64,000 bases of DNA from Haematococcus lacustris (taxonomy: Eukaryota; Chlorophyta; Chlorophyceae; Chlamydomonadales; Haematococcaceae), in NCBI GenBank assembly GCA_030144725.1, contig JASKMD010000029.1, positions 14,790,280-14,854,279 of the forward strand, given 5' to 3'. Under the pieces are notes generated by a model. The model worked only from the letters and a program-made list of their open reading frames with translations, searched no databases and had not been told where the DNA came from. Each line of letters opens with the position of its first letter. Positions within the stretch are counted from its first letter, which is position 1. Below are positions 1-64,000 of the stretch, one piece after another. Made by a program: the position numbers and the translations under genes.

Positions 1-12
1 GGCTGCTGTGGC

Positions 13-15
13 TCT

Positions 16-71
<56 letters not shown>

Positions 72-109
72 TTGGCAGGCTGGCTGGCTGGCTGGCTGGC
101 TGGTTGGCA

Positions 110-151
<42 letters not shown>

Positions 152-157
152 TTGGCA

Positions 158-215
<58 letters not shown>

Positions 216-221
216 TTGGCA

Positions 222-267
<46 letters not shown>

Positions 268-273
268 TTGGCA

Positions 274-322
<49 letters not shown>
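13..322. repeat. (GGCT)n tetranucleotide array in RAD17 intron
   Basis: About 300 bases of CTGG/GGCT units with periodic GTTGGCAG variants. It lies immediately upstream of the first visible RAD17 exon, whose 3' splice site follows about 35 bases later, so it is intronic. Open frames reading LAGW repeats across it are an artefact. Confidence 0.95.
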
Positions 323-323
<1 letters not shown>

Positions 324-357
324 GTGTGTGTCCCTGTGTGCGTGAGGCTGGGTGCAG

Positions 358-6339
<5,982 letters not shown>

Positions 6340-6500
6340 CAGACGTGCGAGTTACAGTCAGCCCTTACAACCTCGTCAGCGGTTGATGAGCATAACATGA
6401 GGTGCCATGAAGGATTTGAATCCCCTACTGACTGACTGGTGTCGGTTGATACAGTCAAGCCGTCCGTGGTGTAACAGAAGACCCTGACTAGGGCTAATGC

Positions 6501-6737
6501 AGCACCTTGGCTCTCAACCTTGAGCATTCATTGCAGTCGAACACACTAATTGTGAACCACTACAAAACGGTGTTTTTGCCTGTGTGGAGTTCCCATCGCA
6601 TGTGTATGCCATGGCCTACACATGGCATACACATGGTCACGGTCGCCTACCACCTACATCATTACCTGACCCCTGTGACAGGGCATGCGTAGAGTTGGCA
6701 TGACAATACATGCACTAAGCGTAAGCTGATGACAGCT
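6501..6737 (-). ncRNA. Conserved 3' region of Fanzor-like copy A (putative guide RNA)
   Basis: This non-coding stretch directly follows the stop codon of the nuclease-like ORF on the minus strand and is nearly identical to 33021-33263 after copy C. Diverged versions occur at 32482-32700, 35318-35475, 45050-45230 and 58094-58311. Shared blocks are GTTGGCATGACA next to the ORF, a palindrome around 6598-6636 (CATGTGTATGCCAT and ATGGCATACACATG with a 9-base loop) and the terminus CAGCACCTTGG at about 6510. In TnpB and Fanzor elements the guide RNA overlaps or follows the 3' end of the nuclease gene, so this is the expected position. The RNA itself is inferred. Confidence 0.5.
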
Positions 6738-7896
6738 TCAAATGGGGGGGGCTTGCTGCTGCTGGGCCTTGGGTGGCTTGTCTCGCAGCCGCTTGTAGCC
6801 CAAGCCAGGGTACTCCTTGCCCTTGGCTGGCAGCTTCCCCTGCTCTGGCCAGTAGCACAGCTCCAGCGGCCGCCACCTGCTCTCCCCAATGCGCTGCATG
6901 TTCAGGGCCGCATTGCAGTCCCTGTCCAGCCACCTGCCTGGCTGTGGTGCTGGCTTGGCTTTGGCAGCCTTGCCCTTGCCCTTTGTGGGCTCAGCTGCCT
7001 CTGGCTCAGCCTTGGTGCGCTTGGTGCGCTTGGCTGGCAGGGGAGTGCTGGGCCCTGGCTCTGAGGCTGCTGGCTGTGTGGCTGCCTGGCTGCTGCGTGG
7101 GGCCTGGGGGGACTTGCGGGGGGGCACTACTGGGCACCACATCATGCCCCTCACTGGCTGGTCACGCTGCTGGCTCCAGGCTGGCCGCAATAGGCGGGGT
7201 TCCACCTGCCCTGCTGGGGGCTTCCAGCCTGCAGGCCTGGTGGCCCTGCGCTTGTTCAGCTGCCTCTCACAAGGCTGCTGGCCATTCACCGCTGAGCTCA
7301 CGCGGCTGGTGCGGTGCTCATCCACTAGCACCACCCTGCCCCGCCGCTGGCCTGCGCCCTTGGGCCTGCACACCACCTTGCAGCAGGCACGCAACACCGC
7401 ATCAGCACCCCACCCACCCCGGGTGCCAATGCCAGCTGCACCAAAGAAGACCACCAGCTGCTTGGCATGCCCATGACGCTCCATGGAAACCTCGGCCATT
7501 CCCTCCTCCAACTGCAGCCATGCACACAAGGCAAACACATGGTGGCTGACATGGTGGCGCCAGGTTAGGCATGGCACAGTCAACTACCTTTTCATGTCAT
7601 GCCCATGCTTCCTACCAATCCACCACCTCCCAGCTCTTAACCCTCCCTCCCTCCCACCCACCCTCCCACCCACCCTCACCTTCTTGAAGAACTGCTCCAG
7701 TGTCCGGTCCTGGGCTCCGTACAGCCTCAGCCGCTGCTCTGCCCACTTGGGGTCCAGGTACACCTCCCACACCGCATCCCAGGTGGTCAGGGTGACGGTG
7801 ATGTGCTTCAGGTTGGCCTCCAGGGAGGTGCCAGCTGGGCTTGCTGCTGCCAGGTGCTGGAGGTGGGGCTTGATCGGTGCCAGCCACCGCTCAGTG
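6738..7896 (-). CDS. Fanzor/TnpB-like RuvC nuclease, family 1 copy A (5' truncated)
   Basis: Two exons, 7680 to about 7896 and 6738-7511 (stop 6738-6740), join in phase across a GT-AG intron. Exon 2 is open for 258 codons. Visible motifs in order: WDAVWEVYLDPKW in exon 1; FFGAAGIGTRGGWGADAV; VVLVDEHRTSR, matching the DExRTS segment before the zinc ribbon of Fanzor proteins; and LDRDCNAALNMQRIGES, the RuvC-III D-R-D-x-N-A-A-x-N motif. The zinc ribbon is degenerate: where CxxC is expected the sequence reads VSSAV, leaving only QQPC and WCP. The RuvC-I Asp region is missing because the 5' end stops at a short tandem repeat (7897-7940). The proteins are RNA-guided DNA nucleases in studied members; activity here is doubtful. 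Exon 2 has no stops, so this copy decayed little. Confidence 0.72.
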
Positions 7897-7940
7897 TTAC
7901 GGGCCGCTCAGTGTTACGGGCCGCTCAGTGTTACGGGCCA
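7897..7940. repeat. 17-bp tandem repeat, GCCGCTCAGTGTTACGG
   Basis: Two and a half copies at the 5' truncation point of Fanzor-like copy A. The first copy overlaps the coding sequence for TERWLAP. It looks like a local duplication at a break or insertion junction. Confidence 0.85.
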
Positions 7941-8196
7941 CTTTCAGTCATAACTCCCCCACCCTTCCCCTAGCCCACCCCAACCCACACCCGTATCAAC
8001 ATCTTCGCCACCTTCTTGCATCAATGCATCACCTTCTTGCATCAATGCCACCTTCTTGCATGTATTTAGCATCAGCGATACATAGTGTTCATCACCGCCT
8101 CTCAACGGCGCACCGTAAACATTTCGTCAACTCACTTCTCTTGTGTATGAGCTTGCTATGAAAATGCGGGTCGATAGGATGACTTGACGTGAAATG
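7941..8196. other. Gene-free stretch with CTTCTTGCATCAATG repeats
   Basis: I see no gene. Short direct repeats of CACCTTCTTGCATCAATG lie around 8008-8062. Confidence 0.6.
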
Positions 8197-8262
8197 TACG
8201 CTCTTGCGTGGGGTCGAACCCGTAACCTCTCGCACTTGGCTACTAAGCTACTGAGCCAGGCT
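8197..8262 (-). other. tRNA-like sequence with box A and box B, probably SINE relic
   Basis: On the minus strand the sequence has a perfect box A TAGCTTAGTAG and box B GGTTCGACCCC. A D-arm GCTT/AAGT can form. The stretch between the D and T arms is about 10 bases too short for an anticodon arm, so it is not a functional tRNA. A tRNA-derived SINE or deleted tRNA pseudogene fits best. Confidence 0.4.
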
Positions 8263-8330
8263 ATAATTATAGTCCTATAGCCTATAATTATAGCTTTTTA
8301 TAGGAATCCGAGCCAACTATAATTATATGG
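8255..8330. repeat. AT-rich palindromes, CTATAATTATAG repeated
   Basis: Three occurrences of the self-complementary CTATAATTATAG or its variant ACTATAATTATAT in 75 bases, sharply AT-rich against the G+C-rich surroundings. It directly adjoins the tRNA-like sequence and may be the end of a small mobile element. Confidence 0.6.
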
Positions 8331-8510
8331 GCGTACCCTAGTTACGGCGGGCATTGTTCAGGCCACTGCCATGCTTGACCTCGCCCTTGGTCAGCTTCCA
8401 TTCGGCCTCGCGTGTTTAAACCCTTTCAGCAATGTCAGTGCACGCCATCTAAGTATGGCAACACCTATCACTGACGTCATGTGGTTCATGGACCGAATGC
8501 ACGAGAGTAA

Positions 8511-9265
8511 GGAGCGCAACTCGACTCGACGAGACGTCTCGACTCGAAATTTCGACGAGACGTCTCGACTCGACTAGACGGTCGAGATGGACTCGAGATG
8601 AGCCTTTTGAATAGCGCACCTGCTAAAGGCACCTGTGTAGACGTTGTGGCGCCGCTCAGCGAATGATATGCTGCCTGGGTTGGCGGTTAAAGTTGGTTTG
8701 CATAGACATGCCCGGACAGGCCCAGCAGCGTCTGAATCGCTAAATGGAGCCAGAGGCCCCTCTCCCGCCTCAGCCCCCCGAACTCACCGCGCGATGCAAC
8801 AAGAAAGTCCTGACGCTCGAGGAAATTGTCCAGGCGCACGCCAGTACAGCATCGAGGTTGTTGGGGGCAAGATCAAGGCGGTCTGCAATGACTCCAATGT
8901 GGCCCTCTCCTGTGGCAACCTGAGTGACGCAAAGAGGCACCAGTGCAACAAGCGGCCCCGCTCAGGACAAGACGCTACAGATGCTGATGGCGCATCTAAT
9001 GACATGCCCTTTAACTCAGCATGCTTGGCGGCACTTATGCCTCAGCCAAACATGCATTCTAACCTTACAAACACAATTGTTACATAGTGCCTTGCACGCA
9101 GGCGGGCAGATAGATGCACCTAGCCTGCCTGCAGCTAGTTGAGTGGGCGGAGTGAAATCATCCCATGGCAGAATTCAAAAAAATCCGTCTAGTCGAGTCA
9201 AATCGAGTCGAGATCTCGACTAGATTTGACTAGTCGAGATCTCGTCTAGATCTCGACTAGATTGC
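8511..9265. mobile_element. Fold-back type element with TCGA/CTAG-rich inverted ends
   Basis: The left end (8511-8600) and right end (9183-9265) are imperfect inverted repeats of about 80 bases built from CGACTCGACTAGACGG-like units, each itself rich in palindromes (GAGACGTCTC, GAGATCTC). The inner part (about 8600-9180) holds one open frame. GCGCA occurs just outside both ends and could be a short target duplication. The structure resembles fold-back DNA transposons; the family is not identified. Confidence 0.5.
8644..9087 (+). CDS. Uncertain ORF with BED-finger-like segment inside fold-back element
   Basis: An open frame of 147 codons inside the fold-back element. Residues about 78-108 read GGKIKAVCNDSNVALSCGN followed by LSDAKRHQC, which resembles the BED zinc finger found at the N-terminus of hAT transposases, although the first CxxC is imperfect (CNDS). 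No further transposase domain follows. It could be a captured fragment; translation is unproven. Start choice is the furthest upstream GTG/ATG of the frame and may be wrong. Confidence 0.3.
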   Translation: MWRRSANDMLPGLAVKVGLHRHARTGPAASESLNGARGPSPASAPRTHRAMQQESPDARGNCPGARQYSIEVVGGKIKAVCNDSNVALSCGNLSDAKRHQCNKRPRSGQDATDADGASNDMPFNSACLAALMPQPNMHSNLTNTIVT

Positions 9266-9792
9266 GCACGTGCCTCTCGCACGTGCCATGTTTTATGGCG
9301 CTCTTTTTTGCTATGTTTTATGCCATGCTGCACGGCCAACTCGAACTCCAAACTGGACTTCAATGTGAAGCATGGGGTTAGGGTCAGCAAACCATCAGCA
9401 AACCGATCAGCAAACCATGCAGGATCGACACAGCAGCCTATCAGGGTTGATTGCACTGCACTGATAGGCAGTCAAGCAGCTAAGCAGGCTGATAGGAGGG
9501 CGGCCAAACAACACGATGGTTGACGGCTCAAGCGACGCAAACCATCTTCTTACTGAACCAAAACAGCCCCACAGCCTGCCCACATATGAGATGGGCCCAC
9601 ATGCACCCAGCTATGGACGCTGGTAGCTTAGGTTGATATGTGCCTGATCTGGCAAAACACACCAATGGGACACAGCAGTGTGCACTTGCCATCTGTGCCC
9701 ATCACTGCGCCTTTGGCTCCGTTGCTGGTTGATTGACAAACACAGCTCGCCCAAGTATTGCAGGGCTGGAGCATGCACGAAGAGTGCCTGGC
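9266..9792. other. Intergenic stretch, no gene seen
   Basis: Contains short direct repeats GCGCACGTGC (9265-9290) and AGCAAACC (9386-9420, three times). Its right part is probably the 3' untranslated region of the SBPase gene. Confidence 0.5.
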
Positions 9793-12028
9793 TTAAACAG
9801 TCACCCCCTCAAAGCGAGGAGCACTGCCATACAAGTACTCCTCGAACCGCTTCACCTCTCCCACTGAGCCAAAGCAGATCTCTGTGCGCTGGTCATAGTT
9901 CACGATGGGCACATCCAGCGCGCTGATCTGCTTGCCGTCAGCACTGGAGGCGCCACCTGCCTTCTCCACCTGCACCCATGACACCCCAGGCATGCACATC
10001 AGGTGCGGCGCCCCAGCTTGAACTCTGTTGCAATGGCGCCGACCCAGGGATGACAGGAAGGAGGACATGCAGGGAGGGTGCTGCAGTGGAGTGGGGCTGT
10101 AGTAGCCCATGTCTGATGCCACGCACCAGCAGTCCCAGGGGAGCGACCTCAAACAGGATGCGCAGCTTGGCCTTTGTGCTGGGGGAGGTCACGTTGGTGA
10201 AGACTCCCTTCTCCTTGACGATGATCTGGAAAACATCGGGGACCATGCCACCGGTGTATCTGCACACAGACACACAGCAGCACCGCTCAGGGATGCAGCA
10301 GCACCAGCCTCAGTTGCCAGGAGGGGCTCCTGGCCACTACAACATAGCAGCCCTCATCTGGTTGTAGCTAGCGAGACTGGGTTCTGCCCAGGGGTACTTA
10401 AACCACCTAGATTGCTCTGGCTCTATAAGTTTGCCATGCTAGTGAAGGCTGGCAGTGGCCAGACCGAGCTGTTTCACTTGTGCCTGAAACTCAATTGACC
10501 ACATCGCCGACTGCTACCGGCACGATGAGGCACAGGCAGAGAGGGTTACCTGAGTGTGTACTTCTCGCCCAGGTAGTAGTTGATCAAGCGCTCATAGTTG
10601 GGGTTGTCAAAGGTGGCGCGCAGGTTGCCAGGAGCGAACAGCTTGCCCTCACCTGCTCCCAACCAGGTGGCACACAGCTTCTTGCAAACACGGCATGTGC
10701 CAACAGGCCCCATGCCCTGACAGCAGGCGAGCACTGTGCTTGGGCCTTCGGCTGTTCCTGGCTGACGCACCAATCTCAGTGGTGTCCTTCACGTGCAACC
10801 ATTTGCCGTCGTCCTGGAGCAGGAACTCGTGGCAGCCGGGGTAGTCCTTGAACGCCACCACCAGCACTGTGCGTGGGCCAAACACGCCCATGACAGCTGC
10901 AGCCTGCAAGTGGCGAGCCCCAGCGTGAGGGAATTCAGCCCCATGCCAGTAGGTCATCAGCAGAACAGAGGACCAGATACTTTTGTTGCTGTATCTTGGT
11001 GCATGCACGCAGCAGACCAGCATTACAGCTGGCGGGCATAGCCTGCACGGACTCACCTGCTCACGCCCGGTGATGCCCTGCAGCTTGTCCCCTGGCCAGA
11101 TGCCCACGATGGTGCCCACTGTGAAGTTGGTGTCAACAATGGAGCTGCCGTCCAGGGGGTCAAAGGCAACGGAGTAGCCAGATCCACCCAGATCAACTGG
11201 CTCAGGCACCTCCTCAGAGCATGCGTACTTCACCACGTGCTACAAAGTTGCAGGGCACAGCTGCACATGGGTGAGACCATAGGGCAGAGATCTACTGGCA
11301 GCACAGCTGCTGATGAGAGAGTGCACTGCATGATGTAGTGCTTCAAGTAGCGCTCACTGAGTAACGGAAGGCTTCGAAGAGCAGCTTGTCAGCCAGCATG
11401 TCAATTGCCAGCTGCTCGTCGCCGAAGGAGTTCAGGCATGCAGTGCCTGCGCATGAGGCGGTGCGGACCTGCGCGCACAGACACCGACATCATTAACCCC
11501 AAAAGTGTAGGCGCGTCCGGTCTAGGCGGGATCTTACCTTGTAAGCGATTGTTCTGATGGCCTCCGCAAGGCTTGCCATCAGCTGTCGGAGCTTCGGGTC
11601 AGATGTGGCCTCCACCAGCACTTCAGACAGGTTATCTCCCAGCTGCAGACAACATAGCATCAGGCAACCATTATGCTGCCAATGCGCCTGGCCTCTAACG
11701 CCAGTGCACCGCGGGTCGGACAACCTGATCCTCAACCGCAGCCCGGAGCCCACCTTCGCCTGCGTGACGACTGCACTCCGGCGGGACAGCGAGCGAGCTG
11801 TGCGCATAGAGCGCTTGCCTGCCTGGGTCACCACCGCTGTACCCTGGAACGAGCTTTGTGCTGAAATCCTGACGGAGATGCGACCAGGCACCTGCACCAG
11901 TTCATGGCCATGTCGCATGTCGTCAATGTCCTCCCAGCTTGGCCCCGCGACATCTTTTGGCGCACCTTAGGAGCAGACATGCGCGGCTGCACGGCACCAG
12001 TCAGCTTGGAGCTCATCATGGTGGCCAT
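9793..12028 (-). CDS. SEBP1: Sedoheptulose-1,7-bisphosphatase, chloroplast
   Basis: This Calvin-cycle enzyme removes the C1 phosphate of sedoheptulose 1,7-bisphosphate in the stroma. Nine exons are all phase-consistent: 11966-12028, 11754-11891, 11538-11642, 11358-11468, 11057-11239, 10771-10903, 10550-10652, 10127-10259 and 9793-9969, giving 381 codons plus stop, close to the usual 380-390. The first two exons read as a basic, Ser/Ala-rich transit peptide ([21 protein letters not shown]). The redox cysteine pair SCAGTAC, the metal site [29 protein letters not shown] and [17 protein letters not shown] are present. FBPase was excluded because these stretches and the cysteine spacing are SBPase-type. 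Thioredoxin control is expected from the cysteine pair. The junction 11966/11891 of the transit peptide is the least certain. Confidence 0.95.
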
Positions 12029-12881
12029 TTGGATAGCTGTGACAGATTGTCGTCTGCAACTGTGGGGCGATAAAAAGCGCGAATGGAGTGAGTAAAGATT
12101 TGTTAAATAGCTAGAAACGCCACTGTTGGTCTTCTCATTGTCGGCGGGGCTGGTGCTAGACGCCGTACTTTGATGTCAGGAACCCTTAGCAGCGGCACAT
12201 TGAACCCTTAGCAGCGGCACACAGGCACCTGGTATGTTTTGCGGTATCCTACACTCAGTATACATCACCCGTCTGTCGGGCAGTGTGTGACTTTGACCAC
12301 CACCACCATTCCAACCAGCACTGTCATCTACCTGGGAGCATGGGTAGATGGGGTGCAGGCTGCATTGGCACCCAACGACATGCACGTCCCGCTACTCATG
12401 CGGCTACAGGTTACAGGCGTACCTCACATGACTAAGGTTACTACGTCATCTTGCACGTTTTCTCGGCTTTTACATTCAGTCACAGCCAAGCCAGTCACTT
12501 GTGGTATACATTCCATGTGCCATACATTCCTGCACCCGTTCGTGTGCATGCTGCCACGCAGCGTGTGGCCAGTTTTCATGCCCAAGATGCCGATGGGCAC
12601 GGCCATGCAGCCAAACCAGGCTAACGGTTTGACGTTTGACAGTGAAAGACCCTCATCGTTATACATTGTCGCGCCCCATCCCGCCTGATCTACCTACAAA
12701 GCAAGGTATACACCTACAAGCACCCCCTCATCCAACCAGCCCGAACACCTTGACCGTGCCTTGACTGGTGCAGTAACAAAGGTGCACCTGAGCTCAAGGA
12801 GGGTACCAACCCTTGTGCCCTGTCAGGTGTGCCCCCACTCGTGCAAGAGGCATGCACTCCTGACGTGATACCCATCATACG
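12029..12881. other. Intergenic region between SBPase and the lipoyl-KGD4 gene
   Basis: It must hold the SBPase promoter, since both neighbours are on the minus strand, and the 3' untranslated region of the lipoyl-KGD4 gene. A short direct repeat of GAACCCTTAGCAGCGGCACA lies at 12180-12222. None of the open frames resembles an acyltransferase catalytic domain, which matters for the upstream gene. Confidence 0.6.
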
Positions 12882-13719
12882 TCATACCCCTCCACCATTG
12901 ATGAGCTCCATTTCCCGCTCTGTCAACTGTCGTCTCAATGGCGCTTCTTTGACATACGTGGTGTTTGGACTGGGCACTGGTTTGGGGGCGCGGGGGAAGG
13001 CAGCTGGCGGGGGGACTGCAGCAACAGGAGGAGGCGGAGCTGGTGCTGGCATGCTCGGTGGTGGTGCAGCCGGTGCTGCAGATGGCACAGGCCCTGGAGC
13101 CTCTTTGCTGGCACCAGTGAGCTGCTCTGCTTCTGCAGCTGGCAGCGAGCTGATCTGCACCCCGCCTGCTGTTCTGCGAGGCGGGAATTGGATCATGTGG
13201 CGCCGGCCAGCTGTAAGTGCCTCGCTGGTGGTGGCTGGAGCAGCAGGCGCACTGCTGGCATTTGTGCTTTGGCTGCATCCAGGCTGGGTGGCTGCATCAG
13301 ACTCCCCCACCACTGCCAGCACAGCTCCGGGCCGAACAATGTCACCGACCTTGACCTAGACAAGGTGCACCAAATGCTGAGCTGGAATGCCGCACTAGCT
13401 CACATAGACAGGCAGTGAGGCATGACGGTTGAACAAGTATCTTGACAAATACCTTGACCGCTTGCAGCACGCCAGCAGCAGTGCTGCGCATGTCGATTGT
13501 GACCTTGTCGGTCTCCAACTGCGCTACTACATCGTCCACTGCAACACGCTCTCCCACGTTCTTCAGCACTGTCGAGACGGTTCCTTCCGATACGCTTTCG
13601 CCTAGAGCGGGTACTACTACGTCAGGCAGCGCCAGGTGCGGCGATGTGTGCAAACGGGCACACGGTCCAAATGCAAGCGCGCTAGGCAGCAGCTTGAACC
13701 CTCTTATGAGCGACATCAT
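12882..13719 (-). CDS. Lipoyl-domain protein with KGD4/MRPS36-like C-terminus
   Basis: Two phase-0 exons, 13453-13719 and 12882-13355, encode 246 residues. Residues about 1-30 look like a mitochondrial presequence. Residues 33-109 are a lipoyl domain of the 2-oxoglutarate dehydrogenase E2 type (VVVPALGESVSEGTVSTVL; lipoyl Lys72 in LETDKVTIDM). After a Ser/Ala linker, residues 140-150 (RRHMIQFPPRR) and the last residues 230-246 (RRQLTEREMELINGGGV) resemble the conserved ends of KGD4/MRPS36, the eukaryotic adaptor that holds E3 in the 2-oxoglutarate dehydrogenase complex. A Pro/Ala-rich linker separates them. The E2 catalytic core is absent and there is no room for it before SBPase. A role as swinging-arm adaptor of the complex is inferred. 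The alternative is an E2 gene broken downstream, but the ending matches KGD4 too well. Confidence 0.8.
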
Positions 13720-13874
13720 CTCAATGCGTTCCGCAGCACAACTGCCGTAGCCTCCGTGCCTAACTAGTTCGGTTGTGCAGTTACGGTCTTACATTTTCTG
13801 CCGCTCACCTGTCTCCTCCCTTGGAAAAACGTTGGCGGCGCTGGCTAGATCACTTTTTCAATGCTCACGAGCCT

Positions 13875-14045
13875 GACATGAGTATATGCCCCTACAACAA
13901 TGATCAAAAGTCAGGAATCAACAGAAAACCAGGAAATAAACAGGAACACCAGGGAATAAAAAGGAAAACCAGAAAGCAATTAGCGGTACACGAAGCAAAT
14001 GCAGCACAAAGTGAAGCAAGGCAACAGAAATGCAGCGAAACAGAC
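13875..14045 (+). repeat. Interspersed repeat, copy 1 (pair with 20669-20835)
   Basis: A purine-rich stretch beginning CCTGACATGAGTAT, then AAAAGTCAGGAATCAACAG and several AGGAAAACCAG units. The same sequence occurs at 20669-20835 with small differences. It contains no gene. In the second copy it runs straight into the structured repeat found here only at 14815. Confidence 0.85.
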
Positions 14046-14168
14046 AGCGTAGACGTTATCGTAATGCCTCGGACAGTTAAGTGGACCGAAGCCAGGCCAG
14101 CGGTGAAGCGCGATGGGCCCGCCTCCACAACAGCACCTGGCACGCTAAGAAGTGCAAACTGCACACCG

Positions 14169-14741
14169 TGATGCGGTGTATGTCTGCTGCGGGTTTAGAG
14201 GAGGGCGCGGTCGTGGCGTCCGAAGTCGTGGAGGCGCGGCTCTACGGGCAACCTGTGCTTTGGGTGGAGGCTTGCAGCAAGAGGGCGCTGCTCGCCAGCT
14301 TGCTGTTGGATCTCAGGTGCGCGGCTGGTTCACACGCGTCATTGTACTTGCGGACGGGCGGGAGGCCTTTGAGGAAACCCCTGCTGAAGTTTCATCCCGA
14401 ACCTGGGTGAGCGCAACCTGTTCCTGCAGCTCGGCGACGGTCTGCCTCCTCTCGGCGAGACCTCTCGGCCCAGCGCAGCAGTGGAGGCTGTGTCGGCCGC
14501 GTACCCGGGTCTCCACGCCCGCCTCAACGCTGTACCTCGCTATGAGCACGACATCAACGCCGTGGACGACGTTGGCAAGAAGCTTGAGACCAGCTTTGCC
14601 AACGACCTCACCGAGCTGTTCCCCCGCAGGCTTGAGCAAGCGGTGGCTCTGGCTGGAGCCAGGGTCATCGCTGGCTCACACGAGCACCAGCGCCGCTTTA
14701 GGCTTCCCTTGGATGGCATTCCAGCCTGGACTGAGCGTTAG
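14169..14741 (+). CDS. Unrecognised small gene, probably two exons
   Basis: I do not recognise this product. The clearest coding part is 14409-14741, reading ERNLFLQLGDGLPPLGE, then AVPRYEHDINAVDDVGKK, and ending RLPLDGIPAWTER before TAG. It has a normal mixed amino-acid composition, unlike the repeat-derived frames. An upstream open frame from ATG 14169 (MRCMSAAGLEEGAVV) to about 14316 ends at a plausible donor CAG/GTGCGC, but I could not find a phase-consistent join. It lies between two halves of a repeat that are adjacent elsewhere (20.7-20.9 kb), so the segment may be an insertion. Confidence 0.4.
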
Positions 14742-14814
14742 CGCAGCTGGGTGGCGCGGAGTGTGCAGGGGAAGGAGGTGACCTGGCCAAGCAAACCAAC
14801 AAACTAGTCGATTG

Positions 14815-14960
14815 CCCCTCACAAAGGGGATGTGTGTGCGCTAGAGTCATGCATAGGGTAGGGTAGGGCTCCAGCGATTCCTAGGGTTAGGGACCTAGGT
14901 TAGGAACACACACCGGTCACTCACTCCCGGGGAGAAGTGAGGATAGGGATACAGAACGGC
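14815..14960 (+). repeat. Structured interspersed repeat, copy 1
   Basis: Begins with the small palindrome CCCCTCACAAAGGGG and continues GTGTGTGCGCTAGAG through to CACACACC. The ends pair (GTGTGTG with CACACAC) and an inner stem forms from CGCTAGAG and CTCCAGCG, suggesting a three-way junction. Other copies are at 20830-20961 and 31207-31310. TTAGGG telomere-type hexamers lie inside. Function unknown. Confidence 0.6.
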
Positions 14961-15516
14961 CTGTTGTCAGCTCACGCCAGTTCCGTCACTGCGCCGGCAT
15001 TCATCACCGAGCTGCCGCTGCACCGTCGGATCCTGTACGCCATCCACGTCAACAGGTGCCTCGAGGAGTGGCAGGTCCTCAACCACCCTGCACCCCCACC
15101 AAAGCAAGGCAGTGGCAGGGGCAAGGGCAGGGGCAAGGACACTCGATTGTTGCCACCGTCGAGCATCGCCATGCCACCGTCGAGCATCGCTAGCAGCGTC
15201 GCCCCTGTGGCCTCAAAACATAGTGCACCATTTACGAACGCCGAACGAAAGGCGAGCGGACCGTCGTGAAGGCGTAATGACGCATTGTGCGGGAGTGGTG
15301 CTAATCTACACACCACTGCGGCCTAGAACTTTTAGTAGAAGCTGTTGAACTTCCGACTACATTATTAGCCTTAAGGCTTTCTCATAGCTAGCCTCACTTT
15401 GCTGGTGTTGTACAGACTTGTCCGGCTAACGTCAAAGCTACATGAGTTCGAGTGACCTAGGGTTTAAATCATCATTTGCCCGAAATAATGAAGTCCATCA
15501 CTCTCTTGCACGGCGT
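14961..15516. other. Intergenic stretch, no gene seen
   Basis: Holds a small tandem repeat of GCCACCGTCGAGCATCGC (15151-15190) and AT-richer DNA to the right that is probably the arabinokinase 3' end. Confidence 0.5.
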
Positions 15517-18500
15517 TCACTGGAGCTTTACTGCCAAGCACCCAAACGTTGAAGCCCCCATGCTGCTGCCTTTGAACAGCTTTGTGGGGGTGGCCAGACC
15601 CAGGTGTCGCTGGTAGCGGGACACGATGTCCTGCACTGCATCCTCGGCCTCTGAGCCGCTACTGCCCAGGATGCACACAGTGCCACCTGAGCCACCGCCA
15701 GTAATTTTGGCACCAAACAGCAGCGGCATACGGCCTGATGCTTGCGCAGCACTGATGTGCTCCACCACCATCTCTACAAGCCTGCGAGGGCAACAGTGGA
15801 TCACACATCCTACTTATGAAAACAAAATTTCTCGGACATTGCCAGAACAGGCTACGCTGATGAGGCGCAGGCAGGTTCAGGCGCTGCTGAATCCACCCAA
15901 ACTGCATGCACCGCCCAGGCCCGCCCACCCAACCATCTCAGTGGCTGCCACTGCTCTATATGCAGCTGATGTGTAGCAACATGGATCTTCAAGCTGGTCG
16001 GGAGGTAGGTGAGGGCGGATGTGGTGAAGGTCAGGGGGGCAGGGTTAGGGTGAGGGGCAGGAGTTGAGGGGTGGGAGCCAGATTAGGACCTTCTGCATGT
16101 GTGGCTCTTGGTCACAGCCCTTAGCCTGTGTGCTACCCCCAACCCTGCCCTGCCCTGGACAAGCAGGCCTGGGTCAGAAGCCGGCCCAGGACTCACCTGT
16201 CAGTGCCATGCGACCCCAAGCCACAGGCTGAGTAGCTGGCATGGGACTGCAGCATGAGCTCACCCAGCAGCAGCCCCTGCTCCTGACTAGGGGCCGCCTG
16301 CAGCAGCTGCCGGAACAGGCGCACCCGGTGATGCTCATGAACGGGGTGAGCTGCCGGCTGCCTGACGGCATACCTGGGGGGTCAGGCAGGGGCGCAGGCA
16401 CCAGCTACAGAGAGGTGGCAGGGAGCAGCCAGAGTGCAGGGCTAGCCTCATGCCGTCCCCTGTTGCTTGTTTGCCAGGGTAGCTCTAGCTGCCGCACTCG
16501 CCTGACCTGCCTGACCTGCCAGGGCCTGGCTCGGCATCCATCATAACAAGGCACCAGGATAACCACCTGGCCTAGACCCTGCTTGTGTGCTGTGCTGTGG
16601 TCCTGTGGTCATAGGAGGGGAGCGTGCTGCTCGGGTCGGGGTTTGCAGCTGTCAAGGTGCCTTTTGGATGAAGTGGTGGTAGTGGAGGCAGACCCACTGC
16701 CAGGCCACCACCCTGCAGGAGTGTTGGTCCTGAGATGACCATCTTGTGTAGTGAGTACTTTGCCCTGGTCCCGAGCACAAGTGTGAACACAGCCAGGGAG
16801 GCTGCGGCACCTTGGCTGTGCCGCCTTGGGAACCTCTCCTGTACACCTTCTGCCCAACACCCCTCCTCCTCCTCCCCTAACACCCCACCTTACTTCCGGC
16901 AGCACCCGGGTCACTGGGTCCACATGCGCCCCATGCAGCGCCAGGAACTGCTGGCCAGTCATGGACTCTGGCAGGGAGGGCTCCAGCCAGGTGGAGAACT
17001 GGCTAGGTGACAGGCCCACCAGGTAGCCGGCCTGCAGCGCCCCCCTCAAGCCCTGCGCGGCTGCAGCTGGTGCGAGGGAAGAGGGGGTGGAGGAGGAGGG
17101 GGTGAGCCGAGGGGTAGTGCCCTCCCTGGCTGCCACCTGCCCTGGACCCCCTTCCCCATCCCTCCCCTCCCCACCCCCTGCATGGATAGCAGTCCCACTG
17201 CCACTGCCAGTTCCACTCTGCTCCCGATCCTGCTGATGTGCCTGTTGAGGCACCGCCTTGTGGGGCGTGTCTGCTGAGTTGCTGTGGGGCAGGGCGGCGA
17301 GCTGCTGCCCAATCTTGAGGCCCATGAAGGCACCGGACCGCACACTGCCATAGTCAGCACCGCCCACACTGTGGCGCAGCCCCGAGTCAACCCCCCACAC
17401 GCTGAGGTGGCTGGGCAGCGCCACACAGCCCTGCACCTCTGCCGGCTGGCACAGCAGCGCTAGCAGGGCCCCCTCCTCACCCAGGGCACTGGCCATCTGC
17501 AGACCAGGCAAGCACCAAGCAGCGCTGACCAGGAGGGCGGTGGGTACCCTCACCCTGGTGAGCAGGCAGGAAAGCAGGAGATGGTCGGTTACAGTGCCAT
17601 GTGTGTTTAACTTGTAAGGTGTCAGGATGAGCCAAGGCAGGGTCAGCAGGGTTAGCAGGGCCAGGTAGGAAGGGTCAGGATGGGTCAGGGTGGGTTGAGG
17701 TGGGGCAGGGTGCGGCAGGGTGGGTCAGGGAGTGACCCAGTGAGTAGGTTGTATGATTGCACCAACACTGCACTGCACATCACACACGGCAATTCAGCCC
17801 CCTGCTGTGGGGGTCAACCCCGGCTTTGCGTGGACCTGCTGCAGCCTTGATGTTGGCCCCACCCCTAGCTGTCATCCCATCACCAGCCTGCGCATCCCGC
17901 CCCACTCCCTCCCCTCTGCTGCCCGCCCCTAGCGCCACCTGGTCCATGATGCCGCAGGGCGCCCCCACCACCAGGTTCTCCACACGCTGGCACAGGAGGG
18001 CCAGCTGGCGCCCGGGCACCTGCCCCTGGCCCTGCCCGCACGCAGCCAGCAGGGCTTGCATCACAGCCACCTCCACCGCCGCAGACGAGGACACCCCCTT
18101 GCCTGCAGCCGCCCACAACAGCAAGGGACAGCAGCTGGTGCTGTGGCCTAGCTGCATAGGGGAGGGAGAGGGGCATTGCCATCTCTAGCCTCACCTGCGC
18201 CCCCAACACCTTGGTGGCTCCGCTCCTCTCCTCCCTGCCTCTGCCTCTTGCAAGCACTGTCTGTCTGGCCCCAGCCACGGTGAAGGTCAGGGACACACAC
18301 CCTCAAGCTGGGCAGCAGATGGCTGCACGGGGCATGCAAGCAGCTGGGACTGCCCGGCGAGGAAGGTGCTGAAAAGCACCCGACCGTTGGGCCCTACGCA
18401 GCCCGCATGCTTGCCCTTCCCGCCTACCTGCCTACCTGCCTACCTTGCCTGCCTGGCTTACCTTGCCTACTGCTTGTCCCACCTACTTGCCTACCTGCCT

Positions 18501-20589
18501 GCCCGGGTCACCTTCAGGCACCTGGGAGGACACCAGGATTGAGACGGAGGCGCCGCTGAAGCCCAGGCCCTGCTCCCGACTCAGTACCAGCAGGCAACCC
18601 ACCACATAGGCAGCCCAGCTGGTTGCCAGCTCTGCCTGCCAGGGCGCACAGCATAGCCGGGCGTGCTCAGTACACCACTGCTGCTGCTGGTCTGCAGGCC
18701 ACTGCCAGGGCTGCGCACCGCCACGCCACGCCTTCCCAGCAGGCACTGACAAAGTAGCTGGCAGTTGGGAGGGAGGGAAGTCAAAAGGCACCATGACAGC
18801 TCTGTAACGATGAGCTGATTATGGATTGGCCATCAGCACCACCCTCGTCAACATCATCAGCAGCAGCAGCAGCAGCACCAGCACCAGCACCACCTTGTGC
18901 AGCCTCTCCATATCGCCCACATGAGTACCTTGTGACTGTCACATGGACCCTGCTCAGGCCCATTGTACGAGCTGAGCAGCTGATGCTGCACACATGAGTG
19001 ATGCCAGCCAATGGCCGTGACAGCAGTGCTGCCTGCTACCTTGAAGAGTGTGCAGGCCTCCTCATAGCTCAGTGGCTGGCCTTCAGGGTACAGGGCGCAC
19101 GTAGGGCATGTGAAGGAGGGGGCACGGCTGGCCTGGTCAGCACTGAGCGACACCACTGAGATGTGTGGGTCTGCACTGCGGAGCAAGCATCACGCTTGTG
19201 TGAGAATGAGGGATGAAAAGTGAGGTAATGAAATCAGCATTGTCCAGGGTGCACCAGAAGGGTTCATGGTGCAGTACCAGGGGGCCAAGGCTCAGCAGCA
19301 CATGAGTTGCCACATGCATGTCACACTGAGGTGTGAGATCACACTGCCAGGCATGCTAGGCAAGGGCACCATCAGGTTGACTCGCTGCGAGTCCCATAGC
19401 CATTGAACAGCCCACAAAACGCGGGTAGCCTCGACTTTGTCATGGAATGTCTGCAAAATGCACTGATTGGTGACGGCAAGGCAGCGCAGGCGGTGCAGGC
19501 AGTGCTGACGATGCAGGCCATGCAAGCTGTGCAGGCGTTGCAGGCACCGCCACCAACCAGTGGGCAGCTTCATGGGCGCACCTGCCATGCGTCACTTGGA
19601 CAGCTGCATGGCAGGCCTCAGCCACTGGCATCTGCAGCACCAGGGCGCCTGAGTAGTCCGCGATGCCCCCCATGACATCCAGCCGGCCAGGAGCTCGCGC
19701 TACATACACCAGGTCCTGCGCCCTGAGACAGCACACCGAGTAGCCCATCACACAGTGCGCTTAAAGTGTGCGGGGGGTGGCACGGGACGCCACACACCTC
19801 AGGCCATTCCACACATGCCAGAGGTAACCGAATGGACCGCAGATGGGCAAATGCCATGTTATGCTGGTGGTGATGACAATAATGATGAAACCTGCAGCCA
19901 CTGGCATTGCAGTCGTGATGCACGTGTGTGGTGCACGCCTAGGAGTTGTGCTCATTGCCTGCGCGGCCAACCCAAAGAAAGCACGTTACTAGTGTATGCT
20001 GAAAAACACTTGATGCTGACAGCTTGCAGCAGCGCATGTTAGTCATGGATAGTGGAGGCTGCAGCCTGCCTGGGGTTCAGGCAACAGAAGGTGTCCATGC
20101 CATGTGTGATTGTTCCATTCCATCCAGACAAAGCATCATCCCTTACACAGTTTGTATCATGCTTCCTTTGCTTATGCACATGTTGCTTGCAGGGCGGATG
20201 AGGCTGGGGGCAAGAGCAAGAGCACGGCTGTACACCCGTGTTAAACTTCAGCATGCACAATCATAGTCCTGGTGTTCAGTTCCTAGCCCAGGGTACCTCC
20301 AATGAAGCCTTGTAGATTATGTGTTTGCCTAGAGTTGCCTGGACTACGGTAGCCTAGCAGTACACAAACTCCTGGCCTCAGGGGGCTGTGTACGGACGGG
20401 GACTTACTTGAACAAAGTCGCGGGCTTAGGAGGAACATGTGGGAGCTCGTGAGTGCCATGGAAATATGGCTCTAACTCACGCAGGAACGCGGCAGTATCC
20501 ACGTTTCTAGCAGCTGCGAAGTTGCCTGCGATGCCATGGACGATATGATTTGAACGGCCCTTCTCCTGCGGAAGGCCAGGGATGCGCAC
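15517..20589 (-). CDS. ARA1: L-arabinokinase, GHMP kinase part (5' end not found)
   Basis: This enzyme phosphorylates L-arabinose at C1 for cell-wall sugar salvage. Exons: 20408-20589, 19596-19722, 19040-19170, 18512-18635, 17939-18102, 16894-17496, 16197-16350 and 15517-15781. The GHMP signature [19 protein letters not shown], the ATP loop [17 protein letters not shown] split over an intron, [21 protein letters not shown]-like [20 protein letters not shown] and the C-terminal [18 protein letters not shown] all match plant arabinokinase. Phases show one small exon each still missing between 19596 and 19170 and between 16894 and 16350. The long exon carries a low-complexity insert (about residues 85-150 of that exon). 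Plant enzymes have an N-terminal glycosyltransferase-like half, which I do not see upstream, where transposons and repeats begin at 20.6 kb. Confidence 0.9.
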
Positions 20590-20668
20590 CTGACTCGATC
20601 GTGACTGTCATTGGCCTTATTTGGGAACTCCAATCGCTGACCGCCGCGATCGTACACGGGGCTGGAAC

Positions 20669-20835
20669 CTGACATGAATATTTGCCCTACAAAAGTCATC
20701 AAAAGTCAGGAAATCAACAGGAAAAACAGGAAATCAACAGGCAAACCTGGGAATATACAGGAAAACCAGGAAATCAAAAAGCAATTTGCGGTGTACGAAG
20801 CATATGCAGCAGAAACAGCGAAACAGAACAGAGGG
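20669..20835 (+). repeat. Interspersed repeat, copy 2 (pair with 13875-14045)
   Basis: Matches copy 1 over about 165 bases, beginning CCTGACATGAATATTTGCCC. Here it joins the structured repeat directly at about 20832. Confidence 0.85.
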
Positions 20836-20961
20836 ATGTGTGTGCGCTAGGGTCATGCATAAGATAGGGTAGGGCTCTAGCGACTGCTAGGGTTAGGGAC
20901 CTAGGTTAGGGACACACACCGGTCACTCACTGCTGTGGAGAAGTGTAGGGGCTCCACAAGA
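20830..20961 (+). repeat. Structured interspersed repeat, copy 2 (split by a hAT element)
   Basis: Same plan as 14815-14960: GTGTGTG, inner stem CGCTAGGG with CTCTAGCG, TTAGGG hexamers, CACACAC. It continues after the hAT insertion at 21449 with GTACAGGGCGGCCTG, matching GATACAGAACGGCCTG after copy 1, so the insertion interrupted an existing repeat. Confidence 0.6.
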
Positions 20962-20969
20962 GGTTAGGG

Positions 20970-21448
20970 CAGGCTTGTGAATCTTCAGATTTTCAGATTT
21001 TCATTTTTCATATTTTCAATGAAATGAAATGAAATGAATTGAAAACTGAAAGAGTTTCATCGTCAGTGAAACTGAGCGGATGCCGCTATTTCTCAGCCTA
21101 TCCTTTTAGACGCGGCTTGTTTGTAGGCCTGCACTGGTTGATATGCAGAACTACGTAGTTTGCCAAAGGTCAGACATGCAAGCCATTCTTAAAGATGCAA
21201 GCCGTCCATGCTGTCCGTGGATCCGCCATCTGTGGCGTTTTCTGGCTTGCGCTTCTTCCGCTGTGGCTGTAGCGCGCTGGCGCTAGCCAAGCCAATCGCA
21301 GCACAGCCAATCACTCTGCAACACCCGATCTGCGATCTGACCGGGGGCAGCACCCGGCACTTTCAGATGTGCAGTGAAAACGTTCAGATTTTCAGATGAG
21401 AATTTTCATTGAAAATCTGAATGAAAATCTGAAATTTTCACAAGCCTG
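20970..21448. mobile_element. Non-autonomous hAT element with exact 8-bp duplication
   Basis: A 479-bp element bounded by the inverted repeat CAGGCTTGTGAA (12 bases, perfect) and flanked on both sides by GGTTAGGG (20962-20969 and 21449-21456), an exact 8-bp target duplication as hAT elements make. The ends are AT-rich repeats of GAAAATCTGA while the core is G+C-rich. It encodes no transposase. A related copy in opposite orientation lies at 30635-31163. Confidence 0.88.
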
Positions 21449-21510
21449 GGTTAGGGGTACAGGGCGGCCTGGAACCTCTACTGTGGTGTGCAAGCAGCTG
21501 GGTCTGTTCA

Positions 21511-21570
21511 AGACCTGACCTGACCTGACCTGACCTGACCCGACCCTGACCCTGACCCTGACCCTGACTC
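21511..21570. repeat. Short TGACC / CCCTGA array
   Basis: Five TGACC pentamers grade into CCCTGA hexamers, a small relative of the large array at 23.3 kb. Confidence 0.85.
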
Positions 21571-22164
21571 AGGCGCCCCCAACATGGGGTTGGTAATCTT
21601 CATGCAAATACCCACTCTATACTGCACCGTTTTCGATAGCGTTTGTCACGTTGGCACCGGCGAATTACTGCGCGTCTACTGGCAAGCGGCGCGTTAGCTC
21701 TTGCAAGTGAGGCCATGCCGGCGCAAACGATCGCGGACACACCTCAGCTGCTCACAACCGGTTGTTCTAGTGGTATGTAGCGGCATCAGTGATAGAACTG
21801 CGCTTGCTATCGAGCCAGAAGTACAATCAATGTTTAGCCCGCCAGGCTCACTCCGCGAACCTTTCATTGGTGCAGGCGTTGTCGGAGGCCCGTCGTTAGG
21901 CAAGTTGACACGCGACATTGCAGCGAGGTGCGAAAATGTTCGTTTCTCCCTAGCCGGCTATACAGAAAAAGGGACCCCCTTGCACAAACCGGCGTATTGT
22001 GAACCGACCACTGTGACTTTCCAGAATTTGCCGTGTCAACTTTGTTCCAAACCCAACGAAGCAGCTGTTGGAGAAGAAAGCAAAGCATTCCATCCACCAG
22101 GCTTGTGGAAACATAAGTTGGCGTGACCTAACTTTGCCTTGCAGTGCTGACTAGCCCACCCGGA

Positions 22165-22497
22165 ACCCTTGCAGCCCGCCCCACCCCCTCCCAGCCCCTC
22201 CCACCCCCTCCCAGCCCCAGCCCCGCCCTCCCACCCCCTCCCACCCCTAGCCCCACCCCTCCCACCCCCTCCCAGCCCCTCCCACCCCCTCCCAGCCCCT
22301 CCCACCCCCTCCCAGCCCCAGCCCCGCCCTCCCACCCCCTCCCACCCCTAGCCCCACCCCTCCCACCCCCTCCCAGCCCCTCCCAGCACCAGCCCCTCCC
22401 TCCCACCCCCTCCCAGCCCCAGCCCCGCCCTCCCACCCCCTCCCACCCCCAGCCCCACCCCTTCTCACCCCCTCCCAGCCCCTTCTAGCCCCAGCCT
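22165..22497. repeat. CCCAGCCCCTCCCACC-type array
   Basis: Irregular array of CCCAGCCCC and CCCACCCCCT units, with a longer higher-order period of about 125 bases (compare 22195-22320 with 22310-22430). The proline-rich frames across it are artefacts. Confidence 0.9.
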
Positions 22498-22675
22498 AGA
22501 AGCACAGCTGCGCTAGTGCCTCCCCTATGGTTTGCAGCCGGCGGCGTGCTAAATACGTAGCCCAAATAGTATCACCAAGGGCTGCTCATCTGCACAGTCC
22601 CAGTGGCTTGACAGCCACAGCAAGGAAGGCTGAGGCTATCGCTAAGGAGGTGCAGGTGCATGCTATCGCTAAGGA

Positions 22676-22840
22676 GGTGCCGCCCCTGGGCTGCCCACCC
22701 CTCCTGCTGCCCCCCCCTGGCAGCAGCTGGCAGCTGGTGCTGGTGCTGCCCCTGGGCTGCCCACCCCTCCTGCTGCCCCCCCCTGGCAGCAGCTGGCAGC
22801 TGGTGGTGGTGCCGCCCCTGGGCTGCCCACCCCTCCAGCG
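22676..22840. repeat. About 65-bp tandem repeat, 2.5 copies
   Basis: Units begin GCCCCTGGGCTGCCCACCCC and end in GGCAGCTGGTGCTGGTG. Three partial copies are nearly identical, indicating recent duplication. A 13-base repeat CTATCGCTAAGGAGGTGC precedes it twice. Confidence 0.88.
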
Positions 22841-23328
22841 GAGCTAGACACAAGCTCGACACGCAAGCGGAGGGCGGGCGGGAGGGATCAGACCCAACAT
22901 TTCGAGCAAGGTAACGTAGCAATGGCCTACACACCTTGTGTGGCCTTACAGAGTTGCCAGGTAGTAGGTACTACTCACGCATGTGTGGAATGGCGCGGTT
23001 ACATCGGTTTGGCGTGCCATGTGAATCGATTTGACTGCGGCGACTGTCCTTGACTGTTTGCAGGGTCTACTGGGCCACGTCGGTCGCGGCGGTCTCTCGC
23101 GACGAGGCCCGCATGAGCTAACAATGCCTATATTTGAATGTCAAGATTTGAGCCGCCATAGCACCCAACACACTGCACAGTATTTAATGTTACAAGCTGC
23201 ACCGCATAGCCGACAGAGTCCTCTATCCAGGGATGTGCGAAACATTAATAGAAACAACAAGGCTGAGACGCGGCGTCGTTTTGATTACCAGGGGTCAGTT
23301 TCCTGACATTTTTTGTTAGTTGGGGACA

Positions 23329-24643
23329 CCTGACCCTGACCCTGACCCTGACCCTGACCCTGACCCTGACCCTGACCCTGACCCTGACCCTGACCCTGAC
23401 CCTGACCCTGACCCTGACCCTGACCCTGACCCTGACCCTGACCCTGACCCTGACCCTGACCCTGACCCTGACCCTGACCCTGACCCTGACCCTGACCCTG
23501 ACCCTGACCCTGACCCTGACCCTGACCCTGACCCTGACCCTGACCCTGACCCTGACCCTGACCCTGACCCTGACCCTGACCCTGACCCTGACCCTGACCC
23601 TGACCCTGACCCTGACCCTGACCCTGACCCTGACCCCGACCCTGACCCTGACCCTGACCCCGACCCTGACCCTGACCCTGACCCTGACCCTGACCCTGAC
23701 CCTGACCCTGACCCTGACCCTGACCCTGACCCTGACCCTGACCCTGACCCTGACCCTGACCCTGACCCTGACCCTGACCCTGACCCTGACCCTGACCCTG
23801 ACCCTGACCCTGACCCTGACCCTGACCCTGACCCTGACCCTGACCCTGACCCTGACCCTGACCCTGACCCTGACCCTGACCCTGACCCTGACCCTGACCC
23901 TGACCCTGACCCTGACCCTGACCCTGACCCTGACCCTGACCCTGACCCTGACCCTGACCCTGACCCTGACCCTGACCCTGACCCTGACCCTGACCCTGAC
24001 CCTGACCCTGACCCTGACCCTGACCCTGACCCTGACCCTGACCCTGACCCTGACCCTGACCCTGACCCTGACCCTGACCCTGACCCTGACCCTGACCCTG
24101 ACCCTGACCCTGACCCTGACCCTGACCCTGACCCTGACCCTGACCCTGACCCTGACCCTGACCCTGACCCTGACCCTGACCCTGACCCTGACCCTGACCC
24201 TGACCCTGACCCTGACCCTGACCCTGACCCTGACCCTGACCCTGACCCTGACCCTGACCCTGACCCTGACCCTGACCCTGACCCTGACCCTGACCCTGAC
24301 CCTGACCCTGACCCTGACCCTGACCCTGACCCTGACCCTGACCCTGACCCTGACCCTGACCCTGACCCTGACCCTGACCCTGACCCTGACCCTGACCCTG
24401 ACCCTGACCCTGACCCTGACCCTGACCCTGACCCTGACCCTGACCCTGACCCTGACCCTGACCCTGACCCTGACCCTGACCCTGACCCTGACCCTGACCC
24501 TGACCCTGACCCTGACCCTGACCCTGACCCTGACCCTGACCCTGACCCTGACCCTGACCCTGACCCTGACCCTGACCCTGACCCTGACCCTGACCCTGAC
24601 CCTGACCCTGACCCTGACCCTGACCCTGACCCTGACCCTGACC
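23329..24643. repeat. Large (CCCTGA)n telomere-variant array
   Basis: About 218 hexamers over 1.3 kb with only two CCCCGA variants near 23634-23660. Its reverse complement TCAGGG is one base away from the TTAGGG telomere unit. It adjoins a family 2 Fanzor-like relic on the right, as does the smaller array at 55650. The GQ and PD dipeptide frames are artefacts. Confidence 0.97.
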
Positions 24644-25020
24644 CAGTGACAGGCCTGACAGGCTGCTGAGCGTGGATGAGTTCCGCACCAGCTGTGTCAG
24701 CTCGTCAGTGCATGCCCGCCAGCCTTGTGAGCTGCCCCTGCCACGTGTCCGGCTTAGGCCCGCAGACTGGGTACCCCCAGCAGGCCAGGTGATCCAGCGG
24801 CTGGTGCGCCCAGCCTAGAGCAAGCGGCATGCTAAGTATGTGCGGGGCCTGTCGTGGTGCCATCAGGTGCCGCCCCCCCCCCACGCCCCCTGCCCCTACC
24901 CAGGGAACCCCCCCCCCCCCCCTTCCCCTGCCCAGGACGGCAAGCAGCGGCTGCACCGGGCTGCTGAGTACCGGCGGGGTATTGATGGCCGGGCCCGCAA
25001 CAACCCAAAGGGCCTAGCAT
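24644..25020 (+). pseudogene. Fanzor-like nuclease relic, family 2 copy B
   Basis: Reads SVDEFRTSCVSSSVHARQPC, then RLRPADWVPPAGQVIQRLVRPA with a TAG stop at about 24816, HAKYVRGLSWC, and finally RLHRAAEYRRGIDGRARNN. Compared with copy G at 55.9-56.5 kb, the RuvC-III segment between the Pro-rich linker and RLHRAAEY is deleted. It starts right at the end of the (CCCTGA)n array. It is certainly non-functional. Confidence 0.7.
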
Positions 25021-25245
25021 GTTTACACAGGCTGTTAGCCTTACAGAGCATTAAGCTGTTAGTTTTGGTGAGGTGCCCAGTGGTCAAGGGGGATTAGCCC
25101 CAGGAAAGAGTGTCATTGATATGGGGTTTGTAGTCATCAAGGGTACGACCGAGGATGCTACAACTTGATTGTAGTAGCTGAGTGAGATTACCCACAGCCC
25201 AACATGTTGTTCCTTGTTGAATGCGTTTTGTTTGCCCTGGAACTT
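25012..25245 (+). ncRNA. Conserved 3' region of family 2 (putative guide RNA), copy B
   Basis: Aligns by eye to 56522-56760 after copy G over about 235 non-coding bases, sharing GGGCCTAGCATGTTTACACAGG, AAGCTGTTAGTTTT, GATTACCCACAG and TTGTTCC. Conservation of a non-coding tail in two separately decaying copies suggests it is a functional part of the element. That it is a guide RNA is inferred from the TnpB/Fanzor layout. Confidence 0.45.
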
Positions 25246-25511
25246 CTACCTCTCTCATCTCGCTAGGTTTATCGAGCCAACTGCGTCGAGCCGACACTAT
25301 ATCCCAACTGTGCTACATGCACGTTACATGCTACGTTCGCGGCTTTGATGGCTGTAAGCTGACTCAGTTGAGACATGGGCACACTCTACTGTCCCACAGG
25401 CCGCTAAGCCTTAGCCTTCAATGCTCTCTAGCGGCCAGGCGGTCAGGCCTAGGTGTGTTTTCACCATGCAGCACCCGGATATCGAGCTTGTCGAAATGTC
25501 TCACTACTCCT

Positions 25512-28500
25512 GGTCACCCCTCCCATTGAACCACCAACCCCCCTAACGATAAGGGACAACGGCTTTTGCGGACTCATTTCTGCACGGATTCACACGCGGA
25601 TTGAAGCGTCGAAGAGCGGCTGCGCTGAGGCACACGCTGAGCCGGTAGGGCATGTTGCCGGGTATCCGACCCTACCGAGCCTGCGGACTTGATGTACGTT
25701 GACCCAGTAGCAGTGAGTCCCTGTTTAACGCGATGGATAGTGCGCGATGTGTTAGGAGCCCGACCCCATGTCCATCATGTTAACCAACATGCGCTGGCTC
25801 AGGGGCTCTGAAACTTGGAGGAGACCACAGTAGGAGCACAGCAGTGGCAGCTGCATCAATCCCTTGTGGATTAGTCTCCGAAAGGTGGGGAAACACTCTT
25901 CCATGCTGCCCAACCTGCTGATGCCCGTATGACGACCATCGAAGTGAATCGAAGTCTCCAGCCCTGCGTCACTAGCTAGGGAACTCAACTGTGGACCACC
26001 TGCCAAGTTCTCAACTCTTATCAAGATTTATCAAGAGGGGTTTTAGAAGCTGGCGTGTGCACATGCCTGCAGGTATGGGCTTATACTCCAAATCCCACCC
26101 CTACAGACGGAAGGGGGGCCATGCTGCCCGCTGTGCGTGTTGTACGAAGTCTACGCTAGCTGACAGCACTGGCTGGGTGGAAATCCATGTGGAGGGGGAG
26201 GCAGCTTCTTACAGATCCGGATGCAATCACACAGCCATTGGCCAGGTCACAGCCATGATGTCTGAAGTCATCAGGGCCTGCAGCAACCTGGAGCCTCAAC
26301 AGGTTCCACTGGCCCATAGAAGTTGCGCTGAGGCTGCTGCAGCTGCGCATGCTGTGTGCCAGCGGCTGCAGGGGCAGGAGCCAGCCAGCCAGCTCCAGCC
26401 CATGCCCCGTCTCAGCTCCACACCCACGCAAGCACCTGCACAGCCTGGGCCAGCCCATGCGCCCTGCCCCCACCATCTCCCAGACCAACCACCCTCGCAC
26501 CCATCACAGGTGCAGGGGTCCAGCCAGCACCACCCGGCCCTGCCGGCACTGCTGCACCTACCGGGGCTCTCCATCCTCACTAGGCCTGCCACCAACCCTG
26601 TGACCTCACCTGCCGTGGAGCAACAGCCCATCATGTGAGTGCCCCAGCTGGATGATGGGCTGACATGACATGCACAACATCGGTTGCACACTCAGGTTGC
26701 AGCCTGTTCTAGCCCTAGCATCCTGGTGGTAGCATCACTCGTCATTCTTCTGTGTGTGGTGTCATGCAGACACACCACTGAGGAGCAAGACGAGCAGACC
26801 ATGCCCCCAAGCATGCCCAAGCAACAGCAGGACTGGGCCACCGCAAGGTGCGCCTTTCACTCCTCAGCCATGACCTGCACCAGCCCTGCCTTGCACCAGC
26901 CTTGCCCTGGCTATGGCCTGCACAGCCTTGCCCTTCTTGCTCCTTTGGTCCTTTGGCTGCAGGTCAATTGCTGCTGAAGTTCTCCAGCAGATACAGCAAG
27001 TACCTGCACTGTTGCGCCTTCTGCGGTCACAGCCTGATAGCAAGGTGACCTCCCCTCCCCCCCCACTCCCCCATCCTAATCCCACCACCTCCCAGCAAAA
27101 CCCAGCCCCTGAGCGCCACAGCTATGCGGCAGTTGTTCCTGTGTCCTTGTGAGCTTGGCCAGCAGCCTGGCCTTGCATGCTCTTTGCGCACATGCCTCCA
27201 TTGCAAGTCGCGCAGGCTACAGCTGCAGCCTGATGCAGATGGCAGCGTCATGCTCACTGTGCGTCAGTATGGAAAGCCATCATCAGCTGTAGGCAGATAG
27301 GCAGATAGGCATTCTCGTTGCGTGTGCATACTTCAAGAACAAAGAGGGGGCCTACAAGGAGCACACCGTGTATGTGATGACAGATGGAAAGGAGCAGTCG
27401 GCAGCCATTACCCAAGCAGCAGTAAACCAGGTGGTGTGTTACTTGCTGGCTGAGCATGACATGGACATAAGGCAGTTGTACATGTGGTCTGATGGGTGTG
27501 CAGGGCAGTTCAAGGGCGCCCCAGCCATGCGACAGCATTGGGGCATGGCACAGAGGTTCAGCATGCCGGTGTGGTGGAGCTATGGGGCTACAGCTCACTT
27601 CAAGGGCAGGCATGATTCAGAGGGAGGGGTGGTGAAGCAGTGGTTGAGGGGTGAGATCCTGGCTGATCGTGTTGGGAAGTGCAATGCATTGGGGTTTGTG
27701 CAGCATTGCAATGCATATCACAAGCCAGCTGCTGCTACTGACCCCAGCAAGGCTCACCGTGCACGAGCAAGTGTGGGTCATCGGTGGTGCTTGGAGCTGA
27801 GCACACAGGAGGTAGAGCTTTGCAGTGCTCCACAGCGGGATGCACATGCCTTTGCATCATCCATCCCCGGCTCTATGAGCATGCACAGCTGCTTCTTCCC
27901 TGCTGCAGGGATCCACGTTGAGTGGTCAGAGACTGCATGTGCATGTGCCCAATGCATGGCCCCTGCACCAAGGGGTGTGTGCATGAGGCCCTTAATCACA
28001 AAGCCCTTTGTGGCCATGCCCATGTTCGATCAGAAGAGGGATGACAAGCACTGGGACGATGAGTGCCTCACCCTTCTGTGCTCATTTGCACCAGATAGCG
28101 TGAAGCAGCTGTGCACCTTGGGCAAGAAGCTGAGCGTGAAAATGTTAAACGAGTATTGCAAGGCAGTGGGGTTGTATGTGCCAGCCAACACCTTGCGTGC
28201 TGACCTACGGTACATGGTACTGGAGCATCTCAATGGGCAGGCAGAGTGGGATTGAGCTGGCTGTGTAAGATGACGTTGAGAAAATTGGGCTCCATGCGTA
28301 AAGTGTACCGCAGTGTACCGCAGCGGAGAACTCTGCATCCCGCGTTGTGGGTGTTGTTAGGCAGCACTTGAAAGGCCCATCGCGCACAGCGGAACCGTTC
28401 GCGTGCCTGGCAGACTGCCGGTCACCGTGGGTGCCAGCAGCTCGGGCGCGCAGGCGCAAGCGCGGCGCAGAGATAAGGCATTCCGCGTTAAAATGACAAC

Positions 28501-28568
28501 TCAACTCCCACCAGGCATGCCGCAAAGTCAAATGTCCCTTACGTGGTGGTTCAATGGGAGGGGTGACC
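25512..28568 (+). mobile_element. DDE DNA transposon, copy 1 (autonomous-type)
   Basis: A 3057-bp element. Its 25-bp terminal inverted repeats are perfect, beginning GGTCACCCCTCCCATTGAAC at 25512 and ending as the complement at 28568. TCCT flanks both sides (25508-25511 and 28569-28572), a 4-bp target duplication. Subterminal sequences are shared with copy 2 at 42463-44933. It encodes a transposase with a conserved core. I cannot place it in a named superfamily; 4-bp duplications without TTAA exclude piggyBac and Kolobok. Confidence 0.9.
25991..28255 (+). CDS. Transposase of the 4-bp-duplication DNA transposon
   Basis: Several exons are likely. N-terminal coding parts at about 25991-26638 include HPYRRKGGHAARCACC (possible zinc finger) and TGWVEIHVEGEAASYRSG, followed by a Pro/Gln-rich linker. 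Further pieces lie at about 26770-27050 (EEQDEQTMPPSMPKQQQ; IAAEVLQQIQQVPALLR). The catalytic exon runs from about 27293 to 28255 (TGA): YKEHTVYVMTDGKEQS, LYMWSDGCAGQFKG, then YGATAHFKGRHDSEGGVVK, a pattern seen in DDE-type transposases with SDG..QFK and HxKGxxDGxGG motifs. The C-terminus KHWDDECLTLLCSFAPDS to NGQAEWD is conserved in copy 2. Exon joins in the middle are not resolved. The catalytic exon has no stop for over 300 codons, so this copy may be intact. Confidence 0.72.
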
Positions 28569-28952
28569 TCCTGTCATGGAAATGAGGGTGAAGGGTGGGG
28601 GGCAGGTGAGGGGGCGCGATCCAGCCTGCCTGCGATGCCTGCCTGCCCGCCTGCTGAGAGCCTATTGGGGCTGGCGTGAAAGGCTCACGACCAGAGAAGC
28701 ATTACATGCACAATGGCATGCCACCATGCAATCTACCCGTCTATTGGAGTCGTGTGTTTCCTCAACCATCCAGCCCTACCTAGAAACAAAGCAAAGCTAC
28801 TTGCAGGCCTTGCAGCCAGCTTGTTTGATATGTGCACCGAATGTGACAGGAAGGTGTGGTAACCTGCCCAAATCTGGACTGTGCCCATAATATGCCAGCA
28901 GCCTGGTGCAGTGTCAGTGCACCAGGCCGCTGCTGTCTGTCCAGCTGGGGGG
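28569..28952. other. Stretch between transposon copy 1 and RPI, no gene seen
   Basis: Presumably includes the RPI 3' untranslated region (minus strand). No recognisable feature. Confidence 0.5.
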
Positions 28953-29970
28953 TCACTGCTTGCCAGGCCGCTCCTTGACCTCCACCCCTGTCTGGCCAGC
29001 AATGATGCACACATCCACCATGTTCAAAAACAGGCCGTGGTCAACGACGCCTTCCAGGTCCAATATAGCCTTGGATGCAGCAGCTGGGTCGCTGATTGGG
29101 GTCTCAAAGTACAGGTCCACAATGTAGTTGGAGTTGTCAGTGACATATGGCTTGTCGCCAGCCATGCGCAACTTTGCTTCGCAGCCAGCCACCTCCTTAA
29201 GCTTGCTCAGCCGTGACAGAGTGTACTTGTGGCAGAACTACAGGGCACATGACATGAGCACAGATATGAGGCTAAGGACATGACACAAAAGAAAATTGCA
29301 GAAGGTGACAAGGCATGGCTAGGACACTCATGCATGTGTCAGCCATCAGCAACGGATATTGCCACCTAGCATATGTATCGTGGCCAGATCATAATGCATA
29401 ACTAGACATGCTCGCCACTGCAAGTACCCCAGCGGGTCAACGCCTCACCTGTACAATCTCTACTGGCATTGCCAGCTTACTGCCTCCTAGGCCTGACACC
29501 ATCTTGGAATCGTCCACAATACAGACAAAAATGTCTGATGCCATCTCCACCATCTTTTCTCGCAACAGCGCCCCGCCGCGGCCCTTAACGACGTCCAGGT
29601 TGGGGTCCACTTCATCAGCACCGTCAATTGCGACGTCGATGTGTGGTTGCTCGTCCAGCGTCGCTAACGGAATGCCGAGCGCCAATGCCTGCTCGTACGT
29701 GCGGATTGAGGTGGGGACGCCGATGATGTTTTTGAGCTTGCCCTCCTTCATGAGCTGCCCAATCCGGTCGACAGCAAAGGCCGCCGTCGAGCCAGTTCCC
29801 AGCCCCACAACCATATCCGATTTGACATAGTCTACAGCCTTCCAAGCGGCCTGCTGTTTAAGCTGATCCTGCAGCGACATTGTCGTTGCGCTGGCCATCA
29901 CCGTGATACGCTGTGCACGCCTCCCACTGCGGAAGCTGCAAGACCCCTTGCGTGCTAGCAGGAAGGCCAT
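28953..29970 (-). CDS. RPI: Ribose-5-phosphate isomerase A, probably plastid
   Basis: It interconverts ribose 5-phosphate and ribulose 5-phosphate in the Calvin and pentose-phosphate cycles. Two exons, 29449-29970 and 28953-29237, join in phase 0 to give 268 residues. The first 30 residues (MAFLLARKGSCSFRSGRRAQ) look like a transit peptide. Family motifs are VVGLGTGSTAAFAVDRIG (substrate phosphate loop), DVAIDGADEVDPNLDVVKGRGGALLREK with the catalytic Asp/Glu/Lys set, VDDSKMV, and KPYVTDNSNYIVDLYFETPI near the C-terminus. Length and both exon ends fit type A enzymes. A diverged fragment of exon 2 is found at 34655-34758 inside a Fanzor-like relic. Confidence 0.95.
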
Positions 29971-30599
29971 TGCGTATGGTCTAGGAACGACGCGTGTGGC
30001 GTTTTGACTACCTTTTTTGTTACCCCTCCATGTTTGGGGTTGCTTACCGCCATTATCCCCGCCACTACCCCCAGCCCTAACGGGTGAGGTGAGGTGAGGT
30101 GAGGGATGGCAGCTTCTGCACCTGGCCCCAGGCTTTCTCCGTGAGCTTGACCACTAGCAGTAGCATACCAAGCCAGTGTGCACAAAGCAGCCGACGACGG
30201 ACAGGCTACCATCGCCAGCAGCGGCACAGAGGCACCTGGTGTTTTCGGACCTCCAGCAGCTTCACTTAACATAGCTGATGTCTCCTCTGATGTCCAGCTT
30301 GATGTAGTGAACGCCTCACCCTCACCATGGGGGTGAGAGTAGAAGGTAGAGTGGCGGCCACTCAGTGGCCGAGCAGGCCAGGTCTGGCAGGAGCCAGGCA
30401 CGCTCTTGATCATGCACAGCAGGACCTGTGTAGTATTGCTGCAAGTAGCTGGTCCGGCAGCAGAGCTTGAAAGCATAGATAGCTGTGTGGGAGATTGTGT
30501 ACCTGCCAAGAGTGGGTGTACCTGCCTGACAAGGCCCTGTTGCGCAAGTGGCGGCGCAAGTGGCGGCAATAGCCAGCTACAGCAATACAACCCAAGAAA
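29971..30599. other. Upstream region of RPI, no gene seen
   Basis: Must hold the RPI promoter. Contains GGTGAGGTGAGGTGAGG (30085-30103) and a tandem GGCGGCGCAAGTGGCGGC repeat at 30549-30570. A long minus-strand frame here has no domain and overlaps no recognisable exon. Confidence 0.5.
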
Positions 30600-30634
30600 A
30601 CAAGATACCAAACCCCTCACAAAGGGGATGTGTG
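30600..30634 (+). repeat. 35-bp direct repeat flanking a hAT-like element (left; right at 31195-31229)
   Basis: The same 35 bases, ACAAGATACCAAACCCCTCA onward to GATGTGTG, recur exactly at 31195-31229. The sequence is the start of the structured repeat family, so the hAT-like insertion separates two copies of its beginning. Confidence 0.85.
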
Positions 30635-31163
30635 CAGTGTTGTGAAAATTTCAAATTTTCATTCAGATTTTCAATGAAAATTTTCATCTGAAAATCTGAA
30701 CGTATTCACTGCAAATCTGAAAGTGCCGGGTACTGCCCCCGGTCAGATCGCGGCGCGATGGCAGCAGCGAGCAGGCAACCAGAGACTCGCCCTAGTACAA
30801 ACTGCCCGGGCTATAGTCGCTGCCATCGGAAGGAGCCCGGCGCTGCCGATCCCATGGGTGTCGCAGAACCTTTCGCTTGGCTTGGCTGGCGCCAGCGCGC
30901 TGCAGGCACAGCGGAGGAAGCGTAAGGCAGGCAACGCCAGCATGGACGGCTTGCATCTTTTAAATGGCTTGCATGTCTGACCTCAAGCGAACTGAGCATT
31001 TGTGCATTTCTTGACTTGCAGACCTGCAAACAAGCCGCGTGCATAAACGGAGGATGGAAAACCAGCTGCAAACGCTCGGTTTCACTGGCGTGAAAGTCTT
31101 TCACTTTTTCAATGAAACACTTTCATTTTCATGAAAATCTGAAAATCTGAAGATTCACAACAC
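30635..31163. mobile_element. hAT-like non-autonomous element, related to 20970-21448
   Basis: Starts CAGTGTTGTGAAAATTTC and ends GATTCACAACAC, with the same GAAAATCTGA-rich ends and G+C-rich core as 20970-21448 but in reverse orientation. The last two or three bases of the right end do not match the left, and no clean 8-bp duplication is visible, so the right border is uncertain. No protein is encoded. Confidence 0.65.
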
Positions 31164-31206
31164 ATCAGTCATGTGAGATACGCCTGTAGCCTGTACAAGA
31201 TACCAA

Positions 31207-31310
31207 ACCCCTCACAAAGGGGATGTGTGTGAGTAAGAGCTATAGAGTAGGGTAGAGCTCTTGCTAGTAGTAGACCTGGAGGCACACACACCAGAAGGCT
31301 GAGCTGAAGT
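31207..31310 (+). repeat. Structured interspersed repeat, copy 3
   Basis: Begins CCCCTCACAAAGGGG, GTGTGTG and ends CACACACACC as in the other copies, but its inner stem has changed on both sides (AGTAAGAGCT with AGCTCTTGCT), keeping base pairing. This covariation hints at selection on an RNA or hairpin structure. Confidence 0.55.
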
Positions 31311-31663
31311 GGGCACTAGGCACACTATCAGTAGCCTTTACAACAGCGATCTCGCAGCCTGTGTTTGATTACAACTCATGAGTTGCATGAGGGCTGTAGG
31401 GATTGTCGCGGTGCCGTATTGCAGGCTTCTACTTCGAGAGCATGCGGTAAACTATGTGGCGACCACCACCTGTAGCGAAAGCGGCGTCAAGCACAGAGGA
31501 GCGCACAAGCAGCTCTCACCCGATCACCTTGTCTTGGTGCGCGGGAGACAAGTACACGCGTGGTGTCCCTCTGGTACACAGAGGGTGCAATGCTGGCTAC
31601 GGGCACCTGTACATGTTTAGCTCACCTTCCATGCAAACTTGCGTCCCCCACCCCCAGGATCAT

Positions 31664-32253
31664 TACAACACCAGCTGGAGGTGGGCTAGGCTTGTGCTTC
31701 TGCCCCGGGAAGAGGGTGACGCGCGGAGGTGTGCGTCATGAGCGCAACATGCAGCAGGACCTACTGCGGCTGAGGGATACCTTCCAGATCTCCACCGTGG
31801 CTTGCCTGCTGAACGCTGCCGAACTAAGGGTGCGGCAGGCGCATGGAGGAGGCTGCAGCCAGCTACACAGTGAAGGCGTGTGCCCACTGCCTACGTAGAG
31901 CTTTGGCATCCGGGACTATGCAGCAGACTTGGCAGCAGCGGGGTTGCAAACCCTTGGCTTGCCCATCATTGAGATGGGGGCGCCTGAGTGCATGGAGGAG
32001 GCGGCCATGTTCATTGAGGGCTTAGCGCTGGGTGTGTCGCGAGGTGATCGCATTGCTGTGCACTGCAGGTAGGCTGCTCTGGAGGCAGCGAGCCTGTTGC
32101 AGAGCTGTCATGCAGGCCTGAATGCAACCCACAGCCACTGACCATGCATTAGGATGTGTGTGCAGGGGCGGAGTGGGTAGAGCTGGCCTCATAGCTGCCT
32201 GCGTGATGTTGCGTCTGGGTTGTGCTGCTGACGCAAAGGAGGCTATCAAGCTG
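31664..32253 (+). CDS. Dual-specificity phosphatase-like gene (both ends missing)
   Basis: Three exons in phase: about 31664-31829, 31899-32068 and 32166-32253. They read LGLCFCPGKRVTRGG, ERNMQQDLLRLRDTFQ, VACLLNAAELR, SFGIRDYAADLAAAGL, then GDRIAVHC and RGGVGRAGLIAACVML, which is the HCx5R catalytic loop of cysteine phosphatases (HCRGGVGRAG), split by an intron after HC. The arrangement resembles CDKN3-type and plant rhodanese-like dual-specificity phosphatases acting on phosphoproteins. An expected C-terminal exon after AIKL is not seen; Fanzor relics begin about 230 bases downstream. The first exon is also unclear. It may be a 3'-truncated gene or one with a long last intron filled by transposons. 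Confidence 0.72.
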
Positions 32254-32481
32254 GTGAGTGGTGTTGATGGTTGCCAAGGTATAGCGATGCAGGTGTGTGC
32301 TACTTGCTCAGTGCGTCTAGGGTCATTCAGCTGCTAGCCAGCTACATTCGCACATCACCATGCACCACCATGCACCGAATGCCCTGGCAGCCAGCCCCAA
32401 GCCACTGCCACCCAGATTAGTGTTGTATTTCATTACTCGTCACGGCTGTGCATTTCTTACTATTAGAGCAGCTATAATTAG

Positions 32482-32860
32482 AGCAGCACCTTGGTTCGCC
32501 ACCCAGAGCCTTCATTGCCGTGGAACACGAAGTGTGGACCACGACAAAGCGGTTCTTTTGTCTGTGTGGAGTTCCCATGCACGTGGCATACACATGGCTT
32601 ACACATGGCATACACATGGGCATGGTCGCCTACCACCTACACTATTGCCTGACCCAGAGGGCTAGGATGTAGAGTTGGCATGACAAACATGCACCGACTA
32701 TGAGCTGGGTACAGCTCAAGATAGGGGGCACACTAGTGTACATCAGCGTGCTGCTGCTGCTGCTGCTGCTGGGCCTTGGGTGGCTTGTCTCACACCCGCT
32801 TGTAGCCCAGGCCAGGGTACTCCTTGCCCTTGGCTGCCTGTGTGGCTGCGCTTTTGCTTT
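32482..32860 (-). pseudogene. Fanzor-like relic, family 1 copy D (3' end only)
   Basis: On the minus strand, codes for a remnant AAKGKEYPGLGYKRV.DKPPKAQQQQQQQH and then the conserved 3' tail down to CCAAGGTGCTGCTC. The tail keeps GTTGGCATGACAAACATGCA and the CATGTGTATGCC hairpin region with an extra unit. The RuvC motifs are gone. Confidence 0.65.
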
Positions 32861-32887
32861 TCGGTGCTCATCCGCTTCTTCCAAGTC

Positions 32888-33030
32888 ATTGCGCCACTAG
32901 GCTCATGTCAGTTACCACCTCATACCTGCTCATACCAGTGCGTCACTCCGCCACATCACTCTCGTACCTCAGGTGTGGGCATCACAGCGTGCTACATCAT
33001 CCTTACATCCATCTTTGGACCATCACAGCA
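32888..33030 (+). repeat. Segment duplicated on the other side of copy C (33829-34047)
   Basis: Both segments begin CATTGCGCCACTAGGCTCAT and end TTTGGACCATCACAGCA. The interior is diverged, and the second is longer because of a minisatellite. They bracket Fanzor-like copy C as direct repeats. Confidence 0.65.
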
Positions 33031-33483
33031 CCTTGGCTCTCAACCTTGAGCATTCATTGCAGTCGAACACACTAATTATGAACCACTACAAAGCGGTGTT
33101 TTTGCCTGTGTGGAGTTCCCATCGCATGTGTATGCCATGGCCTACACATGGCATACACATGGTCACGGTCGCCTACCACCTACATCATTACCTGACCCCT
33201 GTGACAGGGCATGCGTAGAGTTGGCATGACAATACATGCACTAAGCGTAAGCTGATGACAGCTTCAAATGGGGGGGGCTTGCTGCTGCTGGGCCTTGGGT
33301 GGCTTGTCTCGCAGCCGCTTGTAGCCCAAGCCAGGGTACTCCTTGCCCTTGGCTGGCAGCGCTCCCTGCCCTGACCAGTAGCACAGCTCCAGCGGCCGCC
33401 ACCTGCTCTCCCCAATGCGCTGCATGTTCAGGGCCGCATTGCAGTCCCTGTCCAGCACGGCGCCACCCGGGACTTTGATGACC
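33021..33483 (-). pseudogene. Fanzor-like relic, family 1 copy C (RuvC-III exon plus 3' tail)
   Basis: Coding part 33258-33483 reads VLDRDCNAALNMQRIGES and GKEYPGLGYKRLRDKPPKAQ, almost identical to copy A. The tail 33021-33257 is nearly identical to 6501-6737. Upstream the frame continues into unrelated sequence (MMCRPCQNVDCAWSP), so everything 5' of RuvC-III is missing or replaced. Near identity with copy A indicates a recent common source. Confidence 0.7.
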
Positions 33484-33828
33484 TGCGGCGACCAAGCACA
33501 ATCAACATTTTGACAGGGCCGGCACATCATGCGGGGACACAAACGAAGCGGGGACACGAACAGTGCGGGGTCAGTCAATGCGGTATGCGCCCCCGTGCGC
33601 ACCTGTCGGCGCTGGGTGTTCCATTCAGCCCTTCGCTCCTCGCGTTGTCTGCCTGGAGGGGTCCTAGGACCTGCGCTGGCATGAACAGTAGCGATGTGAG
33701 CAGCGCGGAGCTCACTGGACTGCACAGTTGCAGCGGACCACACCACGACTACGACGAACCTTGTTTTCGCGGGCTTTCAATCGGAAGCGGATCTTGCTCC
33801 GCGGCACTGGGCCGCTTCCTCGGAGGCA

Positions 33829-34047
33829 TTGCGCCACTAGGCTCATACCTACCAACACCCTGCTGAGCTCCTACTTATACCCAGGAGGCGATGTCACTCA
33901 CTCTAGCACAAAGGGCACACTCCCAAAGGGCACTCCGACCAAAGGGCAAAGGGCACACTCCCAAAGGGCACACTCCCAAAGGGCACAGGGCACTCCGACC
34001 AAAGGGCAAAGGGCACTCCGACCAAAGGGGGTTTGGACCATCACAGC
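33829..34047 (+). repeat. Second flanking segment with AAAGGGCAC minisatellite
   Basis: Partner of 32888-33030. From 33907 to 34030 it contains a minisatellite of AAAGGGCACACTCCC and AAAGGGCACTCCGACC units, about 8 copies in all. Confidence 0.75.
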
Positions 34048-34401
34048 AGTGGGGGATATGGTTAGAGCAGCAGAGGGTGGCGGTGCCGGCCGTTTACAAA
34101 CCGTACCAGCACACCCAGCATCCTGCTCTTGGCATGGTCAGTGTTGCAAGGCCATGCGTGCTCTGGTGCCTGGTGCCAGGTGCGTGAGAGGCGCTGTGCA
34201 GCAGCCATAGAGAGCAAGAGGCAAGAAGACTTTGTTGCAGGGTATGCTACATGGTTGGTCGCTCAACGTGGCGCCATTGCATGATTGAGCACAACAGGTG
34301 CCCTGACAGGTGAGCGCTCACCTTGAGCTTCCTGTTTTGTTTCAGCGGTCACAGCCAGGCCTGTTGTGTGCGGTGCTCACCTACTCCCTCCACCATGATG
34401 G

Positions 34402-35265
34402 CCCAGTGCAAGGCGCTGTTGAGGGCTTGTGTGTGCAGGCCAGGGGCACAGACTAGTGGCGGGCAGGCTGGTGTTTGTGGATGAGTTGGGTATCAGCTGA
34501 GTAAGGCCAGCAGCTGCGACAGACTCCACAAAGGCTGGGGGAGGCTAAGCACGGTACAGGTGACCCGGCCATGCCCAGCCCCCCCTCCTCCCCCTCCTCC
34601 TCTTCCCCTTCCTCCTCCCCTTCTGCCTAACCTATCCGACCCTACTAGCGGCCTGGTGCGGTGTTACTGCTGACGCTGGCTGGGGTCTCAATGTACAGGT
34701 CCACGATGTAGTTGGAGTTGTCAGTGACATATGGCTTGTCGCTGGCCATGCAGAGTTTTGACCCCTGCCTGGCGTGAGCAGCCTGCCAGGTCTGCAGGCT
34801 GGAAGCCCCCAGCAGGGCAGGTAGACCACCGCCTGCTGCGCCCAGCCTGGAGCTAGCAGCCTGACCAGCCAGTTCGAGGCCTGATGTTGTGCCCGGTAGT
34901 GGCCCCCTGCATCCTGCCACAGCCCCCATGCAGCCAGGCAGGAACGCAGGCGGCAGCCTCGGAGCCTGGGTCCTACAATCACACGTCAGCCAAGCGCAGC
35001 AAGCGCACCAAGGCTGAGCAACCAGCTGAGCCCACCCAACATTACCTAGGGCACAGGGCAAGGCTTCCAAAGCCAAACCAGCAACACAGTCAGGCGGGTG
35101 GGTAGACAGGGATTGCAACGCAGCGTTGGACATGCAGCGCATCGGGGAGATGAGGTGGCACCTGCTGGAGCCATGCTGGTGTTCGGACCTCCCTAAGCTG
35201 CCAGCCAAGGGCACACAGTACCCACACCTGGGCTACATATGGCTTCGAGACTTGCCACCCAAGGC

Positions 35266-35296
<31 letters not shown>

Positions 35297-35475
35297 CAGC
35301 CTGCTGTGGCACAGTAGTGTGTGGCCCCTCTCTTGAGCTGTTATCAGTTTACAATCAGTGCATGCATGTCGTATCAACTCTAGACTATGGCCTTGTCACA
35401 GGGGTCAAGTGAAAGGCTCTTATGCCATGTGCATGGGAGCATCACCCCACACAGACAAAACATCACCCCGACTCT
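34402..35475 (+). pseudogene. Fanzor-like relic, family 1 copy E, with an inserted RPI fragment
   Basis: 34402-34490 matches the coding stretch for ACCKVVCRP to VFVDE. The match then breaks, and resumes at 34776 with SLQAGSPQQGR in one frame, equivalent to RPAGWKPPAGQV, continuing through SAKRSKRTKAEQ. A frameshift follows, and 35100-35317 reads VDRDCNAALDMQRIGEMRW to KAQQQQ. The tail 35318-35475 is the conserved 3' region. Between the two coding parts lies about 285 bases that include the RPI-derived fragment. Non-functional. Confidence 0.7.
34655..34758 (-). pseudogene. Fragment of ribose-5-phosphate isomerase exon 2
   Basis: On the minus strand it reads MASDKPYVTDNSNYIVDLY, then IETPAS, compared with MAGDKPYVTDNSNYIVDLY and FETPIS in the true gene at about 29095-29175. 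DNA identity is high over about 85 bases. It lies within Fanzor-like relic E. Confidence 0.85.
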
Positions 35476-36130
35476 GTCTTTGCATTAGTGTTTGGTGCCC
35501 ACTGGCCGTTGAGGGGAGGTGCAACTTGCAGCCTTGAAGTGCTGGCTAGGTATGACGAGCACAGGGAGCTGATGGTGGTATTGTAAAGCATGATCACGGT
35601 CTCCATGTGAGAGGCAGGCAATCTGGGCAGATGGCCAGTGAGGTATCAGTAGGATACGCCCATAATTTACTGATGGCCGATGACGTATCAATAGTGTACG
35701 CCCATAGCATTATAGGTGGCTCGGTTTCTGTAAAAACCTAGAATGCTAGGCAAGAGGGACCTAGAATATGTGGAATTTTACACTAGAAAAATCAGACTTC
35801 TTGGCTGGCGGTCGATCCCAAGGTACCAAGCTGTGAGGGACAAAAGGACACTTGCTTGTGCCTTTGTTGTCCCTGCACTTACCCCACTTCATTAGCTGCC
35901 TTGCTGGTGGTGTACCAGGATAAACGTGCTGAGGACCATCACTTAACCTCATGCGCAACAAGTATTGCAAAACCTAGACATGCCCACAGAGACCACAATG
36001 GATGGACTAGATTACCTTTACGAGCTGGGATACCTATCCACATTTGCTGGCCGTGCCTACTAATCATAGAGCTCGCTTCTCAGCCCATTTTCAGGTTACA
36101 GTGCATACATAGGAATGACATGGCTGTGGA
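35476..36130. other. Gene-free stretch with a 45-bp imperfect duplication
   Basis: GTATCAGTAGGATACGCCCATAATTTA (35645-35670) is repeated as GTATCAATAGTGTACGCCCATAGCATTA (35687-35713). The rest may be the upstream part of the LINE relic, heavily decayed. Confidence 0.45.
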
Positions 36131-36480
36131 TCAAATGAGCGTGAGGGATATACTTAACATTCTCAAGTCAAGGTCACGCACGAGCTTGACTAGGTTCAGG
36201 TTAGGCAACAGCGGTCTGGGGATGGAGAAGGCTAGTGATTGCACATGCAATAGATGCACAGAGGGGGTAGTGGATGGCGCCATGCATTTCATGTTGAAGT
36301 GCACTGCCACGAGTTCCATCAGGGAGCAGCCGGAGTTTGCCATGACCTTACAGAACAATAATGAGAACTTGCATGACTGCATGTTGAGCCCATGTGCACC
36401 TTTGTTTGTGCACCTTACTTTGAAGTGCGTTACAGAAAGTCCCGAACCCCTAGAGGGGGAGGGCGGCCTAGGAGCCTAAC
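36131..36480 (+). pseudogene. Non-LTR retrotransposon 3' relic (C-terminal zinc knuckle)
   Basis: The frame open from 35856 to 36479 becomes recognisable at about 36160: RTSLTRFRLGNSGLGME, then CTCNRCTEGVVDGAMHFMLKC. The C-x-C-x2-C ... H-x4-C pattern after an LxxxRLG motif is typical of the C-terminus of LINE reverse-transcriptase proteins, in the segment where ...EDxxHFLLxC is usual. The reverse-transcriptase domain is absent, as in 5'-truncated copies. Confidence 0.6.
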
Positions 36481-36905
36481 GGCTGACGGCTAAAGCGGTG
36501 TAAGCCACATCATCATCAGTCAAGTCAAGGTCACAGAGTGGTCGTAGCTCGGTGCAGTATGTTTGATCAACTTTTCGCCTGTCCCCTCACCCTCATGCCA
36601 TTGCCTACCCCTGCTCACAACCCCCCTTGCGTCACTCCCCCCTTCACAGCTCCAGCCCAGGTCCAACCCCTAGCAGGCAGCCTGTCAGGGGCATCCTCCC
36701 CACAGCAGCGGCTCAAACAGTTTGATTGTACAGCTCACCCTAGCTCAATCTAGCGAATGCTCCACCCGCCTCTAGGCACCCCATCACATGAGCACCAAGT
36801 TCGACTCGCCCATTTGGCTGCAAATACAAGTGCCCCTGGCTGTGTGCCCCATCCCTCCTGACAGAGTCCCTGCTCAGGCCCTAACGAGGGAAGCATGACA
36901 AGGCC
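36481..36905. other. Intergenic stretch, no gene seen
   Basis: Contains an imperfect duplication of TCAAGGTCACA (36166 and 36525). Its right end is the PRP43 3' untranslated region. Confidence 0.5.
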
Positions 36906-41899
<4,994 letters not shown>

Positions 41900-42264
41900 G
41901 GCGGCAGGGCTGCGCCGGGGCTAATGTAAATGTCCTAAACAATCGACGGGTAAGCAAGGACATGCGACATGTGTCACCGCTCTACAACTCTGCCCTTGCT
42001 GACCACTGGAGGTGCGGGGAGAGAGACTTCTTGAGTGAGAGTTTGAACAAACCTGCATGCCTTTCTCCTCTAGTGTTTTCACTCAGGCGGCCCCAACTAA
42101 CAGAAAACCTACCTCTGGTAAATGAAACGGCGCCGAAGTGTGCTGAGCGCAATGGCGGCTCAAATGTTCGGACTCAAACTTGTGCTTGTTGTGCTCAGGC
42201 GGGCCTCGCCTCTCCAGCTCGCAACCTCGACACCATCTCCCGGCCTTACCCCCGGCCCCCGGCC
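41900..42264. other. PRP43 upstream region
   Basis: Should carry the PRP43 promoter on the minus strand. No recognisable element, and no TATA box that I can defend. Confidence 0.4.
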
Positions 42265-42399
42265 CCCCCCCGCCCCGCCCCGCCCCGCCCCGCCCCGCCC
42301 CGCCCCGCCCCGCCCCGCCCCGCCCCGCCCCGCCCCGCCCCGCCCCGCCCCGCCCCGCCCCGCCCCGCCCCGCCCCGCCCCGCCCCGCCCCGCCCCGCG
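42265..42399. repeat. (CCCCG)n pentanucleotide array
   Basis: About 27 perfect CCCCG units, 60 bases outside the left end of transposon copy 2. A smaller array of the same unit lies at 58760-58795. Confidence 0.95.
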
Positions 42400-42462
42400 G
42401 GTGTAAAGCCGGAGAAGCCCACATACACAAGTAGTTACAATAGTTTGTGCTGTTACAACAGT

Positions 42463-44933
42463 GGCTACCCCTCCCATTGAACGACCACGTAAGGGACATT
42501 TGACTTTGTGGCGTGCCTGGTGAGAGTTGAAGTGTCATTATAACACGGAATGCCTTATCTCTGCGTCGCGCTTGCGCCTGCGCGCCCGAGCTGCTGGCAC
42601 CCACGGTGACCGGCAACCTGCCAGGCACGCGAACGATTTCGCTCTGCGCAATGGGCCTTTCAAGTGCTGATTCACAACACCCACAACGCAAGATGCAGAG
42701 TTCTCCGCTGCGGTACACTGCGGTACACTTTACGCATGGAGCCCAGTTTTCTCAACACAGCCAGCTCAGTCGCACTCTGCCTGCTCATTCAGGTGCTCCA
42801 GCACCATGTATCGTAGGTCAGCACGCAAGGTGTTGGCTGGCACATGCAACCCCACTGCCTTGCAATACTCGTTTAACATCTTCACGCTCAGCTTCTTGCC
42901 CAAGGTGCACAGCTGCTTCACGCTGTCTGGTGCAAATGAGCACAGAAGGGTGAGGCACTCATCGTCCCAATGCTTGTCATCCCTCTTCTGGTCAAACATG
43001 GGCATGGCCACAAAGGGCTTTGTGATGGAGGGCCTGATACACACACCCCTTGGTGCGGGGGTCATGCATTGGGCACATGCACATGCAGTCTGTGACCACT
43101 CAACCTGGATCATGGGCATGGGCTGGGGCTAGGGTTGGCATGGGGGCGGGGGCATGGGCTGGGGCTAGGGCTGGGGCTAGGGATGCAGCACATCATGGCT
43201 GCAGCACATCAGGGCAGTAGCATGCAAGTAGCATTACCTTCAGCTGTACCTTCAGCTTCACATGTGCCGCATTCATTGTCCCCACTCACAGCCCCACCCC
43301 CCGCCCCTTCCCTTCCCCCTGCCACTCCCTCCCTTGTTACGACTATATAACGATTTGTGATTTTCTCGTAATGGAAAGGGATCTGGGTTGCATGATGTGA
43401 TGCAGCGCAAACTCCAGTCGTCCAAGCTGTACCTCAGCATCTTGCAGTGTTGACAACTGTAGCATCACATTGCCATCAGGCTGTGACCGCAGAAGGCGCA
43501 ACAGTGTGGGTACTTGCTGTATCTGCTGGAGAACTTCAGCAGCAATTGCCCTGCAGCCAAAGGACCAAAGAAGGGCAGGGCAGTTCAGCGAAGGTCAGGC
43601 TAGGGCCATAGCCAGGGCAAGGCTGGTGAAAGGTTGGGCTGGTGCAAGTCAGGGCTGAGGAGTGAAAAGCGCACCTTGCGATGGCCCAGCCCTGCTGTTG
43701 CTGGGGCATGCTTGGGGGCATGCTCTGCTCGTCCTGCTCCTGAGTGGTGTATCTGCATGACACCACACACCGGAGTGTGACGAGTGGTGCTACCACCAAG
43801 GTGCTAGGTTGAGTAGGCTGCAATCTGAGTGTGAACTAATGCTGAACAGCTGGCTTGCGTGTCAGCCCATCATCCAGCAGGGGCACTCACACGATGGGCT
43901 GCTGCTCCTCGGCAAGTGAGGTCACAAGGTTGGTGGCAGGCCTGGTGAGGATGGAGGGCCCCGGTAGGTGCAGCAGTCCCTGCAGCTGAGACTGTGATGG
44001 GTGGTGGTCTGGGAGATGGTGGGGGCAGGGCGCATGGGCTGGCCCAGGCTGTGCAGCTGCTTGCGTGGGTGTGGAGCAAAGACTGGGCATGGGCTGGAGC
44101 TGGCTGGCTGGCTCCTGCCCCTGCAGCCGCTGGCCCACAACATGCACAGCTGCAGCAGCCTCAGCGCAAGTTCTATGGGCCAGTGGAACCTGTGAAGGCT
44201 TGAGGTTTTTGCAGGCCGTGATGACATCATACATTTGGGCTGTGACCTGGCCGATGGCTCTGTAGACTCTGCCCGGAGCGGTAGGAGGCTGCTTCCCCCT
44301 CCACATGGATCTCCACCCAGCCAGTGCTGCCAGCTAGGGCAAACTTCACACAACACGCACAGCGGGCAGCATTGCCCCCCCTCCATTGGTAGGGGTGGGA
44401 TTTGGAGGACAAACCCATGCCTGCAATCATGTGCACACGCCATCTTCTCAAACACCTCTTGGGATAACTCAGGATGAGTTGAGACTTTGGCAGGGGGTCC
44501 ACAGTGAGTCCCTAGCTAGTGACGCAAGGCTGGAGAGTTCGATTGAGTTCGATGGTCGTGAGACTAGCATCAGCAGAGTGGGGAGCATGGAGGAGGGTTT
44601 GCCCACCTTTTGGAGCCTAATCAACAAGGAATTGATGCAGTTGCCACTGCTGTGCTCCTACTGTGGTCTCCTCATAGTTCCAGAGCCCCTGGGCCAGCGC
44701 ATGTTGGTTTTCATGTTGGACATGAGGTCGAGCTCTTCGCACATCGCGCACTAACCATCGCGTTAAACAGGGACTCACTACTACTGGTCAACGTACATCA
44801 AGTTCCGCTCAGCGCGGCCGCATTCTGACGCTTCAATCCGCGTGTAAATCAGTGCAGAAATGAGTCCGGAAAAGCCGTTGTCCTTTCGTTAAAAATCGTT
44901 AGGGGGGTTGGTCGTTCAATGGGAGGGGTAGCC
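42463..44933 (-). mobile_element. DDE DNA transposon, copy 2 (internally deleted)
   Basis: A 2471-bp element in reverse orientation to copy 1. The two 25-bp ends are identical to each other, beginning GGCTACCCCTCCCATTGAAC, and differ from copy 1 at three positions. CAGT flanks both sides (42459-42462 and 44934-44937). Compared with copy 1 it lacks the catalytic exon (equivalent of about 27100-27900). Confidence 0.9.
42766..44470 (-). pseudogene. Deleted transposase of copy 2
   Basis: Keeps the N-terminal part (HPYQWRGGNAARCACC; GSTGWVEIHVEGEAASY), the Pro/Gln linker, EEQDEQSMPPSMPQQQQG, and the C-terminal exon VEWSQTACACAQCM to LNEQAECD ending at 42766. The SDGCAGQFKG and HFKGRHDSEGG motifs are gone, so it cannot encode active transposase; it could only have been moved in trans. 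Confidence 0.8.
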
Positions 44934-44939
44934 CAGTGT

Positions 44940-45230
44940 TGCTTGCTTTCCTGAGCTGGCAGCCAATAGCATGGAGTACCATGCGTTGGGGTACAAGCGG
45001 TTGTAAGACTAACCACCCAAGGCCCAGCAGCAGTAGCAGCCTGCTGAGGCTTAGTAGTGTGTGCTCCCCTTCGAGCTGTCATCAACTTACAGCAGTGCAT
45101 GCATGTCATGCCAATTCTAGGCTATTGTCCTGTCACAGGGATGAGGCAATCGTGCAGGTAAAAGGCGCCTATGCCATTCGCATGGGGACGTAATCCCACC
45201 CAGACAAAACACCACCCGTGGTAAGAGGAC
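44940..45230 (+). pseudogene. Fanzor-like relic, family 1 copy F (3' tip)
   Basis: Directly outside the right duplication of transposon copy 2. It reads MEYHALGYKRL, stop, then PPKAQQQ, stop, equivalent to KEYPGLGYKRLRDKPPKAQQQ, followed by the conserved tail (AGTGCATGCATGTCATGCCAATTCTAG, CCCAGACAAAACACC). Confidence 0.6.
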
Positions 45231-45775
45231 CTGGTTCTGCCCTTGCGGGCTGATGAAGGAGGTGCTGCTATTGATGCGCAAGTGATGCAATATGTAGGGA
45301 AAGGAGTGCAGGGAGTGCTCAACGACTGCGATGATTCCGTGTAGGAAGCAGAAGCACAACCCCTAACGCTACCAAAGGCCAGAATGAAATTAGCTTGCGA
45401 TCCCCTGCCCCAGCCTCGTGAGTTGACTGCGTAGCAACGTAGCAAGAAAGAACGGCACATGGCACATGCAAGCCTGTGTACCCTTCCTCGCCCACTGAGG
45501 TTCCCACTGCCATGACCCATGCTCCCTTCCTTGCATAGGCAGAGCAACTGCGGTGACACCTTTGACCCCATCATGACCACAAGCACTGCGCATGCATTGC
45601 CAGTACATCAGCAAGGTCAGCTGTCGTGTGCCCTTCCTGTGTATTCTTGCCAGAGTGACATGAAAGACAAACATATATGTACGTCAGCAAGCACATGCTC
45701 TCTTGTTGTGGCTGGTTATTGCTGTGCTGGCTGCTGTCAAACAAGCAAGGACTGCCCTTCCTTCCATCGACACAC
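45231..45775. other. Intergenic stretch, no gene seen
   Basis: Probably includes the 3' untranslated region of the VMS1 gene. No recognisable feature. Confidence 0.45.
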
Positions 45776-48700
45776 TCAATACAACCGCTGTTGCTGTGAT
45801 GCCCGTTGCAATGCTGCCATGCGTGCTTCCGCTGCAGCAGCCATGGTTTCCCTCCTCCTGGCTGTTTCCTCTGGCGTGAGCACCTGTGGCTGGGACCCAG
45901 GCACCGCCTTGCTCTTGCTGTTGCCAGGACCACCTACCTTCCGTGCGCCCGGCTGCTTGTGAGAAGAAGTCAACCTACCAAAAGAACACAACAAATAGGG
46001 TTAGTGGGAGGGCTGCCTGACATGCCAGGCCTGGCTGCAGAGCACTCTGTGGATGCCATTGACATCTGGCGAGTGGTACAAGCTGGTGCACAAGAGGGCG
46101 CAAGGCTGCCTGCACAAACACTTGGTAGCCTCACCTGGCCGCCAGAGCTGCTGCCTCTGCCGCAGCCTGTGCTACCTCCTGCTCCATTGCAGCTTTTGCT
46201 TGCTCTGCCCCTCTTGCTTTCTTCTCTTCCATGGCAGCCTTCTTCTCCGTATCTTTGGCTTTCTGGCGGGCCTTTTTCTCCGCCTGCACGGCGAGGTACG
46301 CGCCTGTTGCCTAGCACTCAGCACAGACTGGCTCAGAGCACTGGCAATGCTTTTGCCAAGCGACAGCTCGTCACCGAGGTGTGCATAGGCATGGGTGTTA
46401 CGCGAGTAGCCTTATTAGTATACCTTACCTTCTTAGCTAGTTGCGCAGCCTCCAAGTCCTCGGTCAGAGCGCTGGGTATGCCGGCAGCCGCGTAGTCCCA
46501 GCGGTCTTGTGCTGAAGCCATGAACCGTCGGAAAGCATCGCGCGTTTCCTTGTTCAGCGACACGGCGTATGGTACGCGACCTCGACTATCGCGTGCGCAG
46601 GGGTCGGCGCCTCCTGCCAGCAAGCTTGACACCTCTGCGGCATCTCCTGAGCGAGCAGCGGTATGAAGCGCGGTCTCTTGGAAGTCTTTGTTGTGCGTGT
46701 CACACCTGTCCAGCTCCGCGCGCCCATCGCTATCGCTGTCGTGTTTTGGCTGCACGGTGGCATAGCAATGCTGGCATAGCTGACGGCAACAGTGCACCCA
46801 AAGCGGCTGGTACGGTGTCAGATGCAGGTGACGTAACAAGCATGATGAGCAGGTCAGGGCTGGGGTAATGGTAACAGCAAGGGTAGAGGCATGGCGCCAT
46901 GCATAGCGTACGGATGCATGCTGCCCACACCAGAACATTTTACAATAAGAGCACCACTGTGTCTTCATTTGCGGAACATACCCACACAAGGGAAAACATT
47001 GGGAGTGAAGGCGGGCACAAGAGCCCCGTGCATTCCCTGATGTGGTGCCAGTTGGCTGCTTGTGCTTGGCTGGCTGCACAGCTACAGGTGCAGTCCTAAG
47101 CTGTTAGCCTATTCAGGCCTGATAGCATTGCAGGGGTCATACTTATGGACAGCCCATGCCAGCCAAACCCTACCTGCTGCGCCGTGCTTTGCCGGTCTGC
47201 CGCCTGTGCTGCCGCTGCCAGCTTCTCCTGGTCCCTGCGTAACCGCCTTTGCTCCTTGCGTTCCACAGCAGCGGCTGCCGCCTCGGCCGCTGCGGTCTGT
47301 GCCGCCAGAGCCCCCGCACAGGGCTCAAACACAGCCAGCAGCAGGCCTATGACCCGGCGGGCCTCACCAAATGTGGGCCGCTGGGTGGCAAACGGGATGC
47401 GCCGCAGCCGCGGGTTGCTGGGGCTCAGCAGCGCCCTGCTGGCTCCTGCACCCGCAGCCACTAGTGAGGTGCCCGCACTGTTCTCTGACAAAACAGCCCC
47501 TGCAGTGTCACTGGCGCCTGCCAGCACGGAGCGGGCGTTGGAAGAGGGGGCCTGCACGAAGATGAGGTCGGCACTGTCCAAATAGGTCCTCCACGAGGCC
47601 AGCAGCACAGCAATGTCCTGGTCCAGGGCCCCCTCATTGTAGCGGCGCAGGGCTGCGCCTGCGGACCGCGCAAACTTGCCGGATGCGTCCTGAGCAGACT
47701 GCTTGCCTCCAGCCTTAGCCCTGCGCCAGCAAGCATGTTGGTGGTGTGCTGGTACACCATGCTGCCATCACGGTCATCTTGCTACCCTATACCCATGACC
47801 AGAACCCAGTCTCTTCTGCATCTCCACCTGAACAGAGTGCTACTGGCATCAGCATCAGCAGCCGCATCATGATCATGTGTCAGCACCATGGCATTGCAAA
47901 CACCTTCACCTTCACCTTCACACATCACTCCCACCTCCTTCTACCTCACCTTACCTCACAACGTATCTGTGGAATGTCTTGTGGGCAACCACTTCAAACA
48001 GCTCTGATGAGTTGGGTGCTGCACTGCCACCACTTGGTTGAGCAGCAGCCTTGGCTGACCCTGGCGCTGACCGCGCCCTGAACACTGCGGCTGCAAAGTG
48101 ACCCCCCCTCAAGAGGATGATGACGAACTGCCCCCTACACTGCCGCAGCCTCTGCAGCTCAGCGAGCAACTGGTGTGGGGAGTCTGGTCCCGCGTGGCTG
48201 CGTACATGGTCCCGCTGCAGTAGGCACTGCCATACACAGAAGGCCTGACCATCTGCGTGCACCATGCCCGGCCACCATCACTGCCAGGATGCACAGCGCT
48301 GCGGCGTGGAGGAGAGGCAGGGTGAGGTTGGGGCTGGCTGGGTCAAGTGAGTATGCAGCTGAGGCTGGTGGGTGTGGGTTAACAGGAGGGTGGCCTACAG
48401 TAGGGGAGGACCATTGGAGGGGGGTCCACACCTTGGGAACGAAACATGGCCTGGGGTGGGGTTGAGCTGAGGAGTCCCCTTCGCCCCTTGTTGCCCCGGC
48501 TGCCTCCGTCACTGTTCTCCCCTTCTGTGTCACTGCTGCTGGAGCCTGAGATGCTGGACACCTGTAAGGGCAATGGCTTGCCTTGCTCCGCGCCTGACGA
48601 GCCATAGCGGCATGTACTGTCTGGCTGTGTGGAACCTGTGCTCTCGACACAACAGCACAGCATACCTCAGAATCTTGCTGGCTGATGAGCAGTTCAAACT

Positions 48701-48962
48701 GTTCTTCGCTGACAGCTGGCAGTTTGCTTAACCGGCGTTTCACATTGTACCGGTGCCAGTCACATTTGAAGTGAATGCGCTGTTCTGTAGCTGAAGCAAA
48801 GCCAGCACTGAGGACACCAATGCCACAGGCTAAGCATGTGGCACCATTCTCGTTCCATTGCCCTCCCTCAGCTGTGGGAGAGGGTTTCAGCACTGTCCGC
48901 TGCAAAAGCTCGGGCCTGCTTGGAGGGGCGACACTCTGTTGGCATTTGCTAATGGTCGACAC
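45776..48962 (-). CDS. VMS1: VMS1/ANKZF1-type peptidyl-tRNA nuclease (start unresolved)
   Basis: Family members release nascent chains from stalled 60S ribosomes by cutting peptidyl-tRNA. Exons in phase: 48666 to about 48962, 48432-48561, 47955-48252, 47174-47720, 46429-46749, 46135-46283 and 45776-45974. Domain order: C2H2 finger (ATCLACGIG...QRIHFKCDWHRYNVKRRL), Ser/acidic linker, VLRF1 domain ([58 protein letters not shown], with the conserved catalytic Gln in GGKQS), an ankyrin repeat (ETALHTAARSGDAAEVSSLLAGGADP), an Ala/Lys/Glu coiled coil and a basic C-terminal tail similar to the VCP-binding end. Exon 1 has no in-frame ATG, so an upstream exon is needed. Confidence 0.93.
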
Positions 48963-49310
48963 ATGCTGCTAGGCGACAGTGCTCACAGCGCCGCTGCTCC
49001 CAAGTTCGCTGGGTTGGTCGCATCCCCCGCTGCGCCTGTCGCAACGGCTCCGTCGAAGAATGTCGGAGGGATGGAGTACAAAGATCCCAGCACTGACATC
49101 CCAGGCCTGGCGAGAGGTTAGAACTGGAACGCTCGCTGCGCCCCATGAGTTGATCAGCATGGGCCAGCATGCCATGCAAGTATCCTTTGTACAACAGCCT
49201 GTTGTCAACAGGGCAACTCAAGCTAGACTGACTGAAGACACGGCAACTCAAGCTAGAGATGGTATCGTTGGCACAAAGCAGCTACAACCATAGGCTGCCG
49301 CGCTCAGCCA
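48963..49310. other. Upstream of VMS1, first exon not identified
   Basis: Should contain the missing first exon or promoter of VMS1. A 17-base direct repeat CGGCAACTCAAGCTAGA-like occurs at 49215-49255. No clear coding exon. Confidence 0.4.
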
Positions 49311-49490
49311 GCATCCAGGACTCTTAGCATGCCATGTGTGGGTGTGAGCAGCAGGCTGGCCGTGTGTGGCACCGGGCCTAGCAGCTGTCCAGGACTCTTA
49401 GTGTGCCATGCGTGGGTGTGAGCAGCAGGCTGGCTGTGTGGCACCGGGCCTAGCAGCCGCCTAGGACTTTCAGCGTTCCATGTGTGGGTG
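49311..49490 (+). repeat. About 83-bp tandem repeat, with an inverted copy at 51905-51985
   Basis: Units contain GCCATGTGTGGGTGTGAGCA, GCAGGCTGGC and GGCACCGGGCCTAGCAGC. Slightly more than two units stand here, and one inverted unit lies at 51905-51985. They bracket the hAT element 49504-51120 and touch the hAT transposase relic. Confidence 0.8.
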
Positions 49491-49503
49491 TGAGGGGTAT
49501 GAG

Positions 49504-51120
49504 CAGGGTTGTGACTTTGCGTTCTTTCACTTTTGCATTCTTTCATTCTTGCATGAAATCGATGAAATTTCAATGCAAGAATGAAAGACTTGAAATGGCA
49601 TGAAAACGCGTGGTTGCCATGAGTTTTTTGACCTGAAACTTTGCACACAGCCCTGTTTAACATCTGGCAACTCAATGCAACAATCAGGATACGATTTGGT
49701 GCACCACATCCACCAAAACCAAAGGTCATTAAGGATATCCAAAACCACAGGATAGGATACCACAGCTCCAAACCATGCATACTAAGCTGGTGAGTTAGCC
49801 CCCACCGTTGCTGTTCATGCATGATGCCATGCTACTGCCCCCCGCGGCACCTCCATACGGCACGAACGCCTTGCAACACCCCACATAAGGTGACAAGTGA
49901 CAACAACACCACACCAACAATAACACCACCAACAATAACACCACCACCAACAACAACAAGACCACCACACCACACCACACCACCACCACCAAGCCATCAA
50001 GTACCCCACCGTTACTGATACTCCCCCACCGTTGCCTAGAGTGGGCTGGCTGGCCGCTACTGCTAGCGCCCGCTCCATGCTGCCCGCCCAAGGCTGGCCT
50101 TTAGGGAGGAGGAAATTGGCTGCCACTCTTGGGTGCCGCTCCTGGCTGCCCGCTCTAGGCTGCCCGCTCTAGGCTGCCCGCTCCAGGCTGCCCGCTCCAG
50201 GCTGCCCGCTCCAGGCTGCCCGCTCTAGGCTGCTACGCCAAGGGCTGTTGGGTAGGGTAGGGAGGGGGCTACGGCGTGTGTTGTGGGATGGGGGGAGGGT
50301 AGGTGGGGTGGCAGACTCGGAGGTGGCGGTGGTGGGAAGGGGGAGGGAAGGGGGGAGGGGGCAAGGGGCAGGAGTGTGACCATAAGACCTGCAGCCAATG
50401 AGGGGCATCCTTGCAATCAGGCTGGACATTGGGGGCCATTCATGTGCAGGGGCGGGCATGTGCAGGGGAGTTTTGCTCCATGTTATTGTGCCTTGCAATC
50501 TCATTGCTGGCTCCTTAACGCCGGCTGCTCTGCCGCCTTGCCTGCAACCACCCAACCACACCTGCCACACACGTGCTACCTCAAATCACGCGTCATGTTG
50601 CACCTGCAAGCAATCAATAGCTAAAGGGCAATGGCTGCAGTGTCCTCAGAGCACCTTACAGCGGCTTCCTGGGCTTTTCATGGCACTTGCAAGTGATTCT
50701 CCAAGCGGTTCATGGCACTAGCAAGTGCGTTTTCAAGCGCGTGATGTTATTGATGAACATGTCCTCGCCGCACTGGAGGCAAATCCCACAGTCCTCCGTT
50801 GCGCTCTGATCCAACTGCTGCGCGGGCAGTGCGACGCCTCTTCCCGTTAGGTTGTATAGGGGTCGCATTGCCCAGGCCAATCACGTTGTGCTGGAGCACC
50901 CGTGGCAATGCCAACGAAGGGCCAGAGAAAGCAGCAATGCGGCCACGAGCATTCTGGTGATGGCCACTAGTTGCCGCGACAGCCTCAGCCATCGGGCTCT
51001 ACTCGTGCTGCCGGGTGCTGGCTACCGGGATTTTTCATTCTTGCAATGAAATGTTGCATTTTTGCACGTGAAAGATTTCACTGCAAGATTTCATGAAATA
51101 CTGCAATTTTCACAACACTG
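49504..51120. mobile_element. Non-autonomous hAT element of 1.6 kb with exact 8-bp duplication
   Basis: Ends CAGGGTTGTGA and TCACAACACTG are inverted repeats, flanked by GGTATGAG at 49496-49503 and 51121-51128. Subterminal regions are rich in TTTCATTCTTGCATGAAAT-type inverted repeats. The interior has CAACAACACCACC-like and CCGCTCCAGGCTGC repeats (50145-50230) and no transposase. Confidence 0.88.
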
Positions 51121-51128
51121 GGTATGAG

Positions 51129-51743
51129 GGTATGTCATCCTATCCCAGACATACCGTGTCCGTGTGGTATGAAGTGCGTATGGAATGGATCAAGGAGCGG
51201 ATGGCTACCGAAAGTGTCACATGCCTTGCAGCCGGCCGTGGGTGAGCCCGAGATTAGATTGTTGTAACGGCTTTACGGTGCAAGCTAGAGCGAGAAAAGT
51301 CGTGCCAACCATTCCCTTTTCAGGAGTCGTACCCGTGTCGCAAGGGTTATCACTAGCATGTACCACCCCCGTGTAACACCCGTGTAACACCCGTATATGA
51401 CCGGCTTTGTAACAGTTACGATGAGGATAACTGCATCGGTCTCGAGCGTTCACTCGGAACTGCTTCGGCCTCGGTCGTTTACAAACCCGGAAAAGCACGA
51501 AGGAGGACAGAGACTGTCTTTTTCTTGTGCTGGACGAGCTTCGGCTGGAGGATGTGGGTCTTGGGTGTCGGGTGTAGGACTGACAGGCGTAGCCATAGCG
51601 CTAGTGGCGCTGATGGGTGCCGCCGGTGGGCCGGTGAGGTATTGATATCTCGTTCAAATTCCTCAGGGTATTAATTAGGGACCGTCCCATCTACGTAGAT
51701 CTACGTAGATCTAGATGCTAGATTTAGATGGTCTAGCAGCATA
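51129..51743. other. Gene-free stretch with nested palindromes
   Basis: Contains TGTAACACCCG in tandem (51372-51393) and the palindrome cluster CTACGTAGATCTACGTAGATCTAGA (51690-51714). No gene seen. Confidence 0.5.
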
Positions 51744-51818
51744 GTGGTTATCTAGCAAAGAGGAGTGCTAGATGGACGATAGACGTCATCCCGCCCAGGT
51801 TCGACTCCTGATAACCCC
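51744..51818 (+). tRNA. tRNA-like gene or pseudogene, anticodon unclear
   Basis: A cloverleaf can be drawn: acceptor GTGGTTA with TAACCCC (one mismatch), D-stem TAGC/GCTA, D-loop AAAGAGGAGT with the GG pair, T-arm CCAGG-TTCGACT-CCTGA (one mismatch). Box A TAGCAAAGAGG and box B GGTTCGACTCC are perfect. The anticodon arm needs a bulged G and gives loop GATAGAC without U33, so no amino acid can be assigned. A decayed tRNA or the head of a SINE is likely. Confidence 0.4.
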
Positions 51819-51965
51819 ACAATTTACAGGGTAATATCGCCACTCCGACGCCAACCTGGCATACGCTATCAGTGGGAGTGACAAGGCGACATTACAATAC
51901 ACACACGGCACGCTAAGAGTCCAGGGCGGCTGCTAGGCTGGTGCCACACACGGCCAGCCTCCTGC

Positions 51966-53321
51966 TCACACCCACACATGGCACGCCTCACGTTGTGATG
52001 CCTTCGATAGGTCTTTGCAAAGGAGATTCATACCATGGGCAGTGCAGCCAATGATGACGATGGTGGGCATCGCACGTTGTAGCATGCGCATCGCACTTAG
52101 GTTAGCTGACGTGTTGTCCATGATGAAGCCAAGGCACATGACAGAATCCATGTCAAGATCTTTGCGGAGGTCATGCAAGATCTCCATGTGCTGCTCCATG
52201 ATGGCCAAGGCATCCTTGCGCTTGCCAGACACGTCCACCACTCGCAAGAACAGCATGCCGCCATCAGGTTTCAAGACCAGGAAGTTGATGAGGGGCGTCT
52301 TGTTGCACGTCATGCATGCTGGGCTGGGCTGGGCTGGGCTGGGCTGGGCTGGGCTGGGCTGGGCTGGGCTGGGCTGGGCTGGGCTGGGCTGGGCTGGGCT
52401 GGGCTGGGCTGGGCTGGGCTGGGCTGGGCTGGGCTGGGCTGGGCTGGGCTGGGCTGGGCTGGGCTGGGCTGGGCTGGGCTGGGCTGGGCTGGGCTGGGCT
52501 GGGCTGGGCTGGGCTGGGCTGGGCTGGGCTGGGCTGGGCTGGGCTGGGCTGGGCTGGGCTGGGCTGGGCTGGGCTGGGCTGGGCTGGGCTGGGCTGGGTC
52601 TGGGCTGGGCATGGAGGACTGGGAGGGGGTGGATGTGGGGGGTGGGGGAATAGGAGGGGGAGGGGGGGGGGGGAAGGGGGAGGGGAGGGGGGAAGGACAA
52701 GCATCTCACCTTACCTAGCTCATGGAGCTCCTTCATGGTCACCTGTTTGACCTCCTGGTAGAGCTCGTCGAGCAGCTGCGTGCGATAATGCTTCTCCTTG
52801 AGCAGCTCGAGCCCCAAGAGCTGGAAGGCAGCCTGGAGATGGATATTGTTCACGGTCATGAAGGGAGCTTGTTGCGTGACGAGAAAGAGTCCTATTCGGC
52901 GCCTGACTGCCCGCTGCATGTCTGCAGACACTGGTGCACCCTTGTCCTCGCGCAGCAATGGCCGAAACTGGGTGTCATGGCTGCGCTTATTCGCTGGGTG
53001 TTGTTCACCGTCGACCTGACATTTGTGCCGGGAGTGCAGCTGCCTCATGTTGGCGACGTTCAGCTGGGTTCGCTTGCATACGCACACCTCGAAGAACCAG
53101 TCGCGTGAGAACGTGCTGGCCGCAGCCTGTACCATCACCTCAGGGGCCATATGTACACCATTGTAAGACTGTGTGGTACCATCCATAGCAGACCACAAGC
53201 GATAGCACCAAGCAGTCCAGACACGGGAGACTAACCGCTGCCCGCGACCCAATTTTTTTTTTGGACGCGGAGGGCATTGCGACTTGTGCGGCAGAATGCA
53301 CGGGCCTTTAGCAAGCAGCAA
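51966..53321 (-). pseudogene. hAT transposase, broken (DUF659 part)
   Basis: One open frame spans both sides of a 5-bp satellite. Right of it, residues read [18 protein letters not shown] and [18 protein letters not shown], an N-terminal DUF659-type region. Left of it, [22 protein letters not shown], then [19 protein letters not shown] and [18 protein letters not shown], the (T/D)DNaaN and CxAHxxNLLxKD segments of hAT transposases. The expected SDGW motif just before TPLINF is lost at the satellite border. The C-terminal dimerisation domain is missing because the frame runs into the 83-bp repeat unit and stops. It is likely dead. Confidence 0.78.
52317..52597. repeat. (GGGCT)n pentanucleotide array inside the hAT transposase
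   Basis: About 56 perfect GGGCT units, read on the minus strand as PAQPS repeats. The unit has no stop in any frame, which keeps the surrounding frame artificially open. Flanking donor-like and acceptor-like sequences suggest it expanded in an intron. Confidence 0.97.
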
Positions 53322-54600
53322 CAGCGCTAAACAGCGCTAAACATTAATACTATTAATACCTGGGTATTATCAAAATCTGGCCGGGAACGCCCTAGACGAG
53401 AGGCTGCTGACTGCCGTCCAATGGGAGGTCTTCATGGTCTCTCTATTAGTCTTTCTTTCTCCTGTAATCTCTTTCTCTCAAAAACAAAAAATGGTATCTT
53501 CTTGGTACACTTAGTCTTGTATTAAATATAAACTGTAAACAATCAAGAAGGCTGCATAAAACTGAACAGTTCTGCACTTTTCCGAGCGCAGCAAGTTCCC
53601 TGCTGCACGCTGTGTGAGGTGTGACTCACGAAAAAGCACCTTTGAGGGAATTGTGCTGTCATATTTTCGCACACAAGCCTCGCACGCAAGCCCATAACTG
53701 ATATCCACAGCAAATGGAAGCAACGCAAATGAGCACACAGAACTTGCGTGATACCCGAAGGGTGCTGCAAGTGTTGCTGCCCAGCTTACCACCACCAGCC
53801 CTAGACCTCTGCTGCAATGTTATCCAGCAGAGCGTTTCTGTGCAGCAGAGTGCCCAGCAGTCCCGGGAGCCCGAAGGCCAATTTCGATTGCGCAGGATGG
53901 ACAGGTGCGCACGGGCCAGCCTTGGAATGGCTACTGTAAACAAGGGCGAGCAGCGGGGAGCCAGCCCCGGCCACGCACGGACAACAGCCATGCCTGCGTC
54001 AGCTCATCGTAGGCCCTCACATCGTGCTGACGCCGCACCTGTGCGCAGTGGGGACCTATCGCAGTATAGCCTAACCCAGCCGTGGCCAGGCAAGACGGAC
54101 AAGAGGTTCTGCGAGAGCTTACGGCCATCATCATTCAGCTTCAACGCACCGACGGAGCCACAGCTGACTCGGGCCTGACAGCGATGGCCAACCTTGACGT
54201 GTATGTACCATATATGTATGGCCTCCACGGCGTGTGGTGGGAGGTTGCCTGCCGCGCTGCAACAGCACAGCTGGCTACTGCCCAGTGCACAGGGCTATTG
54301 TGAGCAGGCTGAGCCGTGTGTTGCTCGGGCAAGTCCTGTGCAGCTTGCCAGGCATGTGCATTATCCTCTGCATTACATCACATTGCACAGGGATTGACAG
54401 AATGTGCTCAGTGCAGAATGCATTTGCACGCCACATTGAAGTGCATGTGTACATTGCTGCTCCTGTCCCTTGCCATCCCTTGTCTGTACACCACGCCTCA
54501 TCATTAGTGATCCAGAGGAGGCAATGTGCTCCTGGAAATATGAACCAGTGCATAGACAAGCATGGCTGCATTCACCACACCCTGATGCTGGTGTCAGGTT
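53322..54600. other. Region without a confident gene
   Basis: A plus-strand frame at 53714-54178 has mixed composition (RREPEGQFRLRRMDRCARASL-like) but no recognisable domain. 53330-53360 contains TAAACAGCGCTAAACA and ATTAATACTATTAATACC repeats that may be the outer end of the hAT element. Decayed N-terminal Fanzor sequence may begin near 54400. Confidence 0.4.
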
Positions 54601-56526
54601 ATGCACCGTCGACAGAGAGGGGTGAGCATGGTGGTGCAAATGCAAGGTTCGTTTCTGTGTGCTACGGTGTGGTTTCTTCTTTTGAGAACACTAAGGTTGA
54701 TGTGCCAAAACCAGGGTTATAATCAGGGTGTCCACATGGACATGTTTGCCTGTGTAACTCTGCTATTAGTATCTGGGGAGCCAGCTCAGGCAAGGAACCT
54801 GTCTACTAACAACATTGTTCATACACTCGTGAGAGATTGTTTGGACGGTTCCTTCTCGTGCTGTTTGCATATCAGCCATAAGTGATGCCCACATGGTGGA
54901 GCAAGGCGGGAAGGCCCGATAGCGCTACTGAATGACAACCTAGCAGAAGGAAAATGTGGCAGGGCACGCACACATGTCATTGAGGTGAAGTTTCCCCGCC
55001 ACCGGTCCAGGCCCGCAAAGTGGGTGCCCTGCAATGGGCACGTACGTGTTCCAATGGCACATAACCTGCAGCCTATGGAATGACGTCAAGCAAGTGCGGG
55101 GCCCTGACATGGTGGTCCAGCGACTTCAACCCTGACACCCACATCGCAGTTAGGGTGGACCCAGGCGTCACTCAGGCCATCAAGGCAGCGCATGCAGAGC
55201 GGGACCCAGCAACCGAGCAAGTGTGGAGGAGGTAGGAGTGGGAGCTGAGCAAGGGGCAACTGAAGCATGACAGCGGGCTTACTATAGCAAAGCGACAAAG
55301 CCCGTTCGTCAACTGCAATCAAGCTGCAGCAGCTGCCACCCTAGCTGGCACCACCCTGGATGGCCTCCAAGCCCACATCTTGGCTCTATGCCAAATGGGA
55401 CGTGCTGTGGGAGGAGTACCTCAAGCCACGGTGGCGCAGGCAGTGGTTGGGGCTGTTTTATGCCTAGGAGCGTGTCATCGAGCGTTATTGCAAGAATGTA
55501 TGACCTGACCTGGTACCTGACCCGACCCAGACCTTGACTTGGGGAGGAGGGGATGAAGTGGGTGTCACAGTTCTTTTCTCAGTCTTTTACCTTTGAGGAT
55601 TGGCTTGTATCCCTGCCTCCTATGTGTAACAACACTACCACTACTATCATGACCCTGACCCTGACCCTGACCCTGACCCTGACCCTGACCCTGACCCTGA
55701 CCCTGACCCTGACCCTGACCCTGACCCTGACCCTGACCCTGACCCTGACCCTGACCCTGACCCTGACCCTGACCCTGACCCTGACCCTGACCCTGACCCT
55801 GACCCTGACCCTGACCTGCAGGTGGTGAATGGGATGAAGTGGGTGTCACGCCACCACCACCACCATGAGAGGGGAGTGGCTGTTTTCCTGGGAGCGGGCA
55901 ACTTCAGCCAGGGTGGGTGGAAGGCGGGGGCGGTGAGGGAGGGGGTTTCGCAGGGTGGTGGAGCAGCCCAGCAGGCCCAGTGACAGGCCTGACAGGCTGG
56001 TGATCGTGGATGAGTTCCGCACCAGCCGTGTCAGCTCGGCTGTGCATGCCCGCCAGCCTTGTGAGCTGCACCTGCCACGTGTCCGGCTTAGGCCCGCAGA
56101 CTGGGTACCCCCAGCAGGCCAGGTGATCCAGCGGCTGGTGTGCCCAGCCTGGAGCCAACAGCATGCTAAGTATGTGCGGGCATGCTGTGGTATCATGAGG
56201 TGCCGCCCACCCCCCCCTCCCCCAGCCCAGGACCAGCCCCTCCCTGTTGCACCAGGCCCAGTGCAACGACCCCAGGCCCCCCATGGGGCATGTGGCTGGA
56301 ACAGGACACCAACGGATGCCTGAACTTCCAGCGCATTGGGGAGAGCACGCAGCGCCCCCTGGAGCTGTGCAGCTGGACGGACTGGGAGTCTCTGCCCCCC
56401 ATTGGCAAGGAGTACCAGCAGGGCTACAAGCGGGTCAGTGACCGGTTGCACAAGGGCAGGCAGCGGTTGCACCGGGCTGCAGAGTACCGGCGGGGTATTG
56501 ATGGCCGGGCCCGCAACAACCCATAG
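54601..56526 (+). pseudogene. Fanzor-like nuclease, family 2 copy G (most complete)
   Basis: The longest member. At 54980-55070 it reads VIEVKFPRHRSRPAKWVPC. At about 55150 the RuvC-I motif VRVDPGVTQAIKAAHAERD appears (Asp codon 55158-55160), with a TAG stop at 55233-55235 where Trp is expected. 55340-55500 carries DGLQAHILALCQM and VIERYCKN-like remains. An intron-like part with a (CCCTGA)n array follows, then FLGAGNFSQGGWKAGAVR, LVIVDEFRTSRVSSAVHARQPC, VRLRPADWVPPAGQV, a frameshift near 56200-56280, and LEQDTNGCLNFQRIGES (degenerate RuvC-III, D and N kept) to RRGIDGRARNNP and TAG at 56524. Order and spacing match TnpB/Fanzor. Dead by stops and a frameshift. Confidence 0.68.
55650..55816. 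repeat. (CCCTGA)n array within family 2 copy G
   Basis: About 27 hexamers inside an intron-like part. The sentence GGGATGAAGTGGGTGTCAC occurs on both sides (55552 and 55831), so the array lies between short direct repeats. Confidence 0.95.
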
Positions 56527-56760
56527 GGCCTAGCATGTTTACACAGGTTGTAGCCTTTAAAGCATCAAGCTGTTAGTTTTAATGAGGTGTACAGTGGTTA
56601 TGGGAGAAAGCGCCCACGGTGTGGGGTTTGCAGTCACTAAGGGTGCGACGGAGGATGCTTCAAATTCCATGGAGTAGCTGCGTGAGATTACCCACAGTTA
56701 AACAAGTTGTTCCGTGTTGTATGAGTTTTGTTTACCTGAGTAAAGGCGGTCAGAGAAACA
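56527..56760 (+). ncRNA. Conserved 3' region of family 2 (putative guide RNA), copy G
   Basis: Homologous to 25012-25245. Shared blocks are CCTAGCATGTTTACACAGG, CATCAAGCTGTTAGTTTT, GGGTTTGCAGTCA and GAGATTACCCACAG. No reading frame is conserved between the two copies. Guide-RNA function is inferred from position. Confidence 0.45.
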
Positions 56761-56919
56761 TAGTCAGTGTTACAGAGTGCTGTGATTCAGACGGTGATTA
56801 GCTCTATGTCGTAGCTAGACCTGGACAAGTGGTCTTGGTGACTTGCTCGAGAGCACCGAGGACGGATGCTGTGTTTGGGGAGGTGCGCCTTCGGGTCAAT
56901 GTGGCGGCCCAGCAAGTCA

Positions 56920-58093
56920 CCCTGGCCACCAAGGGGGGAGGACTGGCGGAGGCGCCTAGGGCCACAAATGTCCAAGTTTAATGAGCTGCTGGCTCAGCTG
57001 GCACCTCCCTGGAGGTCTACCTGAAGCACATCACCGTCACCCTGGCCACCTAGGATGCGGTGTGGGAGGTGTACCTGGACCCCAAGTGGGCATGGCAGCG
57101 GCTGCGGCTGTACGGAGCTCAGGACCGGGCGCTGGAGCAGTTGTTCAAGAAGGTGAGGGTGGGTGGGAGGGTTATGTACTGAGAGGTGGTGGGTTGGACA
57201 TGAAGCCTTGGTGCATGAAGCATTGGGCATGAAGCCATGGTGCCACCATGTCAGCCACCCTGTGTGCCTTGTGTGCATGGCTGCAGTTGGAGGAGGAGAT
57301 GGCTGAGGTGGCCATGAAGCGCCATGGGCGTGCCAAGCAGCTGGTGGTGTTCTTTGGTGCAGCTACCATTGGCATCCGGGTAGGCTGGGGTGCTGATGCG
57401 GTGGTGCGTGCCTGCTGCAAGGTGGTGTGCAGGCCCAGGGGCACAGACCAGCGGAGGGGCAGGGTGGTGCTTGTGGATGAGCACCGCACCAGCCGGTTCA
57501 GCTCAGCAGTGAATGGCAAGCAGCCGTGTGAGGAGGAGCTGGACAAACTCAGTGCCACAAGGCCTGCAGGCTGGAAGCCCCCAGCAGGGCAGGTGGAACC
57601 CCGCCTAGTGCGGCCAGCCTGGAGCCAGCAGCGTGACCAGCCAGTGCGGGGCATGATGTGGTGCCCGGTAGTGGCCCCACGCAAGCCCCCACAGGCCCCA
57701 TGCAGCAGCCAGGCAGCCTCACAGCCACCAGCAGCCTCAGAGCCTGGGCCCAGCACACCCCTGCTAGCCAAGCATAGCAAGCGCATCAAGGCTGAGCAGG
57801 CAGCTGAGCCCACCCAGCCCACGGGCAAGGGCAAGGCTGCAAATGCCAAGCCAGCACCGCAGCCAGGCAGGTGGGTAGACAGGGATTGCAACGCAGCATT
57901 GAACATGGAGCTTATTGGGGAGGCCAAGTGGCGCCCACTGGAGCTGTGCTACTGGCTAGAGCAGGGGAAGCTGCCAGCCAAGGGCAAGGAGTACCCTGGC
58001 CTGGGCTACAAGCGGGTGCAAGACAAGCCACCCAATGCCCAGCAGCAGCAGCAGCAGTACGCTGAGGCACAGTATGTGTGCCCCCCATCTTGA
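56920..58093 (+). pseudogene. Fanzor-like nuclease, family 1 copy H
   Basis: Exon 1 (to 57152) reads SLEVYLKHITVTLAT, TAG stop at 57051-57053 where copy A has Trp, then DAVWEVYLDPKWAWQRLRLYGAQDRALEQLFKK; a frameshift precedes it. Exon 2, 57287-58093, is open for 268 codons: KQLVVFFGAATIGIR, VVLVDEHRTSRFSSAVNGKQPC, MMWCPVVAPRK, a Pro/Ala/Lys linker with nuclear-localisation-like KGKGKAANAK, WVDRDCNAALNM and KEYPGLGYKRVQDKPP. About 85% identical to copy A by eye. The broken exon 1 makes it a pseudogene unless exon 2 is used alone. Confidence 0.72.
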
Positions 58094-58311
58094 GCTGTTC
58101 TCAGCTTACAATTAGTGCATGTTTGTCATGCCAACTCTGTATCGTAGCCCTCTGGGTTAGGCAATTGTGTAGGTGGTAGGCTGCCATGCCCATGTGTATG
58201 CCATGTATATGCCATGTGCATGGGAACTTCACACAGACAAAAACACCATTCTGCAGTGGTCCACACTTAGTGTTCCACGGCAATGAAGGCTCTAGGTTTA
58301 GGGCCAAGGTG
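58094..58311 (+). ncRNA. Conserved 3' region of family 1 (putative guide RNA), copy H
   Basis: Follows the stop of copy H. Shares TTAGTGCATGTTTGTCATGCC, the CCATGTGTATGCCATGTATATGCC block and the end GGGCCAAGGTG with the tails of copies A, C and D. The conserved terminus CCAAGGTG marks the likely 3' border at about 58311. Confidence 0.5.
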
Positions 58312-58648
58312 ATGGCTAACTCTTGGTCCCGAGGTCTTCAGGGCCACGGCACTTTTACAAACGGGAACCAGGCATTGGCGGTTTGCTGGATGCCTTTGCG
58401 TGTCGATGTAGGGAGGTGCTTAATGGAGCGCAGAACACTGACAAGACTGGCTGGAAAGCAGAGTTGCAAACACGTCATTGCAAGCGGAGTAACAGCGCCC
58501 TCTGATGATATTTGGATCTAACGTCAACCAGCTTCCTGCAGTCAGCTTCAAGAGACTTGAAGAAAAGGTGAGGCTTCGACACACACGATGAGGCCGAGGC
58601 AGCCCCCTTTCCTGGCGCGTAGGGACCGTTGGCGCCCCGCTGCTCGCC
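58312..58648. other. Intergenic stretch, no gene seen
   Basis: Lies between Fanzor copy H and the ARC6-like stop codon, and includes the latter's 3' untranslated region. Confidence 0.5.
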
Positions 58649-61600
58649 TCACAGCGCCTGGTCGCCCTCAATGATGACCTTCGCAATGCGCCATGCTCCG
58701 GCTTTGCCCTGCAGCCATGATGGCAGCGGGGAAGCAGGAACATTACCAGGGGCTACCGCCCCGCCCCGCCCCGCCCCGCCCCACCCCGCCCCGCTCGCCC
58801 AGCCATACCTAGCCCCGCCCGGAGGCTATCGCACCTGGGACATGGCAGGTGCGTGATAGACAGCCTGGAGCAGGCCAGCTCTCCCAGCAACAGCACGACC
58901 TGTCAGCCTGGCTTGGCCCGCTCGAGTTTCCGCTGCTGTAGATTCAGAATTCCTTGGCGATGCCACCCAGCATCTTGTTCCTTGGTGCTGAAGCTATGTG
59001 GAGCCTAGGAAGACTAGCAAGACTGCCAGTATAAACGGGATCTGGCCCTGGGCGTTACGCATGAGGGCCTTGCCATCCTCATGGACCTTACCCTACCTTG
59101 CTCGTTCTAACCCTCACTGCACACAGCATGCCACGAACACTAGCCATGGGGACTCCCTGACCACCTATCCCCTTGCCCTACATATGGATATGTAAATACT
59201 CAACTCAGCTAGGCCTGACCAAACACATGACCCTTATCCCATTCCCGCACACCCCTGCTGCTGTCCTGCTGCTGCTGCTGCTTCCCATTACACCTGGCAC
59301 CAGCGCTATCACACCTTGTTGCCGCAGCACCCTTCTGCTGCTGCCATCCCCCTCCCGGTCACCACCCTGGATGACTACCCTCAGCACAGCCCACCTTGAC
59401 GACCTGGTACTTGGCTACGTAGGCGCTGCGGTACTGCTCCTCAGGAGCACCAGCTTGGCCGCACAGGGTGGCTGACTCGTCCAGCTGCACAGCTGCAGTC
59501 GCAAAGCCCCCGCTGCTGCTCAGGTGGCTGGTGTCAATGTCCAGGACCTGCGCGCCACAACTGCCAGCCGCCTAAGGGGCCTGCTTACCCACTGTAGGGC
59601 TGCTGCCTGCCCTCTGTATGCCAACCCACACACCCACCTACCTGCCTGGCAGCTAGGTCCTTCCTGCTAGGAGGGCAGGAGGGGGCACGGCCCAGGCAGG
59701 GGAGGTCAGGCAAGGCTGCCAACGTGGAGCTCTAACTAAGCTGCGCAAAGCTGCTGGCATCTAACCGCCCTCTGTTTGCATCAATGTCTAGTTGCATAAC
59801 AGTGCAGTTGCGGCCCGCCTACTTTCTCCCTTGCAGTCCCTGGGCCCCTGGGCCCTACAGGTCAGGATCCAGGCAGACCCAACCGTGCCGGGCCCTGGTC
59901 TAAACAAGGCTACAGCCAGGTCGATCAAAAGCAGCATGCACCCGGCAGAGGGGAGAGGCGACGGCATGAGGCAACACCAAGCAAATGCACGGCAAACCGG
60001 CAGCAGTTCACAAGCCACAGCAGCCCCCAGGTGGCTGTTAAGCAGGTCAGTGCGTGATCAGGAGAACTTGGTGTCAGGGGTCGACCTGGGGCGCCGCCTG
60101 GTGCAGCACTCTGTGACCCTACCAGGGCCAGTAACCCCGGGCCGCCATGCCCTCTGCCCTCCTGCCCGCTGCCTTCCCGCCATGTCAGCTTCTCCCCCCC
60201 GGTTGCCCCGCCCTGTGCATGCTGCAGAGCCCCTGCTGGTAAAAGCCAGCAGGGGCGCCTACACCACACGCTCCGCCCCCCTCCAGGTAGCAGCCCTCGT
60301 GGCGTCAGCCTGCAGCCCTGCAAGTGCTGACCCAGCCCATGCTGCTGCCCTGCAGCCGGGTGCTGTTGCCTTGCCGGCGCCGTTGCCTCGCAGGAGGGGC
60401 GCTGGACCCTACACTTGACCCTGCGCCTGACTGCCTACCTTGAGCTTGTGCAGCTTGTACTTCATGAACCAGCCGTCAGCCTTGAAGCTGGCGACCCTGG
60501 CTGTCATCTCACCCAACAGGGGGTCCACGAGGAGGGAGGACAGGGCTGAGGCGTCATGGCTGGCGCCCAGTGCTGCTTGCTTCACCTCCTGAGGCCAGTG
60601 TGAGCAGCAGATCACATGGGGCCCTCATTCAGCCCACCGCCCTCCCTTCTCTTGGCCCACAGCCCCCTGCTCCTGGACGGCATGGATTAATGCATTGCCT
60701 GGGTGTGGCATGGGGTACCTGTCGTGGGGGGCCACCCAGCCCATCGGGCTCATGGCTTGAATAGCCATTGTGTTAAGAGCTAAGTGATGCTTCTATGTGT
60801 GACAGTTCGCAGTTCGATCTATGACCAAGTGGTTCATGAGTGGCTCTGTAACACATCATGTGTGACAGCATGTGTGACAGTATGTGTGACAGTATGTGTA
60901 ACAGTATCTATGACAGCATGTGTGACAGTATGTGTGACAGTATGTGTGGCGTGGGCTGCACGGCTGTATGGCAGCGTACTGGCCTCCACCCACCTGCCAG
61001 CTGCGGACCAGCTGGTCGACTGCCTTGGGAGTGAGATCCGTGGGCGCAGGAGCAGCAGGCCGGCTGGCTGTTGCTCCCCCCTTAGCTCCCCCCTGGTTAG
61101 TGGCAGCAGCACTTGTTGTTGTAACCATAGAAACCTGTGCTTGCTGCCGAGCTGGCCCCCCCGCCTTCAACAGCACCAGCACACCGATTGCCAGCACCCC
61201 CACCGCTGCTGCCGCCACGGAGCCCTTGTTGGAGCCTGGCTGACCCAGGCCGCCACTGGCCTCTAGCCCCGCAGCTGCAGAGGTGGCGAGGCTGGTGAGG
61301 TTGGCCGCAGCGCCCTCCTGCATGCTGCCCAGTGCCCGGCGCAATTGAGCAAACAGGAGCGGGGCCTGGCTTACAGTGAGGCCTGCTGCTGCTGCTGCTG
61401 CTGTTGCTGTCTGGCTGACCTGCGGCTCCTCCAGCACTGACAGGAACGCCTCCACCCTGGCATCGTCAAAGTAGGCAGTGAGGGAGTGGGAGGAGGAGGC
61501 TGCGGCTGTGTCACGGAACAGGGGCAGGGCGGCGCTGCCTAGCCACAACTCGGTGAAGGCGCACAGCCCAGTGAGCAGGCCGTCTTCGCCGGAAGGTGTG

Positions 61601-63495
61601 TGGGAACGCACCCAGCTAAAGGCCTGGCTGCTCGGCACTGAAGGGGGGCTGGTCAGCTGGCGGGGCGAGCCAGGCTTGGGGCTGCTGGGCGGGGGGGATC
61701 TGCACAGGGGAGGGGGGGCATGCAAAGCCATCACTGCAGGCAGGCAGGCAGGCCGCTGGCAGGCGCTGCAGCCCCTGTCTGTGCCTCCTACCCCACTCAT
61801 GGTCAACACCCAGCAGCTGCTACAAGACAGGGTCAGACACTGCTGCCGTCTGCCCTTTCATCCCCGCTTCAAGCACCTCATATGCTTCCATCCCCTGCCA
61901 CGCCCTGCACCCCCAGTGCCCTGCACCCCCAGTGCCCTGCACCCCCAGTGCCCTGCAGCCCCAGTGCCCTGCACCCCCAGTGCCCTGCAGCTCACCTGCT
62001 GCCCGCTGCCTCAGCCGCCTGCAAGGTGTCCAGGGCAGCCTGCACGGAGCCCAGCAGCACGCTGCACACAGCCTGCGCCGCAAGCACCTCCGGGCTGCTG
62101 CCCAGCTTGCGCAGCAGGTTTGTGGCCATGCGGATGTAAGCCGGCTGACATTGCAGGTAGCCGGTCACAATGTGCGCTGCTGCCACCACCTCCAGCAGCC
62201 CGGGGTACAGCCTGGTGACAGCACACATAGCATGCCATCACATGCCCTGCCTTGCCCCTGCCCTGCCTTGCCCCTGCCCTGCCTTGCCCCTGCCCTGCCT
62301 TGCCCCTGCCCTGCCTTGCCCCTGCCCTGCCTCTGGCCTGCCTTGCCCCTGCCCTGCCTCTGGCCTGCCTTGCCCCTGCCCTGCCCCTGACCTGCCTTGC
62401 CCCTGCCCTGCCATGTATGCCATGTATGCATGCCATGTTACAGCCATCAGCTTGGATGGCTGCTTGGCCTCGCCCGTTAGAACTTGGCCATGAAGACGAA
62501 CAACAATAGAACAAAGGCTTGGGCCAGCTGGTGATGCACATCCTTCAAGGCTGCGCTTGCACCCATAGCGGAGGTGGTTAAGACCCACTGGATCAAGCAT
62601 GCTCGCCGGCCCAGGTACAAATGCTGACACCCTCATCCTCCACTCACCAATTGTAGGCCCCTGGGTTGCGTGCCACTGTGTCCCACTCCAACAGCAGCAC
62701 CAGCTCCTCGCAGGTCAACTGCTCCACCAGCTTGGCCACGAACTCAGGCGGCACAGACGAGGCAGCCTGCGAGCTCGACGCGTCTGCCGTACCGGCAGGT
62801 GGGCGCAGCAACTCACGGATGGTGCGTACGGCGCGCTTGCGCACGTCCTGCTGGTCCGGCCGGAGGCTGCCAGACACCTGTGGCGGTTATGGAAAAAACA
62901 AGCGACTATCAGCATTCACGCAACGCTGGCACAGCCACGACCGGGCCCTGCAGGTAGTTACAGGCCCTGGGCGCAGGTGCACAGTGCCAGCAGCCAGCAG
63001 CAAGGCTCTGCCACTGGTGGCAAACTTGATGCTGCCTCCACCTGATGCCTGACACTGTTACAAACTACAAGCCCAGCAGGCCAGCAGCCAGCCCAGCAGC
63101 CAGCTCAGCTGGTGGCGCGATGAACAGCTGATCAGGCAACCACGCTGACAGCAGAGCAGCCGGTCAACTGGTAAGCAGCCAATCGCCGGTACCACTGTGC
63201 AGCGCTAGGGCCGGCAGTGTGTGAAAACTTTCACACAGCTGTACCACGTCAATCACCACCATGACAGCCCGCATGCCTGTTCCCGTTACCCATGCTTTAA
63301 CCGCTGCCACAGCCAGCCGGCGAACCGGGTGCAGGCACCGCCACAGCACACCTGCTCTAATGCGCACTGGCTGCGTAGCTCTGCCAGGCTGACGCGGACC
63401 TCGCGGCTCAGCTCAGGCGCCAGGGGCTGGCCAGTGGCAGAGCCTGACTGAAGCAGTTGCAGCGCTTCCTCCAGGTGCCGACAGCCGGTGGCAAT
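58649..63495 (-). CDS. ARC6: ARC6-like chloroplast division protein (5' partial)
   Basis: ARC6 spans the inner plastid envelope and anchors the FtsZ ring. Exons in phase: 63352-63495, 62648-62877, 61996-62211, 60994-61699, 60439-60588, 59395-59547 and 58649-58708. Stroma-side helical part: CRHLEEALQLLQSG, VRKRAVRTIRELLR, VAKLVEQLTCEELVLLLEWD. One membrane segment VAAAAVGVLAIGVLVLL follows in the long exon. The intermembrane-space domain reads AVDQLVRSWQ, EVKQAALGASHDASALSSLL, ADGWFMKYKLHKLKVLDID, AVQLDESATL, YRSAYVAKYQVV and GAWRIAKVIIEGDQAL. This order and the RxxREL, LLxWD and QLVRxW signatures fit ARC6; the paralogue PARC6 is possible. The J-like N-terminal domain and transit peptide lie beyond the right edge. 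Confidence 0.9.
60843..60950. repeat. ACAGTATGTGTG minisatellite in ARC6-like intron
   Basis: About nine 12-bp units of TGTGTGACAGTA and TGTGTGACAGCA, in the intron between exons at 60588 and 60994. Confidence 0.9.
61905..61992. repeat. GTGCCCTGCACCCCCA minisatellite in ARC6-like intron
   Basis: Six copies of a 16-bp unit just 3' (on the plus strand) of the exon border region. One unit overlaps the donor side of exon 61996-62211. Confidence 0.88.
62243..62412. repeat. CCTTGCCCCTGCCCTG minisatellite in ARC6-like intron
   Basis: About ten units of 15-16 bp, some as CCTCTGGCCTGCCTTG. Pure repeat, non-coding. Confidence 0.9.
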
Positions 63496-64000
63496 CTGCA
63501 TCAAAGCATGATGCAGTGGCCCTTATGCACGGCCTTGAAGCATGTACTGTGCAGTGACCATTGCTGGCATGCACACGCCCTCAGACCTGCAACTGAAGCT
63601 AATGAGGCTGTGGCTGCAGCTGCAGTTGCCTCACCCCGTCCACCACCACCTCCACTGCTGTGCTGTTGCTGCCTACATCTTAGCTGTCACTGCCGCTGCT
63701 GCAGGCCCTGAGGCCACTGTGAGTGCTACTGCAGCCACCTCACCTCTTGTAATAATGGCTGCTGCTGCTGCTGCTAATACTGCTGCTGCTGCTGTCCCTG
63801 CTACTGTTGCTGCCAATACTACTGCTGCTGCTGCCAATACTACTGCTGCTGCTGTCCCTGCTGCTGTCCCTGCTGCTGGCAGCCTTACAGGCCATGGCGG
63901 CCAGCTGTAAACAAGTCAGCCAACCCCTTGCTTTGCTGGTACAAGCTGTAGCTGGAGCTGAGCTACCATGACACAACTTTAGGGCTGCAATACCGCCCCT
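63496..64000. repeat. CTG/CTGCTACTG-rich stretch upstream of the last visible ARC6-like exon
   Basis: 63745-63885 consists largely of GCTGCTGCTGTCCCTGCTACTG-type units. It is probably intronic, because the preceding ARC6-like exon is not found before the window edge. Confidence 0.6.

Follow-up and report, generated by a model that had tools for sequence, protein, structure and literature searches.

Dead copies of a probable Fanzor1-lineage mobile element lacking the first zinc-ribbon CxxC in Haematococcus lacustris

A stretch of 64,000 nucleotides of the Haematococcus lacustris genome (the window) raises the question whether its repeated reading frames encode working RNA-guided nucleases, or are the remains of something else. 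Fanzor1 (Fz1) proteins are eukaryotic members of the TnpB family of RNA-guided nucleases, and the initial annotation read the window as eight such nuclease loci. Self-BLAST of the window and BLAST with a near-full-length element from outside it found repeat copies at all eight places. The motifs DEHRTS or DEFRTS, FFGAA and LDRDCNAALNM occur as claimed, and VRVDPGVTQ occurs in copy G. The loci are real repeats, but they are dead remnants of a single, very large family of repeats and of a second one related to it, and not nuclease loci. Comparison with the near-full-length element shows every copy to be broken, which rules out eight active loci: none holds a complete gene, and each is missing some part of RuvC-I, RuvC-II or RuvC-III, is interrupted by stops, or both. 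As read from their sequences, none of the eight is able to encode a whole nuclease, being truncated, deleted or stop-ridden, although they could in principle still supply guide RNA. A six-frame profile search at E<=1e-3 gave 17 ORFs, 15 inside seven of the eight copies and two elsewhere (14904-15266 and 28554-28661), and none in the reversed window; copy F had no ORF at this threshold and is a DNA match only. The intron in the copies and their place in a eukaryotic genome were borne out. Contamination is ruled out, algal-type metabolic genes (recognised by family only) also lying within the window. Viral contigs screened with the alignment of the family gave 52 pattern matches, none of them confirmed.

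Six copies belong to the first family. Copy A (6500..8415, minus strand), found by BLAST and profile search, lacks the DPG part; it keeps the end of the RuvC-I exon (8341-8415), an insertion of about 430 bp (7908-8340), an exon, an intron and the RuvC-II/III exon (6747-7907), and the tail up to its 3' end at 6500, AAGGTGCTG. Its first assigned extent, 6.5-7.9 kb, holds, but the copy continues past the insertion. Copy C (32484..32867, minus) retains only the final coding residues, stop included, and the 3' tail. Copy D (33026..34031, minus) is an insertion with an internal deletion, retaining the N-terminal exons (33600-33846) together with the RuvC-III exon and tail (33026-33464); its start at 33.0 kb stands, but it reaches about 33.85 kb and not 33.5 kb. 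Copy E (34728..35382, plus) is a decayed RuvC-II to RuvC-III exon with a partial tail, and copy F (44954..45150, plus) consists of the final coding residues and the start of the tail, adjoining another repeat that ends at 44936. Copy H (56952..58314, plus) is 5'-truncated, with stops, and has the RuvC-II/III exon, an intron at about 57153-57286 and a tail (58094-58314) with the 3' end AAGGTGATG.

The second family is represented by two copies. Copy B (24642..25233, plus; BLAST and profile search) is a fragment with DEFRTS and an internal stop, followed by the tail. Copy G (55065..56733, plus) has in-frame stops, the RuvC-I sequence VRVDPGVTQ, a minisatellite at about 55650-55821, the DEFRTS exon, a decayed RuvC-III (QDTNGCLNF) and the tail. 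The locus was correctly recognised, but not its start at 54.6 kb, where neither BLAST with the near-full-length element nor the six-frame profile search found a protein match; such matches begin only at about 55.07 kb. The two tails of this family (24939-25233 and 56455-56733) are an 82% match to each other in the self-BLAST, and the near-full-length element of the first family has no BLAST match to them. The 3' ends of copies B, E, F and G are BLAST ends only.

Near-full-length copies of the first family, outside the window, are about 3.7 kb long and intron-containing, and correspond to gene models of about 900 aa; the element starts GTGTATTTTTCACGGG and finishes GGGACAAGGGGGCTG. First-look genome candidates numbered 4902 for the 3' tail and 3447 for the RuvC-I exon, both lower bounds on abundance, and 1714 for the 5' end; these numbers lean towards an excess of intact 3' ends over 5' ends, as in the CRe elements discussed below, but come from queries that differ in kind and length. 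All scored candidates were matches (40/40 for the tail and 150/150 for the exon), and 148 of the 150 exons are free of stops. The loci L001-L030 were collected via the 3' tail, hence they are no gauge of an excess of 3' over 5' ends. A protein search gave at least 1170 matches at E<=1e-3, and Haematococcus lacustris was the source in all 120 matches listed.

The 3' border of the element is sharp. Among the 40 scored genome matches, 38 end no more than a few bases from window position 58314; the remaining two are the window's own copy and a longer duplicate. The flanks past the border differ among copies. Judged by these borders, the tail of the first family is the 3' end of a mobile element. 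The first test for target duplications, near the element border only, found nothing above 6 nt, and later tests were widened once internal deletions and extra 5' sequence had been recognised. CTG followed by a duplication of at least 6 nt was then found in 11 of 28 copies, and no such duplication in 17; the permutation mean was 0.45 and the maximum 3 in 2000, counts which, like the pair counts given below, take related copies as independent and so overstate significance. This test left out L001/L002, which are the window copy and a duplicate of it; L004, L021 and L026, which nearly duplicate L003, L015 and L024; L027, L029 and L030, whose border lay at the locus edge or was not located; and any of L031-L060 lacking the 5'-end pattern in the stretch fetched. 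All six copies with the 5' end in reach, which come from the set picked for protein similarity, show CTG and a duplication of at least 6 nt. When CTG was not required, it still preceded all ten of the offset-0 matches of at least 8 nt among 31 loci. At L017 and a few others the match does not exceed the length of the best control at the same locus, and L012 and L014 represent one common site.

Within the window the duplication test covers copies A, C, D and H. Copy D has a 12-bp target duplication, TGATGGTCCAAA, on both flanks: at 34032..34043 (minus), with CTG before it (34044-34046), and at 33014..33025 (minus), immediately after the element's CTG end. Copies A and H have no target duplication, and copy C has only a 6 nt match at 1257 bases, no more than expected by chance. 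The junctions examined in the genome show insertions situated behind CTG, with duplications of 6-12 bp, and an element whose own 3' end reads CTG.

We consider it probable that the window holds dead copies of a high-copy, intron-containing Fanzor1-lineage element of H. lacustris, which would spread non-autonomously, each insertion drawing its guide from the site that it occupies. Synthesis would begin at the 3' end of the element and, on reaching the 5' end, stop or switch template. A LINE-type reverse transcriptase working on unspliced transcripts of the element, in place of a Helitron2-like rolling-circle helper, is a genuine possibility, somewhat short of an even chance. It would take the form of target-primed reverse transcription with priming via the common CTG, and the variable duplications, the CTG common to target and 3' end, and the 5' junction of L045, patched with two short segments present elsewhere on the same contig, are all in keeping with it. 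Against it, the genomic copies seen retain their introns, no A-run was seen at the 3' borders, and the comparable Fanzor1 elements of Chlamydomonas reinhardtii have ends in common with real Helitrons, as passages of PMC3627910 describe.

Complete copies would produce a Fanzor bound to an RNA composed of the tail and the first flank bases, and the target-adjacent motif would end in CTG. Since the 3' end of the element reads CTG, the bases next to it, the presumed guide, would derive from the target. Each insertion's guide would then come from its own insertion site, and the uninserted allele would be cut. Speaking against this, CTG also stands directly before the presumed guide in the element itself, which would lay the element open to self-cutting were CTG by itself the whole target-adjacent motif. 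The conserved tail noted at the outset is real, and is the element's 3' end, but its description as a guide RNA was overstated, being based on position only. Conservation of the tail is no sign of RNA function, because it is expected among copies of any young mobile element. Folding of one tail gave a z-score of -2.31, covariation is weak, with change on both sides in 3 of 32 predicted pairs, and the divergence of the tail is 0.074 as compared to 0.098 for the intron. From its position, the tail is a plausible guide RNA.

Most TnpBs have D-hydrophobic-G in RuvC-I, as compared to DPG in Fanzor1. The element has DPGVTQ in 29 of 30 loci, in the window in copy G only. A Fanzor-type glutamate lies six residues ahead of the first zinc-ribbon position (VDEHRTSRVSSAV, i.e. 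E-x6-S-x2-V), according to the alternative-glutamate rule set out in part of PMC10711439. In the 240 family proteins VDEHRT is found in 219, DRDCNAAL (with the RuvC-III D, RDxNAA) in 199 and IDPG in 113; many of the remaining proteins are partial, as are some of those lacking DRDCNAAL. The RuvC-I DPG, the Fanzor-type glutamate and the RuvC-III D are all retained in the predicted proteins.

The zinc ribbon is different. None of 250 motifs, from 231 of the 240 family proteins, has CxxC at the start of the ribbon, and 225 have SxxV in its place; other Fanzors have CxxC in 21 of 24 motifs and, when a less strict pattern is applied, in 29 of 32 proteins. From E to D, 200 of 222 family spacings are 120-149 aa, as compared to 30-79 in 17 of 19 for other Fanzors, and the enlarged segment holds a P/A/K-rich insert. 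Across the 240 predicted proteins examined, the first CxxC is gone and the E-to-D segment is longer. Two cysteine motifs remain frequent, with QPCE present in 224 of the 240 proteins and WCP in 217, so the metal site may have been remodelled. Bao and Jurka include a C4 zinc ribbon in their strict Fanzor motif, as given in a passage of PMC3627910. The part of PMC10711439 on this motif ascribes it to many TnpBs and Fanzors; because only "many" have it, we take loss of the ribbon to mark a variant rather than to place the family outside Fanzor1.

Purifying selection appears to have acted on exon 6. Its median dN/dS is 0.36 over 375 pairs among 28 open copies, 3 of 31 copies being without an open exon 6. 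Since this value is about 0.36, the form without the zinc ribbon was itself under selection. Divergence from the reference L042 is 0.124 at 4-fold sites and 0.043 at positions 1+2, over 23 of 30 loci; L035, L036, L042 itself, L043, L046, L052 and L059 were excluded beforehand. L061, L062 and L063 are second numbers for the genomic copies L053, L042 and L044, and the dN/dS set included both L053 and L061; L048/L049 and L055/L056 are apparent duplicate pairs, all retained in both sets.

Fanzors usually have the zinc ribbon, so with it gone the family may have lost nuclease activity. The same element could then encode a protein that is now a factor for binding RNA or DNA only, for instance the element's own 3' end, in a role kept by selection. 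The loss of CxxC and the enlarged E-to-D segment are in line with this, as is the match to PF07282, limited to the final 14 profile positions in five of the six matches with extent seen. The conserved catalytic motifs speak against it, because a pure binding protein would not need them, and we find it less likely than not.

That the copies belong to the Fanzor family was upheld, although hardly by the copies themselves. The window copies alone matched PF07282 with E values of 0.022, 0.16 and 0.15, all short of the curated cut-off, copy G had no Pfam match, and only one window ORF scored below 1e-3 with a Fanzor profile. They came close to showing no significant profile match, which the initial annotation had named as evidence against itself, and it was relatives outside the window that settled the matter. 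Searches against solved structures, with single sequences including copy H and with the family profile, gave no match, hhalign with InsQ of E. coli, the one bacterial TnpB compared, failed (probability 0.2), and NCBIfam and PHROGs gave weak matches only (TIGR01765 in 4 of 26, best E 0.022; the transposase phrog_506 in 2 of 26, best 0.044). NCBIfam adhesin matches were set aside, as they fall within an acidic repeat. The Fanzor profile was built from 24 of 32 reference proteins classed as Fanzor-like by signature and PF07282. Membership is supported because this profile matched 130 of the 131 family proteins tested, out of the 240 listed, at E<=1e-3, and none of 524 shuffled or reversed decoys. 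Family and Fanzor profiles aligned in hhalign with a probability of 99.5 (E 1.5e-22) over 287 columns, in which the WED (TDGVSV), DPG, FGAA and DEHRTS motifs are colinear, with RDxNAALN downstream, and hmmsearch of the Fanzor profile against P0136 gave a domain E of 2.4e-33. Predicted proteins of the family are thereby shown to be homologous to Fanzor over the C-terminal half. Chance motif matches, or a repeat family other than Fanzor, would suit the sub-threshold Pfam values of the window copies and copy H's lack of a structure match, but the hhalign result, the decoy-controlled profile and the colinear motifs contradict this, and it is most improbable.

The farthest-reaching reading, which we regard as unlikely, is that Haematococcus may have one of the largest natural collections of RNA-guided nuclease loci in any eukaryote, a working zinc-ribbon-free Fanzor lineage that is self-programmed at every insertion. 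If true, the P/A/K-rich segment with the two common cysteine motifs would stand in for the zinc ribbon, self-programming would follow from the element's terminal CTG, which matches the one ahead of the target, and the genome would store thousands of guides, with the target-adjacent motif readable at the insertion sites. If complete copies cut DNA, the zinc ribbon would be dispensable in Fanzor nucleases, and one genome would offer a natural experiment with many near-full-length enzymes and thousands of candidate guide-bearing ends, from which the guide start and the target-adjacent motif could be predicted. If they do not cut, a Fanzor would have been kept by selection for a different role. 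The CTG at both places gives a concrete and testable view of how the choice of guide may be coupled to the transposon's choice of target. It is also advisable to mask the element in annotation, because many "hypothetical proteins" of H. lacustris consist of it.

The family resembles Fanzor1 in being part of a eukaryotic mobile element, in its colinear WED, RuvC-I DPG, rearranged glutamate and RuvC-III RDxNAA, and in its profile match; it differs in the missing CxxC, the longer E-to-D spacing (120-149 as compared to 30-79 aa) and its very high copy number. In Auxenochlorella, the Fanzor element is the most abundant repeat, termed uncharacterised in the passage concerned of PMC12636532; likened by description, both are green-algal Fanzor repeats of high relative abundance. 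The closest comparison is with CRe-1, CRe-2 and CRe-3 of C. reinhardtii, where Fanzor1 is carried by non-autonomous Helitron2 elements, as portrayed in sections of PMC3627910. Like these, the Haematococcus element has a multi-exon Fanzor1, 5'-truncated and internally deleted copies, variable-length duplications behind a fixed short motif, and extra sequence at some 5' ends. The target motif is CTG and not TTTT or T-rich as in CRe; no T-rich target was found, CTG standing before each of the ten long offset-0 matches. By the figures in the same sections, duplications are 6-12 bp in Haematococcus as compared to about 7-19 bp in CRe, and thousands of first-look candidate loci compare to 150, 70 and 35 for CRe-1, CRe-2 and CRe-3.

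The family is homologous to Fanzor, and the catalytic positions, the selection and the insertion pattern of the element are likewise shown. The window is C166:14790280-14854279 of a 308-Mb assembly, and self-BLAST of it showed the family-1 copies (A, C, D, E, F and H) at 6.5, 32.5, 33.0, 34.8, 45.0 and 57.0 kb and the family-2 copies (B and G) at 24.6 and 56.0 kb. The initial annotation had read them as eight nuclease loci in two families, and the repeats do occur at all eight places, but comparison with the family proteins P0136 and P0205 revealed the copies to be stop-bearing fragments. At E≤1e-3 a profile of relatives matched 15 ORFs within the copies and 2 elsewhere in the window, 17 in all, and none in the reversed window; these matches cover seven of the eight copies, copy F being without any. 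An independent Fanzor profile reached E≤1 with six ORFs, every one of them belonging to copy A, B, G or H, and again with none in the reversed window. For the window copies taken by themselves the profile check proposed earlier came close to failing: one of the six ORFs fell below 1e-3, and the E-values of PF07282 for the copies (0.022 for A, 0.16 for H, 0.15 for D) all missed the cut-off. Pfam by itself is indecisive for the window copies. The gene model P0003 (QJQ45_011408) is a fusion of pieces from copies G and H, its N-terminus coming from an ORF of the window at 53.7 kb. The family profile also matches weakly at 14904-15266 (E 6.4e-6), 28554-28661 (0.0009) and 18284-18556 (0.0012), possibly in older remnants or through low complexity.

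PF07282 was found at E≤1 in 62 of 81 family members (best 9.6e-8). Since this count is inflated by proteins with two or three modules, independent Fanzors were gathered with a probe sequence, giving 32 proteins, 29 with precomputed PF07282; organism names were available for three of them, all eukaryotes. The PF07282 cut-off was passed by 5/5 of those tested, and two family proteins run alongside gave no match. The alignment of 24 of the 32, compared with 26 family proteins by hhalign, gave a probability of 99.5 and E 1.5e-22 over 287 columns, from upstream of the TDGV motif, across DPG, up to VDEHRTS. Searching 131 family proteins with its profile in hmmsearch gave 130 matches at E≤1e-3 and 131 at E≤10, and for 524 decoys the numbers were 0 and 5, the best at 0.71. 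Precomputed PF26935 is present in P0124, P0224 and P0228 (3/120 among the full-length models listed), and together with PF07282 in 4/32 other Fanzors; P0224 also carries TDGVAVSV a second time, further upstream. This genome may contain another Fanzor lineage.

Fanzor signatures, according to PMC10711439, are DPG and a glutamate six residues upstream of the first CxxC. We found 250 glutamate motifs in 231 of 240 family proteins, and S and V occupy the first two zinc-ribbon positions in 225 of them, with CxxC in none, whereas other Fanzors have CxxC in 21 of the 24 motifs found (32 proteins), and E-x6-CxxC, a looser pattern, in 29/32. At a distance of up to 90 aa from the motif, some CxxC is present in 1/240 family proteins. 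The spacing from E to the RuvC-III D is also different, 120-149 aa in 200/222 as compared to 30-79 in 17/19 other Fanzors. This region lies in exon 6, whose median dN/dS is 0.36 (5-95% range 0.21-0.58) from 375 non-independent pairs of 28 copies. On average 23 copies diverge from the locus L042 in exon 6 by 0.124 (4-fold sites) and 0.043 (positions 1+2), in the intron by 0.098 and in the tail, the conserved non-coding 3' end, by 0.074; in exon 5, by similarity in which the loci had been chosen, the divergence is just 0.062 at 4-fold sites.

Proteins resembling copy H number 1170, and all 120 among the matches listed are named Haematococcus lacustris. In a second protein search 8000 candidates were scored and 315 reached E≤1e-3; the matches listed (120 of 315) include full-length gene models such as P0136, P0137 and P0134, the last with 901 aa and 33 member sequences. 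In the species' own genome the tail matched in 40/40 scored of 4902 first-look candidates, the RuvC-I exon in 150/150 scored at ≥94% identity (148 stop-free; 3447 candidates), and the 5' end at 41 places (1714 candidates, 40 scored), all three counts being lower bounds. The tails end within a few bases of one point in 38 of the 40, the other two being the window copy itself and a longer duplicate. The element measures about 3.8 kb in L061 and 3.6 kb in L062, and L063 is internally deleted; L061 and L062 are candidate near-complete copies, and L062 may be without one splice acceptor. In the longer loci the 5' part, variable at its start, is GTGTATTTTTCACGGGAAACCC...ATGGCTAAGAAGAAGCGG, the 3' end is ...CCCTAGTGAGGGACAAGGGGGCTG, and the element has several exons and an intron filled with a minisatellite. 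CCTGAC-type minisatellites lie in the window at 23300-24660, 55650-55821, 1851-2083 and 21511-21568. The intron array is related to these, with matches at 55650, 1851 and 21511 when the low-complexity filter was off, and the 1.35-kb array adjoining copy B may have arisen from such an intron.

The 3' borders of the element are sharp. When the first 3'-flank bases of 31 loci were sought upstream of the element, ten offset-0 matches of at least 8 nt were observed, each preceded by CTG; among those loci L012/L014 and L015/L021 are related pairs, and lone matches of 8-10 nt are within the control range. CTG with a duplication of at least 6 nt was seen in 11/28 copies (permutations: mean 0.45, maximum 3 in 2000), and all six copies with a reachable 5' end have such a duplication (11, 8, 12, 12, 10 and 6 nt). 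The window test spans copies A, C, D and H, the ends of B, E, F and G being undefined: copy D has TGATGGTCCAAA on both flanks, each behind CTG, copy C a chance-level match alone, and for A and H no target duplication was found. Extra DNA can separate the 5' duplication from the element. The 128 bases tested in the locus L045 are three stretches found at 2, 4 and 33 other places (40/128 candidates scored); the places of the first two stretches are on the same contig as L045, and the third stretch most probably represents the 5' terminus of the element itself.

Copy F begins 18 bases from one end of a 3-kb inverted repeat (25510-28564 and 42467-44936, pieces 86-92% identical by self-BLAST), inside which an ORF at 27293-28255 had no Pfam match. 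Copy A contains an insertion at 7908-8340 with ATAATTATAG repeats, SINE-like and with tRNA-like A and B box sequences by eye; ARAGORN found no tRNA in the window. An ORF on the minus strand at 51969-53336, with an AQPSP repeat inside, matches DUF659 (PF04937, E 8e-11), a domain known from hAT-like transposases. Host genes, all on the minus strand, are ribose-5-phosphate isomerase A (29440-30153, E 1.5e-33), an FBPase family member (10652-11239, E 1.1e-23) and one with a lipoyl domain (13345-13788, E 1.1e-12).

No description of this Haematococcus Fanzor family, and nothing on zinc ribbon and Fanzor together, was found in the open-access literature searched. A Science Advances paper reportedly surveys eukaryotic Fanzors. 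Green-algal Fanzors are already known, even as a most abundant repeat (PMC12636532). An Auxenochlorella paper cites Haematococcus for diploidy. Repeats amount to 47.3% according to the genome paper of H. lacustris, in whose main text the word 'Helitron' does not occur (PMC7617258).

The tail had earlier been read as the guide RNA. Against taking it as a proven guide, the single fold of the copy H tail has a z of -2.31, with 4/200 shuffles equally good, and 3 of 32 pairs predicted from the tail alignment (41 rows) have changes on both sides. Complete copies would cut DNA under RNA guidance, CTG would serve as the target-adjacent motif, and the guide would begin directly behind it. In known Fanzor1s the RNA extends about 15 nt past the duplication, which can belong to the scaffold (PMC10711439); the variable bases of the Haematococcus element begin immediately after CTG. 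The Fanzor1 elements of C. reinhardtii have a like insertion behaviour, but their target is TTTT and not CTG (PMC3627910).
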